A DNA stretch of 64,000 nucleotides, from positions 61,164,439-61,228,438 of the forward strand of contig NC_134847.1 in assembly GCF_965363235.1 (NCBI RefSeq), in the 5' to 3' direction. Below the pieces are notes generated by a model. The model saw only the letters and a list, made by a program, of their open reading frames with translations. It was not told the origin of the DNA and ran no database searches. Positions 1 to 64,000 of the stretch are shown one piece after another (positions within the stretch are counted from its first letter, which is position 1; the number at the start of each line of letters is the position of its first letter). Origin of the DNA: Mytilus galloprovincialis (taxonomy: Eukaryota > Mollusca > Bivalvia > Mytilida > Mytilidae). The position numbers were made by a program, and so were the translations under genes.

Positions 1-2932
1 TTTTCTTCTATTGATATCAAATTAATTATAATGAACCTGAATTGACCCAACAATTTCGTTTTAAAAAGCCGTAGTCTTGAACGGAAAACACAGTAGGCTA
101 CTCAACGTAAAGTTTTATAATAGGTTACAAATAATTAATGAAAGACGTGTGTATTTAATTGTTTAATTTAAAAGACGTTGAAATGTTCGTATTTTGTGCA
201 ATTGAAAATTTAAGGACATGCTTTATATTCATATAAGAAATCAGACGATACCAAGAGAATAATTTGACTACTAGTGCAACACTTACAGGTCGGAAGAACA
301 AATACGGAAAACAAACAAAAAATAAACAAATTAGGCCCCAAAAATTATTCAGTAACTTAAAAGTTGTCTCACTCTAACATTTATCTTAAAAGTAAGTAAA
401 AATTATGTCATTCAACTCCCAGTTTTCAACTTTTTCTACATGTGCAGAAAGTAAACAGGTGTCTTCTATTCCGTCCGCAATTTATGGGAAAACTAAATCT
501 AAATTAAGAACCATATTGAAATTGAAAGTACACATGTAAGATAAAATATAACATGTCATTTCTTCTTTCACAAATTCCAATTTCGAAGAGATATATAGCG
601 AAATCTGTTTTCTTTTATTGTGTCTAGCTGTGTGCATCATTCAAAATTAGAGAATGTAATTTTGAAGTATCAAGTCTCAATTCAAGATTATGAATGAATA
701 GAATATAGAATTACGGGGGGAAGGAGGGGGGGTAGGACCTTTATCGGAACTCCGGGATCGGGTGTTTTTAAGCTCGGGATTTCGGGATTGACCCTTTTGG
801 GATCCGGGAATTCTATTTCCGAATTTCGGGTAGTCGGGATTTAATTTTTTTTTAATTCAGAACCTCGGGATGTCGTGTTTTTAAGCCCGGGATTACGGGA
901 TCTGGATCCCTCCGCCCCCTTTCCCTCTATTATGGTTAAAGAAAAGAGGTCAGGGAAGTTTTGTAATACTTGTAACTGCAATTTGATATTTAGTGGAATG
1001 AGAGGTGAAATGTGTTCAGACTATTACATTTCGATTTTTTTTTAAATTTAACCCAAGTTTACGGCAAGGTGTGTTTAACGACCTCGATGATTATCCATGA
1101 GGATCTCGCACTCGGTCAGCTATAGGTTTTCACCTAGTTCATGATCATACAAGAATTGAGAAGCCTGTGGTTTACTAGTCTTATGATATGAGACTTTGGA
1201 GTTCATATAATTTACATTCAACGTTTTTTATCGAATATTTCAAGGCTTTTTGACTATCAATGTTGACCCCCCCCCCAAAAAAAAAAAAAAATTGATTGGA
1301 TAAAATGAATGGATTACCGCCCCTATTTCAAACTAAAGTCCTATAAACTGACTAGTATTCGAATTTGTTAAAAGAAAAAAATTGGTATCTCTCATATTGA
1401 TTCAATACCGTAATGCCGAAAAACAATCATTTGTTTCCGCGAATTCCGAACAGCTAGAAATATATTCCCGAGTTTCAATTTGAGTAGCTCGAATAATTCA
1501 AGCCCTTTCCATGTCCGATTTTCTCCCACACGAGAAATGGAGTATTCGTACATTAGCTGAATAATACGACTGAATTATTCGGGTTACAATTTGTGTAAAT
1601 CCCGAATGCACATAAAAGTAAAGGTCCAGCCCTACTTTCGGGAAAGGACTGTTGTAGATTTCAGATTGATTTCCAGAAATAAAAATCATACAAAAATGTT
1701 TCACGCAATTATTCGTCTTCAGACGTGTAAAGTTATACAACGGTTACTAGCCGGTCTGGATTGTGATAAAAAGAAGCGCATGCAATGCATAAAATATATA
1801 ATGTCGTGGCTCAGCGATGTGTTGAATTATAGAGATGCTTATGCGGCACAAAGATAAGATTAATTTACCCAAATGTACTAAGAATTACCACACAACTTAA
1901 ATTTGCTTAAATATAGATTTGTTATCCTGTGCCAGACAGTTTTCTAGCTTGGCGATCTCGCACGCACCCGAATATAAAAGACAAATAAAATACAATAGTA
2001 CACAAGACGTAACATAAAGAACTAAAGACCGAGCAACACAAACTCCAACAAAACGGTATATATTTCATACAAGTATAGAACTATATGAAGCGTCGTAACT
2101 GTTGCGGCGACGTCAATAACGTTGTCGTTGTTTTTTGTTTTTTTACACTCAAGATTCAACTTTAACAGGTTATAGCTTGAAAAGTAGCACGGTTGCTAAG
2201 GACTTTCTTTGCACCAATCGATTCCTCAGACATTTTAGAATCGTCTCATAAATTTAAAAAAAAATCGATTGTCTAATATAATAGAAAATCTTGGAAATGT
2301 AACAATTCCTGCCGAATTTCACGATTTTCCCTATATATCCTTTGTAATTTTGGTGTATGATGCTGTTAACTTCAACAGCTCGTATCTCAAAAACGAAAAC
2401 GGTTACCCCCTTTTTTTATTTTATTTTCTGATTTATTTTTACAAACAGAATCTACATGTAAAATTTAAAAAAAATCCATTGTGTAGTTTAATTACGTACA
2501 CTTCGCCTTAAGCAAACTAATTAAATAAAGGTGAACTTTAAAAATGAAGAAAATACAGTGTGCTTCATTTCTAAGCCAAGCAACCTCTTAGATGAAGCGT
2601 TCATACAATACTTAAGACTCAAAGAAAACTTAGAACCTCTTCAACTAATTTCATGAACTCTCTAAATGATGTTGATCTATGAAATCTTTCACAGGACACT
2701 GTCTCTCCTCAACTTAATCCATTAAATAAGCATACTCATTACATCTGATATGTGAGAAACCAACATACAAACTCCTCAGCCTCTTATCTTAATTATACCT
2801 TTGAGATACCTTGATCACACCATTGCAGTCATTATCTTAAGATAGAATATGGTGGCCATATTTAATTACAGACAAGGTTTCCCACCAAACATATTGAGTA
2901 TGGACATAAATGGTCTATTGCTCTTTAATTTG
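1..2932. other. No gene recognised; AT-rich flank
   Basis: I find no exon with both a plausible frame and splice sites. Open stretches near 1.5-1.9 kb and 2.3-2.5 kb lack codon character and family resemblance. The piece around 1975-2055 resembles the first part of the longer repeat at 25.5-25.9 kb. A C-run followed by an A-run lies near 1266-1291. Confidence 0.5.
705..925. repeat. CGGGAT-rich degenerate repeat
   Basis: The motif CGGGAT or GGGAT recurs about every 20-40 bases, and two sub-blocks share a segment reading CGGGATxxxGTGTTTTTAAGC. The block is bounded by G-rich sequence on the left and by GGATCCCTCCGCCCCC on the right, which suggests a small interspersed element. It resembles in style, but not in exact unit, the blocks at 8.9-9.2 kb and 10.7-11.0 kb. 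Confidence 0.5.
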
Positions 2933-3061
2933 CAGTGGCAGATCCAGGAGGGTTTCAGGGGTTAAACCCCCCCCCCCTCTTTTGTTTGGACGATCAATGC
3001 ATTTGAATGGAGTTATATAGTTGGAACCCCCCTTTTATTAAAATTGTTGGTTCCACCTCTG
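2933..3061. mobile_element. Short MITE-like element with GGATCC-type ends
   Basis: The left end reads CAGTGGCAGATCCAGGAGGG and the right end reads GGTTCCACCTCTG, a degenerate inverted pair. C-rich stretches lie inside each end. The same end signature (CAGxGGCGGATCC) appears on the 1.1 kb element at 23.5 kb, so this may be a deleted relative. Target duplication was not resolved. Confidence 0.5.
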
Positions 3062-3892
3062 ATTTGGTACCTGAACACTTGTATATTTAATAGAATTTCC
3101 TGTTCTTTTCACCCATTCATTCTATTTACATATTACATAATTCTAATCCATGAAAAGCTAGCACAATTTGTATATTTCCACGTTTTTTATTTTTTTTATA
3201 GATTTTGTCTTTTTCCGCCAAGTAAATTGAACCTTGAAACTTGCAATGAAAAGAATCAAATAATCTGAAACATGACCATCATATGCTAACATAAAGATTA
3301 TCATATTTTACGATTTAATTATCCGGAAAATAGGACTCATTTTTTACTATAATTTAGCTTATAACATGGCTGCATTTAAAGCTCTTTCCGGTAAATTTAA
3401 TAAAAATCATCATATTAATAGCTATTATTTTTGTTGAATAAATTCATTCCACACAAGTAAAGAGCTCACACAGTTGGAAAAAAATATTAAATAGAAATTA
3501 TCCTACAGGAATTATATTTGATGAATAATATCTAATAATATATACATGTAAAATATGGACTGAAATAGACATGAACTTATAAAATTAAATGCCTGAAATG
3601 GTAAACAAAAATTCCTACAAAAAGTTTACTAAATTATTGAAAATAAACTTTAATCACATGGTCTTTATTTGATCAAGGTCAATGTTATAAAATGTAGGTC
3701 TGGAAAAGATGCAATATGAAAACCTTAGGATTGCCTGATCTACTATTTATTACTCCAATGACATAAACAGGAGAATTAAATAAGCTTGCAAATTTAAAGA
3801 ATATTATTCTTGTCTATTCAGAACAGTAGGTACGAGTACATAGTTATTTCGTAGTGCATTTCTTTTAGACAATAAACAAAAATAAAAAAAAA

Positions 3893-4157
3893 ACCACCTG
3901 CGCTTTCTCAATAATATTTTTACAGTGTGTTGTACTACTTTTGGGACAAATTATATCAAAATTATAGAAAACTTCATCAGCTCTAACTCAAAATATGGAC
4001 AATTTTATGTTAAGGGGGTCTTGAAATCTTTTGACAGCTTCTGAAGTGCTAATTTTTTACCTTTTTCAGCTGGACCTAATCACTACTTTACATTAATATT
4101 TATGACCCAAATTTGTTTACAGTGTCATTTCACCCCCCTACTTGCTATATGAGGCAT
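3893..4157 (-). repeat. Interspersed repeat 'R', uninterrupted copy
   Basis: Read on the minus strand, this copy matches the sequence that flanks the piggyBac-type element at 47.2-47.3 kb and 49.1-49.2 kb. Shared stretches include the part around GAAGCTGTCAAAAGATTTC and the part around TTGAGAAAGCGCA. It supplies the empty insertion site: the continuous sequence runs through TTAA at about 4010-4013, exactly where the other copy is split. Family unknown. Confidence 0.75.
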
Positions 4158-6819
4158 AAAACATGGAGAAATAAATTTGGACAGGGTATAAAAAAAATTG
4201 GCAAGTAACCCACTGTCCACACTAAGGACTTTATTCGTGGACAACGAAAATCAAAGGATGATAACTGTGTACTCGGACCAGTAAATTTACAATCATTATC
4301 AAATTCTGCCAAATCTAGTTCCAACTCGTATGCAGTTTGTTTTGCTTTCAGAAGAGAAATAAAAAAAGATTCCAAGGTTATTAAATTTTCATACATTATA
4401 ACTATCCAAAGAAGGGTTTAGGTTTGAGGAGTGGTTTTTTTTGTGATATAAAATTTAATCATATTTTTGAGAGACACCAAGTGGTGTCAACTTGAGACTA
4501 TTGTTTCTGGCTAAAAAAACAACATTGGTTCACAGTGGAAAGGTCTAACCATTTGGCCAATATGCTCAACACAACTTTTATTTTCTCATATTTTTATTTT
4601 CCATTTTGACTTTAGTTAAATATTTATGAATAAAATGCATTTTGTTCTTATGAATAAACTTTATATTGTTCTTAGTTTTAAGTCTGTTGAACTTAACCCC
4701 AATAATTCCCAATAATATTTTGCTTATCTATGATGGTTCATTTAAACCTCGCAAGAAGGAGATAACCATTATAGAATAATTCTCAGATTCTTTAAACTAA
4801 ATACTCCTCAAATCCGAAGTAAAACCTAGCAATTTTCAATTTAATCCTCCACAAACTAGGAGAAGAACGCATCACCTTTAAGTTAGATGCATGTCAAACC
4901 AAAAAACAAAATAAAGCACTGATTAATTGAATGCAGGCCAAAGCATCAAAAGTATTTTATTAACACCATATTTATATATAATCTATATTTTAATGAGTGA
5001 AGCAATGTAATAATTAAGGCAAATTCTAACATCAAAGTTGCAGATATTACACAAAATAAAAGTTTAGAGCCTGCATTTTATTTTTCAAGATAAGTGACAG
5101 CTGTATGCCACAAACATCAATAAATGATTGTCCTTTAGCATTGGCTTATTTGTATGTATATATACAAGTATAAGATACAATTATAAGGGTGTTACCTCGA
5201 TTGTGTATATCAATAGTGATGTCTATTTGCCAATTGCATAATTAACCCTGCAATCAAATAGCCATTTGTACCGTTTGTTATCCTAAGAAAGAAAACAAAT
5301 TCTTGATGACAGTAAAGTGCAAAAAGAGCAAATTTATCTGTGCATAATGTGTTATAAAATCTTTTGATTACATTTTATGATTTGTTTTTTATGCTTAAAA
5401 CTTTTGATATCAAGTTATATTTGCACTGTAAATTGGTTAAAAAACTATTTAACACTTTCAAATCACCTATGCTTTGCATAATATAAGCATCGCACATTTT
5501 GTCCCTTTTGGTCTACAAATGACAAAGGGAAATAACTTGTGCTAAAGGTCTGATAATCCTGTCAAAACTTTAATTTATAAAAGACAGTATGGTGAATGCA
5601 CAATAACAGATTTCAATAATTTTGGAGGGGGTTTGATCAATCTAAACCTTATATTATAGACAATAAATAATATTTATTAGCACAAACACATTTAACACTT
5701 TCAAATCATCCATGCTTTGCATAATACATGATTTAGCAAGATCAACTCAAGATGTGATTATTTTTGATGACCTCTTGGGATAAATAATAGATATAATACT
5801 TTGATATTAAGAAATCTTACAATGAGCCAATAAAAAATCACTATACCTGATGTAAGTTTACAACAAGATTTTGTTGCAGTAAATATTTACTTTATCATAC
5901 TAATCCTAACACTAACAGTATCTTTCTAAGAAACAAATCTCACATCACAATAAGAAGACAATTGCCTCCTCTACTAGTTGTGTCAAATTTTCCTATAATT
6001 AGCCGATCATTGATTACAAATTACCTGTGAGTGACCACTAATAGATCTATCAATATCCAGTAAGTAAGTAATCAGTCAGGGATATACTGTTAGCCTGAGA
6101 AAACACTGATAAACAACCCAATGAACCAGTTAACTCTTTCACAGAAATATAAAGAAATAAAATATGAAAATCAACCAAGACCATTTAAATCATTGACGCT
6201 TTAATCAACTTATTGACAGCATGTAATATATGGTTACAGGGATTTTACTAATTTTCTGGACTTTTCCATTAAGATCGATGACAAAAATCACTTTCATAGA
6301 ATGGTACTGTATATACCCTGGAGACGAAATAAATCATAGGGTGTTGATTACATTGAAATTAACATCTATAACAATGCTACTGGCTAATATTCAAAATGAA
6401 CAGTGATGTATGAAAATGTTCCGTGACCAGAGGCTTAAATAAAATATCTCATTTTCTTACCATAGATCCCTATTACAATCAATCATGTTTAGTAATATTG
6501 TCATGTAATTATTTCTCAAAGTGTTACTCTGTCACCTATAATTTTAACAACTGAAGTTCAAAGTAAGAATAAGGTATTAATGGGGTGACCAATACTTTTT
6601 GTTAATAACATGACATCCTAATAGAACATTTTTTCATCAATAAGAATTTCCTTTTATATGTAGCTTTTATAATAACGTATTAATTCATTTACAATGGCTA
6701 TTTGCTGCTTTAAGTTCTCATAAGCTGGTCATGCTGTAACTATGGAATTTTAGAAATGTCTTTAATTGATAAGTCAGTGAAGCATGACTTAATTGAAGGA
6801 CCCTCATAATCAGCATGCA
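4158..6819. other. No gene recognised; AT-rich
   Basis: No coding stretch is supported. One possible minus-strand splice acceptor near 5296 is followed by a short open frame of 19 codons, but nothing joins to it, so I do not call an exon. A near-duplicate phrase, CTTTCAAATCA-CATGCTTTGCATAATA, occurs at about 5455 and 5698. Confidence 0.4.
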
Positions 6820-6955
6820 TATCAGCTACTAGTATGGTTAATGAGGTATGGGTTCTGCTCATTGTTGAAGGCTTTATGATTTATATATTACAACATTTGT
6901 TCTCTGATGCAGAGTTGTCTCAGTGGCAAGCATACCATACCTTCTTATTTTTATA
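6820..6955 (+). mobile_element. SINE 3' part (GTTGTCTC...CATACCA family)
   Basis: This matches the 3' half of the SINE seen more fully at 16.58-16.87 kb: a GAGGTATGGGTTCTGCTC-like segment, then AGTTGTCTCAGTGGCAAGCA and a CATACCATACCTTC end. Diverged and truncated at its 5' side. Confidence 0.65.
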
Positions 6956-7052
6956 ATGTACAGATCTGTATACCAAGAAATATATTTTTTTTCTACTTAC
7001 TGCAACAGGTATTCTGAAGTAAATCTAATAATCAGAACACTTCAAACATTTC

Positions 7053-7169
7053 AAGGGAAGATCCAGCCATTTTCAAAAGGGGGGATCCAAACCATAGGTC
7101 CCCATTCAAATGCATTGATCATGAAAGTGGGTTCCCTCCTCCAGAACTACTCCCTTGATCCTCCACTGC
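7053..7169. mobile_element. Short MITE-like element with GATCC-type ends
   Basis: The left end AAGGGAAGATCCAGCC and the right end TTGATCCTCCACTGC are a degenerate inverted pair of the same family as 2933-3061. An internal piece, CATTCAAATGCATTGAT, is shared with the copy at 18.8 kb. Confidence 0.5.
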
Positions 7170-7356
7170 ATTCAATATTGACAACAACATTATGACAGAA
7201 ATGAAACACCTATATGTTGCCATTTGCTAAGACAACGATTATATGAGAGGAAAGTGACTTATAAAATGACTTCTTAAACAAAAAGTACTCTATAGTTTTC
7301 TCCATGGCTCTGACCCAGTTTTAGAAAATAGATCATGTTTACTTATATCATAAACT

Positions 7357-10300
7357 TTAATACCTACATCTAATCTTCATGTATGATCTTGACTGCTGTC
7401 TCTTCACAAACATCAAACAGTACCTGATAAAAATAAAAACAATTAAAAAACCATACATCATGAAGACAGTTAACATTAGTGGAATTTCTTTTTTCTAAGT
7501 GAATTCTAATTATTTACAAAAGAAAATTATATAGATTTTGACTGTTAATACTAATGTACCAAAAATTTCAATTAAGAAAAATATTTGAATTCAAAGACTG
7601 TATTTTTTTATTTGATTTGATTTTTGGTGTTTTAACGCCACTTTAAGCACCACTTTTAAGCTATTTTCGTGGCAGCCAGTTTTTATTGGTGGAGGAAGCT
7701 GTGGAGTGCCCAGAAAAAACACTGATCTTCTTTAAGAAAAACTGACAATCCTTGTTAATTAAGATTGGAGAAGAGTGCACCCGCACAAGAAGGGTTCGAA
7801 CTCACAACCTCAGCGTTGACTGGCTAGTGATTACAGTAGTACCTACTTATACCACTAGGCCACCGATGCCCTATGTGTTTTTTGAAGTCTGATGAATCCA
7901 TTAAAAATATAGTAAGATATGTACTGATAAAATTAAGGTTCTGTTTTTCATTCCAAAGACCCAAAAAAGAATATACTATTATATAAAATACTCAAATAGT
8001 ATCCTAACCATAACAAATAAAAGTTATACGTCAATCTATTTGCATGTTCCAGAAATCTTAAGTTATACTAAAATATGTTCATTTATGTTAATAATACCAC
8101 AAGAATTTTTTTCCTGCAAGATTTTCAAGAAGTCTGTTTGAAAAAATAAAGCTATTTATATAGGTGTCCTTCACTTTTTTTTTTTTGTAAGTACAACAGC
8201 CAGATGGTGGTACATTACTTCAAACTGACCTGTAAGCAATAAATCAAATGTATAAGAAAAACATAAACAACAAAACATGCTTTCATGTGAAATAAGTAGG
8301 GATTAACATGTTCATTGTTGTATAAATAGATTTTTTATTTGTCAATGACTTTTAAATAAATTGATTTCTTCTGGACTGACTTGCCTGATACAAACGGACT
8401 AAGGATAAGATTGATTTTGAGTTTTGGTGTTTAAATGCCACTTTTCAGCACCACTTTTGGGCTATTTCTTGGCAGCCAGTTTTAGTTGGTCGAGGAAGCC
8501 GGAGTGGCCGGAGAAAACCAATGACCTTCGATAGAAAAACTGACGATCCTAGTCAATTAAGATTGGAGTCGAGTGCACCCGAACGAGCCAAGCTCCAACT
8601 CACAATATCACTGTTGACTGGCTAGTGATTACAGTAATAACTACTTAGACCACTCGGCCACCAAGTCCCCAACTAAGGATAAGTGCAGTGGCTTTAAATA
8701 AAATGAGGCCAGTGCAAGTGTTCATGCATGCTACCTTCTAAGTAATTTAAAAAGGGAATCTTTAAAAACATACTCCTCTATATTCAACTCTGCAACTGCA
8801 CATGTACCTGTTTCAAGTGAGGAACACATGAAAGGTTGCTGCCAATGATGATATCTAATAAGAATTTGAATGTAGTCTTCTCTGTTGTTGGGTTCCCAAG
8901 AGAAAACGAAAACGGGATCCATCGGGATTCCAATGCAATCCCGGTGATATTATCGGGATAAGCTGGGATAAGCATCTGGAGTCGGGATCCCATTCGGGAT
9001 AAATATCTGAAACTAGGATCCCATTCGGGAAAACTGTCTGAAGCCGGGATTCCAGTCTAGATGAAACGGGATAAATATCGGACACTGGGATCCCAATCGG
9101 GGCAACTATCTGAAGCTGGGATCCCAATCAGAACTGTTTAAAGCCGGGATCCCAATCGGGATAACTGTTTGAAACTGGGATACCAGGCTAGTTAAAACAG
9201 GAAATTGTATGAATTGAGAGTTTCTGATGTTCCCCAAGTTCCCATAAGTGGGTTTCTATTAGTTGTCGTCCGGCATCAATGATAAGATAATGATCGTCAT
9301 CGTAAAACGTTGGTTTCTCAACTTATGTAAAATTTTTAAAAAATAATGACCGCATGCTTTGTTTTCAATTGTACTGAACAGTTTTACCCTAGAAAATACT
9401 GTCCTAAATAATGCGGCCACTAACTTATCCGCATGCACCATGTGTCAATTAATAAAGTATTCTTTTCTTATATTTAGTAAAAACTGGCCAGTAATTAATA
9501 CTTTTATGCGATACCCTTAATTTTTAATAATACCGTCACGGAGACAGATCAACTTCTGGCCGATATAATTTGGGGCGAGATTGTCACTTCGACGTTAGTG
9601 TACTGGTAAAAACGTCATCAAAATCTGATTACGCTGATTTATGGAAGCCGATGCAGATGTTTTCAGATAAGTGCATTAATACTTTAATATAATTTAATTT
9701 TGGATGTAACGCGTCTTCTGATTGGCTGACGTTATTTTGTTATCAGACCATAGACATAATTTAGTCATGAGACCGTGACGTCATCAACGTTTTTTCAAGG
9801 TTTTCTACGGTTTAAAATGGAATTTAGAATTAAATTATAAGAAATGACTGTAATATTTTTTCTGTCTATTCGAAATAACATAAAAATGTGGTGCACACTG
9901 TTAAATAACCCGCTATGCGCGTTATTCAGTGTGCACCAAATTTTTTATGTTATTTCTTCATAGACAGAAAAAATATTACAGTCATTCCTTAATTAACATG
10001 TGTATATGTGTATATAATGATTATAAAAATAATTTATTGAGGAACTATGATTTTTATGGTTTTTATTTGAGCAAATCAACATCAGAACGCAGAAAGTCTG
10101 AAAGCATAAACTGAAAATATATTTATTTTTAACATATACAATGAATAAACTTGTTGTCACAGGCATAACTAGTAGGTATGTAAAATTTAATTCAGTTGTG
10201 TGTATGTTTATTTGGTGAAAATAATAAGTCACTAGTTATTTATCTTCAGGGGATAAAAAAGGGGGAGGGTAATTAATTTGCCAAAAAAATTAAACTAGCC

Positions 10301-13300
10301 TTCCAAGACTTCATAATTATTTGGACTAGCTTCCAATCTACTGTATAAACATGCAATAATATTTCTGTTGAATTTGTTGCTTCAAAATGTATTGAACAAA
10401 TGATTCTTTGTAGATTTTTTTTATACTTTTAGGGAATTAAATGATATTTTTAAATGGAGCTGCCAACAGATTGCATGCAGATATTTCAGTTACCTTTACT
10501 CAGCATTTACTAATACTATAGTCTGAAGTACAGAGACAGCAAATTAATTTACAGAAAGGAGGAGAACTTTACATGTATCCTTTTGCATAAATAACCCAGG
10601 GAATCCAAGTGGCATTGGTAGTACATCGTAACACGTCATGCACGTGTGCAAATTGAATTGTGCATGTATATCCTGCTGGGGATTTATTTTTGGGATACCG
10701 CTTTTTTCTGGGAATTCCAGTATATTTCCATTGGGATTTACATCAGGATCCCGCTTTTTTTATGGGAATCCCGAAATTTTATCCCAGTATATTTCCACTT
10801 GGATTTACATCGGAATCCCGCTTTTTTTGCAGGAATCCCAAAATTTTATCCCAGTGGAATTAGGTGGGATCCAAATTGAAATCCCACAATATCCCAGTGG
10901 GATTCCAGTATATTTCCACCGGGATTTACATCCCAAAATTTTATCCCGGTGGAATTAGGTGGGATCCCAATTGGAATCCCATCAGAATTCCAGCCAGAAT
11001 CCCAGTGGAATCCCAGATTTATTTTCTCTTGGATTGCTCTTTACTCATCGATGATCAGTTATCAATCCTATTTAATATTATCATAACACATCATGTTTCC
11101 TCACCTTATGTTTTATTCTTAATATAAAGCTTAAAAACACAAGTTAACATATTTATTCAATAAACCATCATCAACCAGGTCAAGGGCCATTACTGATGTA
11201 TTGAAATGTCACATGAGATGAGACATTGCATCTTAAGAAAATCTCATTAATCCTATTGGAGATAAAAGGTATTATTCTGTAAAACATGTCAAATTCTGAT
11301 AACCTTGAGAAATCAAGACTGCATACTGCTATCACTGTATAAAAAAAAATTAACTTGGATAATCTTCGTCAGAACTTAACAAATAAAAATATCAGTTTTC
11401 AAACCAAAAAACCTACACATATCAGTTTCTTGGAAGATACAGCACTGCATCTTCATTAAATATTTAACAATTATAAGGTTAAAACTCTCTATTATCATTT
11501 TGCATTTAAAATTGATTAGTTTTTCTTCGAATATATGTCTGCATGGCATTAGTGATAATTTCTTTTTTCTTTCAAAAACAGCAGATGGAAGTGTTTTTTT
11601 TATGATTTTAACCCAAAAAAAAATATCATTATTGATACAAGACAAGGCACTGGAAACTAGTATTAGTAGCTTTAGGTAATATATATCATTTATTCATGTT
11701 TTAGTTTATCTTTTGATAAACTCCCATACATAAATTAATTTGGGAACATGCTTAATACTTATAGACCTCTCAGCCACACATACCCAATAAAATGTTTGAA
11801 TGCACATACACTTTAAATACAGTTCTTCCTTCATATTCAAATTTTACTTGGTTCTCTGTCAAAGTGGCACTTTCCAATAACAAATTAAAATCTTAATATC
11901 CTGCAGTTCTAAAGATGAATTTATCCTTAATAAGTCAAAAATAAAACAACATTAAAACCTATCCATCCAAAACATTCATATTAGTGTCTGTCCTATAAAA
12001 GTCTAAATATCGACAGCACAGAAATATGTTCCTTATTTTCCAAACTTGATCACGGGAAACAAATTCCACTTCCATGTTCATAAGATGTGTTTCTATAAAC
12101 AGACATGATCCTTTAATTATTATTAATAATACCATAAGTACAAAAATACTCAAATATTGGGATAATAGTGAAATCAAGCAAATAATATAAACAAATGAAA
12201 ATACAAATACAAATCCCAAATATAAATACATTAGTAGCAATAGTTACTGTACCTGTGTATATTCTAAGAAACTATTTCTGTGTCCTTATAGATAACTTTT
12301 CATTATTTCAAATATTTTCTCTCTATTTATTTGATTTTCTTTGTAGGTGTGGACATCAATTACAAGTAAAAGAAACCAAAATATAAAGACAGTTTAATTG
12401 AAAATCAGAAATCAGAAATAAAAAAAAAATACATAAAAGGCAAATAACAAACTATACTACAGGAAATGAGAATAGACACTTAAAGTACAGTCAATGTTCT
12501 TAAAAATATATATCTTTAAAGAGATATCTACTCCCACAACAAACCTCGAGTGGTATCAGACAAATATACATTGTTGTGCTCAGCATATCACGACTCATAA
12601 TTCAAAGTATAGGGAAACAGGAAGGAATGGTCTGATAGATTTGAAAAGAGCTTAACAGTATAAGTCTTCACTGTCAAGCAGACAAGATAAAAAGTCATTC
12701 CCTTCAGTATAGGTAGTAATAGGGAAATGTGTGACAAAACATATTGATCAATACACATAGGGGGGGAGGGGGATTCCTTTTATGCTTCAGTGATTCCATA
12801 TGTAATTAACCAAATTTTTCCCACAAAAGGTGGGAGGGGGCTGGTCTATATCTGCCTATATTTAAATTCAGCATACCAAAGTACAACCATATTATTGCCC
12901 AACAATTAAAGCTTGTTTAAGTCATATCCTCCATACCAAGGGACACCTGCAGTATGGCAAAACACAAATTATTCAGAAGTTAATTAGTGTTTTATTTCTT
13001 TCTTTACCATGTCCTCACAAATGGGAGGGTCTATCATAGGGAGGGAACAAAATATTTGGGTTTAGTATTGTGCAGTTATTAAACATAGTAAGTAGTCCTA
13101 TTTTGTATCCCAACAGGTACAACTAGAATATTCATGTATTGTCCAGTATAGTGTTAGTGAAAAGTTGTGGTTCAAAGGATGTGACCAACAAAATTTTTTG
13201 AAGGACCAGAACACAATTTTTGTTTTTTGAAATAGTTATCAGTGAGGACCAGCAGATTTTCTTCAAGGACCACAAGGGAAAAATGATTTCATGAATTCTA

Positions 13301-16300
13301 AATGACTAAGACACCCAATAGATAATGATGATAATCAGTTTATTTTTCAATGGTTTTAAAAAATCTAAGCTTAAACTAAAAACAATCAGGGAAATATATT
13401 TTTAAGGATTTAACCCTAAGGTATTTTTTTTCAACACATTAAAATTTTGATCTTTTGATTTGATAATGTTTTACTGACAAGTAATAAATAACACTGTAAT
13501 CCAAAATGCCATTATACATCCCTGATCTACAAGTTATAGTTACATTGTATGTATATAAAACCAATGGAAAATCCCACATATAATTACATGACCTTTAAAC
13601 TTTACAATTTACAATTTAGCTTCAGTTTTTTTTTTATTATAAATTTGGCCTAATTTGCAAACTGGTCTTATTTTTAAGGATATTTGGTACCCAGGAAGTG
13701 AAGGTTAATTCTAATGCAGTATCACATCATGCTAAAAAAAAAATCAATATAAAATTGGAAAATATAAAACATAAAAAAAAATACAAAACCAGAGACACCT
13801 TATATTAATCTAAAATTTTTATTCATACATCAATTCAAATTTATAGTGAAGTTTTTAGTAATTAATGTGAATACGTAATGCGACTGGGTGAGTATCCGAT
13901 AACTGAAACATACAATGCAGAACTGTATGCACTTTTTGAAAAATTGAAAAACTGCAATAATTTTAACTCGCTTTTTTACAATTCTTGAGAAATGGCAACA
14001 TTAAATGCACACAATAATTTCTGAATTTACAGTAATTTCCTTACTACATTTATTTGCATAGGAAGTTAACTCAGATGATGACCAGAACCAATTCCAAAAG
14101 GAATAATAATTATATGATCAATCTGATAGATCCAAAGTGACATCCATACAAGATTTAATGTGATATTTCCCTAATAACTGATTCCTATAAGTAAGTTGAT
14201 CTAACATTAAATGGTTCATAGTACTTATCTATGTAACTTATTTAGATCTAATCTGTTACATTCGGCTGATTTAAACAATAATGATTTTTGACAAGGCTTG
14301 ACCAAGACCTGGGTCAGTGACTCTAGTCAGAACTCATTTAACAAATTATTGCAGGTTAAAAGTTGAAGTTTTCAAGTAAAGAGTCATTACTTAAAACAAT
14401 GCTGGCAGTACTGTTACTTAAACAATTTTATAAGAATGATGAATTTAGAGATTGTTTAGACAAAGGGAAATAACTCATGATACTCTGCTGCCAAATAATA
14501 CCATTCATAGCATATTTCTGTCTGATATCCATAATTCAATTAATTCAAAAACCAGTTTATATATTGATCAATAAGGTAACTAAAAGACACTGCAGAAATT
14601 TTTTTCTTCTGTAAATTAATAATAATGTTTGTTGCAATAATATTAAAAATATAAAATAGCAAACTCAGGACGAAAAAATTGAGAATGGAAATGGGGAATG
14701 TGTCAAAGAGTCTTAGTCACAACAACGCTGACCATAGAACAGACAACAGCAGAAGGTCACCAATAGGTCTTCAATGCAGTAAGAAACTCCCGCACCTGGA
14801 GGCGTCCTTCAGCTGGCCCCTAAACAAATATATATACTAGTTCAGTGATAATGGACGTCATACTAAACTCCAAATTATACACAAGAAACTAAAATTAAAA
14901 ATCATACAAGACTTACAAAGGACAGAGGCTCCTGACTTGGTACAGGTGCAAAAATACAGCAGGGTTAAACATGTTTTTTGAGATCTCAACCCTCCCCCTA
15001 TACCTCTAGCCAATATGAAAAAGTAAACGCAAAACAATACACGCAGTAAAATTCAGTTCAAGAGAAGTCAAAGTCAGAAGAGGCATTTTTAAATAAGACA
15101 AATTGGTGAACAAACAAAAATCTTGAATATTTAAAAGTGCAACTTTTTATAACTTTACATCACTTTGTGCAGAGGTTGAGATCTTATCTTAATTCAGGAG
15201 GGTATAAAGATTAATCTTTAAAAAAAATACAAGAAAATAATCCATTAATACAAATGGTCTATACCTAATGTCAAAATGAGAAATTCTTTACAAAAGGTCT
15301 GTAAAACAAAATCAACTCAGTGATCAATTGCTCAAAATCTATTTTTAAGTTTCTTCCACTTATTCACATCATTTTTTATTTTGAAGTACAAAGGTATATA
15401 TTTATATGATATTTATAGGATTCATAAATTACTTTATGATTACTTTTGTTTGGAAAAACAATCATCATAAAAGTTTCATGGATGAAAAATGTTTGCCAAA
15501 AATTCTATCAAAAGGAAAATACAAAGCAATTCTTATAATGTAATGAAGCCTGTTTCAAGCACAAATTTTGTTCTCTGAGTACTCAGTAAAGTTTAACAAT
15601 TAAAGAATGCCCACTGTATTGATTAGCAAAACTCTTACAAAATGTATGATATATATGGAAGTTATAAAAGGGGCCCAAGTTAACAATATGTGTAACATTA
15701 GTCAAGAGATAACACATTATCTGGCCTTGCTTTCAGAATTGTTTTAAGTAGGATTATCATTCTTACACACAGAATTTCCATTTGGTGTTTTTTGTACTTG
15801 AGTTACTATAAGTAAAGTTTATAACCAAAAGCCCCGAGTACAACACATTATTTTCTAGTGGTCTTTTCCATAAAGTCCAATAGTCAGTACCAGTACTAGT
15901 AATATTGCTTTGTTCAGCTAAGCCAACCCTCCTAGATAATTGATGGAAAATTTCTATAATAGATTATAAGCAGTTATATATATATAACTGCTTATAATCT
16001 ATTATAGAAATTTACCATCAATTATCTAGGAGGGTATATATACTCCAAAGTATTACTGTTCATATATATATATATATTGAGTCAGTTATATTCGATCAAT
16101 CAATTATAACCCATCAAGGATTGCAATTATTTACCAAAAAAAAAATAATCAGTATGAACTGTCATGGCGGACGGTCCATTGTGGTGATGGTAGAGGGAAT
16201 GAATGCCTTTTATGTCAAGCATCAAATGTCCCTTTTACCTACCATTACTACATTAGCTTAAAAAATAAACTGAATTTTTCATTGTCATTCATCAATTTGA

Positions 16301-17741
16301 TCATTTTCATTATTTTATCATTGAAGAAATTAATATATACTAGAACACACCCGCGAAATCGCGGGCATTCAGAGCGTAGTTTAAAGTATCAGTATGTAAA
16401 GTGTTGTTGGAAGAATTTTGTTAAATACAGAATGACTGGAGAATTTCAGCAAAAGTATCATAAGTCATAGGTTATTGGGGACAGGAAAATGTTTTTTTTT
16501 ACCCTCCACCTTTATTTCCAAAGTTCCCAATTTTTGGTTTTCTATCAATTTCAATATGAACATACATTTAGTATGTTATGAACATTTATTTAAGTAAGGA
16601 GCCTGTAATTCAGTGGTTGTCGTTTGTTTATGTGTTACATATTTGTTTTTCGTTCATTTTTTGTACATAAATAAGGCCGCTAGTTTTCTCGTTTGCATTG
16701 TTTTACATTGTCATTTCGGGGCCTTTTGAAGCTGAGTATGCGGTATGGGCTTTGCTCTTTGTTGAAGGCCGTACGGTAACCTATAATTGTTAATTTCTGT
16801 GTCATTTTGGTCTCTTGTGGAGAGTTGTCTCAACATGGCAATCATACCACATCTTCTTTTTTTTTTGTAATCAATAAATTTTGTAAAAGATTTAATGACT
16901 GGAGAATTTCAGAAAAAGTATCAAAAGTTCACATGAATAATTTTAGCGCTTATCTGTATATTATGAACATTCATTACTATATAAATAAAGCGTATTTACT
17001 TTCAATTCTAAGTTTACTAATCGATCCATGGTGATCATTGATATAGTATACAGACCCTCTCTATTTAATAAACTCTGTGACTGCCGTGGATAGTAAACTT
17101 GAAAATGATAGCAGATAAAATTCTGAAAATACACTTATTCGTAGTATATTATGTATGTTCAAAGTATACAGAAAAACGCAAACCGGAAGTCTAATCTGAC
17201 TTAAAATTTCGTACAATGACGGGACAATACCCGGATGCCTTTTTTCTCGTTTTTCTCCTAAAATAACTCAATCTGAATAATCATATGAATGGATGACAAA
17301 TGCGACTATGCACTGTACCTATAGGACACAGAGGCGTGTTGATTAATTTATTGTGGAAAGAGGAGAAGCGACACCAAAAATGAGGTCTTCTCGTTTAATA
17401 GTATAGATATAACAAGCAATAATAAGAAATGTTATTTGGCACCGCATAATTTTCGCGTAATTATACAAAATTCTTTTGGTTATCAGTCAAACTGCAGGAA
17501 AACTGTGGCAACATAACCCAGGAATGACCTTGCAAGATCCCATCTGATGTAAAAAGGACAATTAGATTCTGACATGCTCTGATCATAATTGGGTCTTCAA
17601 ATATAAAGCAAATTATCAAAATTTTGTGTTATCCATGTTCTATTTCTAAAACAGTAGTCAGATATATTTTAATTTTACTGCTGCAACTAACCTTTGTTAT
17701 CATTCAATTCTGAACCAGATATTTTTAAACTGCCTACTTGC
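7357..17741 (-). CDS. Unnamed multi-exon gene, OB-fold-like C-terminus (five exons)
   Basis: I do not recognise this gene. In transcript order the exons are 17741-17692, 11855-11784, 11192-11166, 8807-8735 and 7423-7357 (stop TAA). Each has AG before it and GT after it, and successive phases fit (ends phase 1, 1, 1, 2). The joined product of about 95 residues carries pieces such as SLKISGSELNDNK, FEYEGRTVFKVYV, LVMALDLVDDGTCAVAELN and YVFKDSLFKLLR. The alternating strand pattern followed by DDGT and a helix resembles the beta-barrel core of OB-fold DNA-binding proteins such as POT1, CTC1 or RPA relatives; that likeness is inference. The 27-base exon is unusually short. The last exon is also open in another frame ending HED-stop, but only the chosen frame fits the preceding phase. 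Further exons in between, and the 5' end, are not resolved. Confidence 0.55.
7608..7872 (-). mobile_element. tRNA-derived SINE, copy 1
   Basis: Read on the minus strand, the element opens with a tRNA-like head. Box A reads TGGCCTAGTGG, a perfect match to TRGYNNARNNG, and box B reads AGTTCGAACCC. A conserved body and an AATCAAATCAAATAAA-like tail follow. Length about 265 bases. The head resembles a class II (Leu/Ser-type) tRNA. It lies between two exons of the OB-like gene and in the same sense, so it is probably intronic. Confidence 0.85.
8411..8670 (-). mobile_element. tRNA-derived SINE, copy 2
   Basis: This is a second copy of the element at 7608-7872, in the same orientation and about 540 bases away. 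Box A is intact (TGGCCGAGTGG) but box B has decayed (GAGTTGGAGCTTG). The two copies are clearly diverged, so they are independent or old insertions rather than a recent duplication. Confidence 0.85.
8885..9190. repeat. Degenerate GGGATCCC tandem repeat
   Basis: A unit of about 32 bases built on GGGATCCCATTCGGGATAA recurs roughly nine times with heavy decay. The repeat keeps several frames open by chance, producing WDPDSR-like peptides on the minus strand that I do not regard as coding. It sits in an intron of the OB-like gene. Confidence 0.75.
9826..9993. repeat. Foldback inverted repeat (about 70-base arms)
   Basis: The left arm from about 9841, GAAATGACTGTAATATTTTT..., is the reverse complement of the right arm ending near 9987. 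The centre lies near TATGCGC at about 9914. The arms differ by a few substitutions and small gaps. Arms with almost no loop are typical of foldback MITEs. Sequence to the left (about 9530-9825) may belong to the same element, but I cannot fix its other end. Confidence 0.85.
10670..11025. repeat. Degenerate GGGAT/ATCCC tandem repeat, second block
   Basis: Segments such as CCAGTATATTTCCA-GGGATTTACATC and CCCAAAATTTTATCCC recur three to four times. They are followed by ATCCCA units at shorter spacing. It lies just downstream (minus sense) of the 27-base exon at 11192-11166. Open frames across it are an effect of the repeat, not genes. Confidence 0.75.
12387..14679. other. Probable intron sequence; no exon supported
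   Basis: The stretch lies between exons at 17.7 kb and 11.8 kb of the minus-strand gene. A short segment at about 13886-13859 on the minus strand has an acceptor-like TTTCAG and a brief open frame, but no good donor. A minus-strand open stretch at 11959-12110 looks partly coding in composition but could not be joined in phase. Neither is called. Confidence 0.35.
14680..15060 (+). mobile_element. Interspersed repeat with GAGGCGTCCTTCAGCTGGCC core
   Basis: The block runs from GGAAATGGGGAATGTGTCAAA through the GGCGTCCTTCAGCTGGCCCC core and ACTAGTTCAGTGATAATGGA. A close second copy lies at 42735-42975, and two reversed fragments lie in the duplicated segment at 31285-31415 and 32990-33115. At least the first 280 bases are shared. 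The length and lack of coding suggest a SINE or another non-autonomous element; class not resolved. Confidence 0.75.
15927..16034. repeat. Near-perfect 108-base palindrome without loop
   Basis: The left arm 15927-15980, starting CCCTCCTAGATAATTGATGG, is the exact reverse complement of 15981-16034 except for one base (A versus T at arm position 21). There is no spacer; the centre is TATATATA. Flanks do not match. It could form a cruciform or an RNA hairpin in the intron of the OB-like gene. A library or assembly foldback artefact is a real alternative. Confidence 0.9.
16331..17407. mobile_element. Non-autonomous element with TATACTA...TAGTATA ends, carrying a SINE
   Basis: The left end TATACTAGAACACACCCGCG and the right end GTTTAATAGTATAGATATA look like weak inverted ends. 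A segment of about 45 bases reading AATGACTGGAGAATTTCAG is present on both sides of the inserted SINE (about 16430 and 16893). This suggests a local duplication or two nested copies. No transposase is visible. Confidence 0.45.
16575..16872 (+). mobile_element. SINE, near-complete copy (GTTGTCTC...CATACCACATCTTC family)
   Basis: This is the most complete copy of a family seen six times in the window. Landmarks are a GTTGTCGTTTGTTTATGTG segment, GTATGCGGTATGGGCTTTGC, TTGGTCTCTTGTGGAGAG, then GGCAATCATACCACATCTTC and a T-rich tail. I recall this sequence as very common in mussel genomes, which is one reason for the organism call. Confidence 0.75.
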
Positions 17742-18736
17742 CTGATTACTTTTCAAGCATGTATTATAAATCTATTACATCATATTTTTTGAATAGACTG
17801 AAGTTTGACATGCTGTCATCTGAAAATTGTGGAATTGTGGAATGTTATCACAAAATGTTTATCAGTATTGAAATTTAGAGAATAATCCCCACTTATCTAT
17901 AGGAAATTGCTCCTTCAACTTTTATTTATAAGTATGTATTTGTGTGCTCTTTAGGTAAATTCAATGGAACTGTAAAACACTATAACTGCAAAATAAGTAA
18001 AAAAAAATGTTATGCAGCATTCCTCTGCACACTTTAGTACTGATTGTAAAGGGGAAGGTTTTTTTAAAGAATAGCCCCCCCCCCCCTTTTTCCCCCTTTA
18101 TACACACACACAAACAGTCAACACACACATAATTGGTTTGTATTTCCTTAGGTTTTCGTTTTCAACAGTTTAAGTCTGAACCATGTCAACTTCTTGCAAT
18201 TTTATTCTTAATTCTGAACTAATTTTTATTACCTTAATTTCATAAACATAACTTTGTTCTAATTAAATGCTTCATCTGAACTGCATGTCAAAACAAAATT
18301 GGATGTGTCTGTTTTTCAGAGAAATCTGGCAACAAAAACAGAAAGATTTGTTAAACATATGGTTAGGAGTGTTGATACTAACCATGTACTAAATCTTTTT
18401 CTGTTGAATTTGAATATATCTGCAACTTGAAGTGTAAACAAGCAAAATAGAAATTACAGGTAAAATTATCTGTCAGTGGATTTCATTGTTAACCCGTTTT
18501 AATAGGATTTAAATTGAAAATTTTAAAAGACCAAATTTTTATTTTTAATGTATCAGTATGGTACAAAAAGGACCCTACTCGGTAATTAAAAAGTGTGTGT
18601 TAACTGTCACCAAAACATGTTTTTGATCAATTGTCATAAATTTGATGAAAGAAGTAAGCAGTTTCAACATTGAAATGTTAAACATTTTGTAATTGCATGT
18701 GATCATTTGTATTCCATTATTGTAAAATGTAAATTT

Positions 18737-18855
18737 GCAGGTGTGGATCCAGTCCTTTTTAAAACATGGGTTCACAACCCAGAATAAAAGAGGGTGGGTT
18801 CAAACTAAATGTTCTCATTCAAATGCATTGATTCTCAAAAAAGGGGGGGTCTATT
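18737..18855. mobile_element. Short MITE-like element with GGATCC-type left end
   Basis: The left end GCAGGTGTGGATCCAGTCC and an internal CATTCAAATGCATTGAT match the family at 7053-7169. The right end is not sharp. Confidence 0.4.
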
Positions 18856-19005
18856 CAGCAATATGATTGGAAGCAATTAAAATTCCCATTTCACTCATAC
18901 TACACTAAAAGCAAATATTTTTAAACAAATCATGGATTGATTCAAACAAAGCTGGGAAATAAATAAAGTATTACAAAATGTACACAAGTCAACTTAAAAA
19001 TAGCA

Positions 19006-19149
19006 GAGGCGGATTTAGGGGGGCCCAGGCACCCCCTTTTCTGGGAAAAATTTTGTTGCTTATATAGGAATCACTGAAGCATGACCAGACTGGCCCCCTT
19101 TTTGGCAGTCAGTGGGACCACACTTATGTTAATTTCTGGATCAGCCAAT
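19006..19149. mobile_element. Short MITE-like element with GGCGGAT left end
   Basis: The left end GCAGAGGCGGATTTAGGGGG and the right end TTTCTGGATCAGCC form a degenerate inverted pair. C-rich and G-rich runs lie inside the ends, as in related elements in this window. Confidence 0.4.
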
Positions 19150-19388
19150 GAATAGCTTATCCCCTGAAACAGTGAAAATGACTCTTACTATGAAACTACA
19201 TTTAATAAATCTTTATCATTTTGAGTAAAAAAAAGTTGAAAAAAAACCTTTATATTCCAGTACAACCCCAACGGCCATATACAGGAGATTCAGGAGAGTC
19301 AGACTGAACCTCAGTGGATGTTTATCAAGTAACGAATAAAGCATATTTTTATCAATAATGTGTGCAAAAATTAATAATACCAACACCG

Positions 19389-19423
19389 CCGACTGTAACA
19401 TCATCGTAGATGTCTAAGGCCAT
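19389..19423 (-). CDS. Possible first coding exon (MALDIYDDVTVG...)
   Basis: An ATG at 19423-19421 opens a short acidic frame, MALDIYDDVTVGG. Two GT donors follow, after 19387 and after 19381. The minus-strand sequence just upstream is less AT-rich and holds a CACGTG box and TATAAA about 60-80 bases before the ATG, as in a promoter/5' leader. The donor phase does not fit the exon at 17741 directly, so an intermediate exon would be needed, or it begins another gene. An overlapping frame from 19404 to 19216 encodes a hydrophobic stretch and is an alternative. Confidence 0.25.
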
Positions 19424-19429
19424 TTTCCA

Positions 19430-22349
19430 CTCTTTCACGTGCCCTTGTGGCGGATGAATTACTTCCCCTTTATAAAAATTTCCCGCGGTATTCTTATTTT
19501 GATGTTTAGGGGCATATCTGGTATTCTCAAAGTACGTTTACTGACCTGTTAGCTGTTATTTTCTTATTCCTTGTTAGATTTTATTTATGGATTTTTTTTA
19601 ATTTTCTTTACTTTTGTTTATTTTTCAGTTGTTATTTTCCAGTTAGTTTTTTTTGTTGGATGATCCATTCTGGAATAGAATGATCAATCCAGAACACATT
19701 AGAACTTTCAATATTTAGTGGTAAAAAAAAATGGAATATGATCCATGTTATGTGCTAAGGTGATTCTGGACTTTCATACTACAATTTCCAGTAGCCTACC
19801 AGGATATTACTTAAACAATAGTTATATGTATTCGGATTTTTTTTTTTAAATTATTTATTATCATACATTTATAACTGATGCAATTTAAGTAAATACTGAG
19901 AAAAACAAAATACATGCTAAAGTAATGCCACTTTCAATGCTAGTTAATTTTTCAAACAAAATACGGTTAAATACATAAACATCTTATATTTATAATTTTA
20001 ACATATGCTTATATTTTGTTTATTGTTTTTGATTAGTTTGATTTTACAGCATTAACAGAGATTAGAGAAACAGATCAGTTTGCATAAGTTAACAAGATTG
20101 TTTTCTGAATATTAATTCTTAGACCATATTGAAAATGTTTGTTCGGTTTTGCATCGGAAGACATATTTTAATAGCAATGAATTATTTTCTATAACGATAG
20201 ACAATATTTATAATTCGAGAAGTTCCAAAAATATTTTGATTTTGGTTTAGTCGAATGTCCTTAAAATGAATAAATTGTAATAAAGTGCAATCCAGACTAA
20301 CACAAGTACAAATCTGGATATCCGATCCAGGCAAATTTACTATTAGATATTGAAATTCTGACTAGAAGTCAATCAGGATAAATCAGAATTCCAACAAAAA
20401 TGAAAAAGAAAGAGCTCGAGGCCACTGACTTCTTTAAACTGTATACTACATGTATAGTTATGTGCGGTTTTTTTTTTTTTTTTGCCTTATCACATTCGAA
20501 ATCCATCTTGAAGAAACTCATTACAAGTTTTTCACCACACAAATTTGGTAGTTCTAATTTGTTGTTTCCCCCAGTAGAAGGCAGGTCTTCATTGATAATA
20601 TTGCTTGTTTTTTCTACCTTTCTACATCACTTAGCTACAAGTACTAACAAGAAACGGTTCCGAATTATCATTTTGATCTTTTTTAATCGTACGAGTGTCC
20701 TTCAGTGCAGCATATTTTATATACCAATAGTTTGTCTCTTATTTCTCTTTTCACTGAGCAGATGCGTATAATTATATTGTTGGATATATATTAAACTGTT
20801 TGAAAAAAATGTTAGCCAAGAAAAATGTTACTTGCGTCAAGAAATATGGCCAATTAAACTACCTTCTTTGTTTGGAAGGTTAATTCATTTTGGCTAAAGG
20901 GTCGCCGTTTTGGTGTGTCGGGGAGGGGGACCGTCCAAGTACTGAGGAAGTCATCTCGGTGGTCGCAATGGAGACGAGAAATGCGATGTATTGTGTAGGG
21001 AACATGCCAAGTTCTATGAACATTTAATAATTCTTGCAAGAATACTGAAATGCAATCCGATGTCTTGTGTATGGAAAGTGTTCCGTTTTCTGAAAGTTGA
21101 AAAATCCTGGCAATTACTTTTTGAGAGTCCATATTTGTTCTGCTACAGAGGAAAAATTCTACCACTTTTTAACATGCCCTCATTATATCATGGCATTTCC
21201 GTCTGGTGTTATTGTCGATCAAGTTTAAGAGCCTCTCAATAAGATGTATTTCCTTAAGTTGATTTGTTCTCGTCCTGTATACGGATGTAATACTTTCTAC
21301 TGGCCGTTTAGCAAAATACATGCAATCACTCAATTAATCAATCGTTCGACTTTGAACCAATATAGTCATGTGCATATACTAGCTATCCAAGGTTCGACGA
21401 AATTACAAATACTTTCATTTTTATTTTTATGGAAATGTAATTTGTTAGTCATAATTCTGACATGCGAAGAAGAAGAAAAACAATTTCAGTTTTGCCTGGC
21501 CTCTTCATAAAAGATTGACAGACTTGACAAGTAATTTTATATACACATCCTTTTGAAGTTTGATCTATATACATTTTTTTCAATATCAGGTAAACAGTTG
21601 TTTTCTTCATTTGTAAATTAAATAAAATGTTGACTTACCCGAAAACGTGCTTCTTCTGTCTTTGTGATACAATACGAAATTTGCGCCAAATAATTCGATT
21701 GACCAAAATATGTGTCAATTAATACACCTTTATAAGGCATACAGGTGAAAATTTAAATCTCAAATTTTCAAACATGTACTATTTAATGTCATTTCAAATT
21801 CGAAAATATAGTTATCCACTATTAGAAAGGACCCCATCGAAAAAAGTAGTTCATTTTCTTTTTGCTGCTGCTAAAGATATGAAGACAAAGAGATAATCGT
21901 TAACGTTACGAAGTAGGGATTATATAATTACTTTAACAGAAGTTAGCTATTGCGAAACTGTGCGCTATTAACACTTAATCATGACCCATTTGGTGAAATG
22001 ATCCGGGTCAAAACAACTTCGACATATAACACTTACAGAAATACTTGGATAATTAACGCTTTCATCAACTGAGAAAACATTCGTGTAAGAAAAGCAACTC
22101 AACAAGCTTATGAATTGATTCGATGTTTGTAGTATATGTATTGTAAGGTATTATTCAAACAAAATTTCCAAGATCAAGAAAGCCTGATTTGGTTCTGAAA
22201 CGATTTAAATGATACACTTGTAGAGCAAAGGTTTTAATTTCAAACTATGTAAATATACTTGAACTGATACTTTAACTTGGGTTCAAATTCACTGAAGCAA
22301 ATTTGACCGGAGACTGTTGTGGAGGTGGTTTTAATTTGTTTTATATAAA
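19430..22349. other. No gene supported
   Basis: Open frames of 80-123 codons exist near 20.4-20.8 kb and 20.85-21.2 kb. They are low-complexity, hydrophobic or overlap on both strands, lack splice context and resemble no family I know. Composition is strongly AT-rich. Confidence 0.4.
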
Positions 22350-22640
22350 TAAGAAGGTGTAGGCTAGCCACAATGGTATGATTGCCAATGAGATAGGCAA
22401 CTGTCCAAAATAAAAATAAAATGACATAGAAATTAATGACTATATATATAGGACACCGTTTGGCCTTCGACAATGAGTAAAAACTATACCGTATAGTCGA
22501 AATGACAAATGTTAAAACATTCTAACGACCAAATTGTACGTACATATTAATGAACGAAAAACAAATATCTTTACAACACATCAATAAGCTACATCCACTG
22601 AATTACAGGCTCCTGACTTGGAACAGGCACATAAATGATG
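22350..22640 (-). mobile_element. SINE copy, minus orientation
   Basis: This is the reverse complement of the family at 16575-16872. The GAAGGTGT end leads into ATGGTATGATTGCCAATGAGA, then CACCGTTTGGCCTTC and a CATATTAATGAACGAAAAACA-like segment. The right end, near CTGAATTACAGGCTCCTGACTTGG, matches the start of the family. Confidence 0.7.
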
Positions 22641-22929
22641 AGGCATATATTTAATGAATGTCTATGGATAAAGTGCCATGTTATAAAATGATCTACACAT
22701 AATAAATCACACCCTATAGACGACTATCACTGCCGTGGCATCATATAGCGTAGGACCTGTGTTACCGATCATATTGTTTTTGTAATCGTAGACTGCAGAA
22801 TTTTGTCTGCGTAACGTATTGTATCCGGAGTACAGATAGCAGCTTATAAGGTGTGATTAAAATATCAAGCCGATCATCACACCATTATGACTGATGTGCA
22901 TTATTATCACTTGGTCAATCACAGTTATG

Positions 22930-23418
22930 TATATGTTGTGTACAAAATGTAAGTTTGTACAAATTACAATTTGTACAGGTTTTTTTGTACAAGTTATAAG
23001 TTTTTTGACACCTAGCTATACCTTCTTGCAACAGGTGATACAGGTTTAACTTATAAAATGTACTAGTGTAATGTTTTAAATTAAAAATATATACGTCAAC
23101 CTAACATTTAGTGCTATTCTCCTTGCCTTCAAACTGGAAATGAGGATACCTGAATGGTTTAAATTCTAATTTTATTTTTTTCCTTATACCATATTTATAT
23201 CTATACAAAATCTTTGTGAGGTCTTATAATGTTTTTGTATCAATGCTCAGTATTAGACTGTATTATGAAGTTGCGAAGTATATGAAATATGCGGAGCAAA
23301 AGACTGTGTGCTTGCATCATCCATTTTTGTTCAGCATGTCATAAAACACTGACAGCTTTTACAAAAATTCGGTACAAATTATAATTTGTACAATATTACA
23401 ACTTGTACACAACATATA
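22930..23418. mobile_element. TIR element of about 489 bases (MITE)
   Basis: The left end TATATGTTGTGTACAA is repeated in inverted form at the right end, TTGTACACAACATATA. Sub-terminal palindromes of the type GTACAAATTxxAATTTGTAC lie inside both ends. The paralogous segment at about 38480 runs from CAATCACAG to GATTTAATTTTCATCA with no insert. That gives a natural empty site and implies insertion after the segmental duplication. A TA target duplication is likely. Confidence 0.8.
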
Positions 23419-23499
23419 TAGGATTTAATTTTCATCATAAATCTTTTTTTATTATTATTATTTTCTGTTCCATATTGTCCAAATATGGTCTAACTGACC

Positions 23500-24590
23500 C
23501 AGTGGCGGATCCAGAGGGTGGCGTAGAGGGCGTACGCCCCCCCTTTTTGCTTGGACTTTTTTTTTTTTTGTAATTTGTAAAAATGATTAATCAGACTAAG
23601 ACTTCGTGAAATTTGCCATTTCCCGTGTATTTTGTTTTTATGCGACAATTCTTAACTTATAACGATATTTTTCGCTCGTAGCTACTGTAATATACTATCG
23701 GTTATGTCAAAGTCATGTGATTCAAAACGGCGGAGTTAACCAGTGCGTCGAAAAAAAGTCATTCAGTCTTTTTGAAATTCAGATTACAGTAACACTTGCT
23801 TATGCTGAGGTTGACAAGTATGACACCTTCAAAGCGACAAAGGATTGAGCAAGAACGTACTGATTTCTATTTCATAATTCCACCAAACAGAAAGTAATAT
23901 TCTATTACACTCTCGTGAAAGTTCCACAGCAATATTATCTATCTACGAAAACATGTTTAAGCCCAAACGCCCAGCCTATTGATAACATAGCTGAATAATG
24001 ATCCTCAGTCAGTAAGCTCTAGATATATTTAAAGTCTAAGGTACGGACTATTTGATTTGAGCGGGGAGTCTGAGAAGTTTGAGAAAAAAAAATCTTACTA
24101 AGATTTTTGTCTTAATCAAAAATTCTGGTCGTATATATCTGGATTGTAAACAATAGGTTTGTCCACTCATTTGCTATTAGAAATAAAAAATTCAAACATA
24201 ATTATTTAGCATAAAGTGAACATGATGAATAATAAACGGGTGTTATTTTTTGGTGCCGGGGTTTGCATGTAAATCCCATATCTGACTGGAATATTTGTTT
24301 CGCCGAACTGATGTATTGAATACTTTTTCAAGGCCCGGCTGCAACTTGCCTGCTGGGTGTGACCATTATGTCTCCATTTGTCGACCGTCATTCATAACTT
24401 CGTTGTCCTTTCAGACTCATTCGTAGACTTTGGTTAATTTGGAACCCTCACTTCCCTTGTTGGCTGAAACATTTCAACCAAACATTTGGACAAAAATGGT
24501 TTGTTTGTTTTTAACTCGTGTTTGTCGTATTGTAAATTTCATCGACAATTTACTTCGCCCCCCCTTTCCAAAATCAGGGATCCGCCCCTG
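23500..24590. mobile_element. DNA-transposon-like element of 1.09 kb with TGACC target repeat
   Basis: The left end CAGTGGCGGATCC and the right end GGATCCGCCCCTG are inverted (12 of 13 match). The 5-base direct repeat TGACC flanks the element at 23495-23499 and 24591-24595. C/G-rich runs lie inside both ends. Only short unrelated frames are found, so it is non-autonomous or decayed. The paralogous segment near 38576 lacks it. Superfamily not determined. Confidence 0.75.
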
Positions 24591-24637
24591 TGACCGTACT
24601 TTGATCAATAATGGTTTACTTTTATAAAGTGTGACTT

Positions 24638-24683
24638 GGATGGAGAGTTTTCTCATTGCACTCATACCACATCTTTTTAAGTA
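24638..24683 (+). mobile_element. SINE tail fragment
   Basis: The sequence GGAGAGTTTTCTCATTGCAC followed by TCATACCACATCTTTTT is the 3' tail of the SINE family at 16575-16872. It is absent from the paralogous segment. Confidence 0.6.
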
Positions 24684-25439
24684 TATATCATGGTTCCGCA
24701 AAAGCATATTTTATGATTATTGTAAGTACGTAATTTTAATTCCTTGGAAAACTAAAATCGCCAGGTTGGTCAAAGATTTAAATCTGACGATTCGGGAAAG
24801 GGATCACGATATGAATAAGACTGGAAGATCGTTAGAAAATGTAGTTCACACGGACATATACGATGTAAGCTATGGAGCAACAGACCATCCACCATAATAT
24901 TTGATCGTGAATATAAAAAAAAAAATTATTTACTTTTTACTTTTAGAAGGTGTTGTTTGAATTCAATTAGAAGGTATAAAATATTTGGCCGGTAGGGATG
25001 AACAATTAGTACCCATTGGAATACCGACTTTGAAATATCGATCTATCAAAGTCGTCAAGTATGTTATCAATAGTGTCTAACATTTTGAAAATATAATTTA
25101 ATTTTAAAGCCAGCACGGTTCTTAAAGAATCCGATTTCCATGACCTATACCAAGAATTGTGTGCCTATTGGATACACTGTTTGACAAGAAAATGTAGTTT
25201 TTCAATTAACATATAAAAGTATTAAAGGTGTGTGGTATGAAACAATTCAAAGTTCTATATCAGTATGTTTTATGATTGTGATTAAATTTGGGAGTGGATC
25301 CTACTAATTTTGTCCGAATCCGTCAATATTGGCACCGTTGGTCTAAGCTATATCCATTGCAATGATTAGAAAGCCACCTTTTACTGTAGAATGAAGGGTT
25401 GTACGAATCATAGAAAGACGTTCAGCGGAACGATATAAA

Positions 25440-25960
25440 ACTAAGGAATTGTGGTATGGTTGCCAATACACATTATTGCTATTTGATCGTAAAACCTGTA
25501 CCTTAGAAAAGAGGGACGAAAAATACAAGAGGGAGAGTCAAACTCATAGATAGAAAATAAACTGACAACGCCATGGCTAAAAATAAAAAGACGACAAACA
25601 GACAAATGATAGTACAGAAGACACAAAATAGAAAACTAAAGACTAAGCAACACGAACCCCACCAAAAACTAAGGGTGATCCCGGGTGCTCCGGAAGGGTA
25701 AGCAGATCCTGCTCCACATGTGGCACCCGTCGTGTTGCTTATGTTATTACAAATCCGGTTAATAGTCTAATTCGGTAGGTCACATTCGTGAAAAGGGCAA
25801 GGGTATTGTAGTTACGACATAAGGAACATATCCGATATCATCTGTGAAACGGTTATTCTATAACGGTCAAGAAAGGTTCTAGTAAAATGTTGAGAGAACG
25901 TCCGACTCCTCAGAGGAAAACGATTGTTGTATGGTGCCAATAGTTGAAAGTGGTGCAAAT
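25440..25960. mobile_element. Interspersed repeat with GTGGCACCCGTCGTGTTGCT core
   Basis: A diverged relative with the same core (CTGCTCCACxTGTGGCACCC) lies at about 57285-57620, and a fragment lies near 1975. No coding capacity is visible. It is absent from the matching part of the second segmental copy. Class unknown. Confidence 0.6.
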
Positions 25961-26726
25961 TCTCACATCAAGTGTCGCAGATTCCTAAGTGGCCATACAA
26001 TTTTTGAGACAACTATCCATTGCTACTTTGCCAGAATTGCACAGAAAATACCCCAGGAAAAAGCTCTTGGTTGCTAACTGGTGTACAAGAGGTCTATTCC
26101 AGGTAATAATTAAGGAAGTTGAATTGTCATGGTTTAAAAGAGAATTTAAAAAATGATCCAATGTGTTTATAAGATCTTTAATAATATGTTTCCTTACAAA
26201 GTAAACCAGTTAACATTTTTTTCTATAACTTGGTGTAATTCATTGCATTGTGAAGAAAAAAACTCCGAACAGCTCAACAAAGTTACTAGCTACAATTAAT
26301 TATACCGTGACTTTCATAAATCACCTTATTAGATATTGCTTCAATTGCTTTTTCGCTGAAAGAAAAGGCATCTTACTATACTTATGTCAATCACGTAAAA
26401 AAAAGTGGTAACCGATTCCGATTTAATCATAAAAAAAGACAAAAGCTAATAATACATTTTATTTTATATTTTAAGAAAAAGAATGCCCTACAATAATGCA
26501 ATGTGCAACCTTGTAGATGTGCACGAGAAACAAGATCATGTTAAAACTATTTTAGCAAACTTTGATTCAATCTGATTGGATTCTAAAGCGCTGGGTACCA
26601 GTTCAATCAGTTATGACTTGCTGCTATCATATTTAAATCTACAATCTATAATTACAATGTAGTATGCATACAATAAGGATAGAATTTACGGAGAATATTC
26701 TGGATATAGGAGATAAATAGTTTTTC

Positions 26727-27984
26727 TTAGAATCCAAGGAAGCTGAGGAATTTCTTTCCACCTTTTAACAAGCCTGAACCTAGTTTCTTGAAACCTCCAA
26801 TGATATCAGACAGAGCTCCATCGTTTTCATTTTCTACATTGTCCCTTTCTTTTTGTCTAAGTTTGTCCGTTTTCATTCTTGATTTATACTCATCATCCTT
26901 TCGTTTAAGTTCTCTCTCCATTTCGCGATCCTTTGCTTCTAACTCTTTTTGTAATCTACGATTCGACTCGTCTAGCTCTCTTTGTAGTTGCTCTCTTTCT
27001 CTCGCAGCACTCCTTATTTCCGACGATTTCAGCTGTTGTTGTAATGATTCCATTTGTTTCTCCATCCTTCTTTTGTCTTCCGTATCGTATCGACCACCTG
27101 AGTTTTTTGCGCTATTAAGCTTTTGTTTCAGACCCTTAACCTCCTTCTCAAGTAACCGCTTTTCTTCTTTACCCTTCGCTTCCTGTCTTTTCTTGGAGTT
27201 CAACTCTTCCTCGATTCTGCTTTTCTCAAAAATTTCTTTTTCTAATCTTTGCTCATATTTGTACTTTACTTGTCTCTCTATCTGTCCCTTTTCCTTTCGC
27301 TTCTCTTCTTCCAGCTTTTCACGCTGCGCACGCATCCTTCTTTGTAACGTTAGCTCTGCTTCTTGATATATTTCACTTGTATAACAGGACCCGCCATTAT
27401 TAATGACCATTCGATCGACCATGTCATAAAATTCTGCCACTTGTTCTTTTCTAGACTGTCCTGTCATATATCGATATATCGATTTCCACACTGTTGAAGA
27501 ATTGCTGCCAGTTCCTGTGGTACATGCCTGACGTAATCACAGATGGACTGATTTCTTTTTGAGAGGTCATCTTTCCTGGTGAACAGAACTATCATGTATC
27601 GCAACATTCCCTCACCAAAATGATCAACAAAATGGCTGACTGTGTCTTGCTCTTCTTTCGTGAATCTACCGAGACCAACAACTAGCACCATAGCGTGCGG
27701 TCCTGGAGATGTCATTCCTATGCATTTAACTATTTCCTTGGTAACCTTTTCGTTCGTCATACCTGTATCAAAAAGTCCGGGTGTATCAACAACTATTACT
27801 TTCTTTCCATTTTGAGTACACTCTCCCCGTTTGCACTTGCTCGTTACGGAGGAAGCAGAAACCATGGATTCGAACTGCTCTTTACCAAGAAGAGAGTTTC
27901 CAGTGGCACTTTTTCCAGATCCTGTTCTTCCAATTAGAACTATACGAATTTCATTACTTGCTTCAAAATCTGTATGTTTTGAAT
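26727..27984 (-). pseudogene. Gene 1: AIG1/GIMAP GTPase exon, frame broken (NZF-AIG1 family)
   Basis: This is the GTPase exon of the first paralogue. The acceptor TTTTAG lies just before 27984 and the stop is at 26729-26727. Visible AIG1 motifs are GRTGSGKSATGNSLLG (G1), VVDTPGLFDT (G3), the family box GPHAMVLVVGLGRFTKEEQD and TRKDD (G4). Compared with gene 2, ten bases are missing just after NRYI at about 27475-27485. The frame therefore ends within a few codons, and the G5 segment (FNND in gene 2) is lost. Beyond that point the other frame carries a recognisable long charged coiled coil, about 40 residues longer than in gene 2, and ends KKFLSFLGF. So the original was a full-length GTPase and this copy is probably a pseudogene, unless it makes only a truncated product or the assembly is wrong. 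Its entry phase (two bases, AT) fits the NZF exons at 30837-31004 and 32527-32694. Confidence 0.8.
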
Positions 27985-28029
27985 CTAAAATGATTCAAAT
28001 GAAAAATATCTAAAGAAAAATGTAAAACA

Positions 28030-30148
28030 ATCTATGTCTTTGTTAGATTAAACCTAAGTGTGTTTTTTATATACTTAGTAAATCAAAACTCAACAAGCAG
28101 AAAGTTTACAGACAACGACCATATCAATGGTTTGTCTGGTGATTGACTCTGCAACTCAATGTCCACCAGCAGTGACATCAGCCAGCTCAGTAATCGGTTG
28201 CATGAAAATTCAACGATGTGGTCATTTTCTGTATATTTTTCAGTTTAGACACTTTAAATAACTCAAAACACTCAGGTTGTTGGTTACCTCTATCTATACA
28301 ACTGTTTGTACACCTGACGTAAATTTAGGTTTTACCTGAAAATCAATCGAAACTCAGCAATGAGTCTTATGTAGTCTAAACCCGCAACTTGTGTACATAA
28401 TAATGAGGCTTGGATGATTTTGTATCACGAATTATCTATATAACTTCTTGTATACCTAACGTACCTTAGGGTAATACCTACCAATCATACGAAACTCATG
28501 AATTGTCATGGAATATCATTGATGCGATAGTTTTTTTTTTCATTCATAGTTCATAAAATTTGAAACACTAAATATTTTCTATTTACTCTCATTCTATTTT
28601 AAGCGGAACTGGTGATTCTTGTGTAAACCGAAACACTGGCCAAATAAGGCAATAGCCTCATTTGGTGACGTTTTGGTTTTATTGTGTTATTTAGTTGTTA
28701 CCTCATTGACTTGAACCGACACCACAAATTGTATTTATGTTTTGAACTTTTTTCTTTCATCAAGATAATTAAGAAATGTACAAATTTACTGTAATTGGAG
28801 TCACAGAAAAAACTCTTCTCTGAAAAATCACCATGTTTAATTCAATGGCATGTTAAAATGGAGACATTACAATGTTCACTATGCACCTTATACGTATAGA
28901 TTAAACTTCACTATTACCTTGCAATAAAGATGGAAAACTATCTGACTCGGGGTTACTTTCGTGTGTAAAATTCTCTGAATAACACACTTGACATCTTTTG
29001 TAGGAATTTTTGTTTGTGAATGTACATCTCGTACAAGACCAATCTGCAAAAAAAAAAAACCCCAAAGAAGTCATTCGATGACGAATAGAAGTCCTTCCGT
29101 GTTGAAAATGAGTGCTTGCATGTTGTATCCCTTGTCATAAAAAAGTCCTTCAATGTCGCAAATCATTGGTGAAATCTTTTATTTGCAAGGCGTACATGTG
29201 TTTTATATCTTAGTGATAAATGACAGCAGTATGTAGAATAGTGTACATGGTGCCCTCGGTTTAGGAAGAACATACTTAAAATTGTTGACACTCAATTTCG
29301 TAAAATGTAATCCCCTCCTTCACCCGGCTTGCATTTGAATATTGTTAGAAACTAACCATTGAAATTTGTGATGGTATGATTTGGTTATTTCAACAAACAT
29401 GGCCTAGGCAGTATCTGCTCTCAACAGTTAAAGTACTATTATTATTAAATTTATAGTTAATGAGAGATAACTCTAAATCATATGACATTAGACAGTATTT
29501 TATTGACAATCATGGTTCCTTGTCGGGCAAGATACATAAACATAATTCAAAGATTATTATAAAACAAGTTTTTAAAATTTAGATTCAAATAGTTGATGAC
29601 ATTTGTCTAACTTATTACAAAATAACCCTTAATTGATATTATACTAAACGTATTGTATATTAAAAATTACAGTTGGAAGTTATAATTGTGGTGTATGCTT
29701 AATCTTATATACGAACTTTAAATAAAAATTGGCACATCATTGTGGCCTTCATTATGATAACTTGTGTTAGTTGTTATTTGCCTTCAGCGGACCACAAAAG
29801 AGTTCTTCCATATCGCAAAGGAGTTACTGCGTATCACCCTGTTACATTAACTCTACAACTGCATACAGTTAAACAGAAGGTGTATTGGTATATACACTAT
29901 TTCAAATGAGCATCTGAGTTCATCCTCGGTTTTCTTGTAAATTAAATGTGAGTTCGTGTTTACCTAGCTTGAAATCTATCGATAAACCGTAGTGTTACAT
30001 CTTATCTTTACCCCGGGCGGCTTAGAGCTGTAAATATGATTTCGACAATTTCTATCATTTCTAAAGATCACGACAGTTTTACAACTTTTATAAAGCTAAG
30101 ATTTATGAAACAAATTACACAGGAAAATTAAAATCAATTTCTTAAATG
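28030..30148. other. Large intron of gene 1
   Basis: The stretch lies between the GTPase exon and the nearer NZF exon. It aligns piecewise with the gene 2 intron (41473-44210), for example AACATGGxxTxGGCxGxATCTGCT at about 29397 and 43469. I see no third exon in it. Confidence 0.6.
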
Positions 30149-30170
30149 AAGGTAATCAAGATAAAAAAAA

Positions 30171-30485
30171 AAGTGAAGGGTCATATAATTAAACGGTATG
30201 TCAATGCAATTTAAAAAGTGAAGGGTCAAACAATTAACCGGTATGTCAATGCAATTTAAAAAATGAAGGGTCAAACAATTAAACGGTTTGTCAATGCAAT
30301 TTAAAAAATGAAGGGTCAAACAATTAAACGGTTTGTCAATGCAATTTAAAAAATGAAGGGTCAAACAATTAAACGGTTTGTCAATGCAATTTAAAAAGTG
30401 AAGGGTCAAACAATTAACCGGTTTGTCAATGCAATTTAAAAAATGAAGGGTCAAACAATTAACCGGTATGTCAAAGCAATTTCGG
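30171..30485. repeat. 45-base minisatellite, seven units
   Basis: The starts GAAGGGTCA at 30175, 30220, 30265, 30310, 30355, 30400 and 30445 are spaced exactly 45 bases. Because 45 is divisible by three, the minus strand shows an open run of 15-residue repeats (TLHFLNCIDxP...). It has no start context or splice support and I do not regard it as coding. Confidence 0.95.
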
Positions 30486-30836
30486 ACTAAAGTAATAGCA
30501 TGAACAAGGAATATAACTCGTAATGTCGAAAAAGATAAATAAAGATTCTACTAAATCTTCCTGATGGTTACGATATAAATCCAAAAAAAGTAAAATCACA
30601 AAAATACTGAACTCCGAAGAAAATTTAAACGAAAAGTCCCTTAACAAATGGCAAAATCAAAAGCTGAAACACATCAAACGAATGAATAACAACTGTCATA
30701 TTCCTGACTTTTTGACAGGCATTTTCTTATGTAGAAAATGATGGATTGAACATGGTTTTTATAGCATCAAATTCCATTATAGAGATATTGAAAATTTAAA
30801 CATTAAACTTTAAAATGCAAATTGAAGGCAAACTAC

Positions 30837-31004
30837 CTTTTTTATATGTATAGCTGCTCATTGGTTTCGTTCTGTACCTGCAACTATTTTCCAATTTTTC
30901 AGGTTCTTCAATCTTAACATTTTCACAAACTTGGCAACAAAACGAATCAGTCTCATTTATAAATGTACAACGCTTGCACGTCCACTTGGACATTATGTTG
31001 ATTC
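30837..31004 (-). CDS. Gene 1: NZF (RanBP2-type) zinc-finger exon, copy A
   Basis: The acceptor TTTCAG lies just before 31004, eleven leader bases follow, then ATG at 30993-30991. The exon ends at 30837 before GTAGTT. The finger begins MSKWTCKRCTFINE and continues CCQVCENVK. It has the four zinc ligands in the order WxC-x2-C-x10-C-x2-C and the Thr-Phe pair that NZF domains use for ubiquitin. Coding length from ATG is 157 bases, so it leaves one base that completes GAT with the GTPase exon (phase fits). An acidic linker follows the finger. The 5' untranslated exon upstream was not found. Confidence 0.8.
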
Positions 31005-31284
31005 CTGAAATAAAAAAAAATAGTTCAATAGCAGTGAATAGTGAGATTGTCATTTAAACTGAATTTTACTGTGCGTATTGCTTTGTGTTTTTTTATCCCA
31101 CATTTGCTAAATGTATAAGTGGATGTCTGAGATCTCACACATTTTTGTTAACATCGCCACATATGTATGCGACTGTCGAAAGTCAGGAACCTCTAGCCTT
31201 TGTTATCCACGAATGCGTGTTTTTTTTTTAATTTTGGTACATTTATATGCTAGTATGGCGTCTATTTTACTGCACAAGTATACA

Positions 31285-31415
31285 TAATTGTTTAAAGACC
31301 AACTAAAGCCCGCGTCCTTGTGCGGGATTTTCATGCTGCATTAAAGACCCATTGGTAAACTTTGGTGGTTTTCTGCTTTTTGGGCTCTTTCACACATCCC
31401 CCGTTTCCAATCAAG
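31285..31415 (-). mobile_element. Repeat fragment (14680-15060 family), unit A
   Basis: Reversed and shortened relative of the repeat at 14680-15060 and 42735-42975. The segment GGGTCTTxAATGCAG-A-xxCCCGCAC is recognisable on the minus strand. It lies upstream of the NZF exon and is duplicated at 32990-33115. Confidence 0.6.
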
Positions 31416-31987
31416 ATTAAGATATCAAAGGATCAATTAATCACAATGATCAGTAAGGACAACCAACGATACATTCAGAAAGTTCGAAAGAACAGGAATA
31501 CTGATAGTTGTTTCCTTAATTGTATAAAATCGATAGTTCGAAAAAGAAGCCATGTTGATAATTATTCATTATTTGTTAGTGTTTATAAGTCTCGGATTTT
31601 ACAGCTTTCTTTCTATGTTTATTACCAAGAAATATTAAACAATTATGTAAGTGATTTTTTTCGTAGAAAAAAATAAAAACAAATACTCACTTATATGGTG
31701 TACAAACTTTAAAACCGAAATTACTTTTACATTATGTCAGTACTTTAAATAGTATAGTATCGTGATATTGACTTTATCCAGAAGTTTATTACTAGACTTG
31801 TTATGTACTTCTGCTATATCGAGGCTATATCATATAACGAATAATAGGACTATAAATTATACCCGAAATATGAATAGATTTAAATCGAAACAGTCAACAT
31901 ATACAATGAAAAGGATTATTATTTGTAGAAAACCGAGTAAGATTACAATTGGGTAGACTATCAGGAAAGGTAATCAAGATAAAAAAA

Positions 31988-32168
31988 AAGTGAAGGGTCA
32001 TATAATTAAACGGTATGTCAATGCAATTTAAAAAGTGAAGGGTCAAACAATTAACCGGTATGTCAATGCAATTTAAAAAATGAAGGGTCAAACAATTAAA
32101 CGGTTTGTCAATGCAATTTAAAAAGTGAAGGGTCAAACAATTAACCGGAATGTCAAAGCAATTTCGGA
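31988..32168. repeat. 45-base minisatellite, four units
   Basis: The same unit as 30171-30485, with starts at 31992, 32037, 32082 and 32127. Three fewer copies than unit A, so copy number has already changed since the duplication. Confidence 0.95.
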
Positions 32169-32526
32169 CTTAAGTAATAGCATGAACAAGGAATATAACT
32201 CGTAATGTCGAAAAAGATAAATAAAGATTCTACTAAATCTTCCTGATGGTTACGATATAAATCCAAAAAAAGTAAAATCACAAAAATACTGAACTCCGAA
32301 GAAAATTTAAACGAAAAGTCCCTTAACAAATGGCAAAATCAAAAGCTGAAATACATCAAACGAATGAATAACAACTGTCATATTCCTGACTTTTTGACAG
32401 GCATTTTCTTATGTAGAAAATGATGGATTGAACATGGTTTTTATAGCATCAAATTCCATTATATAGATATTGAAATATTAACAATTTCAACATTAAACTT
32501 TAAAATGCAAATTGAAGGCAAACTAC

Positions 32527-32694
32527 CTTTTTTATATGTATAGCTGCTCATTGGTTTCGATCTGTACCTGCAACTATTTTCCAATTTTTCAGGTTCTTCA
32601 ATCTTAACATTTTCACAAACTTGGCAACAGAACGAATCACTCTCATTTATAAATGTACAACGCTTGCACGTCCACTTGGACATTATGTTGATTC
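32527..32694 (-). CDS. Gene 1: NZF zinc-finger exon, copy B
   Basis: Nearly identical to copy A (MSKWTCKRCTFINES; Thr to Ser changes at two places). ATG is at 32683-32681, acceptor before 32694, donor after 32527. The whole exon is 168 bases, phase 1 at both ends. If both copies are spliced in, copy B ends in G, which joins copy A as GGA ATC AAC ATA ATG with no stop. The transcript could therefore encode two fingers. Alternatively only one copy is used, or copy B is an assembly duplicate. Confidence 0.7.
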
Positions 32695-32989
32695 CTGAAA
32701 TAAAAAAAATAGTTCAATAGCAGTGAACAGTGAGATTGTCATTTAAACTGAATTTTACTGTGCGTATTGCTTTGTGTTTGTTTATCCCACATTTGCTAAA
32801 TGTATAAGTGTATGTCTGAGATCTCACACATTTTTGTTAACATCGCCACATATGTATGCGACTGTCCAAAGTCAGGAACCTCTAGCCTTTGTTATCCACG
32901 AATGCGTGTTTTTTTTAATTTTGGTACATTTATATGCTTCTTAGTTAAGTGTGGCGTCTATTTTGCTGCACAAGTATACATAATTGTTT

Positions 32990-33115
32990 AAAGACCAACT
33001 AAAGCCCGCGTCCTTGTGCGGGATTTTCATGCTGCATTAAAGACCCATTGGTAAACTTTGGTGGTTTTCTGCTTTTTGGGCTCTTTCACACATCCCCCGT
33101 TTCCAATCAAGATTA
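32990..33115 (-). mobile_element. Repeat fragment (14680-15060 family), unit B
   Basis: Duplicate of 31285-31415 within the second tandem unit. Confidence 0.6.
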
Positions 33116-33829
33116 AGATATCAAAGGATCAATTAATCTCAATGATCAGTAAGGACAACCAACTATACATTCAGAAAGTTCGAAAGAACAGGAATACTGA
33201 TAGTTGTTTCCTTAATTGTATAAAATCGATAGTTCGAAAAAGAAGCCATGTTGATAATTATTCATTATTTGTTAGTGTTTATAAGTCTCGGATTTTACAG
33301 CTTACTTTCTATGTTTATTACCAAGAAATATTAAACAATTATGTAAGTGATTTTTTTCGTAGAAAAAAATAAAAACAAATACTCACTTATGGTGTACAAA
33401 CTTTAAAACCGAAATTACTTTTACATTATGTCAGTACTTTAAATAGTATAGTATCGTGATATTGACTTTATCCAGAAGTTTATTACTAGACTTGTTATGT
33501 ACTTCTGCTATATCGAGGCTATATCATATAACGAATAATAGGACTATAAATTATACCCGAAATATGAATAGATTTAAATCGAAACAGTCAACATATACAA
33601 TGAAAAGGATTATTATTTGTAGAAAACCGAGTAAGATTACAATTGGGTAGACTATCAGGAAAGATGATATTATAACAATTAATGAATATAAGAAGAGCTA
33701 TTACACGCAACAACTAATATGAAGAAAGAGGGTGAAATAAAGAGACAAAGAACATTTATATGGATAAATCCGATCATTTTACATGCAACACGTTCGTTAT
33801 CTCCCTTTGTAACACGTTGTGAAATTGAA

Positions 33830-34080
33830 ACATAAAATAACAACAATATCGAACTCCGATGAAAAATCAAAACGGAAAGTCCGTCATCAAATGGTGAAAT
33901 CAAAAGCTCAAACAAATCAAACGAATGGATAACAAATGTCAAAATCCGGACTTGGTACAGGCATTTTCTTATGTAGAAAATGGTAGATTGAACCTGGTTT
34001 TATAGTTAGCTAAATCTCTCACTTGTATGACAGTCGCATACAATTCTATTATATGGTTGATGGGCGATCAAAACAAACAG
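33830..34080. mobile_element. SINE-like repeat with GACTTGGTACAGGCATTTTC core
   Basis: A shared order of landmarks is seen: CGAACTCCGA, GTCCxTxATCAAATGG, AAAAGCTCAAAC, ACTTGGTACAGGCATTTTCTT, GTAGAAAATGGTxGATTGAACCTGGTTTTATAG and CTCTCACTTGTATGA. Diverged copies lie at about 30590-30780, 32290-32465, 35020-35240 and, reversed, at 39655-39890. Class not determined. Confidence 0.7.
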
Positions 34081-34084
34081 ACAT

Positions 34085-37000
34085 AAAAGGTCAAAAACTT
34101 AGGTGCAGCTTTCAACATTGTGGTATAATCTTAATCACTATAAAAACAAATAAAATGTAACTGAAGATAGATAGAAAAAACATTGCCAGTGAGACAAATG
34201 TGATCAAGTGGCCTTACGTTTCGCTGTGTAGATATGGCAACAGTGGTATTCCGATCTTCAAATCATGTTAATCAATCTATAGACAAAGAAATAAAAGTTA
34301 CAAACCAAATCTGAAGGAATGATGAACTCCAATAGCAGATAAAGGGTTCGTCAATTAGATAAGCCTCACGTGATAAATATACCTTGTATGAATAAACATG
34401 AAGTGTTGCAGTAGAGACAAATAAAAATGATGGCATTGAATATACAAATTGACGAAGATAAGAAACATCTTTCAACAGTCGAAGCCATTGAAAAAATAGT
34501 GGTGGAGTTTGAGAAGTTTCCACATACGTGAACGAAACCTTACGAGGTTTAGTGGCCAGTAAGAGAACGTACGCAAATTATAACCGTAGAAAATTATTTA
34601 AATATTTCTAAATAATTTGTAGGGACCAGCTAGGAAAGAAAGTTCTAAGTCAATATTTTCCTTCAACAAATTAAAATTCATATTTAAGTAGCAATGTTTG
34701 GTACTTAAGTAGAAGTCTTTGGAGAAAGATCAGAATTACCGCTAGTTTAATTATGTTTTATAATAGTGGTTTATCCTTTGAATATGTCTTCCTCGATTAA
34801 AAACAACACTAACATTTCTTAATCGGTGCCTCAATTTTCAGCTCTTTCTATTCAGAAAATTTGATATTGATTTTTTTTTGTAGGTAATTGAACATAAACA
34901 CTAGATATATTGTATACGTTTGAAGCCTGGCATTTTCTATTCTTGCCATAGTAGTAGGGTATCAAAGTGATGATACACCCTTTTCATCACATGCCATTGA
35001 ATTATTATCAACAGTAAAAGAAAAAAGTAACAAAAGTACCGACCTCCGAGGAAAGTTCAAAACCGAAAGTCCGTAATAAAATGGAAAATTCAAAAGCTCA
35101 AACACACCGAACTAATGGATAACAACTGTCATATTTTTTACTTGGTGCCAGTATTGTCTAATGTGGAAAATGGTGGATGAAACTTGGTTTACTAACAGGC
35201 TTCTCTCACTTGTATGAGAGTCGCATAAAACATATGCTGGATTTTATTTGGCAAACATATAAAGTCTTTACGAAGCTCCAATATAAAAACGAATAATCAA
35301 CATCATAAGGCCGTGTAAACATTTAGCTTATCTCGGTGTGGTGAAGTGTACTGAACACTGAAACTAAACTGTAGTACGTTCCCATCGATAAAAATCAATA
35401 TTTATATATAGTTTAAATTCGGGTTTGACAACATGTGGTCGATAGTCAACGTAGGCATTGTGTGTGTTTAGTGTTAAGTTTACTAGATATTAAGAACATG
35501 GATTACGATTATGAATAGTTAAGAAAGTTACATTTATTGAATGGAAATTTTTTGAAACATCATGAATTAATTTATTTACCTATTTGTTTCATTTAAAAAA
35601 AAATTAAAAATCAATCAAAAACATGATTTAACACCCTTTGTAAACCATTTGATTTTCAGTGGGAGGAGGACAAATTCTACTAATGGAATATTTATTTAAC
35701 ACAACTGCAGCATCTCAGAGGACAAAGGAACATATTTTATATGAATTGGTATTTCAGATACTCCTGTTTCATCTTCATGATATAATCCTCGAAAATAGAA
35801 GAACACCTTATTGAACGTTCAGATAAAACATAAAGTCGAATAAAAAAACGGGATGAAACTCAAAAGTCCAAATATTTAAAAAAAAAAAAAAAAAATATAA
35901 AGAAAAAGTCTTAAATTTTTGATATTTCAAATTTCTATACACAAAATGACTAAAACATACAAAAGAAAAGGATTAAAAAGTAAATTTTAAATCGCAAACC
36001 CGTTAATCACAAGGATTGTGTATAAAACAACATATCATTTTTGGTGTTTTCGGATTTCAATTTGTGTTCTATTTTGGAGTTGGCGCTACTTTGTCGAGCT
36101 AAGGTGTTGTATTATAACATAAACTGTTTTTTAAACATTTTTTACAGTTAAATCTAGCAAAGACTCGGAGAGACATAGCTTTAATAGTACAGTATAGTAA
36201 AAACATAATGGCCCATGCATACTTTTCCTATTTAGTACAAATTAAGAAAAATATAAAAGTAAAAGGGTATATTCATTGAAAATAACCACCTTCATTAAGA
36301 AGACCAATAGACATAAGCCTGAAAGGTGGACTCGCATCACCTTAGCCACGTCTAGAGCCGTTATCAAAATACAACATAAAAGAACAACAACAAAGAGAGG
36401 GAAAACTGCAAAGAAAATACAGAGAAACACAACATCAGCATTTAGAATCAATAACTCAGGACCTCCCTGCATTTTGTTGTGAAGTTGACATTGAAAAGGA
36501 GTAGGGACAGAATGGTCAAAATAACAGTACAAATAGAAAGCTATTTACAGTAAGATGCAAGGTGTTCAGAAAGAAACACACATTTCACATTTAATAAGTT
36601 ACCATTATCAAATTATAGGTGTAATACCATCAAATCATAGTACGTCACATCCGATTGCAAACGAAAAACGGTAGAAAAATAATATTCCCTTGAATTTGTC
36701 AGTTGTAGGAAATTCATCCTACATTTCATTGCACTAAAAATATATGTGTCTAGACAAATGTCTTGGGCCTTTTCAAAGCACCATTATTTTTTTATTTATT
36801 TTTTCTATAGACTTTTTTGGAAACTTGAAGTTACATAGTTATTTAAGCTTGTACACAGGAAGAAAAAGGAAAACATTTGGTTGGTTAATTCCAGTAATAG
36901 TTATTTTGTTATATGCAATGAAACATTACGTGAAGATTTTGCAATAGTATTTGACAGGATTAAACTTTCCTCATGCCAAGTATTTCGTTATTTGAAACAA

Positions 37001-37160
37001 ATATAATTGATTTTGTTTCTGAGACAAGTGAGTGTGACCATCCACAAGAATTTGCAGTAGTCCAATTTTTCAATACTTCGATACTTTAATTTTTGTTATC
37101 GTAGACTGTTTAATTTTGTCTTTCGTTAACGTTCCGATATAGCAATAAATAAAGGCAACA
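34085..37160. other. Intergenic between gene 1 and gene 2; no gene supported
   Basis: The stretch contains one more copy of the GTACAGGCATTTTC-type repeat at about 35020-35240 (core slightly altered) and an A-run near 35879-35896. Open frames at 36.24-36.53 kb overlap on both strands and have no family resemblance. Confidence 0.4.
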
Positions 37161-37169
37161 GTTACTGTA

Positions 37170-37890
37170 GTATACCGCTGTTCAAAACTCATAAATCCAT
37201 GGACAAAAAACAAAATAAGGGTAACAAACTAAAACCGAGGGAAACGCATTAAATATAAGACATAACACTAAATGTAACACACATAGACAAAATCCCACGA
37301 GAATAACAAATATAACATATATATATATAACATCAAAACCAAATACATGAATTTGGGATAGACAAGTACCGTGACACGTCTTATCGCAATGTGAATTTAC
37401 ACTCAAAAATAAGAAAAAACAAACGACACAACGTTATAATGTAATACACACAGAAACGAACTATAATATAACAACGGCCATATTCCTGACTTGGTACAGG
37501 GCATTTTTAAAGGAAAAAATGGTGGGTTGAACCTGGTTTTGTGGCATGCCAAACCTCGCACTTTTATGGCCATGTGAAATATAACATCAAAATGACAACA
37601 CAGGACTACAATATAAATAAATTGGAGAACACAATTGACAAAGAATCACACGAACAACAGCCAACAAAAGGCAACAAGTTCAAACTTTTAATACGCCAGA
37701 AGTGTATTTTGTCCACACAAGACCTACGTGTGACTCCAGATACAAAAGTTTGAAAGCCGAAACGAGTACAAAGTTGAACAGCATTGAGAACCAAAAAGAT
37801 CAAAAAAGTAGTGCCAAAAACGGCAAGGGTTTTCTGTTCGTTACCAGAAAATCCCTATAATTTAGAATAATTTATACTTTTGCAAACAGT
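37170..37890. mobile_element. Longer interspersed repeat of about 0.7 kb
   Basis: It begins near CAAAACTCATAAATCCATGG, includes CTGACTTGGTACAGGGCATTT and GGTTGAACCTGGTTTTGTGG, and ends after a segment near TTCTGTTCGTTACCAGAAAA. I recall similar sequence as repeated in mussels. No intact coding frame is visible. Family unknown. Confidence 0.5.
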
Positions 37891-39654
37891 AAATTTTATA
37901 AAATGAATATTCAAAAGATGTACATGATAAAACTGAAGTATTAAATAATTACAGGAAACAACTGAAATACATTTACATAACCAGACATTTGAAACACAAA
38001 AGTAGACACATCCGAATAAGTTTAAACATCTACGCCAATTGACGTTCTATTTGAAACTGAAAAATGACGAAAAAATGACGTCATTGAATTTGTAAAACAG
38101 ATCATCAAAAAATGAAAAACGACGTCACATAAGAATGAATAAGATAGAATTAGGATTGATTTAAGATTATATATTTGAACTAAATACTGACATTGCATAT
38201 AATAACAAAGCACATTTTAATACTTATTTATGTCAGACTAAGGTAGCAATTAACTATATTATAAAACTATGTCCGGTTTGTTATGAATCTAACTTCAAAC
38301 GTAAAATATCGTACTGATTACGTTGAACGAAATCAAATCTAATAAATAACATTATAATGTACTTTGCGGTTTTTATCTGCGTAACTTATTTTAACAGATT
38401 ATAGGGTGTGATTATATAAAGTCTATGATTGCACTGTTATGGTGTATGTGCATCATTATCACTGGACCAATCACAGCTAATTGTGATTTAATTTTCATCA
38501 TTATCTTTTTTAGTATTATTTTTTTATAAATGTTCTTTCCTTACCTATGTTAAATCCTTTCCAATTACGGTCTAACTGATTATATCATGGTCCTGCAAAA
38601 GCATATTCTATGATTTATTGTAAGTACATAAAATTTAGTTCCCTGGTGACACCTGGAAAACTGAAATCGGAAAGTTGGTCAAAGTTTTCTAGCTGTAAAG
38701 TTGGCTTGTGGGAATGGACAATTAGTAGTACCCATTCGAATACCGACTTTAAAATATCAATCCAGCAAACTCGGGAAGTATGTTATCAATAGCGTTCAGC
38801 ATTTTCAAAATATCATTTGTAACTCGAAGAAGTTCTTTAAGCATATTTATGGACTACTATCAATTAAACGCTTTCAAGACCTTGACCTTGTTGAAAAATA
38901 TTCCGTATCAACTTCACAAATAATACACGATGGTCTTGATGCATAGATTCTGCGCACTGATCATAGTGATGTTGTTTATCATCTTAACAACGTGTTTTAT
39001 TGTTATTTCATTTGTCTTTGTTCTATTATTAATATTACTTTTACTGTTGGATTGTTTCAGTATGTGATATCCATTTAACGTGGCTCGGTACTTATACATC
39101 CCGTCAATGTGTTTGTATTGTCTTTCATTTTTTGCTGGTGTGTTTTGTATACTTTTTGTATTTCTTTGGTTCTTATAACGTGACTCTGTACTTTAAAAGA
39201 TCCCGTCAGTATGATATTGTTCTATTTTATGTCATTATGATATATTTCAATGATGAATTACAAATGATACGTTGAACCACAAACGTCAAAATAGTGGAAT
39301 TAACTATTTGTGGATTCTTATAAAATTCTATATAACTTTTGGACTGTTTTAAATCTCGGTCTATTTCTGAAATTAATTCTTACATAATTTTGATTTTTTA
39401 ACCCTGTATGCTAACATTGCCTATGTGAAATTTTAAAATTGTTTGTATATACATTGAACGACAAATATATGTGACGTATCAAATTTTCTGACGTCAAACA
39501 CGCGAATCAATGAATGTGTTTGTAGATAGATGTTTTTGTGTTCTGTTAAGTTGTTCCTTTTAAAATTGTTACACGATGATGACTGCTGTACCCATATTTT
39601 GACTATTTTATTTATTATGTCTGTTTAGTTCACGCATCATTGTAAATATAACGG

Positions 39655-39890
39655 AATTTGACGAGACTGTCATCAAAGTGAGAGGGTTAGCGCTATAAAA
39701 CCAGGTTTAATCCACCATTTTCTACATTTGAAAATGCCTGTACCAAGTCAGGGATATGACAGTTCTTGTCCATTCGTTTTTGATGTGTTTTGTTATTTGA
39801 TTTTGCCATGTGATTAATGACTTTCCGATTAGATTTTCCATTAAGTTCAGTATTTTTGTGATTTTACTTTTTTTTCATAAATAACCTTCT
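39655..39890 (-). mobile_element. SINE-like repeat, reversed copy
   Basis: This is the reverse complement of the 33830-34080 family: CCAGGTTTAATCCACCATTTTC, then GCCTGTACCAAGTCAGG and GACAGTTCTTGTCCATTCG. It lies just downstream of gene 2. Confidence 0.75.
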
Positions 39891-40324
39891 TTAGTAATTA
39901 TGGCTTAAATTGCTATTTCGCTAAAAGAATTTTTTTTAAAAAGTTATTCCAATCCCGTCAAAAAAGAAGCAGCGTATTTCTTAGTAAATTTGAAAAAAAA
40001 TACAAAAGCGAGAACTGCATATTATTCTATATTTCAAAAAAAAAAGAATGCCCTACAACAACCCGATGTGCAGCCTTGTGAATGTGCAGGGGAAACTCAA
40101 TCAGGTTAGAACTACATGTACATGTATCTTAGAAAACGGCTTGCATTTTTTTTTCACAATTATAAAGGAATATAAAAGAAAAATTTGCACATTTGATTAA
40201 ATTATGATTGGATTTTAAAGCACTGGATACAATGCTGGTCTGATAAAACACTAGTAGAAACACATAAAATAAGGATGGACTTTAAGGAGCATGTTAATGT
40301 TACAAATATATGAAGTAAATATGT

Positions 40325-43300
40325 TTATTTTAATCCAAAGAAGCTAAAAAATTTCATTCCAGCTTTTACCACGCCTAAACCTAGCTTTTTTAAACCTTCA
40401 ATGATATCAGACAGTGCTCCATCGTCATCATTTTCTACGTTGTTCCTTTCTTTTTGTCTAAGTTTGTCCGTTTCCATTTTTAATTTATACTCATCATCCA
40501 TTCGTTTAAGTTCTGTTTCCAGTTCTCGCTTCTTTGCCTCTATGTTTTTTTGTAATCTACGATTCGATTCGTCTAGTTCTCTTTGCAGTTGCTCCTTTCC
40601 TATCATAGTACTCCTTATTTCCGACAATTTAATCTGTTGTTCTAATGATTTCAATGTGTTTTCTATCCTTCTTGAGTTCCATTCTTCCTCGATTCTATTT
40701 TTCTCTAAAATTTCTTTTTTCAATTTCTTTTCATACTTGTTTTTTATTTGTGTTTCTAAATGTTCCCTTTCCTTTCTCTTTTGTTCTTCTAACTGTTTAA
40801 TCTGCACATGCATCCTTCTTTGTAACGCCAGCTCTGCTTCTTGAAATATTTCACTTGTATAACAGGACCCGCCATTATTAACGAGCATACGATCGACAAG
40901 GTCATAAAATTCTACAACTTGTTCTTTTTTAGACTGTCCGGTCTCGTCGTTATTGAAAGCAATATAGCGATTATCACACTGTTGAAGAATTATTGCCAGT
41001 TCCTTTGGGACTTTTCTAACGTAATCACAGATTAACTGATTATGTTTTGAAAGGTCGTCTTTCCTGGTGAACAGAACTATCATATGTCGCAATATTCCCT
41101 CACCGAAATGATCGACAAAATACCTGACTGTGTCTTGTTCTTCTTTCGTGAATCTACCGATACCAATAACTAGCACCATAGAGTGCGGCCCTGGAGACGT
41201 CATTCCAATGCATTTAATTATTTCCTTGGTAATCTTTGCGTTCGCCATTCCAGTATCAAAAAGTCCGGGTGTATCAACAACTATTATTTTCTTTCCATTT
41301 CGAGTAGACTCCCCCCGTGTGCACTTGCTAGTTATGGAGGAAGCAGAAACCATGGATTCGAACTGCTCTTTACCAAGAAGAGAGTTTCCAGTAGCACTTT
41401 TCCCAGACCCTGTTCTTCCAATTAGAACTATACGTATTTCATTACTAGCTTCAAAGTCTGTATGTTTTGAATCTAAAATGATTCAAATGAAAAATACCAA
41501 GTCAAATGTAAAGTCTTCTTACAGTTTAGTTATCAACAGCAAAATAGTAAAAACACAAAACAACTCAACAAAACCAAGATGGCAATGTACTTAACATAAC
41601 CATATAACTTATTCTATTCGTGCAATTAACTGTTTCGGTGAAATTGAAATCCTTTATATAAAGGTATATCACGGCTACGTAGTAAGGTTGTCGTATCGAG
41701 GAGCGTTTAGTACACAAATTTTGTCAAAGTTTGATTAAGTTGGTCATGGATTAATTAGGTTAGTTGACGAAACGCGCGTCTGGCGTACTAAATTATAATC
41801 CTGGTACCTTTGATAACTATTCCTAGACCGATTGCCTCAATTCTTTTCAAATGAGCAAATGAAAGGAAATTACATGTTTGAATCTATACTGTAAGTCAAA
41901 CGATCTAAATTGAAATTGTTGTTTTTAAGAAAGAAATGAAGGATAATCAAAATTTTGAAATTGATACTGTTTGGTTAAGCGATTGGCATGATTCAGTAAA
42001 GTGTCTATAAATTCGTCATGGTTTTGATAAAATTTGTCATGGTTTAGATCCAAATTTAAACATATTTGTTTCACCTTAATAATGATAGTTTGTGAAAAAA
42101 TGAAGTAACACAATTTAACGATTGTCTACAAAATTTCAAGGAAGAAAAGCCTTAAAAAAAGTTGGTGAGCGTTATCGGCAAAACGTACATTTATACATTT
42201 TTTTGTGTGTTCCTACGATATGATTTATATAGCCACTGCTATTTTTAACTGACATTCGACATAATGAATTAAAAAAATGTTCAGTTTTAGCTAAACTCTT
42301 TTCTTTATACGTCCAAGATGGACATCTGCCCGGGATAATAATCGTGAGAGGTGTTTAAGAGTTGTTAAACTTTTAAGGTGTATTATTAAAAGTTGTCACA
42401 TTGACAATCATATCATATCTTCTTTTTTTTTATATTATGTTTTATTTTAAGGCGTTCGAGGAAGTGCTTTATAACTTGGTTATATATGATAGCAATATGT
42501 AGAAAATAGTGTAGTAAATGAATGTGTCTTAAATGAAACTTTCGGATTTTTTTGTAGTTGATATTGGGCCACTTCTTCGAGCACATGTTTACAAAAATTC
42601 AGCCAATTTTTTTAAAAGTTGCTTAACGAAGTACATACAGAGAATTTGTAAAAACCAATTTGTAAAAGAATAATAACCTCCTTCTCCCTAGTTTCCACTT
42701 GTATATTAGTGTTTTCATTTACTATTTAAACAATAACGTTGAGAAAGGAAATGGGGAATGTGTCAAAGCGACAACAACCCGACCATAAAGCAGACAACAG
42801 CCGAAGGCAACCAATGAGTCTTCAATGTAGCGAGAACCTCTCGCACCCGGAGGCGTCCTTCAGCTGGCCCCTTAAAAATATGTATACTAGTTCAGTGATA
42901 ATGGACGTCATACTAAACTCCGAATTATACACAAGAAACTAAAATTAAAAATCATACAAGACTAACAGCTCCAGACCTCAATTAAACTGATTGAAAGATT
43001 ATGTCTTCATCATATGAATATTAGGCACAATCCCTCTCGTTAGGGGTTTAGTATCATACTATCATAACAAATATGGGAAGAACATAACCCGTGTCATGCC
43101 AACAACTGTTTTTTTTTCAAATAAATGTGTTTAGTTCTGGTGCAAAAACCCTATAAGTGAATCAATATTAAAGCAAAACTATGCAATCTCTAATGACCTG
43201 ACAACAGTATCGTAACTATATCTCTTCTTAATAAGTCTGTTTAAAGGTTTTGTAAGCTTTTGAGGTGAACACTGACATTTTTGTACTTTGTAAAGAATAT

Positions 43301-44378
43301 TAACATAAAAGATTGGATGTGAAATACCTGAACGTATAAGATGTCTGCATGTTGAGTTATATTTACGAACGAATTATTTCCTTATATGGATGATAAAATT
43401 TAGTAAATGTTTTGACTAGTTTGTGATATCGAAAACCCTGGTGTAATAATGTTTCAGTGATACATAAAACATGGAATTGGCGGCATCTGCTCCCAAGAAT
43501 TGAGATGTTACACTATTATTAGCAAATTTACAATAAACGGAGGATAACTCGTAATTATTTGAATTTGACTTTTGAAAATTTTACATTTTAATAACTGATG
43601 ACATTTGTCCTTTTTACCTATCAAAAATATGTTTTTGTGAGTTGACAGTACATACTAAACGTATTGTATATATAAAAGATACAATTGGTAGTTATACTTG
43701 TAGTATATGCTGAATTTTATACACGTATCTTTTCTTGAAATTGTCCCAAGTGTGACTAGCATCGTAATAACTATTCAGCTGACACAGGCACTTGTCTCAG
43801 AATTTATTTTTTCTATATTCCTTAAAACTAAACAAAAACGACCTATTTTTCTACAGCTTATTTTTGTGCTGATATTTTCGCTGACAGTGTTACATATTAT
43901 CTTTACCACGGTCGGCTTAGGGCTGGAAATATAATTTAGACAATTTTCTATATCATTTAAATGTGACGATAGTCTTACAATATATGCTTTATGAATCTTT
44001 ATCGAAAGTATTTAGATGATTTTAAAATAAACAAAATAAAAGTGAAGGGTTTTTACACGAGCATTTCGAACTAAAGTAACGGGGAAATTTATCTTAATGT
44101 TGCATTTAAGATACATAAAGATCTACCACGCCTCATCGCTGAATACGATATTAATCCAATATATATATTTAAAAATTCCAACTTTAAAATTCGGGGTTAA
44201 TCCACATTACCTGTTTCATTTGTATTGCTGCTCGTTTCTTTCTGTGTGTAACTGCAACCGTTTTCAAATACTTCAATTTCTTCACTTTTAATATTGTCGC
44301 AAGTTTTGCAATACAGGGAGTCGTCCTCATTTATAATTGTACACCACTTGCACGTCCACATGGACATTTTGCTGATTC
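40325..44378 (-). CDS. Gene 2: NZF zinc finger + AIG1/GIMAP GTPase + coiled coil (intact, two coding exons)
   Basis: Exon 1 is 44378-44211 with ATG at 44367-44365; exon 2 is 41472-40325 (stop TAA at 40327). The phase-1 junction makes GAT, giving 434 residues. Residues 1-26 are a RanBP2/Npl4-type finger (MSMWTCKWCTIINE...YCKTC), with Ile in place of the usual Phe after Thr. A short acidic linker follows. The AIG1 GTPase spans about 64-270: G1 GRTGSGKS at 71-78, G3 DTPG at 119-122, the family box PGPHSMVLVIGIGRFTKEEQ, G4 TRKDD at 188-192 and G5 RYIAFNND at 221-228. A Glu/Lys/Arg-rich coiled coil runs to about 400. The tail LGVVKAGMKFFSFFGLK is amphipathic and could touch membranes (inference). 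GIMAP proteins are immune-linked GTPases that scaffold on membranes. AATAAA overlaps the stop codon. Additional exons in the 2.7 kb intron are not seen. Confidence 0.87.
42390..42437 (+). mobile_element. SINE tail fragment in gene 2 intron
   Basis: AAAAGTTGTCACATTGACAA followed by TCATATCATATCTTCTTTTT is a decayed 3' tail of the SINE family at 16575-16872. Confidence 0.55.
42735..42975 (+). mobile_element. Interspersed repeat, second copy (GGCGTCCTTCAGCTGGCC family)
   Basis: Close relative of 14680-15060, from GGAAATGGGGAATGTGTCAA to AAAATCATACAAGACTAACA. It lies in the intron of gene 2 in antisense. Confidence 0.8.
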
Positions 44379-44399
44379 CTAATTAAAAACAATTTTAAT

Positions 44400-45350
44400 A
44401 GCAATTAATAGTGAGATTATTCAGAGGCTAAATTCGTTTGTCCAAACGAAGACAAATTTTCGACAAATGGAGGTTTCCCGATTTGCTACCATACCAACCG
44501 TAGTACGAACTGAGAGCCGTCATAGAACTTTGAAATTAATTCGTATATGCCCGTAATGTCAATATATGCTTTATGAATCTTTATCGAAAGTATTTAGATG
44601 ATTTTTAGCTACAACTTAATATAACTTTCATGTAGATATGTAACCTATTCAAAACAAACTATATTGTGTGTACTCGATTATGCTTTTAGCAGACCGTTCA
44701 AGTAACCGTTGCAACGAACGGTTTGTAATAAAGATTTATTTCCCCTGAAATTGCACCGACAAAAAGAAGCTAAACATGAATAACATTCGTATTTAATCCT
44801 ATGTTTTCCTGTTATATTGATATAAAATTATAAAATGAAAAAAAGTTTGCTTTTTTGGGGGGTAGGCTTTTAGAAAGATAGATAAATAGATACTAGATAG
44901 ATAGTTTATTAACGTCTCACCATTAATATACACAATAAAATATTAACATATATCATAAAGAACATCAATAGTTATTAATGCCATTCTCAAAAGAACTATG
45001 GGAGACAAAAAGTAAAATTTCATCAAACAAATAAAGGACTTTATAAAACTCAGGGACTTTCTATACTAACGGGACTCGTCTCTATTGATTTTAACTGATT
45101 ACTAAGCCGCCTGTTTATAGCTACCACTCAACAATAAATTTAGTTTCGTATCTCTGATATACGATGCTATTAGTAAAGTTATTTGCGTATTTCACAGTTC
45201 ATTGTAATTATATAATTAATATTAGTTGTTCATGTCAAATCTGATTAATAGCCATTTACGATGACAAAAAATATAAGATTTTGAGATGAATTATTAAACT
45301 TAGACGTATCGTTAGTATAGAAAGTATATAAATGTTTTAAAACGTTTAGG
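44400..45350. other. Region between gene 2 and the LINE fragments
   Basis: Probably holds the promoter and untranslated first exon of gene 2, which I could not place. A decayed GATA/TAGA microsatellite lies at about 44873-44912. A direct repeat of 43983-44016 (TATATGCTTTATGAATCTTT...) occurs at 44560-44606, on the other side of the NZF exon. Confidence 0.4.
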
Positions 45351-45351
45351 A

Positions 45352-46125
45352 TCAGTTTTGGATAGACTTAGTAAACTTACTATATTTCATTCTTTTATTC
45401 TTAGTAATTTTATAATTTTTGCCCATTGGCATGGCATTTTTGCACTGAGAAAAATTACAAAAAACAAGAAAAGGTGCAGGAAAGAGCACTCCGTTTTTTA
45501 TATAAGAATTTTACCAGCTCTCAGGAGGACCTCTTACTTAAAGCTAAGGTGCCCTCCTTGCAGATTTGACGGATAAGAACAATGGCTCTAGACACTTTTA
45601 AAATTATAAACAATATAGCTCCTGCGTGCTTACAAAATTTCGTGAATGTCAAAAAATCTAAATATTCTTTCAGGTATGTAAATATTCTTGAAATTCCACA
45701 GGTAAAGTCAACCCGTAACGGTAAAAAATCGTTCATATTTGCTGCTGCTACTTTATGGAACAGCCTTCCAAACCACTTCAGGACTGAATATAGTTTTTCA
45801 CATTTTAAAAGTCTTGTTCAGTCCTGGAACGGTTTGGAATGTCGCTGTTCTGCTTGCAGATAATTCTTGAGCTGTTTATTATTTATGTTGCTTTTGGTTG
45901 CTCTGGTCTGGCATGTTTTTACTTCATTCGAAAATTTGTTGCTCATTTTTATTGCATACTACGTATGTGAGATTTCAACTTTGTATTACAGGTTGTTTTT
46001 CTTTTTATGTCAAAATGCACTGTTTTTATGTTATTTATATGTTTTTATATTCGGTCAAAAGCTCCTAAGAGCTTGTGTTGCTTATTTGTACTTATGCCGA
46101 ATCAAAATAAAGTTTTCTTATCTTA
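45352..46125 (+). mobile_element. LINE 3' fragment (reverse-transcriptase C-terminus and tail)
   Basis: The first half encodes the C-terminal part of a non-LTR reverse transcriptase: KLTIFHSFILSNF, then in another frame PLAWHFC...EKVQERALRFLY and LLLKAKVPSLQI, then MALDTFKIINNIAPACLQNF...SFIFAAATLWNSLPNHF. At least one frameshift and one in-frame stop separate these pieces, so it is dead. The 3' tail ends AATCAAAATAAAGTTTTC. This C-terminal block is familiar from many mollusc and cnidarian LINEs; clade not assigned. Confidence 0.85.
46002..46064 (+). repeat. 63-base exact direct repeat, copy 1
   Basis: This block in the LINE tail, starting TTTTTATGTCAAAATGCAC, is repeated without a mismatch at 46642-46704. 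Confidence 0.95.
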
Positions 46126-46221
46126 AAGTCCTTGTACAACTGTACTTATTAAAAGTTCTAAAACAAAATACGAAAACTTTAAATTCTAAAAATTATCGAT
46201 ATAAAAAACGTCTCCTTTTGT

Positions 46222-46925
46222 CTAAAATAGATTTGCAGGTTTTGGCACATTTGTAAATAACATCAACTTTTTGGCATCCCAACACAAAAGTTTCTCACGA
46301 TTCGTATACATGTTAAAGTCCTCATTTTCACTGTATATGCATTCATAGAGTTCGTTCCTTAAATCACAATAAAGCGGACATTCAAGTAGTACATATTCCT
46401 CAGTTTCCATATTATTATCACAAATAAAGCAATTCCGTTCATGCATGGGTAAACGTTCGTAGCACCCGGTTTCGATTCGTATAGGTGCAACCCCACACAT
46501 GAATTGTGAATATGCTCTACGTTGAACAGGAGATAACAGTGTTTTAAATAAAGTTCACAACTAATTTCTGTTTTGAATGTTCTATATGTCCTTAATTTGT
46601 TACCACCACCAACCATAATTTTTGCAGAATGCATTCTTGTTTTTTTATGTCAAAATGCACTGTTTTTATGTTATTTATATGTTTTTATATTCGGTCAAAA
46701 GCTCATCAGTTCACTTATTTTTAAAATCGGTTAAAAGTTTTTCGTCTATTTTAGCTAACAGCGTAGCTTTATGAATGTTCGTGTCATTATACCAGTCACT
46801 AATATTACACAATTCAAACTGCTGATAAAGTCTATAATTTGAATTTTTACAGGCTTTATAACGTCTAAAACTATTTTCCGCCCAGTTATGAATTCTTTTA
46901 TCTAGTCGATCAGTGGTCATTTACC
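46222..46925 (-). mobile_element. Second LINE C-terminal fragment, minus strand
   Basis: Reading from 46920 downwards, a frame gives MTTDRLDKRIHNWAENSFRRY...HKATLLAKIDEK. The unrelated 63-base block 46704-46642 interrupts it. The LINE continues with KLRTYRTFKTEISCELYLK, then MCGVAPIRIETGCYERLPMH and CFICDNNMETEEYVLLECP. The last motif is the zinc-binding C-terminus typical of non-LTR reverse transcriptases, with Tyr where His is usual. Frame changes show it is dead. Sequence at 46930-47090 on the plus strand ends TTTTGCAATAAAG and may be a tail of yet another LINE. Confidence 0.75.
46642..46704 (+). repeat. 63-base exact direct repeat, copy 2
   Basis: Exact copy of 46002-46064, lying inside the minus-strand LINE fragment and breaking it. 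Confidence 0.95.
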
Positions 46926-47189
46926 TTAAACGATTCCAATGATTTATAACGTTTCGCCACTGTCTTACACAAGGTGGTTTCCAGAAAACATAATAGTATA
47001 AGAGCTATTTATTGTACTGTATTTAATTGTACAGTTTGTCTGTATTGCTTCGACGCTTATGGGTGTAATTTTGCAATAAAGATGATTATTATATATGGTT
47101 CTAGTATACAGTTATCGTCCTTTGTAATATAGTCCCTTGTGTTACTTGTCATTTTTCCCTTCCAAATTTATTTCTTCATGTACATGCCT

Positions 47190-49224
47190 CATACATGCCT
47201 CAAATAGCAAGTAGGGGGGGGGGGTAAAATTGTAAGGGTAAAAAATGTGGGTCATGAATTAGCACTTCGGAAGCTGTCAAAAGATTTCAAGACCCTCTTA
47301 ACCCTCTTGCTGCCAAAGGGACATTTATGGCTTCTACACACAAATCTTGTTGATTGTGTAGAACGTCAAAGGTCCATTGTAACGTCACAATACTCAGGGG
47401 CACTGGTAACGTCAAAAGACGGCGTCAAAAGGACGATTTTGGCGGGAATGAAGCAAACTGAATAAAATGCTTTAAAAGTATACTTAAAACGGATGTTAAG
47501 AAATGATAAAGGATCATAAGCTTGTTAGTACTATAATACCAACTTTACTAATTAACTAGTTTGTCATTTTTATGTAAAATGTTGCATTCTTTCGAGAAAT
47601 TTGTTTTACGTTTTTTTCGAACATCTATCAATCAGAATATCTCCAGAATATAAATCAATAATCGTATTCCTAGAAAATAACCACAAAAAGGTAACTGCTA
47701 TACTTGATTAAGCGAAATAATAATATTCATTCACAATACACCATACACGCTTTATTTAAAAGATAATTTATTTAGGGCTCAAATACCACGATTGAAATCT
47801 CAGTATTTTTTGGATGAAAGCACACACATATTAACCGATGTAGAATCTACTTGTATTGCCATACGAAATTTCAATACATTTTAAACCTGTTTTATCATGG
47901 AAGCACTGACTTAAAAATAAATGTTTTCATTCGAAATGGGGATGTTAATATAAATGATCATAAATGTGTAGTAGACACAAATTTTAATGATTTCTATTCC
48001 TATCATAGATATTCTTTCCCAGTGAAAAACTCTTTTTTCTGGCATTCATGACAGATCTTTTACTTTGTAGGACCCACTGAGTAATAGATTTATTGTATAT
48101 TGAATTTCAGACGTCCTTAATATTGCATGAAATATTGTCCACTGAACGCTGAGAAGAGAACAGTTTTTCAATTAACAGATTTTAAAGCGGATAATTCGTG
48201 TATGCCAATTACAGTGTGTACTTTATCATAGTAAATGAAAATGAATTATTATTGATTCAGGTTCATGCACTTGTGGACGATAGTAAATTAATTTCTCCCC
48301 ACGTTTTTACTATCATGTTTTTTTTTTTAATTCGTATTGTCTTAAATTTTGAGTAATAAGTGGTCAACAAAATAATAATAAACATGATTAAAAATAAGCA
48401 AAATGAATAAGGATTACAATTTTTATTTTAAAAAAATATTTCCTCGCTTACCGAAACAAGGATTGAAATCATGATATTTTAATATGACACGTGTGATACT
48501 TTACAACAAGAAGTAGTAAATAGAATCATAGAACAGCTCCTCCATGTCCTCGGATATTTATTTGTTTTTATCAATTTGTTCTCGCTTTGTTTTGGTTTTT
48601 TTCATTTTTGTTGGGTGCCGTTATTTGGCCGTTTATATAATGATTTGAGAGATTTTTTCACAGTATTTACCAATTACCTAATTAAAAACGAGAATAAATG
48701 TTTTAGTATTTTATAGGTGGTTAAGAATCATTTATGCATTTCACTTGACAAAGATAAAACATAGTCGCCTTCAAAGCTAGTATAGCAATTGGTATATTAT
48801 TTTCACTTCATTTTAAGACAAGAAAGAAAAAAAAATATATTCCAAGGTTAAAAGTTGTATTCTTAAATAATGTTGCATTAAAAACATCGTTTATGACAAT
48901 CTTGGAGCAATAACTTCCGTAAAATAACTCAAGTTATACATCGCTTTTCATAATTACGGCTACATTTACGCGGGAAAAACTATGGACGGCGGAAAAGCGC
49001 GGTTCTACAGAGAGGCACAAGTTTTGCAACGTCACAGATAAGAAACGTCAAGATGCTTTTGGCGCGACAAAGCAAGAAAAAAACTCGGCAGCAAGAGGGT
49101 TAACGCCAAATTGTCAATATTTTGAGCTAGAGCCGATGAAGTTTCTATAATTTTGATTTAATTTGTCCAAAAAGTAATACACCACACTGTAAACATATCA
49201 TTGAGAAAGCGCAAGTGGGATTTT
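47190..49224 (+). repeat. Interspersed repeat 'R', split copy
   Basis: Parts 47190-47301 and 49100-49224 together equal the continuous copy at 3893-4157 (minus). They are separated by the piggyBac-type element. Confidence 0.75.
47302..49099. mobile_element. piggyBac-type element, non-autonomous (about 1.8 kb)
   Basis: The ends are CCCTCTTGCTGCC and its inverted copy GGCAGCAAGAGGG (13-base perfect TIR). They are flanked by TTAA at 47298-47301 and 49100-49103. TTAA target sites and CCC-starting TIRs are hallmarks of piggyBac. Sub-terminal ACGTCAAA/AACGTCAC-type motifs occur near both ends. No transposase-like frame of useful length is visible. The host repeat copy at 3.9-4.2 kb shows the site before insertion. 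Confidence 0.88.
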
Positions 49225-49738
49225 TTTAATTTCCATTTATTGACTAAAAGAAATGCAATACGAAATAACTATGGTCTCGGACCATATGCGAAACTTTCGG
49301 CAAATGCAACAAAATTATAACGCTACATTACGTTCAGTGCGAAAACCTTTTTTTTTTCACTTAGTAACATATTGGGGAGACACGAACAACTCAATGGAAA
49401 TTAACGAATTATTGCGCTATTCCCTAAAATTAAAGGCTAAAATTAAACCTTTAAGAAATCACATCTCAGAAATTATATCTTTTAATATTTTTTTTTGGTC
49501 ACAAATTTCTTCTCTCCTTATTTATTTTAGGTACTAAGAAACCTAAGCAATGGCTCTTTCGTAACATTTTCGGGAGACACAGAAAATGTTTTAAAAAGGA
49601 GGAATACGATGTGTTGAATAAAGAAACATGTTCGTAAAATATGATAAAATTACATTTTTATGTTAATACCTGATATATAATTTGGATGTAAATTCTACAA
49701 TGTCGAACTTCTCACTACAGTTTTCCCCTCAAATGTTC

Positions 49739-50260
49739 AAGCCGTATAGCAGTTCTACGGACGTTCAAAAACGGCCGCTAGACTTTGAACTGACGTAATA
49801 ACTAACCTCCAAGTTTAACGTTGTTAATATTATCATAGTGTTTCCCTCCAAAACAAATTTAATTGAAATCCAGGAGTAAGTATTTCTTACAGTCTTAATT
49901 TTCATTTGAATGGTTGCGTGGTTATTGTGGTTACATCTTACACGGAAAAAAAACCCGGCAATTCGTACAAGAAAAAAAATATCGATTTATAAAACTTCAT
50001 TTTATTTTAATTTGATTCAATTTTCAAGCCGTATCACAGTTCTACAGAATTTCGAAAATGGCCGCTAGACTTTGAACTGACGTCATAATTAAGCTCCAAG
50101 TTTATGAATATTAAAATATTGTTTCCCTTCAAAACTTTTATTAAAATACATGCAGGAGTAAGTCGTTTTTTTTCAATTTTCATTTGAATGTTTGATTCTT
50201 GTGGTAACGTCTTACACGGAAAAAACGCAATTCGTACAAGAAAAAATATTTATTGATTTA
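49739..50260. repeat. Two tandem copies of a 287-base unit
   Basis: CAAGCCGTATxxCAGTTCTACxG starts at 49739 and 50026. Other shared landmarks, in order, are GGCCGCTAGACTTTGAACTGACG, TCCAAGTTTA, GTTTCCCTxCAAAAC, AGGAGTAAGT, ATTTTCATTTGAATG and TCTTACACGGAAAA. Copy 2 contains a perfect CRE-like TGACGTCA that is TGACGTAA in copy 1. It lies about 1.5 kb upstream of gene 3. Confidence 0.85.
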
Positions 50261-50264
50261 ATTC

Positions 50265-51700
50265 AATAAATTATTGATGAATCAAGACAGTTTACCGTTT
50301 AAAAATACGTAGCAAAGAATTTGTTTGGTCTTATTTATGCATTAAGGAAGGGTCTAATTAAAATATACCGAATACTATATATGTATCTATACATGTTTAC
50401 GACAAAGAAAAACAGAGAAATAGATTTACATACAAAATTTTAAAGCATAAAATATTAATATGAATGACAGGAGATGATGAGCCTAGTTTAAATTACAAGG
50501 ACATGTTAAGACAATGAACGTTCGTCGCGGACCGTCGTCCATGCGATTTACTAATCTATTTGACTTTTCTGATTTTCAAAAAGAAAAAAATAAAGAAAAA
50601 GATATGTGGGATCAACATCAATAAGAGAGTAACACAACAACACAAATTTAATCTACATACGGCCGAAAACGCTGGACACTTGCCTCGATTCTAGATAGGT
50701 TGTGGTGTAATTCATTTTTTAGAAAGGAAACGGAGTTTTCATTTTTTTCCTTGTGTTAATTACTTTGAATAAGGGCTAGTAAAGTGGTGAATCTTGTTGT
50801 GTTGTGCTGCAATGGTGATTTTCTTGTTATCTTTTCTTGTCTTGTATTATGGAAAGAAGGCGTAAGCAAAATTGGTTCCCATGGGATTTCCGATTGTCAA
50901 TTCTACAACAGGACCCCAAATGTATATAAGCTGTGAAACCACCAAGAGTATCTGATGCTCTTTATGAACATTTCTGGACAAAGCAAACGAAAAACTGCTT
51001 GTGATAATCTATAAGCACACACAAAAATATGTATGAACAGTTGAAATTAACAATAAAAATCCAAATTAGAATTGTTGACCTACCATTAATTGAATAAATG
51101 AATGGTTGCAAGTATTTCAGAAACGAGATAAAGTTTTACAATCAAACAGATAATTTTAGAATGAAACTTCTGGTATACAAGAATTCTATACATATATAGC
51201 TTTTGTTAAATGTATTAACAATGGACAGACATACGGACGGATTAAATAACAATGGTGTGACGGTCGTATGATTTTTTTTACAAGTGACTATTTCAACATG
51301 TAAGAGAATAAAAGAACCTGACGAAATTGTCGTTATGTATTTCAGTAAAGAATATGTTCTTTAAACGGTGAAGTACATAATTTGAAATGAAGTTATTTGT
51401 AGTCATATATATAGAAATAAAATTCCCTTTTCCTTATAACGTGAATGACTAACAACAAGTTATAAATATATCAAGAAGTTAAAATGTACGAAAGGAAGAT
51501 ATACTTGAGAAATCCGTCCTTCTATTAAAATTATATGAAACCTCTATTATCAATTAGAATTCTTCCTTACATACGAAGTCCATTCATTCATGCACACAGT
51601 AATGATGAGGAAAACTTATATAAATTAGACAAACTACAAAATAAACTTCCCGAAATTTGTTAGTATCAATTACAGTAAAGTACCAGTTATTAATCATTTA
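50265..51700. other. Upstream flank of gene 3
   Basis: No coding exon recognised. The untranslated leader and promoter of gene 3 should lie here, but I cannot place a transcription start. Simple AT-rich sequence throughout. Confidence 0.35.
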
Positions 51701-51710
51701 TTGGTGAAGG

Positions 51711-54570
51711 ATGTCACAGTGGATGTGTGATGGATGTACCTTTTTGAATGAACATTGGCGAAATAAGTGTAAAGTGTGTAAGAGCTTAAAGAGTAAAGAT
51801 GACTATGGGGCTTCTGGTGGTGGAAATGAATCTGAAGACAGATCAGCATCGCGCAAAGAGAAAGGTAAAACTTGATTGAATCATTTTATTTTAAAATAAG
51901 AAACCTTGAAACAATTTTCTCTATAATGATATTTTTAACATTGACCCAAATGAGTAGTTCAATTATATTGAGTATGGATGAAACAACATTTGAATAAAAA
52001 AGAGAATCTAAAATATAAAATATAAAAATAGATCATTTTTACAGTTGAATTTGTATCGGTTATACAAAAGACCTCTGATAGTGATAGTCTATGTTTATCT
52101 TCGTTTAATCTCATGTAAACTTCTATATATTATGGACAATTTAGTCTTGAGATGTAAACTTCGATATATTATGGACAATTTAGTCTTGAGATGTAAACTT
52201 CTATATATTATGGACAATTTAGTCTTCAGATATTGTATATAGAAACATGTCCTGATGTATTTTAGTTATTTCAAACCTGAATTCAAATTGATGTCTTATT
52301 GTCGCATACATTAAATCCCTTCAATTCATTAAATACCAAAGTCTTGATTAAAGATAACTTTTATATTCATATATTTGATTTCTCAACTATTACAGATTGG
52401 ACCTGCCCTAAATGTACATTTATAAACCAAACAACGAGTACAAAATGTGGAGTGTGCCGGTCCACGCATGAGACCGGATGTCATCCAGTGGAGAAACAGT
52501 CTAGCAACAACAACAAATGTAAGTATAATCTCGGGTTTAGCTAAGAATATGGAAATCCCTCTTAGAACAACTATGGCATTTCAACTAAATTTCAATGTAG
52601 GTTCCATTTCAGAAAGTTTAAACCCAAATTTCCGGTTAAAGGAGCATTCCTTTGTGCACGTAGAACAACAACTCCACTCTTATCGTATTGCTTTGGTAGT
52701 GTTTTGTCAATAAGGCTAAACTCTTATTCTGGTGGAATGTATTGCATCATTCGAAACTCGGTGCATGCAGAATTTAGATCTGATGAGTATCTGTATGCTT
52801 ACTTACTAAATCCACTTCGTCACAAGTGGGACATAGAGCGACTGCAGTTTCTCTTCATTTCTTTCTGTCCATGGCTGTTCGTTTTGTTTCTTTCCAGGTC
52901 GTCCCAATTTTGCGCAGTATCTGTATGAAATCGGAACAATTATTTCAATAAATTAAAGAAATAATATCGTTGTAAATTCACACTGTAGAATTTCATTTCA
53001 TTGTAGTGGAACATGACGTCTAAAGTATTCAGTTAAGTTATATGAACCATGAAGTTCGGATATTGCAATCTTTTTTTTAAACTATACTTACACTTCAACT
53101 GCTAGATAAAATAAGTTAAACATTTATTAGATCAAAAATAGGAGTATGAGTTTTCGTCAATGTGACAGCACCCAATTGTCAGCAATACATTACACAAAAA
53201 GCTATATCTGGTATAAAATACGGACCTCACAAATGTCGTTTGATAGTTCTAAAAAACTGGTAATTATGAATTAATTACAGCAATCTTATCGTTGTCATTC
53301 CGTTCAACTTGCAAATAATTCCTTTGTTTCTGGAAACATAAAACTCACACAAAGTACTAGAATAAATCATATTTAAACCAGTTTTTAATTATAATAGTCC
53401 GGAATTTCAAATCTATTTATTTTGAATATTAAAGTGTACTTGTTTTAAGAACATGTAATGCGATATTCTAAAAAATATCTACATAAACCTTTTACATCTT
53501 TTTGCAGACTCGCCAGTCGGCGTAGAAGATAATGAAATTCGAATAGTACTTATCGGAAGAACAGGAACTGGAAAAAGTGCAACAGGAAATAATCTTTTAG
53601 GTCACGATCATTTCCGATCCCTTACTTCCGGTTCTTCGGTAACCGAAAAATGTAAACGCGGAGAATCAAAACGGAAAGGAAAAAAAGTAGTTATTGTTGA
53701 TACACCGGGCTTATTCGATACAGGAGCGACGAATGAAACTGTTACTAAGGAGATAATTAAATGTATCGGGATGACGTCACCTGGACCTCACGCAATGGTC
53801 CTTGTTGTTAGTGTTGGTAGATTTACTAAGGAAGAACAAGACACAGTCAAACATTTTGTAGACCATTTTGGAGCAGGTGTTGTTGACCACATGATTGTTC
53901 TTTTTACCAGAAAGGATGACCTTTCAAAATCGAATCAAACAATTGGTCAATATGTTAAAACGGTTCCTAGTAATCTTAAAACTATACTGAGTCAGTGCGG
54001 AAATAGATTCATTGCGTTTAACAATGATGCGGTAGGACAGTCAAACACAGATCAAGTTGATGACTTTTATAAAATGGTGGAGTCGATGTGCAATGACAAT
54101 GGCGGTTCTTGTTATACAAACGAATTATACAAGGAAGCAGAGTCTGCACTACAGAGGAGGATGCGTATAGAAAGGGAAAGACTTGAAGAGCAAAAGGAAA
54201 GAGAAAAAGATAAGATAAAAAACGAAGTACAATCTAAATATAAAAGGAAACTTGAACACGAAAAAAAGGCGAAAAGTAAATTAGAAGAAGATTTAAAATC
54301 CAAAAAATACAGTCAGATAAAGACAGAGAAAATCTACAGAAGCAACTAGAAGAAGCAAGCAAAAGAATGAAACGGGAGTTAGGGAAGAAGGACAAGGAAT
54401 TACGGGACCAAATAAAGAAAACGGAAGATGAATTCAAACAAAAAATGACCGAAGATGCATTAAAAACAAACCAAAGAAATAACGTAGAAAACGAAAAAGG
54501 CGATATTTTTTCTGATCTTATGGGAGGATTGGTTACTGCTGGCAAAAAACTTTTAAAATTATTTTTTTAA
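51711..54570 (+). CDS. Gene 3: two NZF fingers + AIG1/GIMAP GTPase + coiled coil
   Basis: Exons are 51711-51864, 52396-52518 and 53508 onward; all junctions are phase 1 with GT-AG. Finger 1 (MSQWMCDGCTFLNE...KCKVC) and finger 2 (DWTCPKCTFINQ...KCGVC) both keep the four cysteines and the Thr-Phe pair. The GTPase has G1 GRTGTGKS at 109-116, then DTPGLFDT, GPHAMVLVVSVGRFTKEEQ, TRKDD and RFIAFNND, so it looks functional. The primary frame stops at 54349 (372 residues) inside the coiled coil. A homopolymer of six A at about 54301-54306 precedes a different frame. That frame continues the coil (QKQLEEASKRMKRELGKK...) and ends in the family tail SDLMGGLVTAGKKLLKLFF at 54570. Either one A is missing from the sequence or the protein is truncated. 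The exact 5' border of exon 1 is uncertain. Confidence 0.82.
52116..52232. repeat. 39-base tandem repeat, three units
   Basis: Units starting TAAACTTCTATATATTATGG at 52116, 52155 and 52194 differ by one or two bases. They lie in the first intron of gene 3. The intron does not depend on reading frame, so the open run here is incidental. Confidence 0.9.
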
Positions 54571-54591
54571 AACGGTTGAAAGCATAAAAGG

Positions 54592-54620
54592 AATAAAAAT
54601 TGAAATCCAGATTGAATAAA
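54592..54620 (+). promoter_or_regulatory. Two poly(A) signals after gene 3
   Basis: AATAAA occurs at 54592-54597 and again at 54615-54620. These are 22 and 45 bases after the distal stop codon at 54570. Their position supports the longer C-terminal reading as the true gene end. Confidence 0.6.
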
Positions 54621-54639
54621 AGTTGTACTTGTTTTGTTA

Positions 54640-57280
54640 TCCTGGACTTCGTTTCTCCCAATATACTCCAAGGTATCAAAGTTTATATGACGATGAACAA
54701 AATGATACTAGATAAAATTATATCGATTAATTATTGTCATTAGACGACACCCATAGCAATGCCTACATAAAACAATGTCCATGAAATCATTAGATGAATA
54801 TAAAATTAAATAAATCAGAAAAAGGGGATGCATTTTAAAATTCAATTTCTGTTGATACCGACAGAAATATATAGAAAGTTGTGAAGAACCAGATCTAAAT
54901 CCAAAGTGTGGACTCCAAACTCCTGTCTCATCAACTAGATAAGATATCTCTTTAACTTAAAAAATGAATAAATAAAGAAGGCTTCCGATATACACATAAC
55001 GAGTGTTGTTGTGGTGTTCTTATTAAAAAGGGACACTCTATTACATCGGGAATACAATTTCCATTTATACTGTATGAACGGATAGTGTATTTGATACACA
55101 TATGCTCGGTTTCACTTGTCCTAGGAATCAGGGGGGGGGGGGGTTAATGTGGAAAAGGGAGAGGGATCGTTAACCATAACGTATATACCAATTTACGGCC
55201 TTAAACAACAGAAACATTTAGTCAGTACCAATATTTTACATATGTTTAGCTACGTTTTCACAGTCTCTTAAATCCTTATATGATCTATGTCTTAGTATCA
55301 ATACCAATTTGAGTACGTTTAAGTTTTTGTTACGCTTGGAAGTCGTGCTTTTAACAAAAAACGGCATTTACTTCAAACAAGCTGTGTTACTTAAAAAACT
55401 TGTTTAATTGTTCATATGAGGCTGCTTTCATATAAGCTTCTTATGAACAATGAAACGAAGCAAGAATTATCCTTTAAGTTCCAATTTCGCTATAAAGATA
55501 ATGTCCTCTCACTGAATAGTTCAAAGTTTGATTTTCATGTAGAACGCATTGCGTTTGAAATATAAGGATGATACAAAGGACAGTGCTCGTGTCTCGAGAA
55601 ACATCGCTAAATTTATTATGAGTGTCGGTCATATCTTAAAGAGCATATAGACAAAAGATACTTGCATGAAATTACAATAAAGTTGAAAAAATAAAATATA
55701 ACCAGTATAATAGAAACATCATATAGTGCAAGTACAACAACGCTAAAGTAATGCCGTTTCAAATAATACTAAAGTACTTAAATAACTTAGAAAGAAGTAA
55801 TGTTGTTCTATAGTCTCAAGTACTTCACGAAAACTGAAGTAATACATTATCTTATGCAAAATAACATTTGTATAAAATTTCATTATAGAAAAATTTGTAG
55901 AAGCATTTTAGCATTTCTTCATACAGCATGTTCTCATCTATAAACTACTTGATTTGAATTATCCGTCTGGTGATTGAACAAGAACTGTATCCCATTAACA
56001 AGAGAAGTGTAATAGCCAGACCAAAATACCAAGGATTAATCAATCATGAACTTGTTTGATAATTTTTGTTTAATCATATTTCTACAATTTTCCCTATATT
56101 TTTGTGTATAATGTACTTACATTTACTGTTGTACTTGGCTAAACAAATTTGATATTTTAAAAGTTTCAACGGCCACATCAAGGACACATATATACATTAA
56201 AAAATATACAATAAGTACATGGACATAAGGGAAAGGGAAAAAGAAAATATCCTGTTCCTCATATACTCCATATTGCAGCCCTCGATTCATATTTTTCCTG
56301 CAGTTCTCATTTAATTATTTTTGTGCATATTAATGATACAAAAAACTGTCTCATGACTTCTCCAAAGTATGTATTTACCTTGTTGTATGATACTTAATTA
56401 ATTCATATAAAGATCAGATTTAAATGTCGAAATGACCTGGTTTTTATTCTATTTTCACAATCCTTAAAGTAGTTTCAACGATACTTTTACGTTTCTTTTG
56501 GCAATCCTTTTTAACATCTGATATGATATGGATTTGAACAACGGTATACTACTGTTACCTTTATTGCATAACTTCTCTTTATGTTTGTTAAGATAAGGAC
56601 ATTGTTTAGATTAAAGCTAATTCTTGACGACGTTTGTATTATTTTCTGAAATTTAAATGAAGATGACAAATCAACTACAGAAAAAAACACAACAAAATTT
56701 AAGTATAGAGATCCGCTAAATATTGTTGTCAATTCTTAAAAATGAAAACCCTGTTATTTACTTACATTGATTGTCTTTTTATTATCTAAAAATCATTTTA
56801 TCATTTTACTTTTAATCCTTTTAACAATATAATGATGATGGCAAATTGGGTTATCTTTCCTATATCTATTCACAATTCACAACTTGTCTCGTTCAAGATT
56901 GGGTTCAAAAGAAATTTGACATTTACGAAGTAAATTTTTTGATTTTTTTTCTGACGGATGTTTTTGGCGCTCAGATGTTCCTCTTTTGCTTTTAATTATA
57001 TGAGACGTTGTTTCACCGACACTATATAAGACTGCCTTTTTGCCTTAAATGACCGATATGAAAAGATTTATAAAACTTGTGATATCTTGTAATGATCGTT
57101 GAAGATATTTTTGTACAAAGTAACACTACAAAGGTAAAGTGATATATCACTAAATCGATTATTCATGGCAGTAAAACAATTTGAAGACACAAAGAAAAGA
57201 TCAATTAAGGTAGGCTTTTAAGCAAAAAAAACCCTGAAATTTTCGATAAAGGTAAATTACCCACACGACAAAAGAGAGGC
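54640..57280. other. Intergenic between gene 3 and gene 4; no gene supported
   Basis: A G-run of twelve lies at 55132-55143. Frames present are short and without family resemblance. Confidence 0.45.
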
Positions 57281-57284
57281 GGAA

Positions 57285-57620
57285 AATACTAAAACGATAT
57301 TCAAACTCAAAAATCGAAAATAAACGGACGATGTCATGACAAAAACCCGAAAAACTAAGTAGTTGCAAACAATAGTGCACAAAATACACAAAAATAAGCA
57401 ATACCCCCTCCCCCCTCCCCCCCAAAAAAACCCAAACCAAACCGGTGGTTATCGCAAATTCAACTGAATGGTATGCAAATTCTGCTCCACGTGTGGCACC
57501 CGTCGTGTTGCTCATGTAAGTAGAAATCTTGTGACATTCTAATTAAATAGGTAACACTTGAGAAAAAGAGGACAGAAGTGTGGTTACGACAAACGGAACT
57601 TATCTTTCAACCAACTCATG
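57285..57620. mobile_element. Interspersed repeat (GTGGCACCCGTCGTGTTGCT family)
   Basis: Relative of 25440-25960: TCAAACTCAAAAATCGAAAAT, AAACGGACGATGTCATGAC, then CTGCTCCACGTGTGGCACCC, GTGTGGTTACGAC and a partial right side. A long C/A-rich run sits near 57404-57430. Confidence 0.6.
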
Positions 57621-57689
57621 ATGGCCAGCGTAACATCTTTGACTAACGTCAGAAATTGGAACTCTTTGTTTAATAGCTTTAATAAAAGA

Positions 57690-58000
57690 CTTAAATGGTC
57701 GATAAACATAGAAATGCATAGATGTTGAAACGCTTAAATTGTTAATTGTTGATAAACATAGAAATACATACATGTTGAAACACTGAGATGATCGAAAAAC
57801 ATAGAATAACTTAGGTATTGAAACACTGCAACGATTGACTCACTTACAATTACTTAGTTGTTAAAACGCTGGAATGATCGACACACTTACAAATACCTAG
57901 TTGTCGAGAAACTGGAATGATCGACACACTCAGAAAGACCTAGTTGTCGAGAAACTAGAATGATCTACACACTTAGAATTTCCTAGGTGGAATGATCTGT
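57690..58000. repeat. Degenerate 43-48 base tandem repeat
   Basis: Units of the form GATCGACACACTTACAAATA followed by CCTAGTTGTCGAGAAACTGGAAT repeat about six times. The best-preserved period is 43 bases near 57877-57962, decaying leftwards. Confidence 0.8.
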
Positions 58001-59569
58001 TAAATAACTATCCACGCGTATTAGACCGAAATGACCGGTTAATGATACATTACCCACATGGTGAATAAACTGATCGGACAAGTAGAACCAATCAGTGCAT
58101 CAACAAACTTTTAACCGAGCCTGTCCAATGAGATTGTATCGATTGTTATTGCTGCCTCCTGATTGAAGTGAGCACTCCTCATCTTTTGCATCTATATGCA
58201 TATCTCGAACACTTAGTCTGTGATAAAAGAAAGACGACTAACATCATTTGTAAAATTTAAAAACATCAGAGACTTATTCATTTTACTAAAAATGAGCACC
58301 TAAAAAACGAGTTTTTTTCTACAAAGCCTAGCAGGTACACCAGAAGAATATCTTTCATTTTTGTTTATATCGAGAAGGTATATTGACACGGAATTATAAA
58401 CATACAACCTATTGCTACACGACCGCAATATTTGGGAAACAACATATTTACTGAGCTTACTTTATTTATCATTCCAATGTATAAAGTTTATGTATTTGTT
58501 TAGAAATGAATGGAAGTGCCAAGTGTTACTTCAAGTTCACCTAATCATGGGTATCACTAGTTGAGAAGGAACGACAACACATACTTCAGTTCATGAGTTA
58601 ATGTGTTTGTGTTTACTTCGACGTATAATTTTAATTATCTCTTGGTATCTTCCCCCTTTTTTTTGACGATAACAACTATTTCTATTCAAGCGTTTCCTTA
58701 TATATAAATACCTAACTAGCCAGGGTCGTATACTTAGGGGTACCTGTATTTTTAACAGCTCTTTATTTTTTTTAATGTGGATAGAAATGATTATATTGTT
58801 TTTGTTTAATTTTAAAGTTTGAATCGATGGTATGATTCATTTTAACCAATATTATAACCGCTGTTGTCTCTTTTAAATTTGGTTATCCTCATAGATGAAT
58901 TTACATGAATTTCAAATATGCATTTATGTAGGGATGCCAAGATTAATCTACAAACTATATTTTTTTTACAAAAAATCATGTAATTACTGCGTTCTCTATC
59001 ATTTATCAATTAAAAATATCTATAAAATATTCCGGGCTGTAATTGATCGAAATCTTGCAACAGCTACATCATGATACAGTATTCATAAACATAGATTATA
59101 ATATTGTTAACCGGAATATCTATTTTAAATGACTAGTGTGTGTGACCACTGAAAATTACGTTTAAAGTCACAAGTTTTTCGAAGAAAATTGTTATTTCCC
59201 TAAATTTTTAACAACAAAATAAACAATTATTTCCTTGTTTTGAAGAAACTGTCACTACGTACATCGCCACTTATCGAAACAAAAATAGTCTTTATAATTG
59301 ATAGTGTTTCTTCCTTGTTAACAGAACGTCATTATTCACAGTCGAACCATGCATAATAATTATTTTAAGGAAAATTATATATTGTTAGCGTGACGAATTT
59401 TATATAAAGTTCCCTTTAGAACACTGTTATAATTTCAATACATTTGTTTCAATATAAATTATCGTTCTTGACGAGAAAAATACATAGCGTGGATGTATGT
59501 TTAATGTACTTGGACATACTGATATACTTAAACAATCGTAAGTAACGTATGTCTGTGTGTACATGTGTA

Positions 59570-59572
<3 letters not shown>
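58001..59572. other. Upstream flank of gene 4; nothing identified
   Basis: AT-rich, no exon seen. Promoter and untranslated first exon of gene 4 are expected here or nearer the microsatellite. Confidence 0.35.

Positions 59573-59640
<68 letters not shown>
59573..59640. repeat. (GA)n microsatellite
   Basis: About 32-33 uninterrupted GA units preceded by a short GT-rich run. It lies roughly 240 bases upstream of the first coding exon of gene 4. Confidence 0.97.
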
Positions 59641-59645
<5 letters not shown>

Positions 59646-59881
59646 ATCATGCTAGTTTTTTTACGTTGTATTTGTATATTTGTATCGTGTGCTTTATCGT
59701 GTTTTTAATTTCGGTAACGTCAATGCAAGTTTACCACAGTACTATCACCTCAATTTTGCAATATACGTATTTGATAAAATATAGAATTGAAACTGATAAT
59801 TATATAAAAGTTTAATGAAAGAAATTTGAATATTGTGTATTATACAGAAAACACATAACATCATGTGTTGATTTGTTTCAG

Positions 59882-62800
59882 ATTAAACGACAATGTGGAT
59901 ATGTCAAATGTGTACTTTGCTAAATCAAGACGAATCTATATATTGTCAAGCATGTGAAACTCAATCAGCGGATAGTAAAGGTCCAACTAAAGGGGACTGT
60001 AAGGCCATGGATAGGGAACAGACAGGCAAGTTAACGAGGCATTGTGATTACATGTAGTTTGATGTTTTTACTTTTTAAATTGACAATAATAAGTTATTAA
60101 AAGATAATTGAAAAAAATAGATAAGATGTTATGAATATTAAGAATATCCTTTATTTATATATTTTACGTTATTTTTTATAGAATGGTCTTGTCCTAAATG
60201 TACCTTCGTCAATCAGCCTGCTCATAACCGATGTCAAATATGTAATTCTAAGAATGTACCACGAACAGCAGTAGGACATTCTAAGCCTGTGATAAAAGGT
60301 ATTATTAATGTTTTATCTTTAGATTTCTGTACAGTGATTTGTGAAAAAATTTGTTTTTTAGATACAAATTTTGTATACATGTATGTGCTGTGTTACATAT
60401 ATTATTTTTCTTCCATTTTTTTTTGTACATTAATTACGCCGTCAGTTTTCTCGTTTGATTTGTTTTACATTTGTCGGAGCCTTTTATAGCTGACTATGCC
60501 GAATAGCCCTTTTTCGTTGTTGGTGACCTAAAATTGTTTGTTTCTGTATCATTTGGTCTCTTGGCAATACACCTTATCGCTATTTGTTCGCCATTACTGG
60601 ATATCACACAGGTTCCCGTAAAATGTTGACGTCACAATACAAAATATCTGACGCCACAATGGAAAAGTGATTGTTGTATGCGTCCAAAGTCCAAGCGGCC
60701 GGGTCAGCCGGGATTAGCGATAATGTGTATCATACCACATCTTCATTTTTATATACAAAGGCGTTCGAATTGAAACAATTGAAAAGTCAAACAACTACGA
60801 TCATTGCCAGGACGACTTAGAACTATTATTTTTTTATAAATCAGGTAATAGCTGGACATTTAGTGTCTTTTGAAAGAAAATGCTGGTGATTGAACGTATT
60901 CAGTAGTCCCGCTAAAACTCGTGCAGAATTTAGATAAACCCAGAACGATGGATGAACACTATCTGTCGCCCTCTAATGGTCATTTCTGGTTTATCGTTGC
61001 TAAATAGTTATTGTTTTGTCTATTTAATTTATACAATACATCTCATTTTCATGCATATTGCAATCTGTCAGTTTCTTTCGTCTTTTGTATGATTATTGTT
61101 TTCATAAAGTTTAAACAAAGCTTGCTGTTCTATAGAATAAATATTGTTTTTATTTACTTATCATGTTGTACTGATTTTGACCATACTTTGTAATCAATTG
61201 GAAATTAAACAATTTGTCGTATTCTCATCTTTTATTAACAAACAAATGAATAATCTGAAGCAATGCTATATATTACAGACTGGTCTGGTACTAGATGTTC
61301 ATCACCCAACCATTCCAATTCGAAGAAATGTCGGTCATGTCGATTTTCTTCTCAATGTGGAGATGAAGATGAAAAATCATCATTGAAAAATCATGGTAAG
61401 TGTTTTCAAAATATAGATGGTATTACTAACAAGTTATGGTAAATGTTTTCAAAACATAGGACATCACTGAAATGTCATGGTAAAAGTTTTCAAAACAAAG
61501 AACAGTCTAAACGGATGTGTTAGACTATTAGAAGAGTAAAATCGGTTAAGGAAAAACTTCCATAGTATAAACGATATTTTGTGTCCTCAATGCCCTTAAA
61601 CTATCTATTGAATTTGGCCTTCTGATTTTTTTTTATTTAAGCAACAGTAATCATCAATGATTAAACACGCCTCTATCATTATTATTTTTATTATCATTGA
61701 TATTACAGTTGACTACGATTTAGTCCTTGATTACAGCCGAAATTCGAAACCGAAATTATATCTATCACATAATATTAAATTACGACCCTTTCACTGTTTA
61801 CGACGTCGATTGAAGATTCTTAAATAAGTATCTTCCAATTATTTCAAAAACAATATATCTGTAGCAGTATCCAAGTATTACCATGTTTTAAAAACACCTT
61901 TAAGCAAGAATGTGTCCAAAGAACACGGATGCCCCACTCCCACTATCATTTTCCATGTTTAATGGACCGTGAAATTAAGTAAAAAATCTAATTTGGCAAT
62001 AAAATTAGAAAGATCGTACCATAGGGAACAAGTGTACTAAGTTTCAAGTTGATTTGACTTCAACTTCATCAAAACCTACCTTGACAACAAAATTTAACCT
62101 GAAACTCCCACTTTCATTTTCTATGTTCAGTGGACCGTGATATTGAGTTCAAAATTCTAATTTTCAAGTTGATTGGACTTTAACTTCATCAAAAACTACC
62201 TTGACCAAAAACTTTAACCTGAAGCGGGACAGACGGACGTACGGACGAACGGACATACGGTACGACGCACAGACAGACGGACGAAAGACGGACGCACACA
62301 CCAGAAAACATAATGCCCCTCTACTATTGTAGGTGGGGCATTAAAAAAGGACCATGTTAACTTTAGAAAATGGAAAAAATATTGTTGAGAAAATCATATA
62401 TTATATATGTAACACTACATTGTCTTTAACGATTACCAATTGATTATGATAATCTTGAATGATCAATACGTGAACATGTACAAAATGGAGGATGGTAAAT
62501 GCGTTTTTAATTATTTCGCTTGCCCTGTTGTTGTGAATGATATACGAAGTAAAGACAAAACAAAAATGATTACAGAATTGCCAGTTCATATGAAAATAGT
62601 ACAATACTGATATTCTTTGCGTTGTATTTTTTTCAGAATATTCATCTAGTGAAGCTAATGATGCATCTACGACGGTATCAAACATAGTTAGTGCAGTGGA
62701 CATAACAGCCAACACGTTTAAAGATGTTACCGAAAAAGTAAATGGTACAGTCGATAAAACAGTCAATATGTTGAATGATACTACCGATAAAGTAGTTCGT

Positions 62801-64000
62801 ACAGTTGGCGAAGCTGCCAACACGTTTACAGATGTTACCGATAAAGTAGTCCGTTCCGCCGAAATAGCAGCCAACACGTTAACAGATGTTACCGATAAAG
62901 TAGTCAGTACAGTTGACAAGACAGCCAATACGTTTAAAGATGTTACCGATAAAGTAGTCAGTTTAGTTGACGAAGCAGCTAGTGAAATAACAGGAACAAC
63001 ATATAAAAATGAGACAGCCTTTAAAACGGATAGCATAGATAGTGAGGCTGAAAAATTCTGTAGTGCTATTGACGTTGAGGCATCTTTTGAACATACAAAT
63101 TATGAAACACATACCACAAGGGATAAAACAAACGATACACATCATGAAGAAGTAGATAAAGTTGCCAGTCAAGTTGAAATGACAGATGTAGCCAATGGAG
63201 TTGTCATAATAAGTGATAAAGAAGACAGTAGTGTTGACAGAGTAACCAGTGCAACCAATATATTTGAAGCAGACGGAGAAATTCGTATCGTACTCATTGG
63301 TCGAACAGGGACTGGTAAAAGTGCAACTGGAAACACTCTCTTAGGGTTTGATCAGTTCCGATCACTGCCCTCGGGGTCTTCGGTTACAGACAAATGTAAA
63401 CCAGGAGAATCTATTAGAAATGAAAAGAAAGTTGTAGTAGTTGATACACCCGGTTTATTTGACACGGAGGTGACGAATGAAACTGTCACCAAGGAGATAA
63501 TCAAATGTATCGGAATGACGTCACCAGGACCGCATGCTGTTGTTCTTGTTGTGAGTATCGGTCGATTTACAAAAGAAGAACAAGATACTGTCAAGCATTT
63601 TGTTAATCATTTTGGGAATGGCGTTTTCAAATATATGATCGTTCTTTTTACTCGAAAGGATGACCTGACAAAAATGAAACAGTCAATTCATCAATATGTG
63701 GAAACAGTCCCAAAAGAACTTAAAACTATCCTTCAACAATGCGGTAATAGGTATATTTCTTTTAACAATGACGCAACTGGACAACCACAGAGAGACCAGG
63801 TTAATGAATTTTTTGAAATGGTCGAATCGATGTGTAGTGAGAATGGCCACTCCTGTTATACGAATGAAATATATCAAGAAGCTGAAATTACATTGCAGAG
63901 AAGGATGCAGATTGAAAGGGAAAAGTTGAAAATGCAGAAAAAACTAGAGATTGATGCTGCCAGAAATGAAGTAGAATGTAAATACCTGGAAACGCTTGCA
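59882..64000 (+). CDS. Gene 4: three NZF-type fingers + 18-residue repeats + AIG1/GIMAP GTPase (partial)
   Basis: Exons are 59882-60025 (ATG 59893), 60182-60298, 61279-61395 and 62637 onward; all junctions are phase 1. The visible part is 577 residues and the window ends before the stop. Finger 1 is MWICQMCTLLNQ...YCQAC and finger 2 is EWSCPKCTFVNQ...RCQIC. Finger 3, DWSGTRCSSPNH...KCRSC, lacks the first cysteine. Residues 143-232 are five tandem 18-residue repeats, consensus VDxxANTFxDVTDKVVxT. An acidic linker follows, then the GTPase: G1 GRTGTGKS 344-351, G3 DTPG 392-395, box PGPHAVVLVVSIGRFTKEEQ, G4 TRKDD 461-465, G5 RYISFNND to 501. The coiled coil begins near 545. Intron 1 starts with GC (CAG/GCAAGT). 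It is the longest family member here and its N-terminal modules differ most from genes 1 and 2. It lies downstream of gene 3 on the same strand. Confidence 0.88.
60420..60750 (+). mobile_element. SINE in intron 2 of gene 4, with nested insert
   Basis: Landmarks of the 16575-16872 family are present (TTTTTTTGTACATTAATTACG, GACTATGCCGAATAGCCC, TTTGGTCTCTTGGCAAT). The family end ATCATACCACATCTTC resumes after an insert of about 160 bases. Confidence 0.75.
60569..60736. mobile_element. Small TIR element nested in the SINE
   Basis: The left end ACACCTTATCGCTA and the right end TTAGCGATAATGTGT are inverted to one another. They split the SINE between GGCAAT and ATCATACC, leaving an AT duplication. 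The interior is GC-richer (CCAAGCGGCCGGGTCAGCCG). Confidence 0.75.
61376..61490. repeat. Decayed tandem copies of an exon end and its donor
   Basis: The end of exon 3 with the first intron bases (TCATGGTAAGTGTTTTCAAAA) is echoed twice downstream. The echoes read TTATGGTAAATGTTTTCAAAA at about 61434 and TCATGGTAAAAGTTTTCAAAA at about 61478, with weakened donors. This looks like an old local tandem duplication across the splice site. Confidence 0.7.
61890..62350. mobile_element. Interspersed repeat ending in a TGCCCC/GGGGCA hairpin
   Basis: It begins near GTCCAAAGAACACGGATGCCC. It contains two tandem copies of a segment of about 120 bases (ATTTTCxATGTTxAxTGGACC to CTTxGACxAxAAxTTTAACCTGAA) and an ACGGACG-rich tract at about 62225-62300. 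It ends with AATGCCCC...GGGGCATT, an inverted hairpin. I recall this as a common bivalve repeat. It lies in intron 3 of gene 4. Confidence 0.7.

Follow-up and report, generated by a model that had tools for sequence, protein, structure and literature searches.

Four finger-GTPase genes in the window

The window, a 64,000-nucleotide stretch of Mytilus galloprovincialis chromosome sequence (NC_134847.1, 61,164,439-61,228,438), carries four AIG1/GIMAP genes, here named A to D, and one to three RanBP2/Npl4-type finger exons were found upstream of each AIG1 exon. The first-pass annotation had described four paralogues in divergent arrangement, two per strand, with finger exons paired with an AIG1 GTPase exon, and this was indeed observed, with the minus strand bearing A and B and the plus strand C and D. 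Eight intact finger exons (three in A, one in B, two in C and two in D) and a degenerate ninth in D were counted; the internal exon borders of all four genes were splice compatible, being preceded by AG and followed by GT or GC, and all five finger exons that are internal (the degenerate one included) had lengths that are multiples of three. Genes A-D encode GTPases of the GIMAP type joined to zinc fingers of the Npl4 type (NZF). The fusion itself is almost certainly real, since the NCBI protein P0015 is identical to the gene B model over 434/434 residues. No Rfam match was obtained in the window at gathering scores.

In gene A, the exon for the AIG1 GTPase, coiled coil and tail (about 26727-27984, minus strand) is broken in frame within the GTPase, at the FNN point of the G5 region, in this assembly, and open frames lie around the break at 27464-27994 and 26727-27536. 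Finger exon 1 (CTF motif with V at the last inter-cysteine site, written below as CTF, V) has its coding part, from the start codon, at 32527-32683; a second copy of it (CTF, V; 168 nt, in frame if spliced in) lies at 30837-31004 as the result of a 1.7-kb tandem duplication at 97% identity, and finger exon 2 (CTF, V; phase 1-1, 126 nt) lies at 28918-29043. Relatives of gene A with an intact frame were found in P0011 and in the second half of P0123, which were identical to the GTPase fragment of A at 169/174 and 163/170 aligned positions, respectively. The M. edulis protein P0008, an annotated fusion with an open frame, has fingers like those of A; it was rejected as a strict orthologue of A, as its GTPase is nearer to B (160/173) than to A (150/174).

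Gene B, the one annotated as P0015, has an intact exon for GTPase, coiled coil and tail at 40325-41472 (minus strand) and a sole finger exon (CTI, T), whose coding part from the start codon is at 44211-44367. A tblastn search in which six fingers served as queries detected no second finger between these exons. Two of the three contact sites of this finger are occupied by I and T, and in the related copy P0014 the Thr was lost as well. Gene C (plus strand) consists of finger exon 1 (CTF, V; coding part from the start codon, 51711-51864), finger exon 2 (CTF, V; phase 1-1, 123 nt, 52396-52518) and an exon at 53508-54570 in which the AIG1 GTPase is intact, the coiled coil is broken in frame in this assembly and a tail follows. 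The frame is intact in its relatives P0003, an annotated fusion of M. coruscus, and P0017.

Gene D (plus strand) begins with finger exon 1 (CTL, A; coding part from the start codon, GC donor) at 59893-60025, followed by finger exon 2 (CTF, I; phase 1-1, 117 nt) at 60182-60298, both matched by P0001 of M. edulis, and by the degenerate finger exon 3 (phase 1-1, 117 nt) at 61279-61395, which is annotated in P0001; in finger 3 the first zinc Cys is replaced by Gly, and P0009 retains the Cys. The exon for a repeat helix, the AIG1 GTPase and a coiled coil (62637-64324) passes the window end by 324 bases (L009 1-324), and the part inside the window (to 64000) reaches only the start of the coiled coil. 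A 54-bp coding tandem repeat at 62685-62979 likely forms a long amphipathic helix; it recurs every 18 residues, with an identity of 0.46 at that lag, and an 11-residue repeat of the perilipin/synuclein kind was therefore rejected. P0001, an annotated fusion with an open frame, was identical to gene D at 648/666 aligned residues, with 18 gap columns.

With two genes broken in frame in this assembly and the finger of B devoid of two contact residues, the earlier reading of the cluster as four working genes was not supported. The frame breaks in A and C, the single finger of B and the tandem-doubled first finger of A had been overlooked in it.

GTPase domain and kinship of the fingers

The Pfam AIG1 domain was scored far above its cut-off (27 bits) in all four genes, with 233.8 bits in B, 235.2 in C, 235.7 in D and 197.2 in A up to its stop (E < 1e-57 in each). 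The motifs GRTG[ST]GKS, DTPG, TRKDDL and FNN (G1, G3, G4 and G5 region) were all present in P0015, which is gene B, and in P0003, P0008 and P0001, relatives of C, A/B and D, respectively. The same G domain is that of the vertebrate GIMAP2, 4, 5 and 7; GIMAP4 (3lxx) and GIMAP7 (3zjc) were PDB sequence matches of P0073, and the AlphaFold model of P0003, with finger blocks at a pLDDT of about 84-90, gave GIMAP7 (3zjc) and GIMAP2 (2xtp) as best Foldseek matches, indicating a GIMAP fold. Against AIG1 scores of 235.2 and 197.2, the IIGP family reached 24.0 bits in C (cut-off 24) and 14.1 in A, and no GBP family appeared in the Pfam tables of the window genes. The mussel genes differ from vertebrate GIMAPs in the finger module before the G domain.

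Across the eight aligned finger exons of the window the four zinc cysteines, the Trp and the Asn were invariant; finger 3 of D lacks one Cys. Most fingers had been said to carry CTF, and V, I or A at the last inter-cysteine site, which held for 6/8 (B having CTI and D1 CTL) and 7/8 (B having T), respectively; the full combination of T-F with V or I occurs in 6/8, D1 being T-L/A and B T-I/T. When 41 distinct fingers were compared, T was present in 38/41, an adjoining F or Y in 20/41 and A, I, V or M at the third contact in 32/41, and in many fingers the Thr was followed by L, H or I, or the third contact was Ala or Gln. A finger profile, built partly from the eight window fingers or close relatives, scored these eight at 34-47 bits, and none of the other frames of at least 25 codons in the 64 kb rose above 8 bits. 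The fingers of gene C also passed the Pfam RanBP cut-off; those of A, B and D fell below it, and a genome census with PF00641 at 0.001 gave 14 matches, one of them inside the window.

A finger profile was also searched against the PDB, where the best chain of each ubiquitin-binding or related protein scored as follows: Npl4 (6e-10), HOIL-1L (6e-8), HOIP (9e-8), TAB3 (4e-7), TAB2 (5e-7), YAF2 (1e-6), RYBP (2e-5) and TRABID (3e-5). Npl4, TAB2/3, TRABID, HOIP and HOIL-1L share the pattern W-x-C-x2-C-T-x2-N ... C-x2-C with the mussel fingers and are their nearest solved relatives; the mussel fingers differ from them in being fused to a GTPase, and several copies are without a contact residue. The earlier assignment to the ubiquitin-reader type is consistent with this ranking, in which the fingers cluster with solved ubiquitin-binding NZFs. 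Yeast Vps36, which we take to be a ubiquitin-binding NZF, came at just 7e-4, in the range of the Ran binders.

The mussel fingers, being of the same fold family, might instead take RNA, Ran or a protein partner as ligand, like other fingers of the RanBP2 type, and the Nup153 tandem chain 3gj8 did rank among the ubiquitin binders (1.6e-6), while many of the mussel fingers stray from the T-F/hydrophobic motif. Such a ligand in place of ubiquitin is nonetheless unlikely, because the remaining Ran-binding chains of Nup153 and RanBP2 (6e-4 and weaker) and the RNA-binding RBM5 (E 0.18), the sole RNA-binding finger to be named in the top 60 of 83 PDB matches, were outranked by the ubiquitin binders in the same search, and an identity as Ran- or RNA-binding fingers was rejected on that ground. 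In NZF1 of TRABID, alanine at T14, Y15 or M26 disrupts the binding of K29 and K33 chains (PMC4386640), so the mussel fingers that depart from the motif beside the Thr or at the third contact may bind weakly. It is quite probable that one or more fingers of the family bind ubiquitin.

Recurrence of the design in the genome and in other molluscs

The finger-GTPase design was found in 29/206 listed homologues, from mussels, oysters, ark clam, scallop and abalone, and in other Mytilus it is annotated for relatives of A/B (P0008), of C (P0003) and of D (P0001). These lists hold the best 120 of 1702 and the best 120 of 1413 matches and two more, and since they are best-of-list matches to queries that contained molluscan fingers, absence outside molluscs is not to be inferred from them. 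The earlier remark that no vertebrate GIMAP has this layout agrees with the listed matches named as vertebrate, none of which has such a finger, in capped lists that favour molluscs. Separate transcripts for fingers and GTPase were set aside as the leading explanation in view of P0015, the annotated molluscan fusions and four lgn proteins (P0068, P0079, P0086 and P0178; 452-513 residues) in which both modules are encoded by contigs just 1601-2224 bases long, presumably cDNA.

In the M. galloprovincialis genome, 9/150 AIG1 matches had same-strand finger-pattern matches upstream, the 150 being those scored out of 214 candidates, fragments included. With the stricter finger pattern, which gave 60 matches against 21 for its control and misses fingers like D1, 12/60 genome-wide matches lay within 20 kb upstream, on the same strand, of an AIG1 match, where 0.06 were expected, and 141/150 AIG1 matches had no such finger within 20 kb upstream. 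The looser pattern gave 128 matches against 120 for its control, so that single matches to it mean little. Among the 20 best-scoring AIG1 matches outside the window (n = 146), same-strand fingers were present in the upstream 10 kb of 4/20 (L018, L020, L027 and L029), and a fifth locus, L023, has a finger further upstream. The cluster is not one local family, since the design also occurs at the C7 and C11 loci and in other molluscs.

A single ancient fusion was not supported, as the finger label had to be gained or lost 12 times on the tree, whose unlabelled rows are in many cases partial models or frames of a single exon, one of them (Mgal_L013) having fingers upstream. The tree was made from 55 rows, with P0038 and P0027 dropped and the finger proteins P0002, P0009, P0014 and P0123 left out. 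The fingers could also be decaying passengers of a GTPase that works alone, in a cluster that is partly pseudogene, and the frame breaks in A and C, the motif loss in B and in finger 3 of D and relatives without whole fingers in their annotated models (e.g., P0011 and P0121) would fit such decay. This is very improbable, however, when set against the first 122 residues of gene D, of which 120 are identical to M. edulis, the recurrence of fingers in bivalves and abalone, and the intact-frame relatives of A and C (P0011, P0017 and P0123).

An expanded AIG family with added modules is known from the snail Biomphalaria, where death, CARD, kinase, ARM or Hint domains and coiled coils are described; in the accessible part of that text, which covers 19 multi-domain architectures, 'zinc' and 'RanBP' have 0 occurrences each (PMC7053062).

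Probable membrane attachment and a possible role of ubiquitin

Amphipathic tails had been proposed for these proteins, and of 2000 shuffles only 11 were as amphipathic as the tail of P0011 (the A relative), 18 as that of C and 3 as that of D; for B the proposal is weakest, with 52/2000 shuffles as high. A CaaX-like C-terminal end occurs in 38/206 listed homologues, many of them vertebrate, 6 of the 38 being CSIM; as such ends are not special to the finger-GTPase group, CSIM was rejected as its mark. Taken from these sequence features, attachment to membranes is reasonably probable.

The analysis establishes how the genes are built, that their exons are splice compatible, that the design recurs in molluscs and that the fingers are akin in sequence to ubiquitin-binding NZFs; ubiquitin binding, membrane targeting and an immune role of the window genes we infer. 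Where a finger has Thr-Phe/Tyr together with a small hydrophobic residue, it would bind ubiquitin through its Ile44 patch, and tandem fingers on oligomers formed by coiled coil and GTPase would add avidity for chains or for surfaces densely coated with ubiquitin. GTP would drive assembly through the G domain, by analogy with the solved GIMAP2 and GIMAP7, and the amphipathic tail, the CaaX-like end of some relatives or the repeat helix of gene D would anchor the assembly on a membrane. Taken together, these steps would make ubiquitin the cue for the site at which a GTPase scaffold is built on a membrane, and innate defence or selective clearance would be the most likely setting. In a study of gills after a bath with Vibrio, IMAP genes, not traced to the window loci, are listed among both the strongly raised and the strongly lowered genes (PMC7772429). 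Against its rivals, we give this whole reading about an even chance.

Alternatively, the fingers may read K63 or linear chains of innate signalling, and the GTPase may cluster them with no targeting to microbes or vacuoles, on the model of TAB2/3 or LUBAC subunits. TAB2, TAB3, HOIL-1L and HOIP are indeed among the closest solved fingers, and a mollusc TAB2 with a RanBP2 finger is described for Aplysia (PMC9334734). Such a signalling scaffold is rather doubtful, as membranes are suggested by the amphipathic tails, by the CaaX-like ends that some relatives have and by the helix of gene D, and no signalling domain was found over the Pfam cut-off in the window genes.

For the ubiquitin-guided membrane scaffold, guanylate-binding and IRG GTPases offer a comparison, as these are membrane GTPases in defence, some of them prenylated and some located at ubiquitin-marked vacuoles. 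The likeness would be in the way of working; the GTPase family differs, being AIG1 here, and the mussel genes reach the IIGP cut-off at best (C). CAPN15 is a protease, not a GTPase, and resembles the mussel genes in finger type alone. It is described as a ubiquitin-directed calpain whose NZF fingers are N-terminal to the enzyme (PMC12805371).

GIMAPs are a large immune GTPase family whose targeting cue is poorly known, most of all in invertebrates, in which the family is strongly expanded, and a ubiquitin-reader module joined to the GTPase would allow a direct test of whether ubiquitin tells a GIMAP where to assemble. It would also offer an independent comparison for ubiquitin-guided GBP/IRG defence. 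Tentatively, and with lower probability, a branch of mollusc immune GTPases may exist in which a built-in ubiquitin reader positions an amphipathic-tailed or prenylated GIMAP coat. A single polypeptide would then do the job for which the vertebrate GBP/IRG systems use separate ubiquitin ligases and adaptors, and the phase-1 finger cassettes would let finger number, and perhaps chain-type preference, vary freely among paralogues. Among the papers listed in a literature search, none described a finger-GIMAP fusion. Public databases name such proteins 'GTPase IMAP family member' or 'uncharacterized protein', and with these names and fingers often under the Pfam cut-off, the design may easily be overlooked.

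Organization of the four finger-GTPase genes

The window (G000:C10:61164439-61228438, from a genome of 1.38 Gb) contained two minus-strand genes, A and B, and two plus-strand genes, C and D, diverging around a gap at 44.4-51.7 kb, which confirmed the layout of four paralogues, two per strand, proposed in the first-pass annotation. The 5′ part of each gene was composed of small exons with a single RanBP2/Npl4-type (NZF) finger per exon, and the long last exon encoded an AIG1 GTPase followed by a charged coiled coil and then an amphipathic tail. The internal exon borders were preceded by AG and followed by GT (GC at the first finger exon of D). All four GTPase exons started in phase 1. Five finger exons were internal, and each had a length divisible by three (168, 126, 123, 117 and 117 nt); the finger exons therefore form cassettes whose gain or loss leaves the frame intact. 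Such a view fits the variation in finger number, with three or two in A, one in B, two in C, and two plus a degenerate third in D. The first finger exon of A was doubled in direct tandem copies of 1.7 kb (30303-31969 and 31984-33663; 97% alike) bordered by a 45-bp minisatellite (30168-30482 and 31985-32164), as if made by unequal crossing-over. The GC donor of D (GCAAGT) was located at 60026, in the intron 3′ of finger exon 1, and a perfect (GA)32 run at 59577-59640, shortly 5′ of this gene.

The frames of B and D were open, and the model of B was identical over all 434 residues to the Mytilus galloprovincialis NCBI protein P0015. In this assembly, A and C each had a broken frame, A in the GTPase (G5 region) and C in the coiled coil. 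Relatives of A with intact frames were Mytilus edulis P0011 (169/174 aligned positions identical to the GTPase fragment of A) and a further M. galloprovincialis record, P0123, in its second half (163/170); those of C were M. coruscus P0003 (315/367) and P0017 (178/184; 13 member sequences). In M. edulis P0008, both fingers were of the A type and the GTPase was closer to B. Gene D, including its third finger exon, encoded 684 residues, and 648 of the 666 residues of its M. edulis orthologue P0001 were identical in the alignment; the 18 gap columns equalled one unit of the coding 54-bp (18-residue) tandem repeat of D at 62685-62979.

That finger and GTPase exons share one transcript was supported by annotated single proteins carrying both, namely P0015, P0001, P0003, P0008 and P0187. 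The start of P0011 fell in the finger-2 exon, so this model links that exon with the GTPase exon. Both parts were also present in P0068, P0079, P0086 and P0178 (452-513 residues), whose contigs of only 1601-2224 bases are too short for introns of the size seen in the window and are thus probably cDNA. P0187 is an M. galloprovincialis gene of contig C7 (48842736-48869527; residues 361-694 matched at 100% identity), in which a weak DZIP3-type HEPN match, under the cut-off, and a single NZF-type finger were combined with AIG1 and a terminal CSIM, a further architecture.

Pairing of fingers and GTPases in the genome and across molluscs

The eight window fingers scored 34-47 bits with a finger profile that itself included some of them or close relatives, and no other window frame of at least 25 codons scored above 8 bits. 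A stricter, profile-independent DNA pattern (W.C..CT, then an F/Y/I/L/H-type codon and Asn) gave 60 matches in the genome versus 21 for the reversed control. Twelve of the 60 had one of 150 AIG1 matches at most 20 kb downstream on their own strand (0.06 expected), five of the twelve being outside the window (naive P 2e-9), and together they marked nine AIG1 loci, four in the window, three on C7 and two on C11. The looser pattern, freed of the codon restriction, matched all eight window fingers and was not enriched overall (128 matches versus 120 for its control). AIG1 exon matches in the whole genome numbered at least 150; many formed dense clusters on C11 and C5, and some had stops.

Among the 206 homologous proteins listed, 29 carried a finger of the form C-x2-C ... 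C-x2-C whose first Cys had Trp at position -2, and in all 29 the finger preceded the first P-loop; the double protein P0124 had an additional finger ahead of its second G domain. By record names, these proteins came from mussels (M. edulis, M. trossulus, M. coruscus, M. californianus and M. galloprovincialis), other bivalves (Tegillarca granosa, Crassostrea virginica, C. angulata, Magallana gigas, Saccostrea echinata, Ostrea edulis and Ylistrum balloti) and abalones (Haliotis cracherodii, H. rubra, H. asinina and H. rufescens), with four of the 29 from contigs labeled lgn. The AIG1 tree of 53 rows separated six vertebrate rows from 47 others, molluscan where named (support 99/94). Fingers occurred in the parts formed by mussels, oysters, ark clams, scallops and abalones, the finger label required 12 changes, and the sequences are compatible both with one ancient fusion followed by losses and with repeated gain.

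Such proteins are already present in public databases under generic names. A literature search over titles and openings of abstracts of open-access papers, among the best matches of longer lists, retrieved no paper on a fusion of NZF fingers with AIG1/GIMAP; nor did an open-access search for AIG1 together with zf-RanBP. The closest survey covered Biomphalaria and nine further molluscs and described 19 AIG architectures in the snail (PMC7053062); its running text on them contains neither "zinc" nor "RanBP". The NZF-finger fusion is thus probably new within the known GIMAP family, although a negative search of these papers is not proof.

Resemblance of the fingers to ubiquitin readers

A profile of 21 fingers was compared with PDB chains. 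Among the best 60 of 83 matches, the best chain of each protein ranked as Npl4 (6e-10), HOIL-1L (6e-8), HOIP (9e-8), TAB3 (4e-7), TAB2 (5e-7), YAF2 (1e-6), RYBP (2e-5) and TRABID (3e-5), where the abundance of ubiquitin NZFs in the PDB raises how many of them are matched and leaves the scores unaffected. The Nup153 tandem chain 3gj8 (1.6e-6) stood amid them; the remaining Nup153 and RanBP2 chains were at 6e-4 or weaker, yeast Vps36 at 7e-4 and RBM5 at 0.18. HOIL-1L and HOIP here denote the RBCK1-type and RNF31 chains, respectively; Nup153 and RanBP2 bind Ran, RBM5 binds RNA, and Vps36, like the first-ranked proteins, binds ubiquitin.

In TRABID, alanine at any one of the contacts T, Y and M is described as disrupting K29- and K33-chain binding (PMC4386640). 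Across 41 distinct fingers, the first site was T in 38, the second F or Y in 20, L in 12 and H in six, and the third A, I, V or M in 32. The earlier reading that most fingers carry CTF and a small hydrophobic residue held, with T-F and V or I complete in six of the eight window fingers; the gene B finger and the oyster first fingers lacked the full set. The third site is not absolute, since TAB2 has Gln there and retains chain binding. Only gene C passed the Pfam RanBP cut-off of 27 bits (C 41.5, D 25.6, A 22.6, B 12.0), so Pfam by itself would miss much of the finger design. At C11:59824731-59862823, two AIG1 loci (L027 and L029) had second fingers with T, F and M at the three sites, which makes these fingers good candidates for ubiquitin binding.

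Membrane features and predicted function

The AlphaFold model of P0003 had a mean pLDDT of 83, with most finger blocks at 84-90 and linkers below 50. It contained a GIMAP G domain, best matched by GIMAP7 (3zjc) and GIMAP2 (2xtp), with long helices behind it. In that of P0001 (mean pLDDT 62), the repeat insert formed one helix at residues 131-226, with low confidence. The hydrophobic moment of this insert in gene D was 0.44 across 99 residues at 100 degrees, and 0/2000 shuffles were as high. The amphipathic tail, seen initially only in part of the cluster, was recovered for all four genes (moments 0.55-0.67, matched or exceeded in 3 to 52 of 2000 shuffles), that of A being computed on the P0011 tail. 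A CaaX-like C-terminus was found in none of the four. Six listed relatives (P0068, P0073, P0078, P0084, P0187 and P0191) ended in CSIM, presumably a farnesylation-type CaaX box, and the near relatives P0071, P0079, P0104, P0121, P0173 and P0200 did not. Of the 206 homologues listed, 38 had CaaX-like ends, many of these being vertebrate proteins; such ends thus recur among GIMAPs and do not set the finger group apart. Prenylation may be more frequent in GIMAP-like proteins than has been supposed. Attachment of the family to membranes, by differing means, is likely from these features.

GIMAPs as a family are tied to immunity. Together with expression data from mussels, this suggests an immune role for the finger-GTPase loci: IMAP genes were reported as strongly up- or down-regulated after a Vibrio bath (PMC7772429) and a GIMAP 4 in a down-regulated gene group (PMC6401078), in neither case identified with the window loci. 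Membrane-scaffold GIMAP oligomers are discussed in a review whose available text does not contain the word "zinc" (PMC8201404). Most likely, the NZF fingers would pick the site via ubiquitin, GTP would assemble the GTPase scaffold, and the tail would keep it on the membrane. CAPN15, as described in PMC12805371, offers a precedent for an NZF-guided enzyme.
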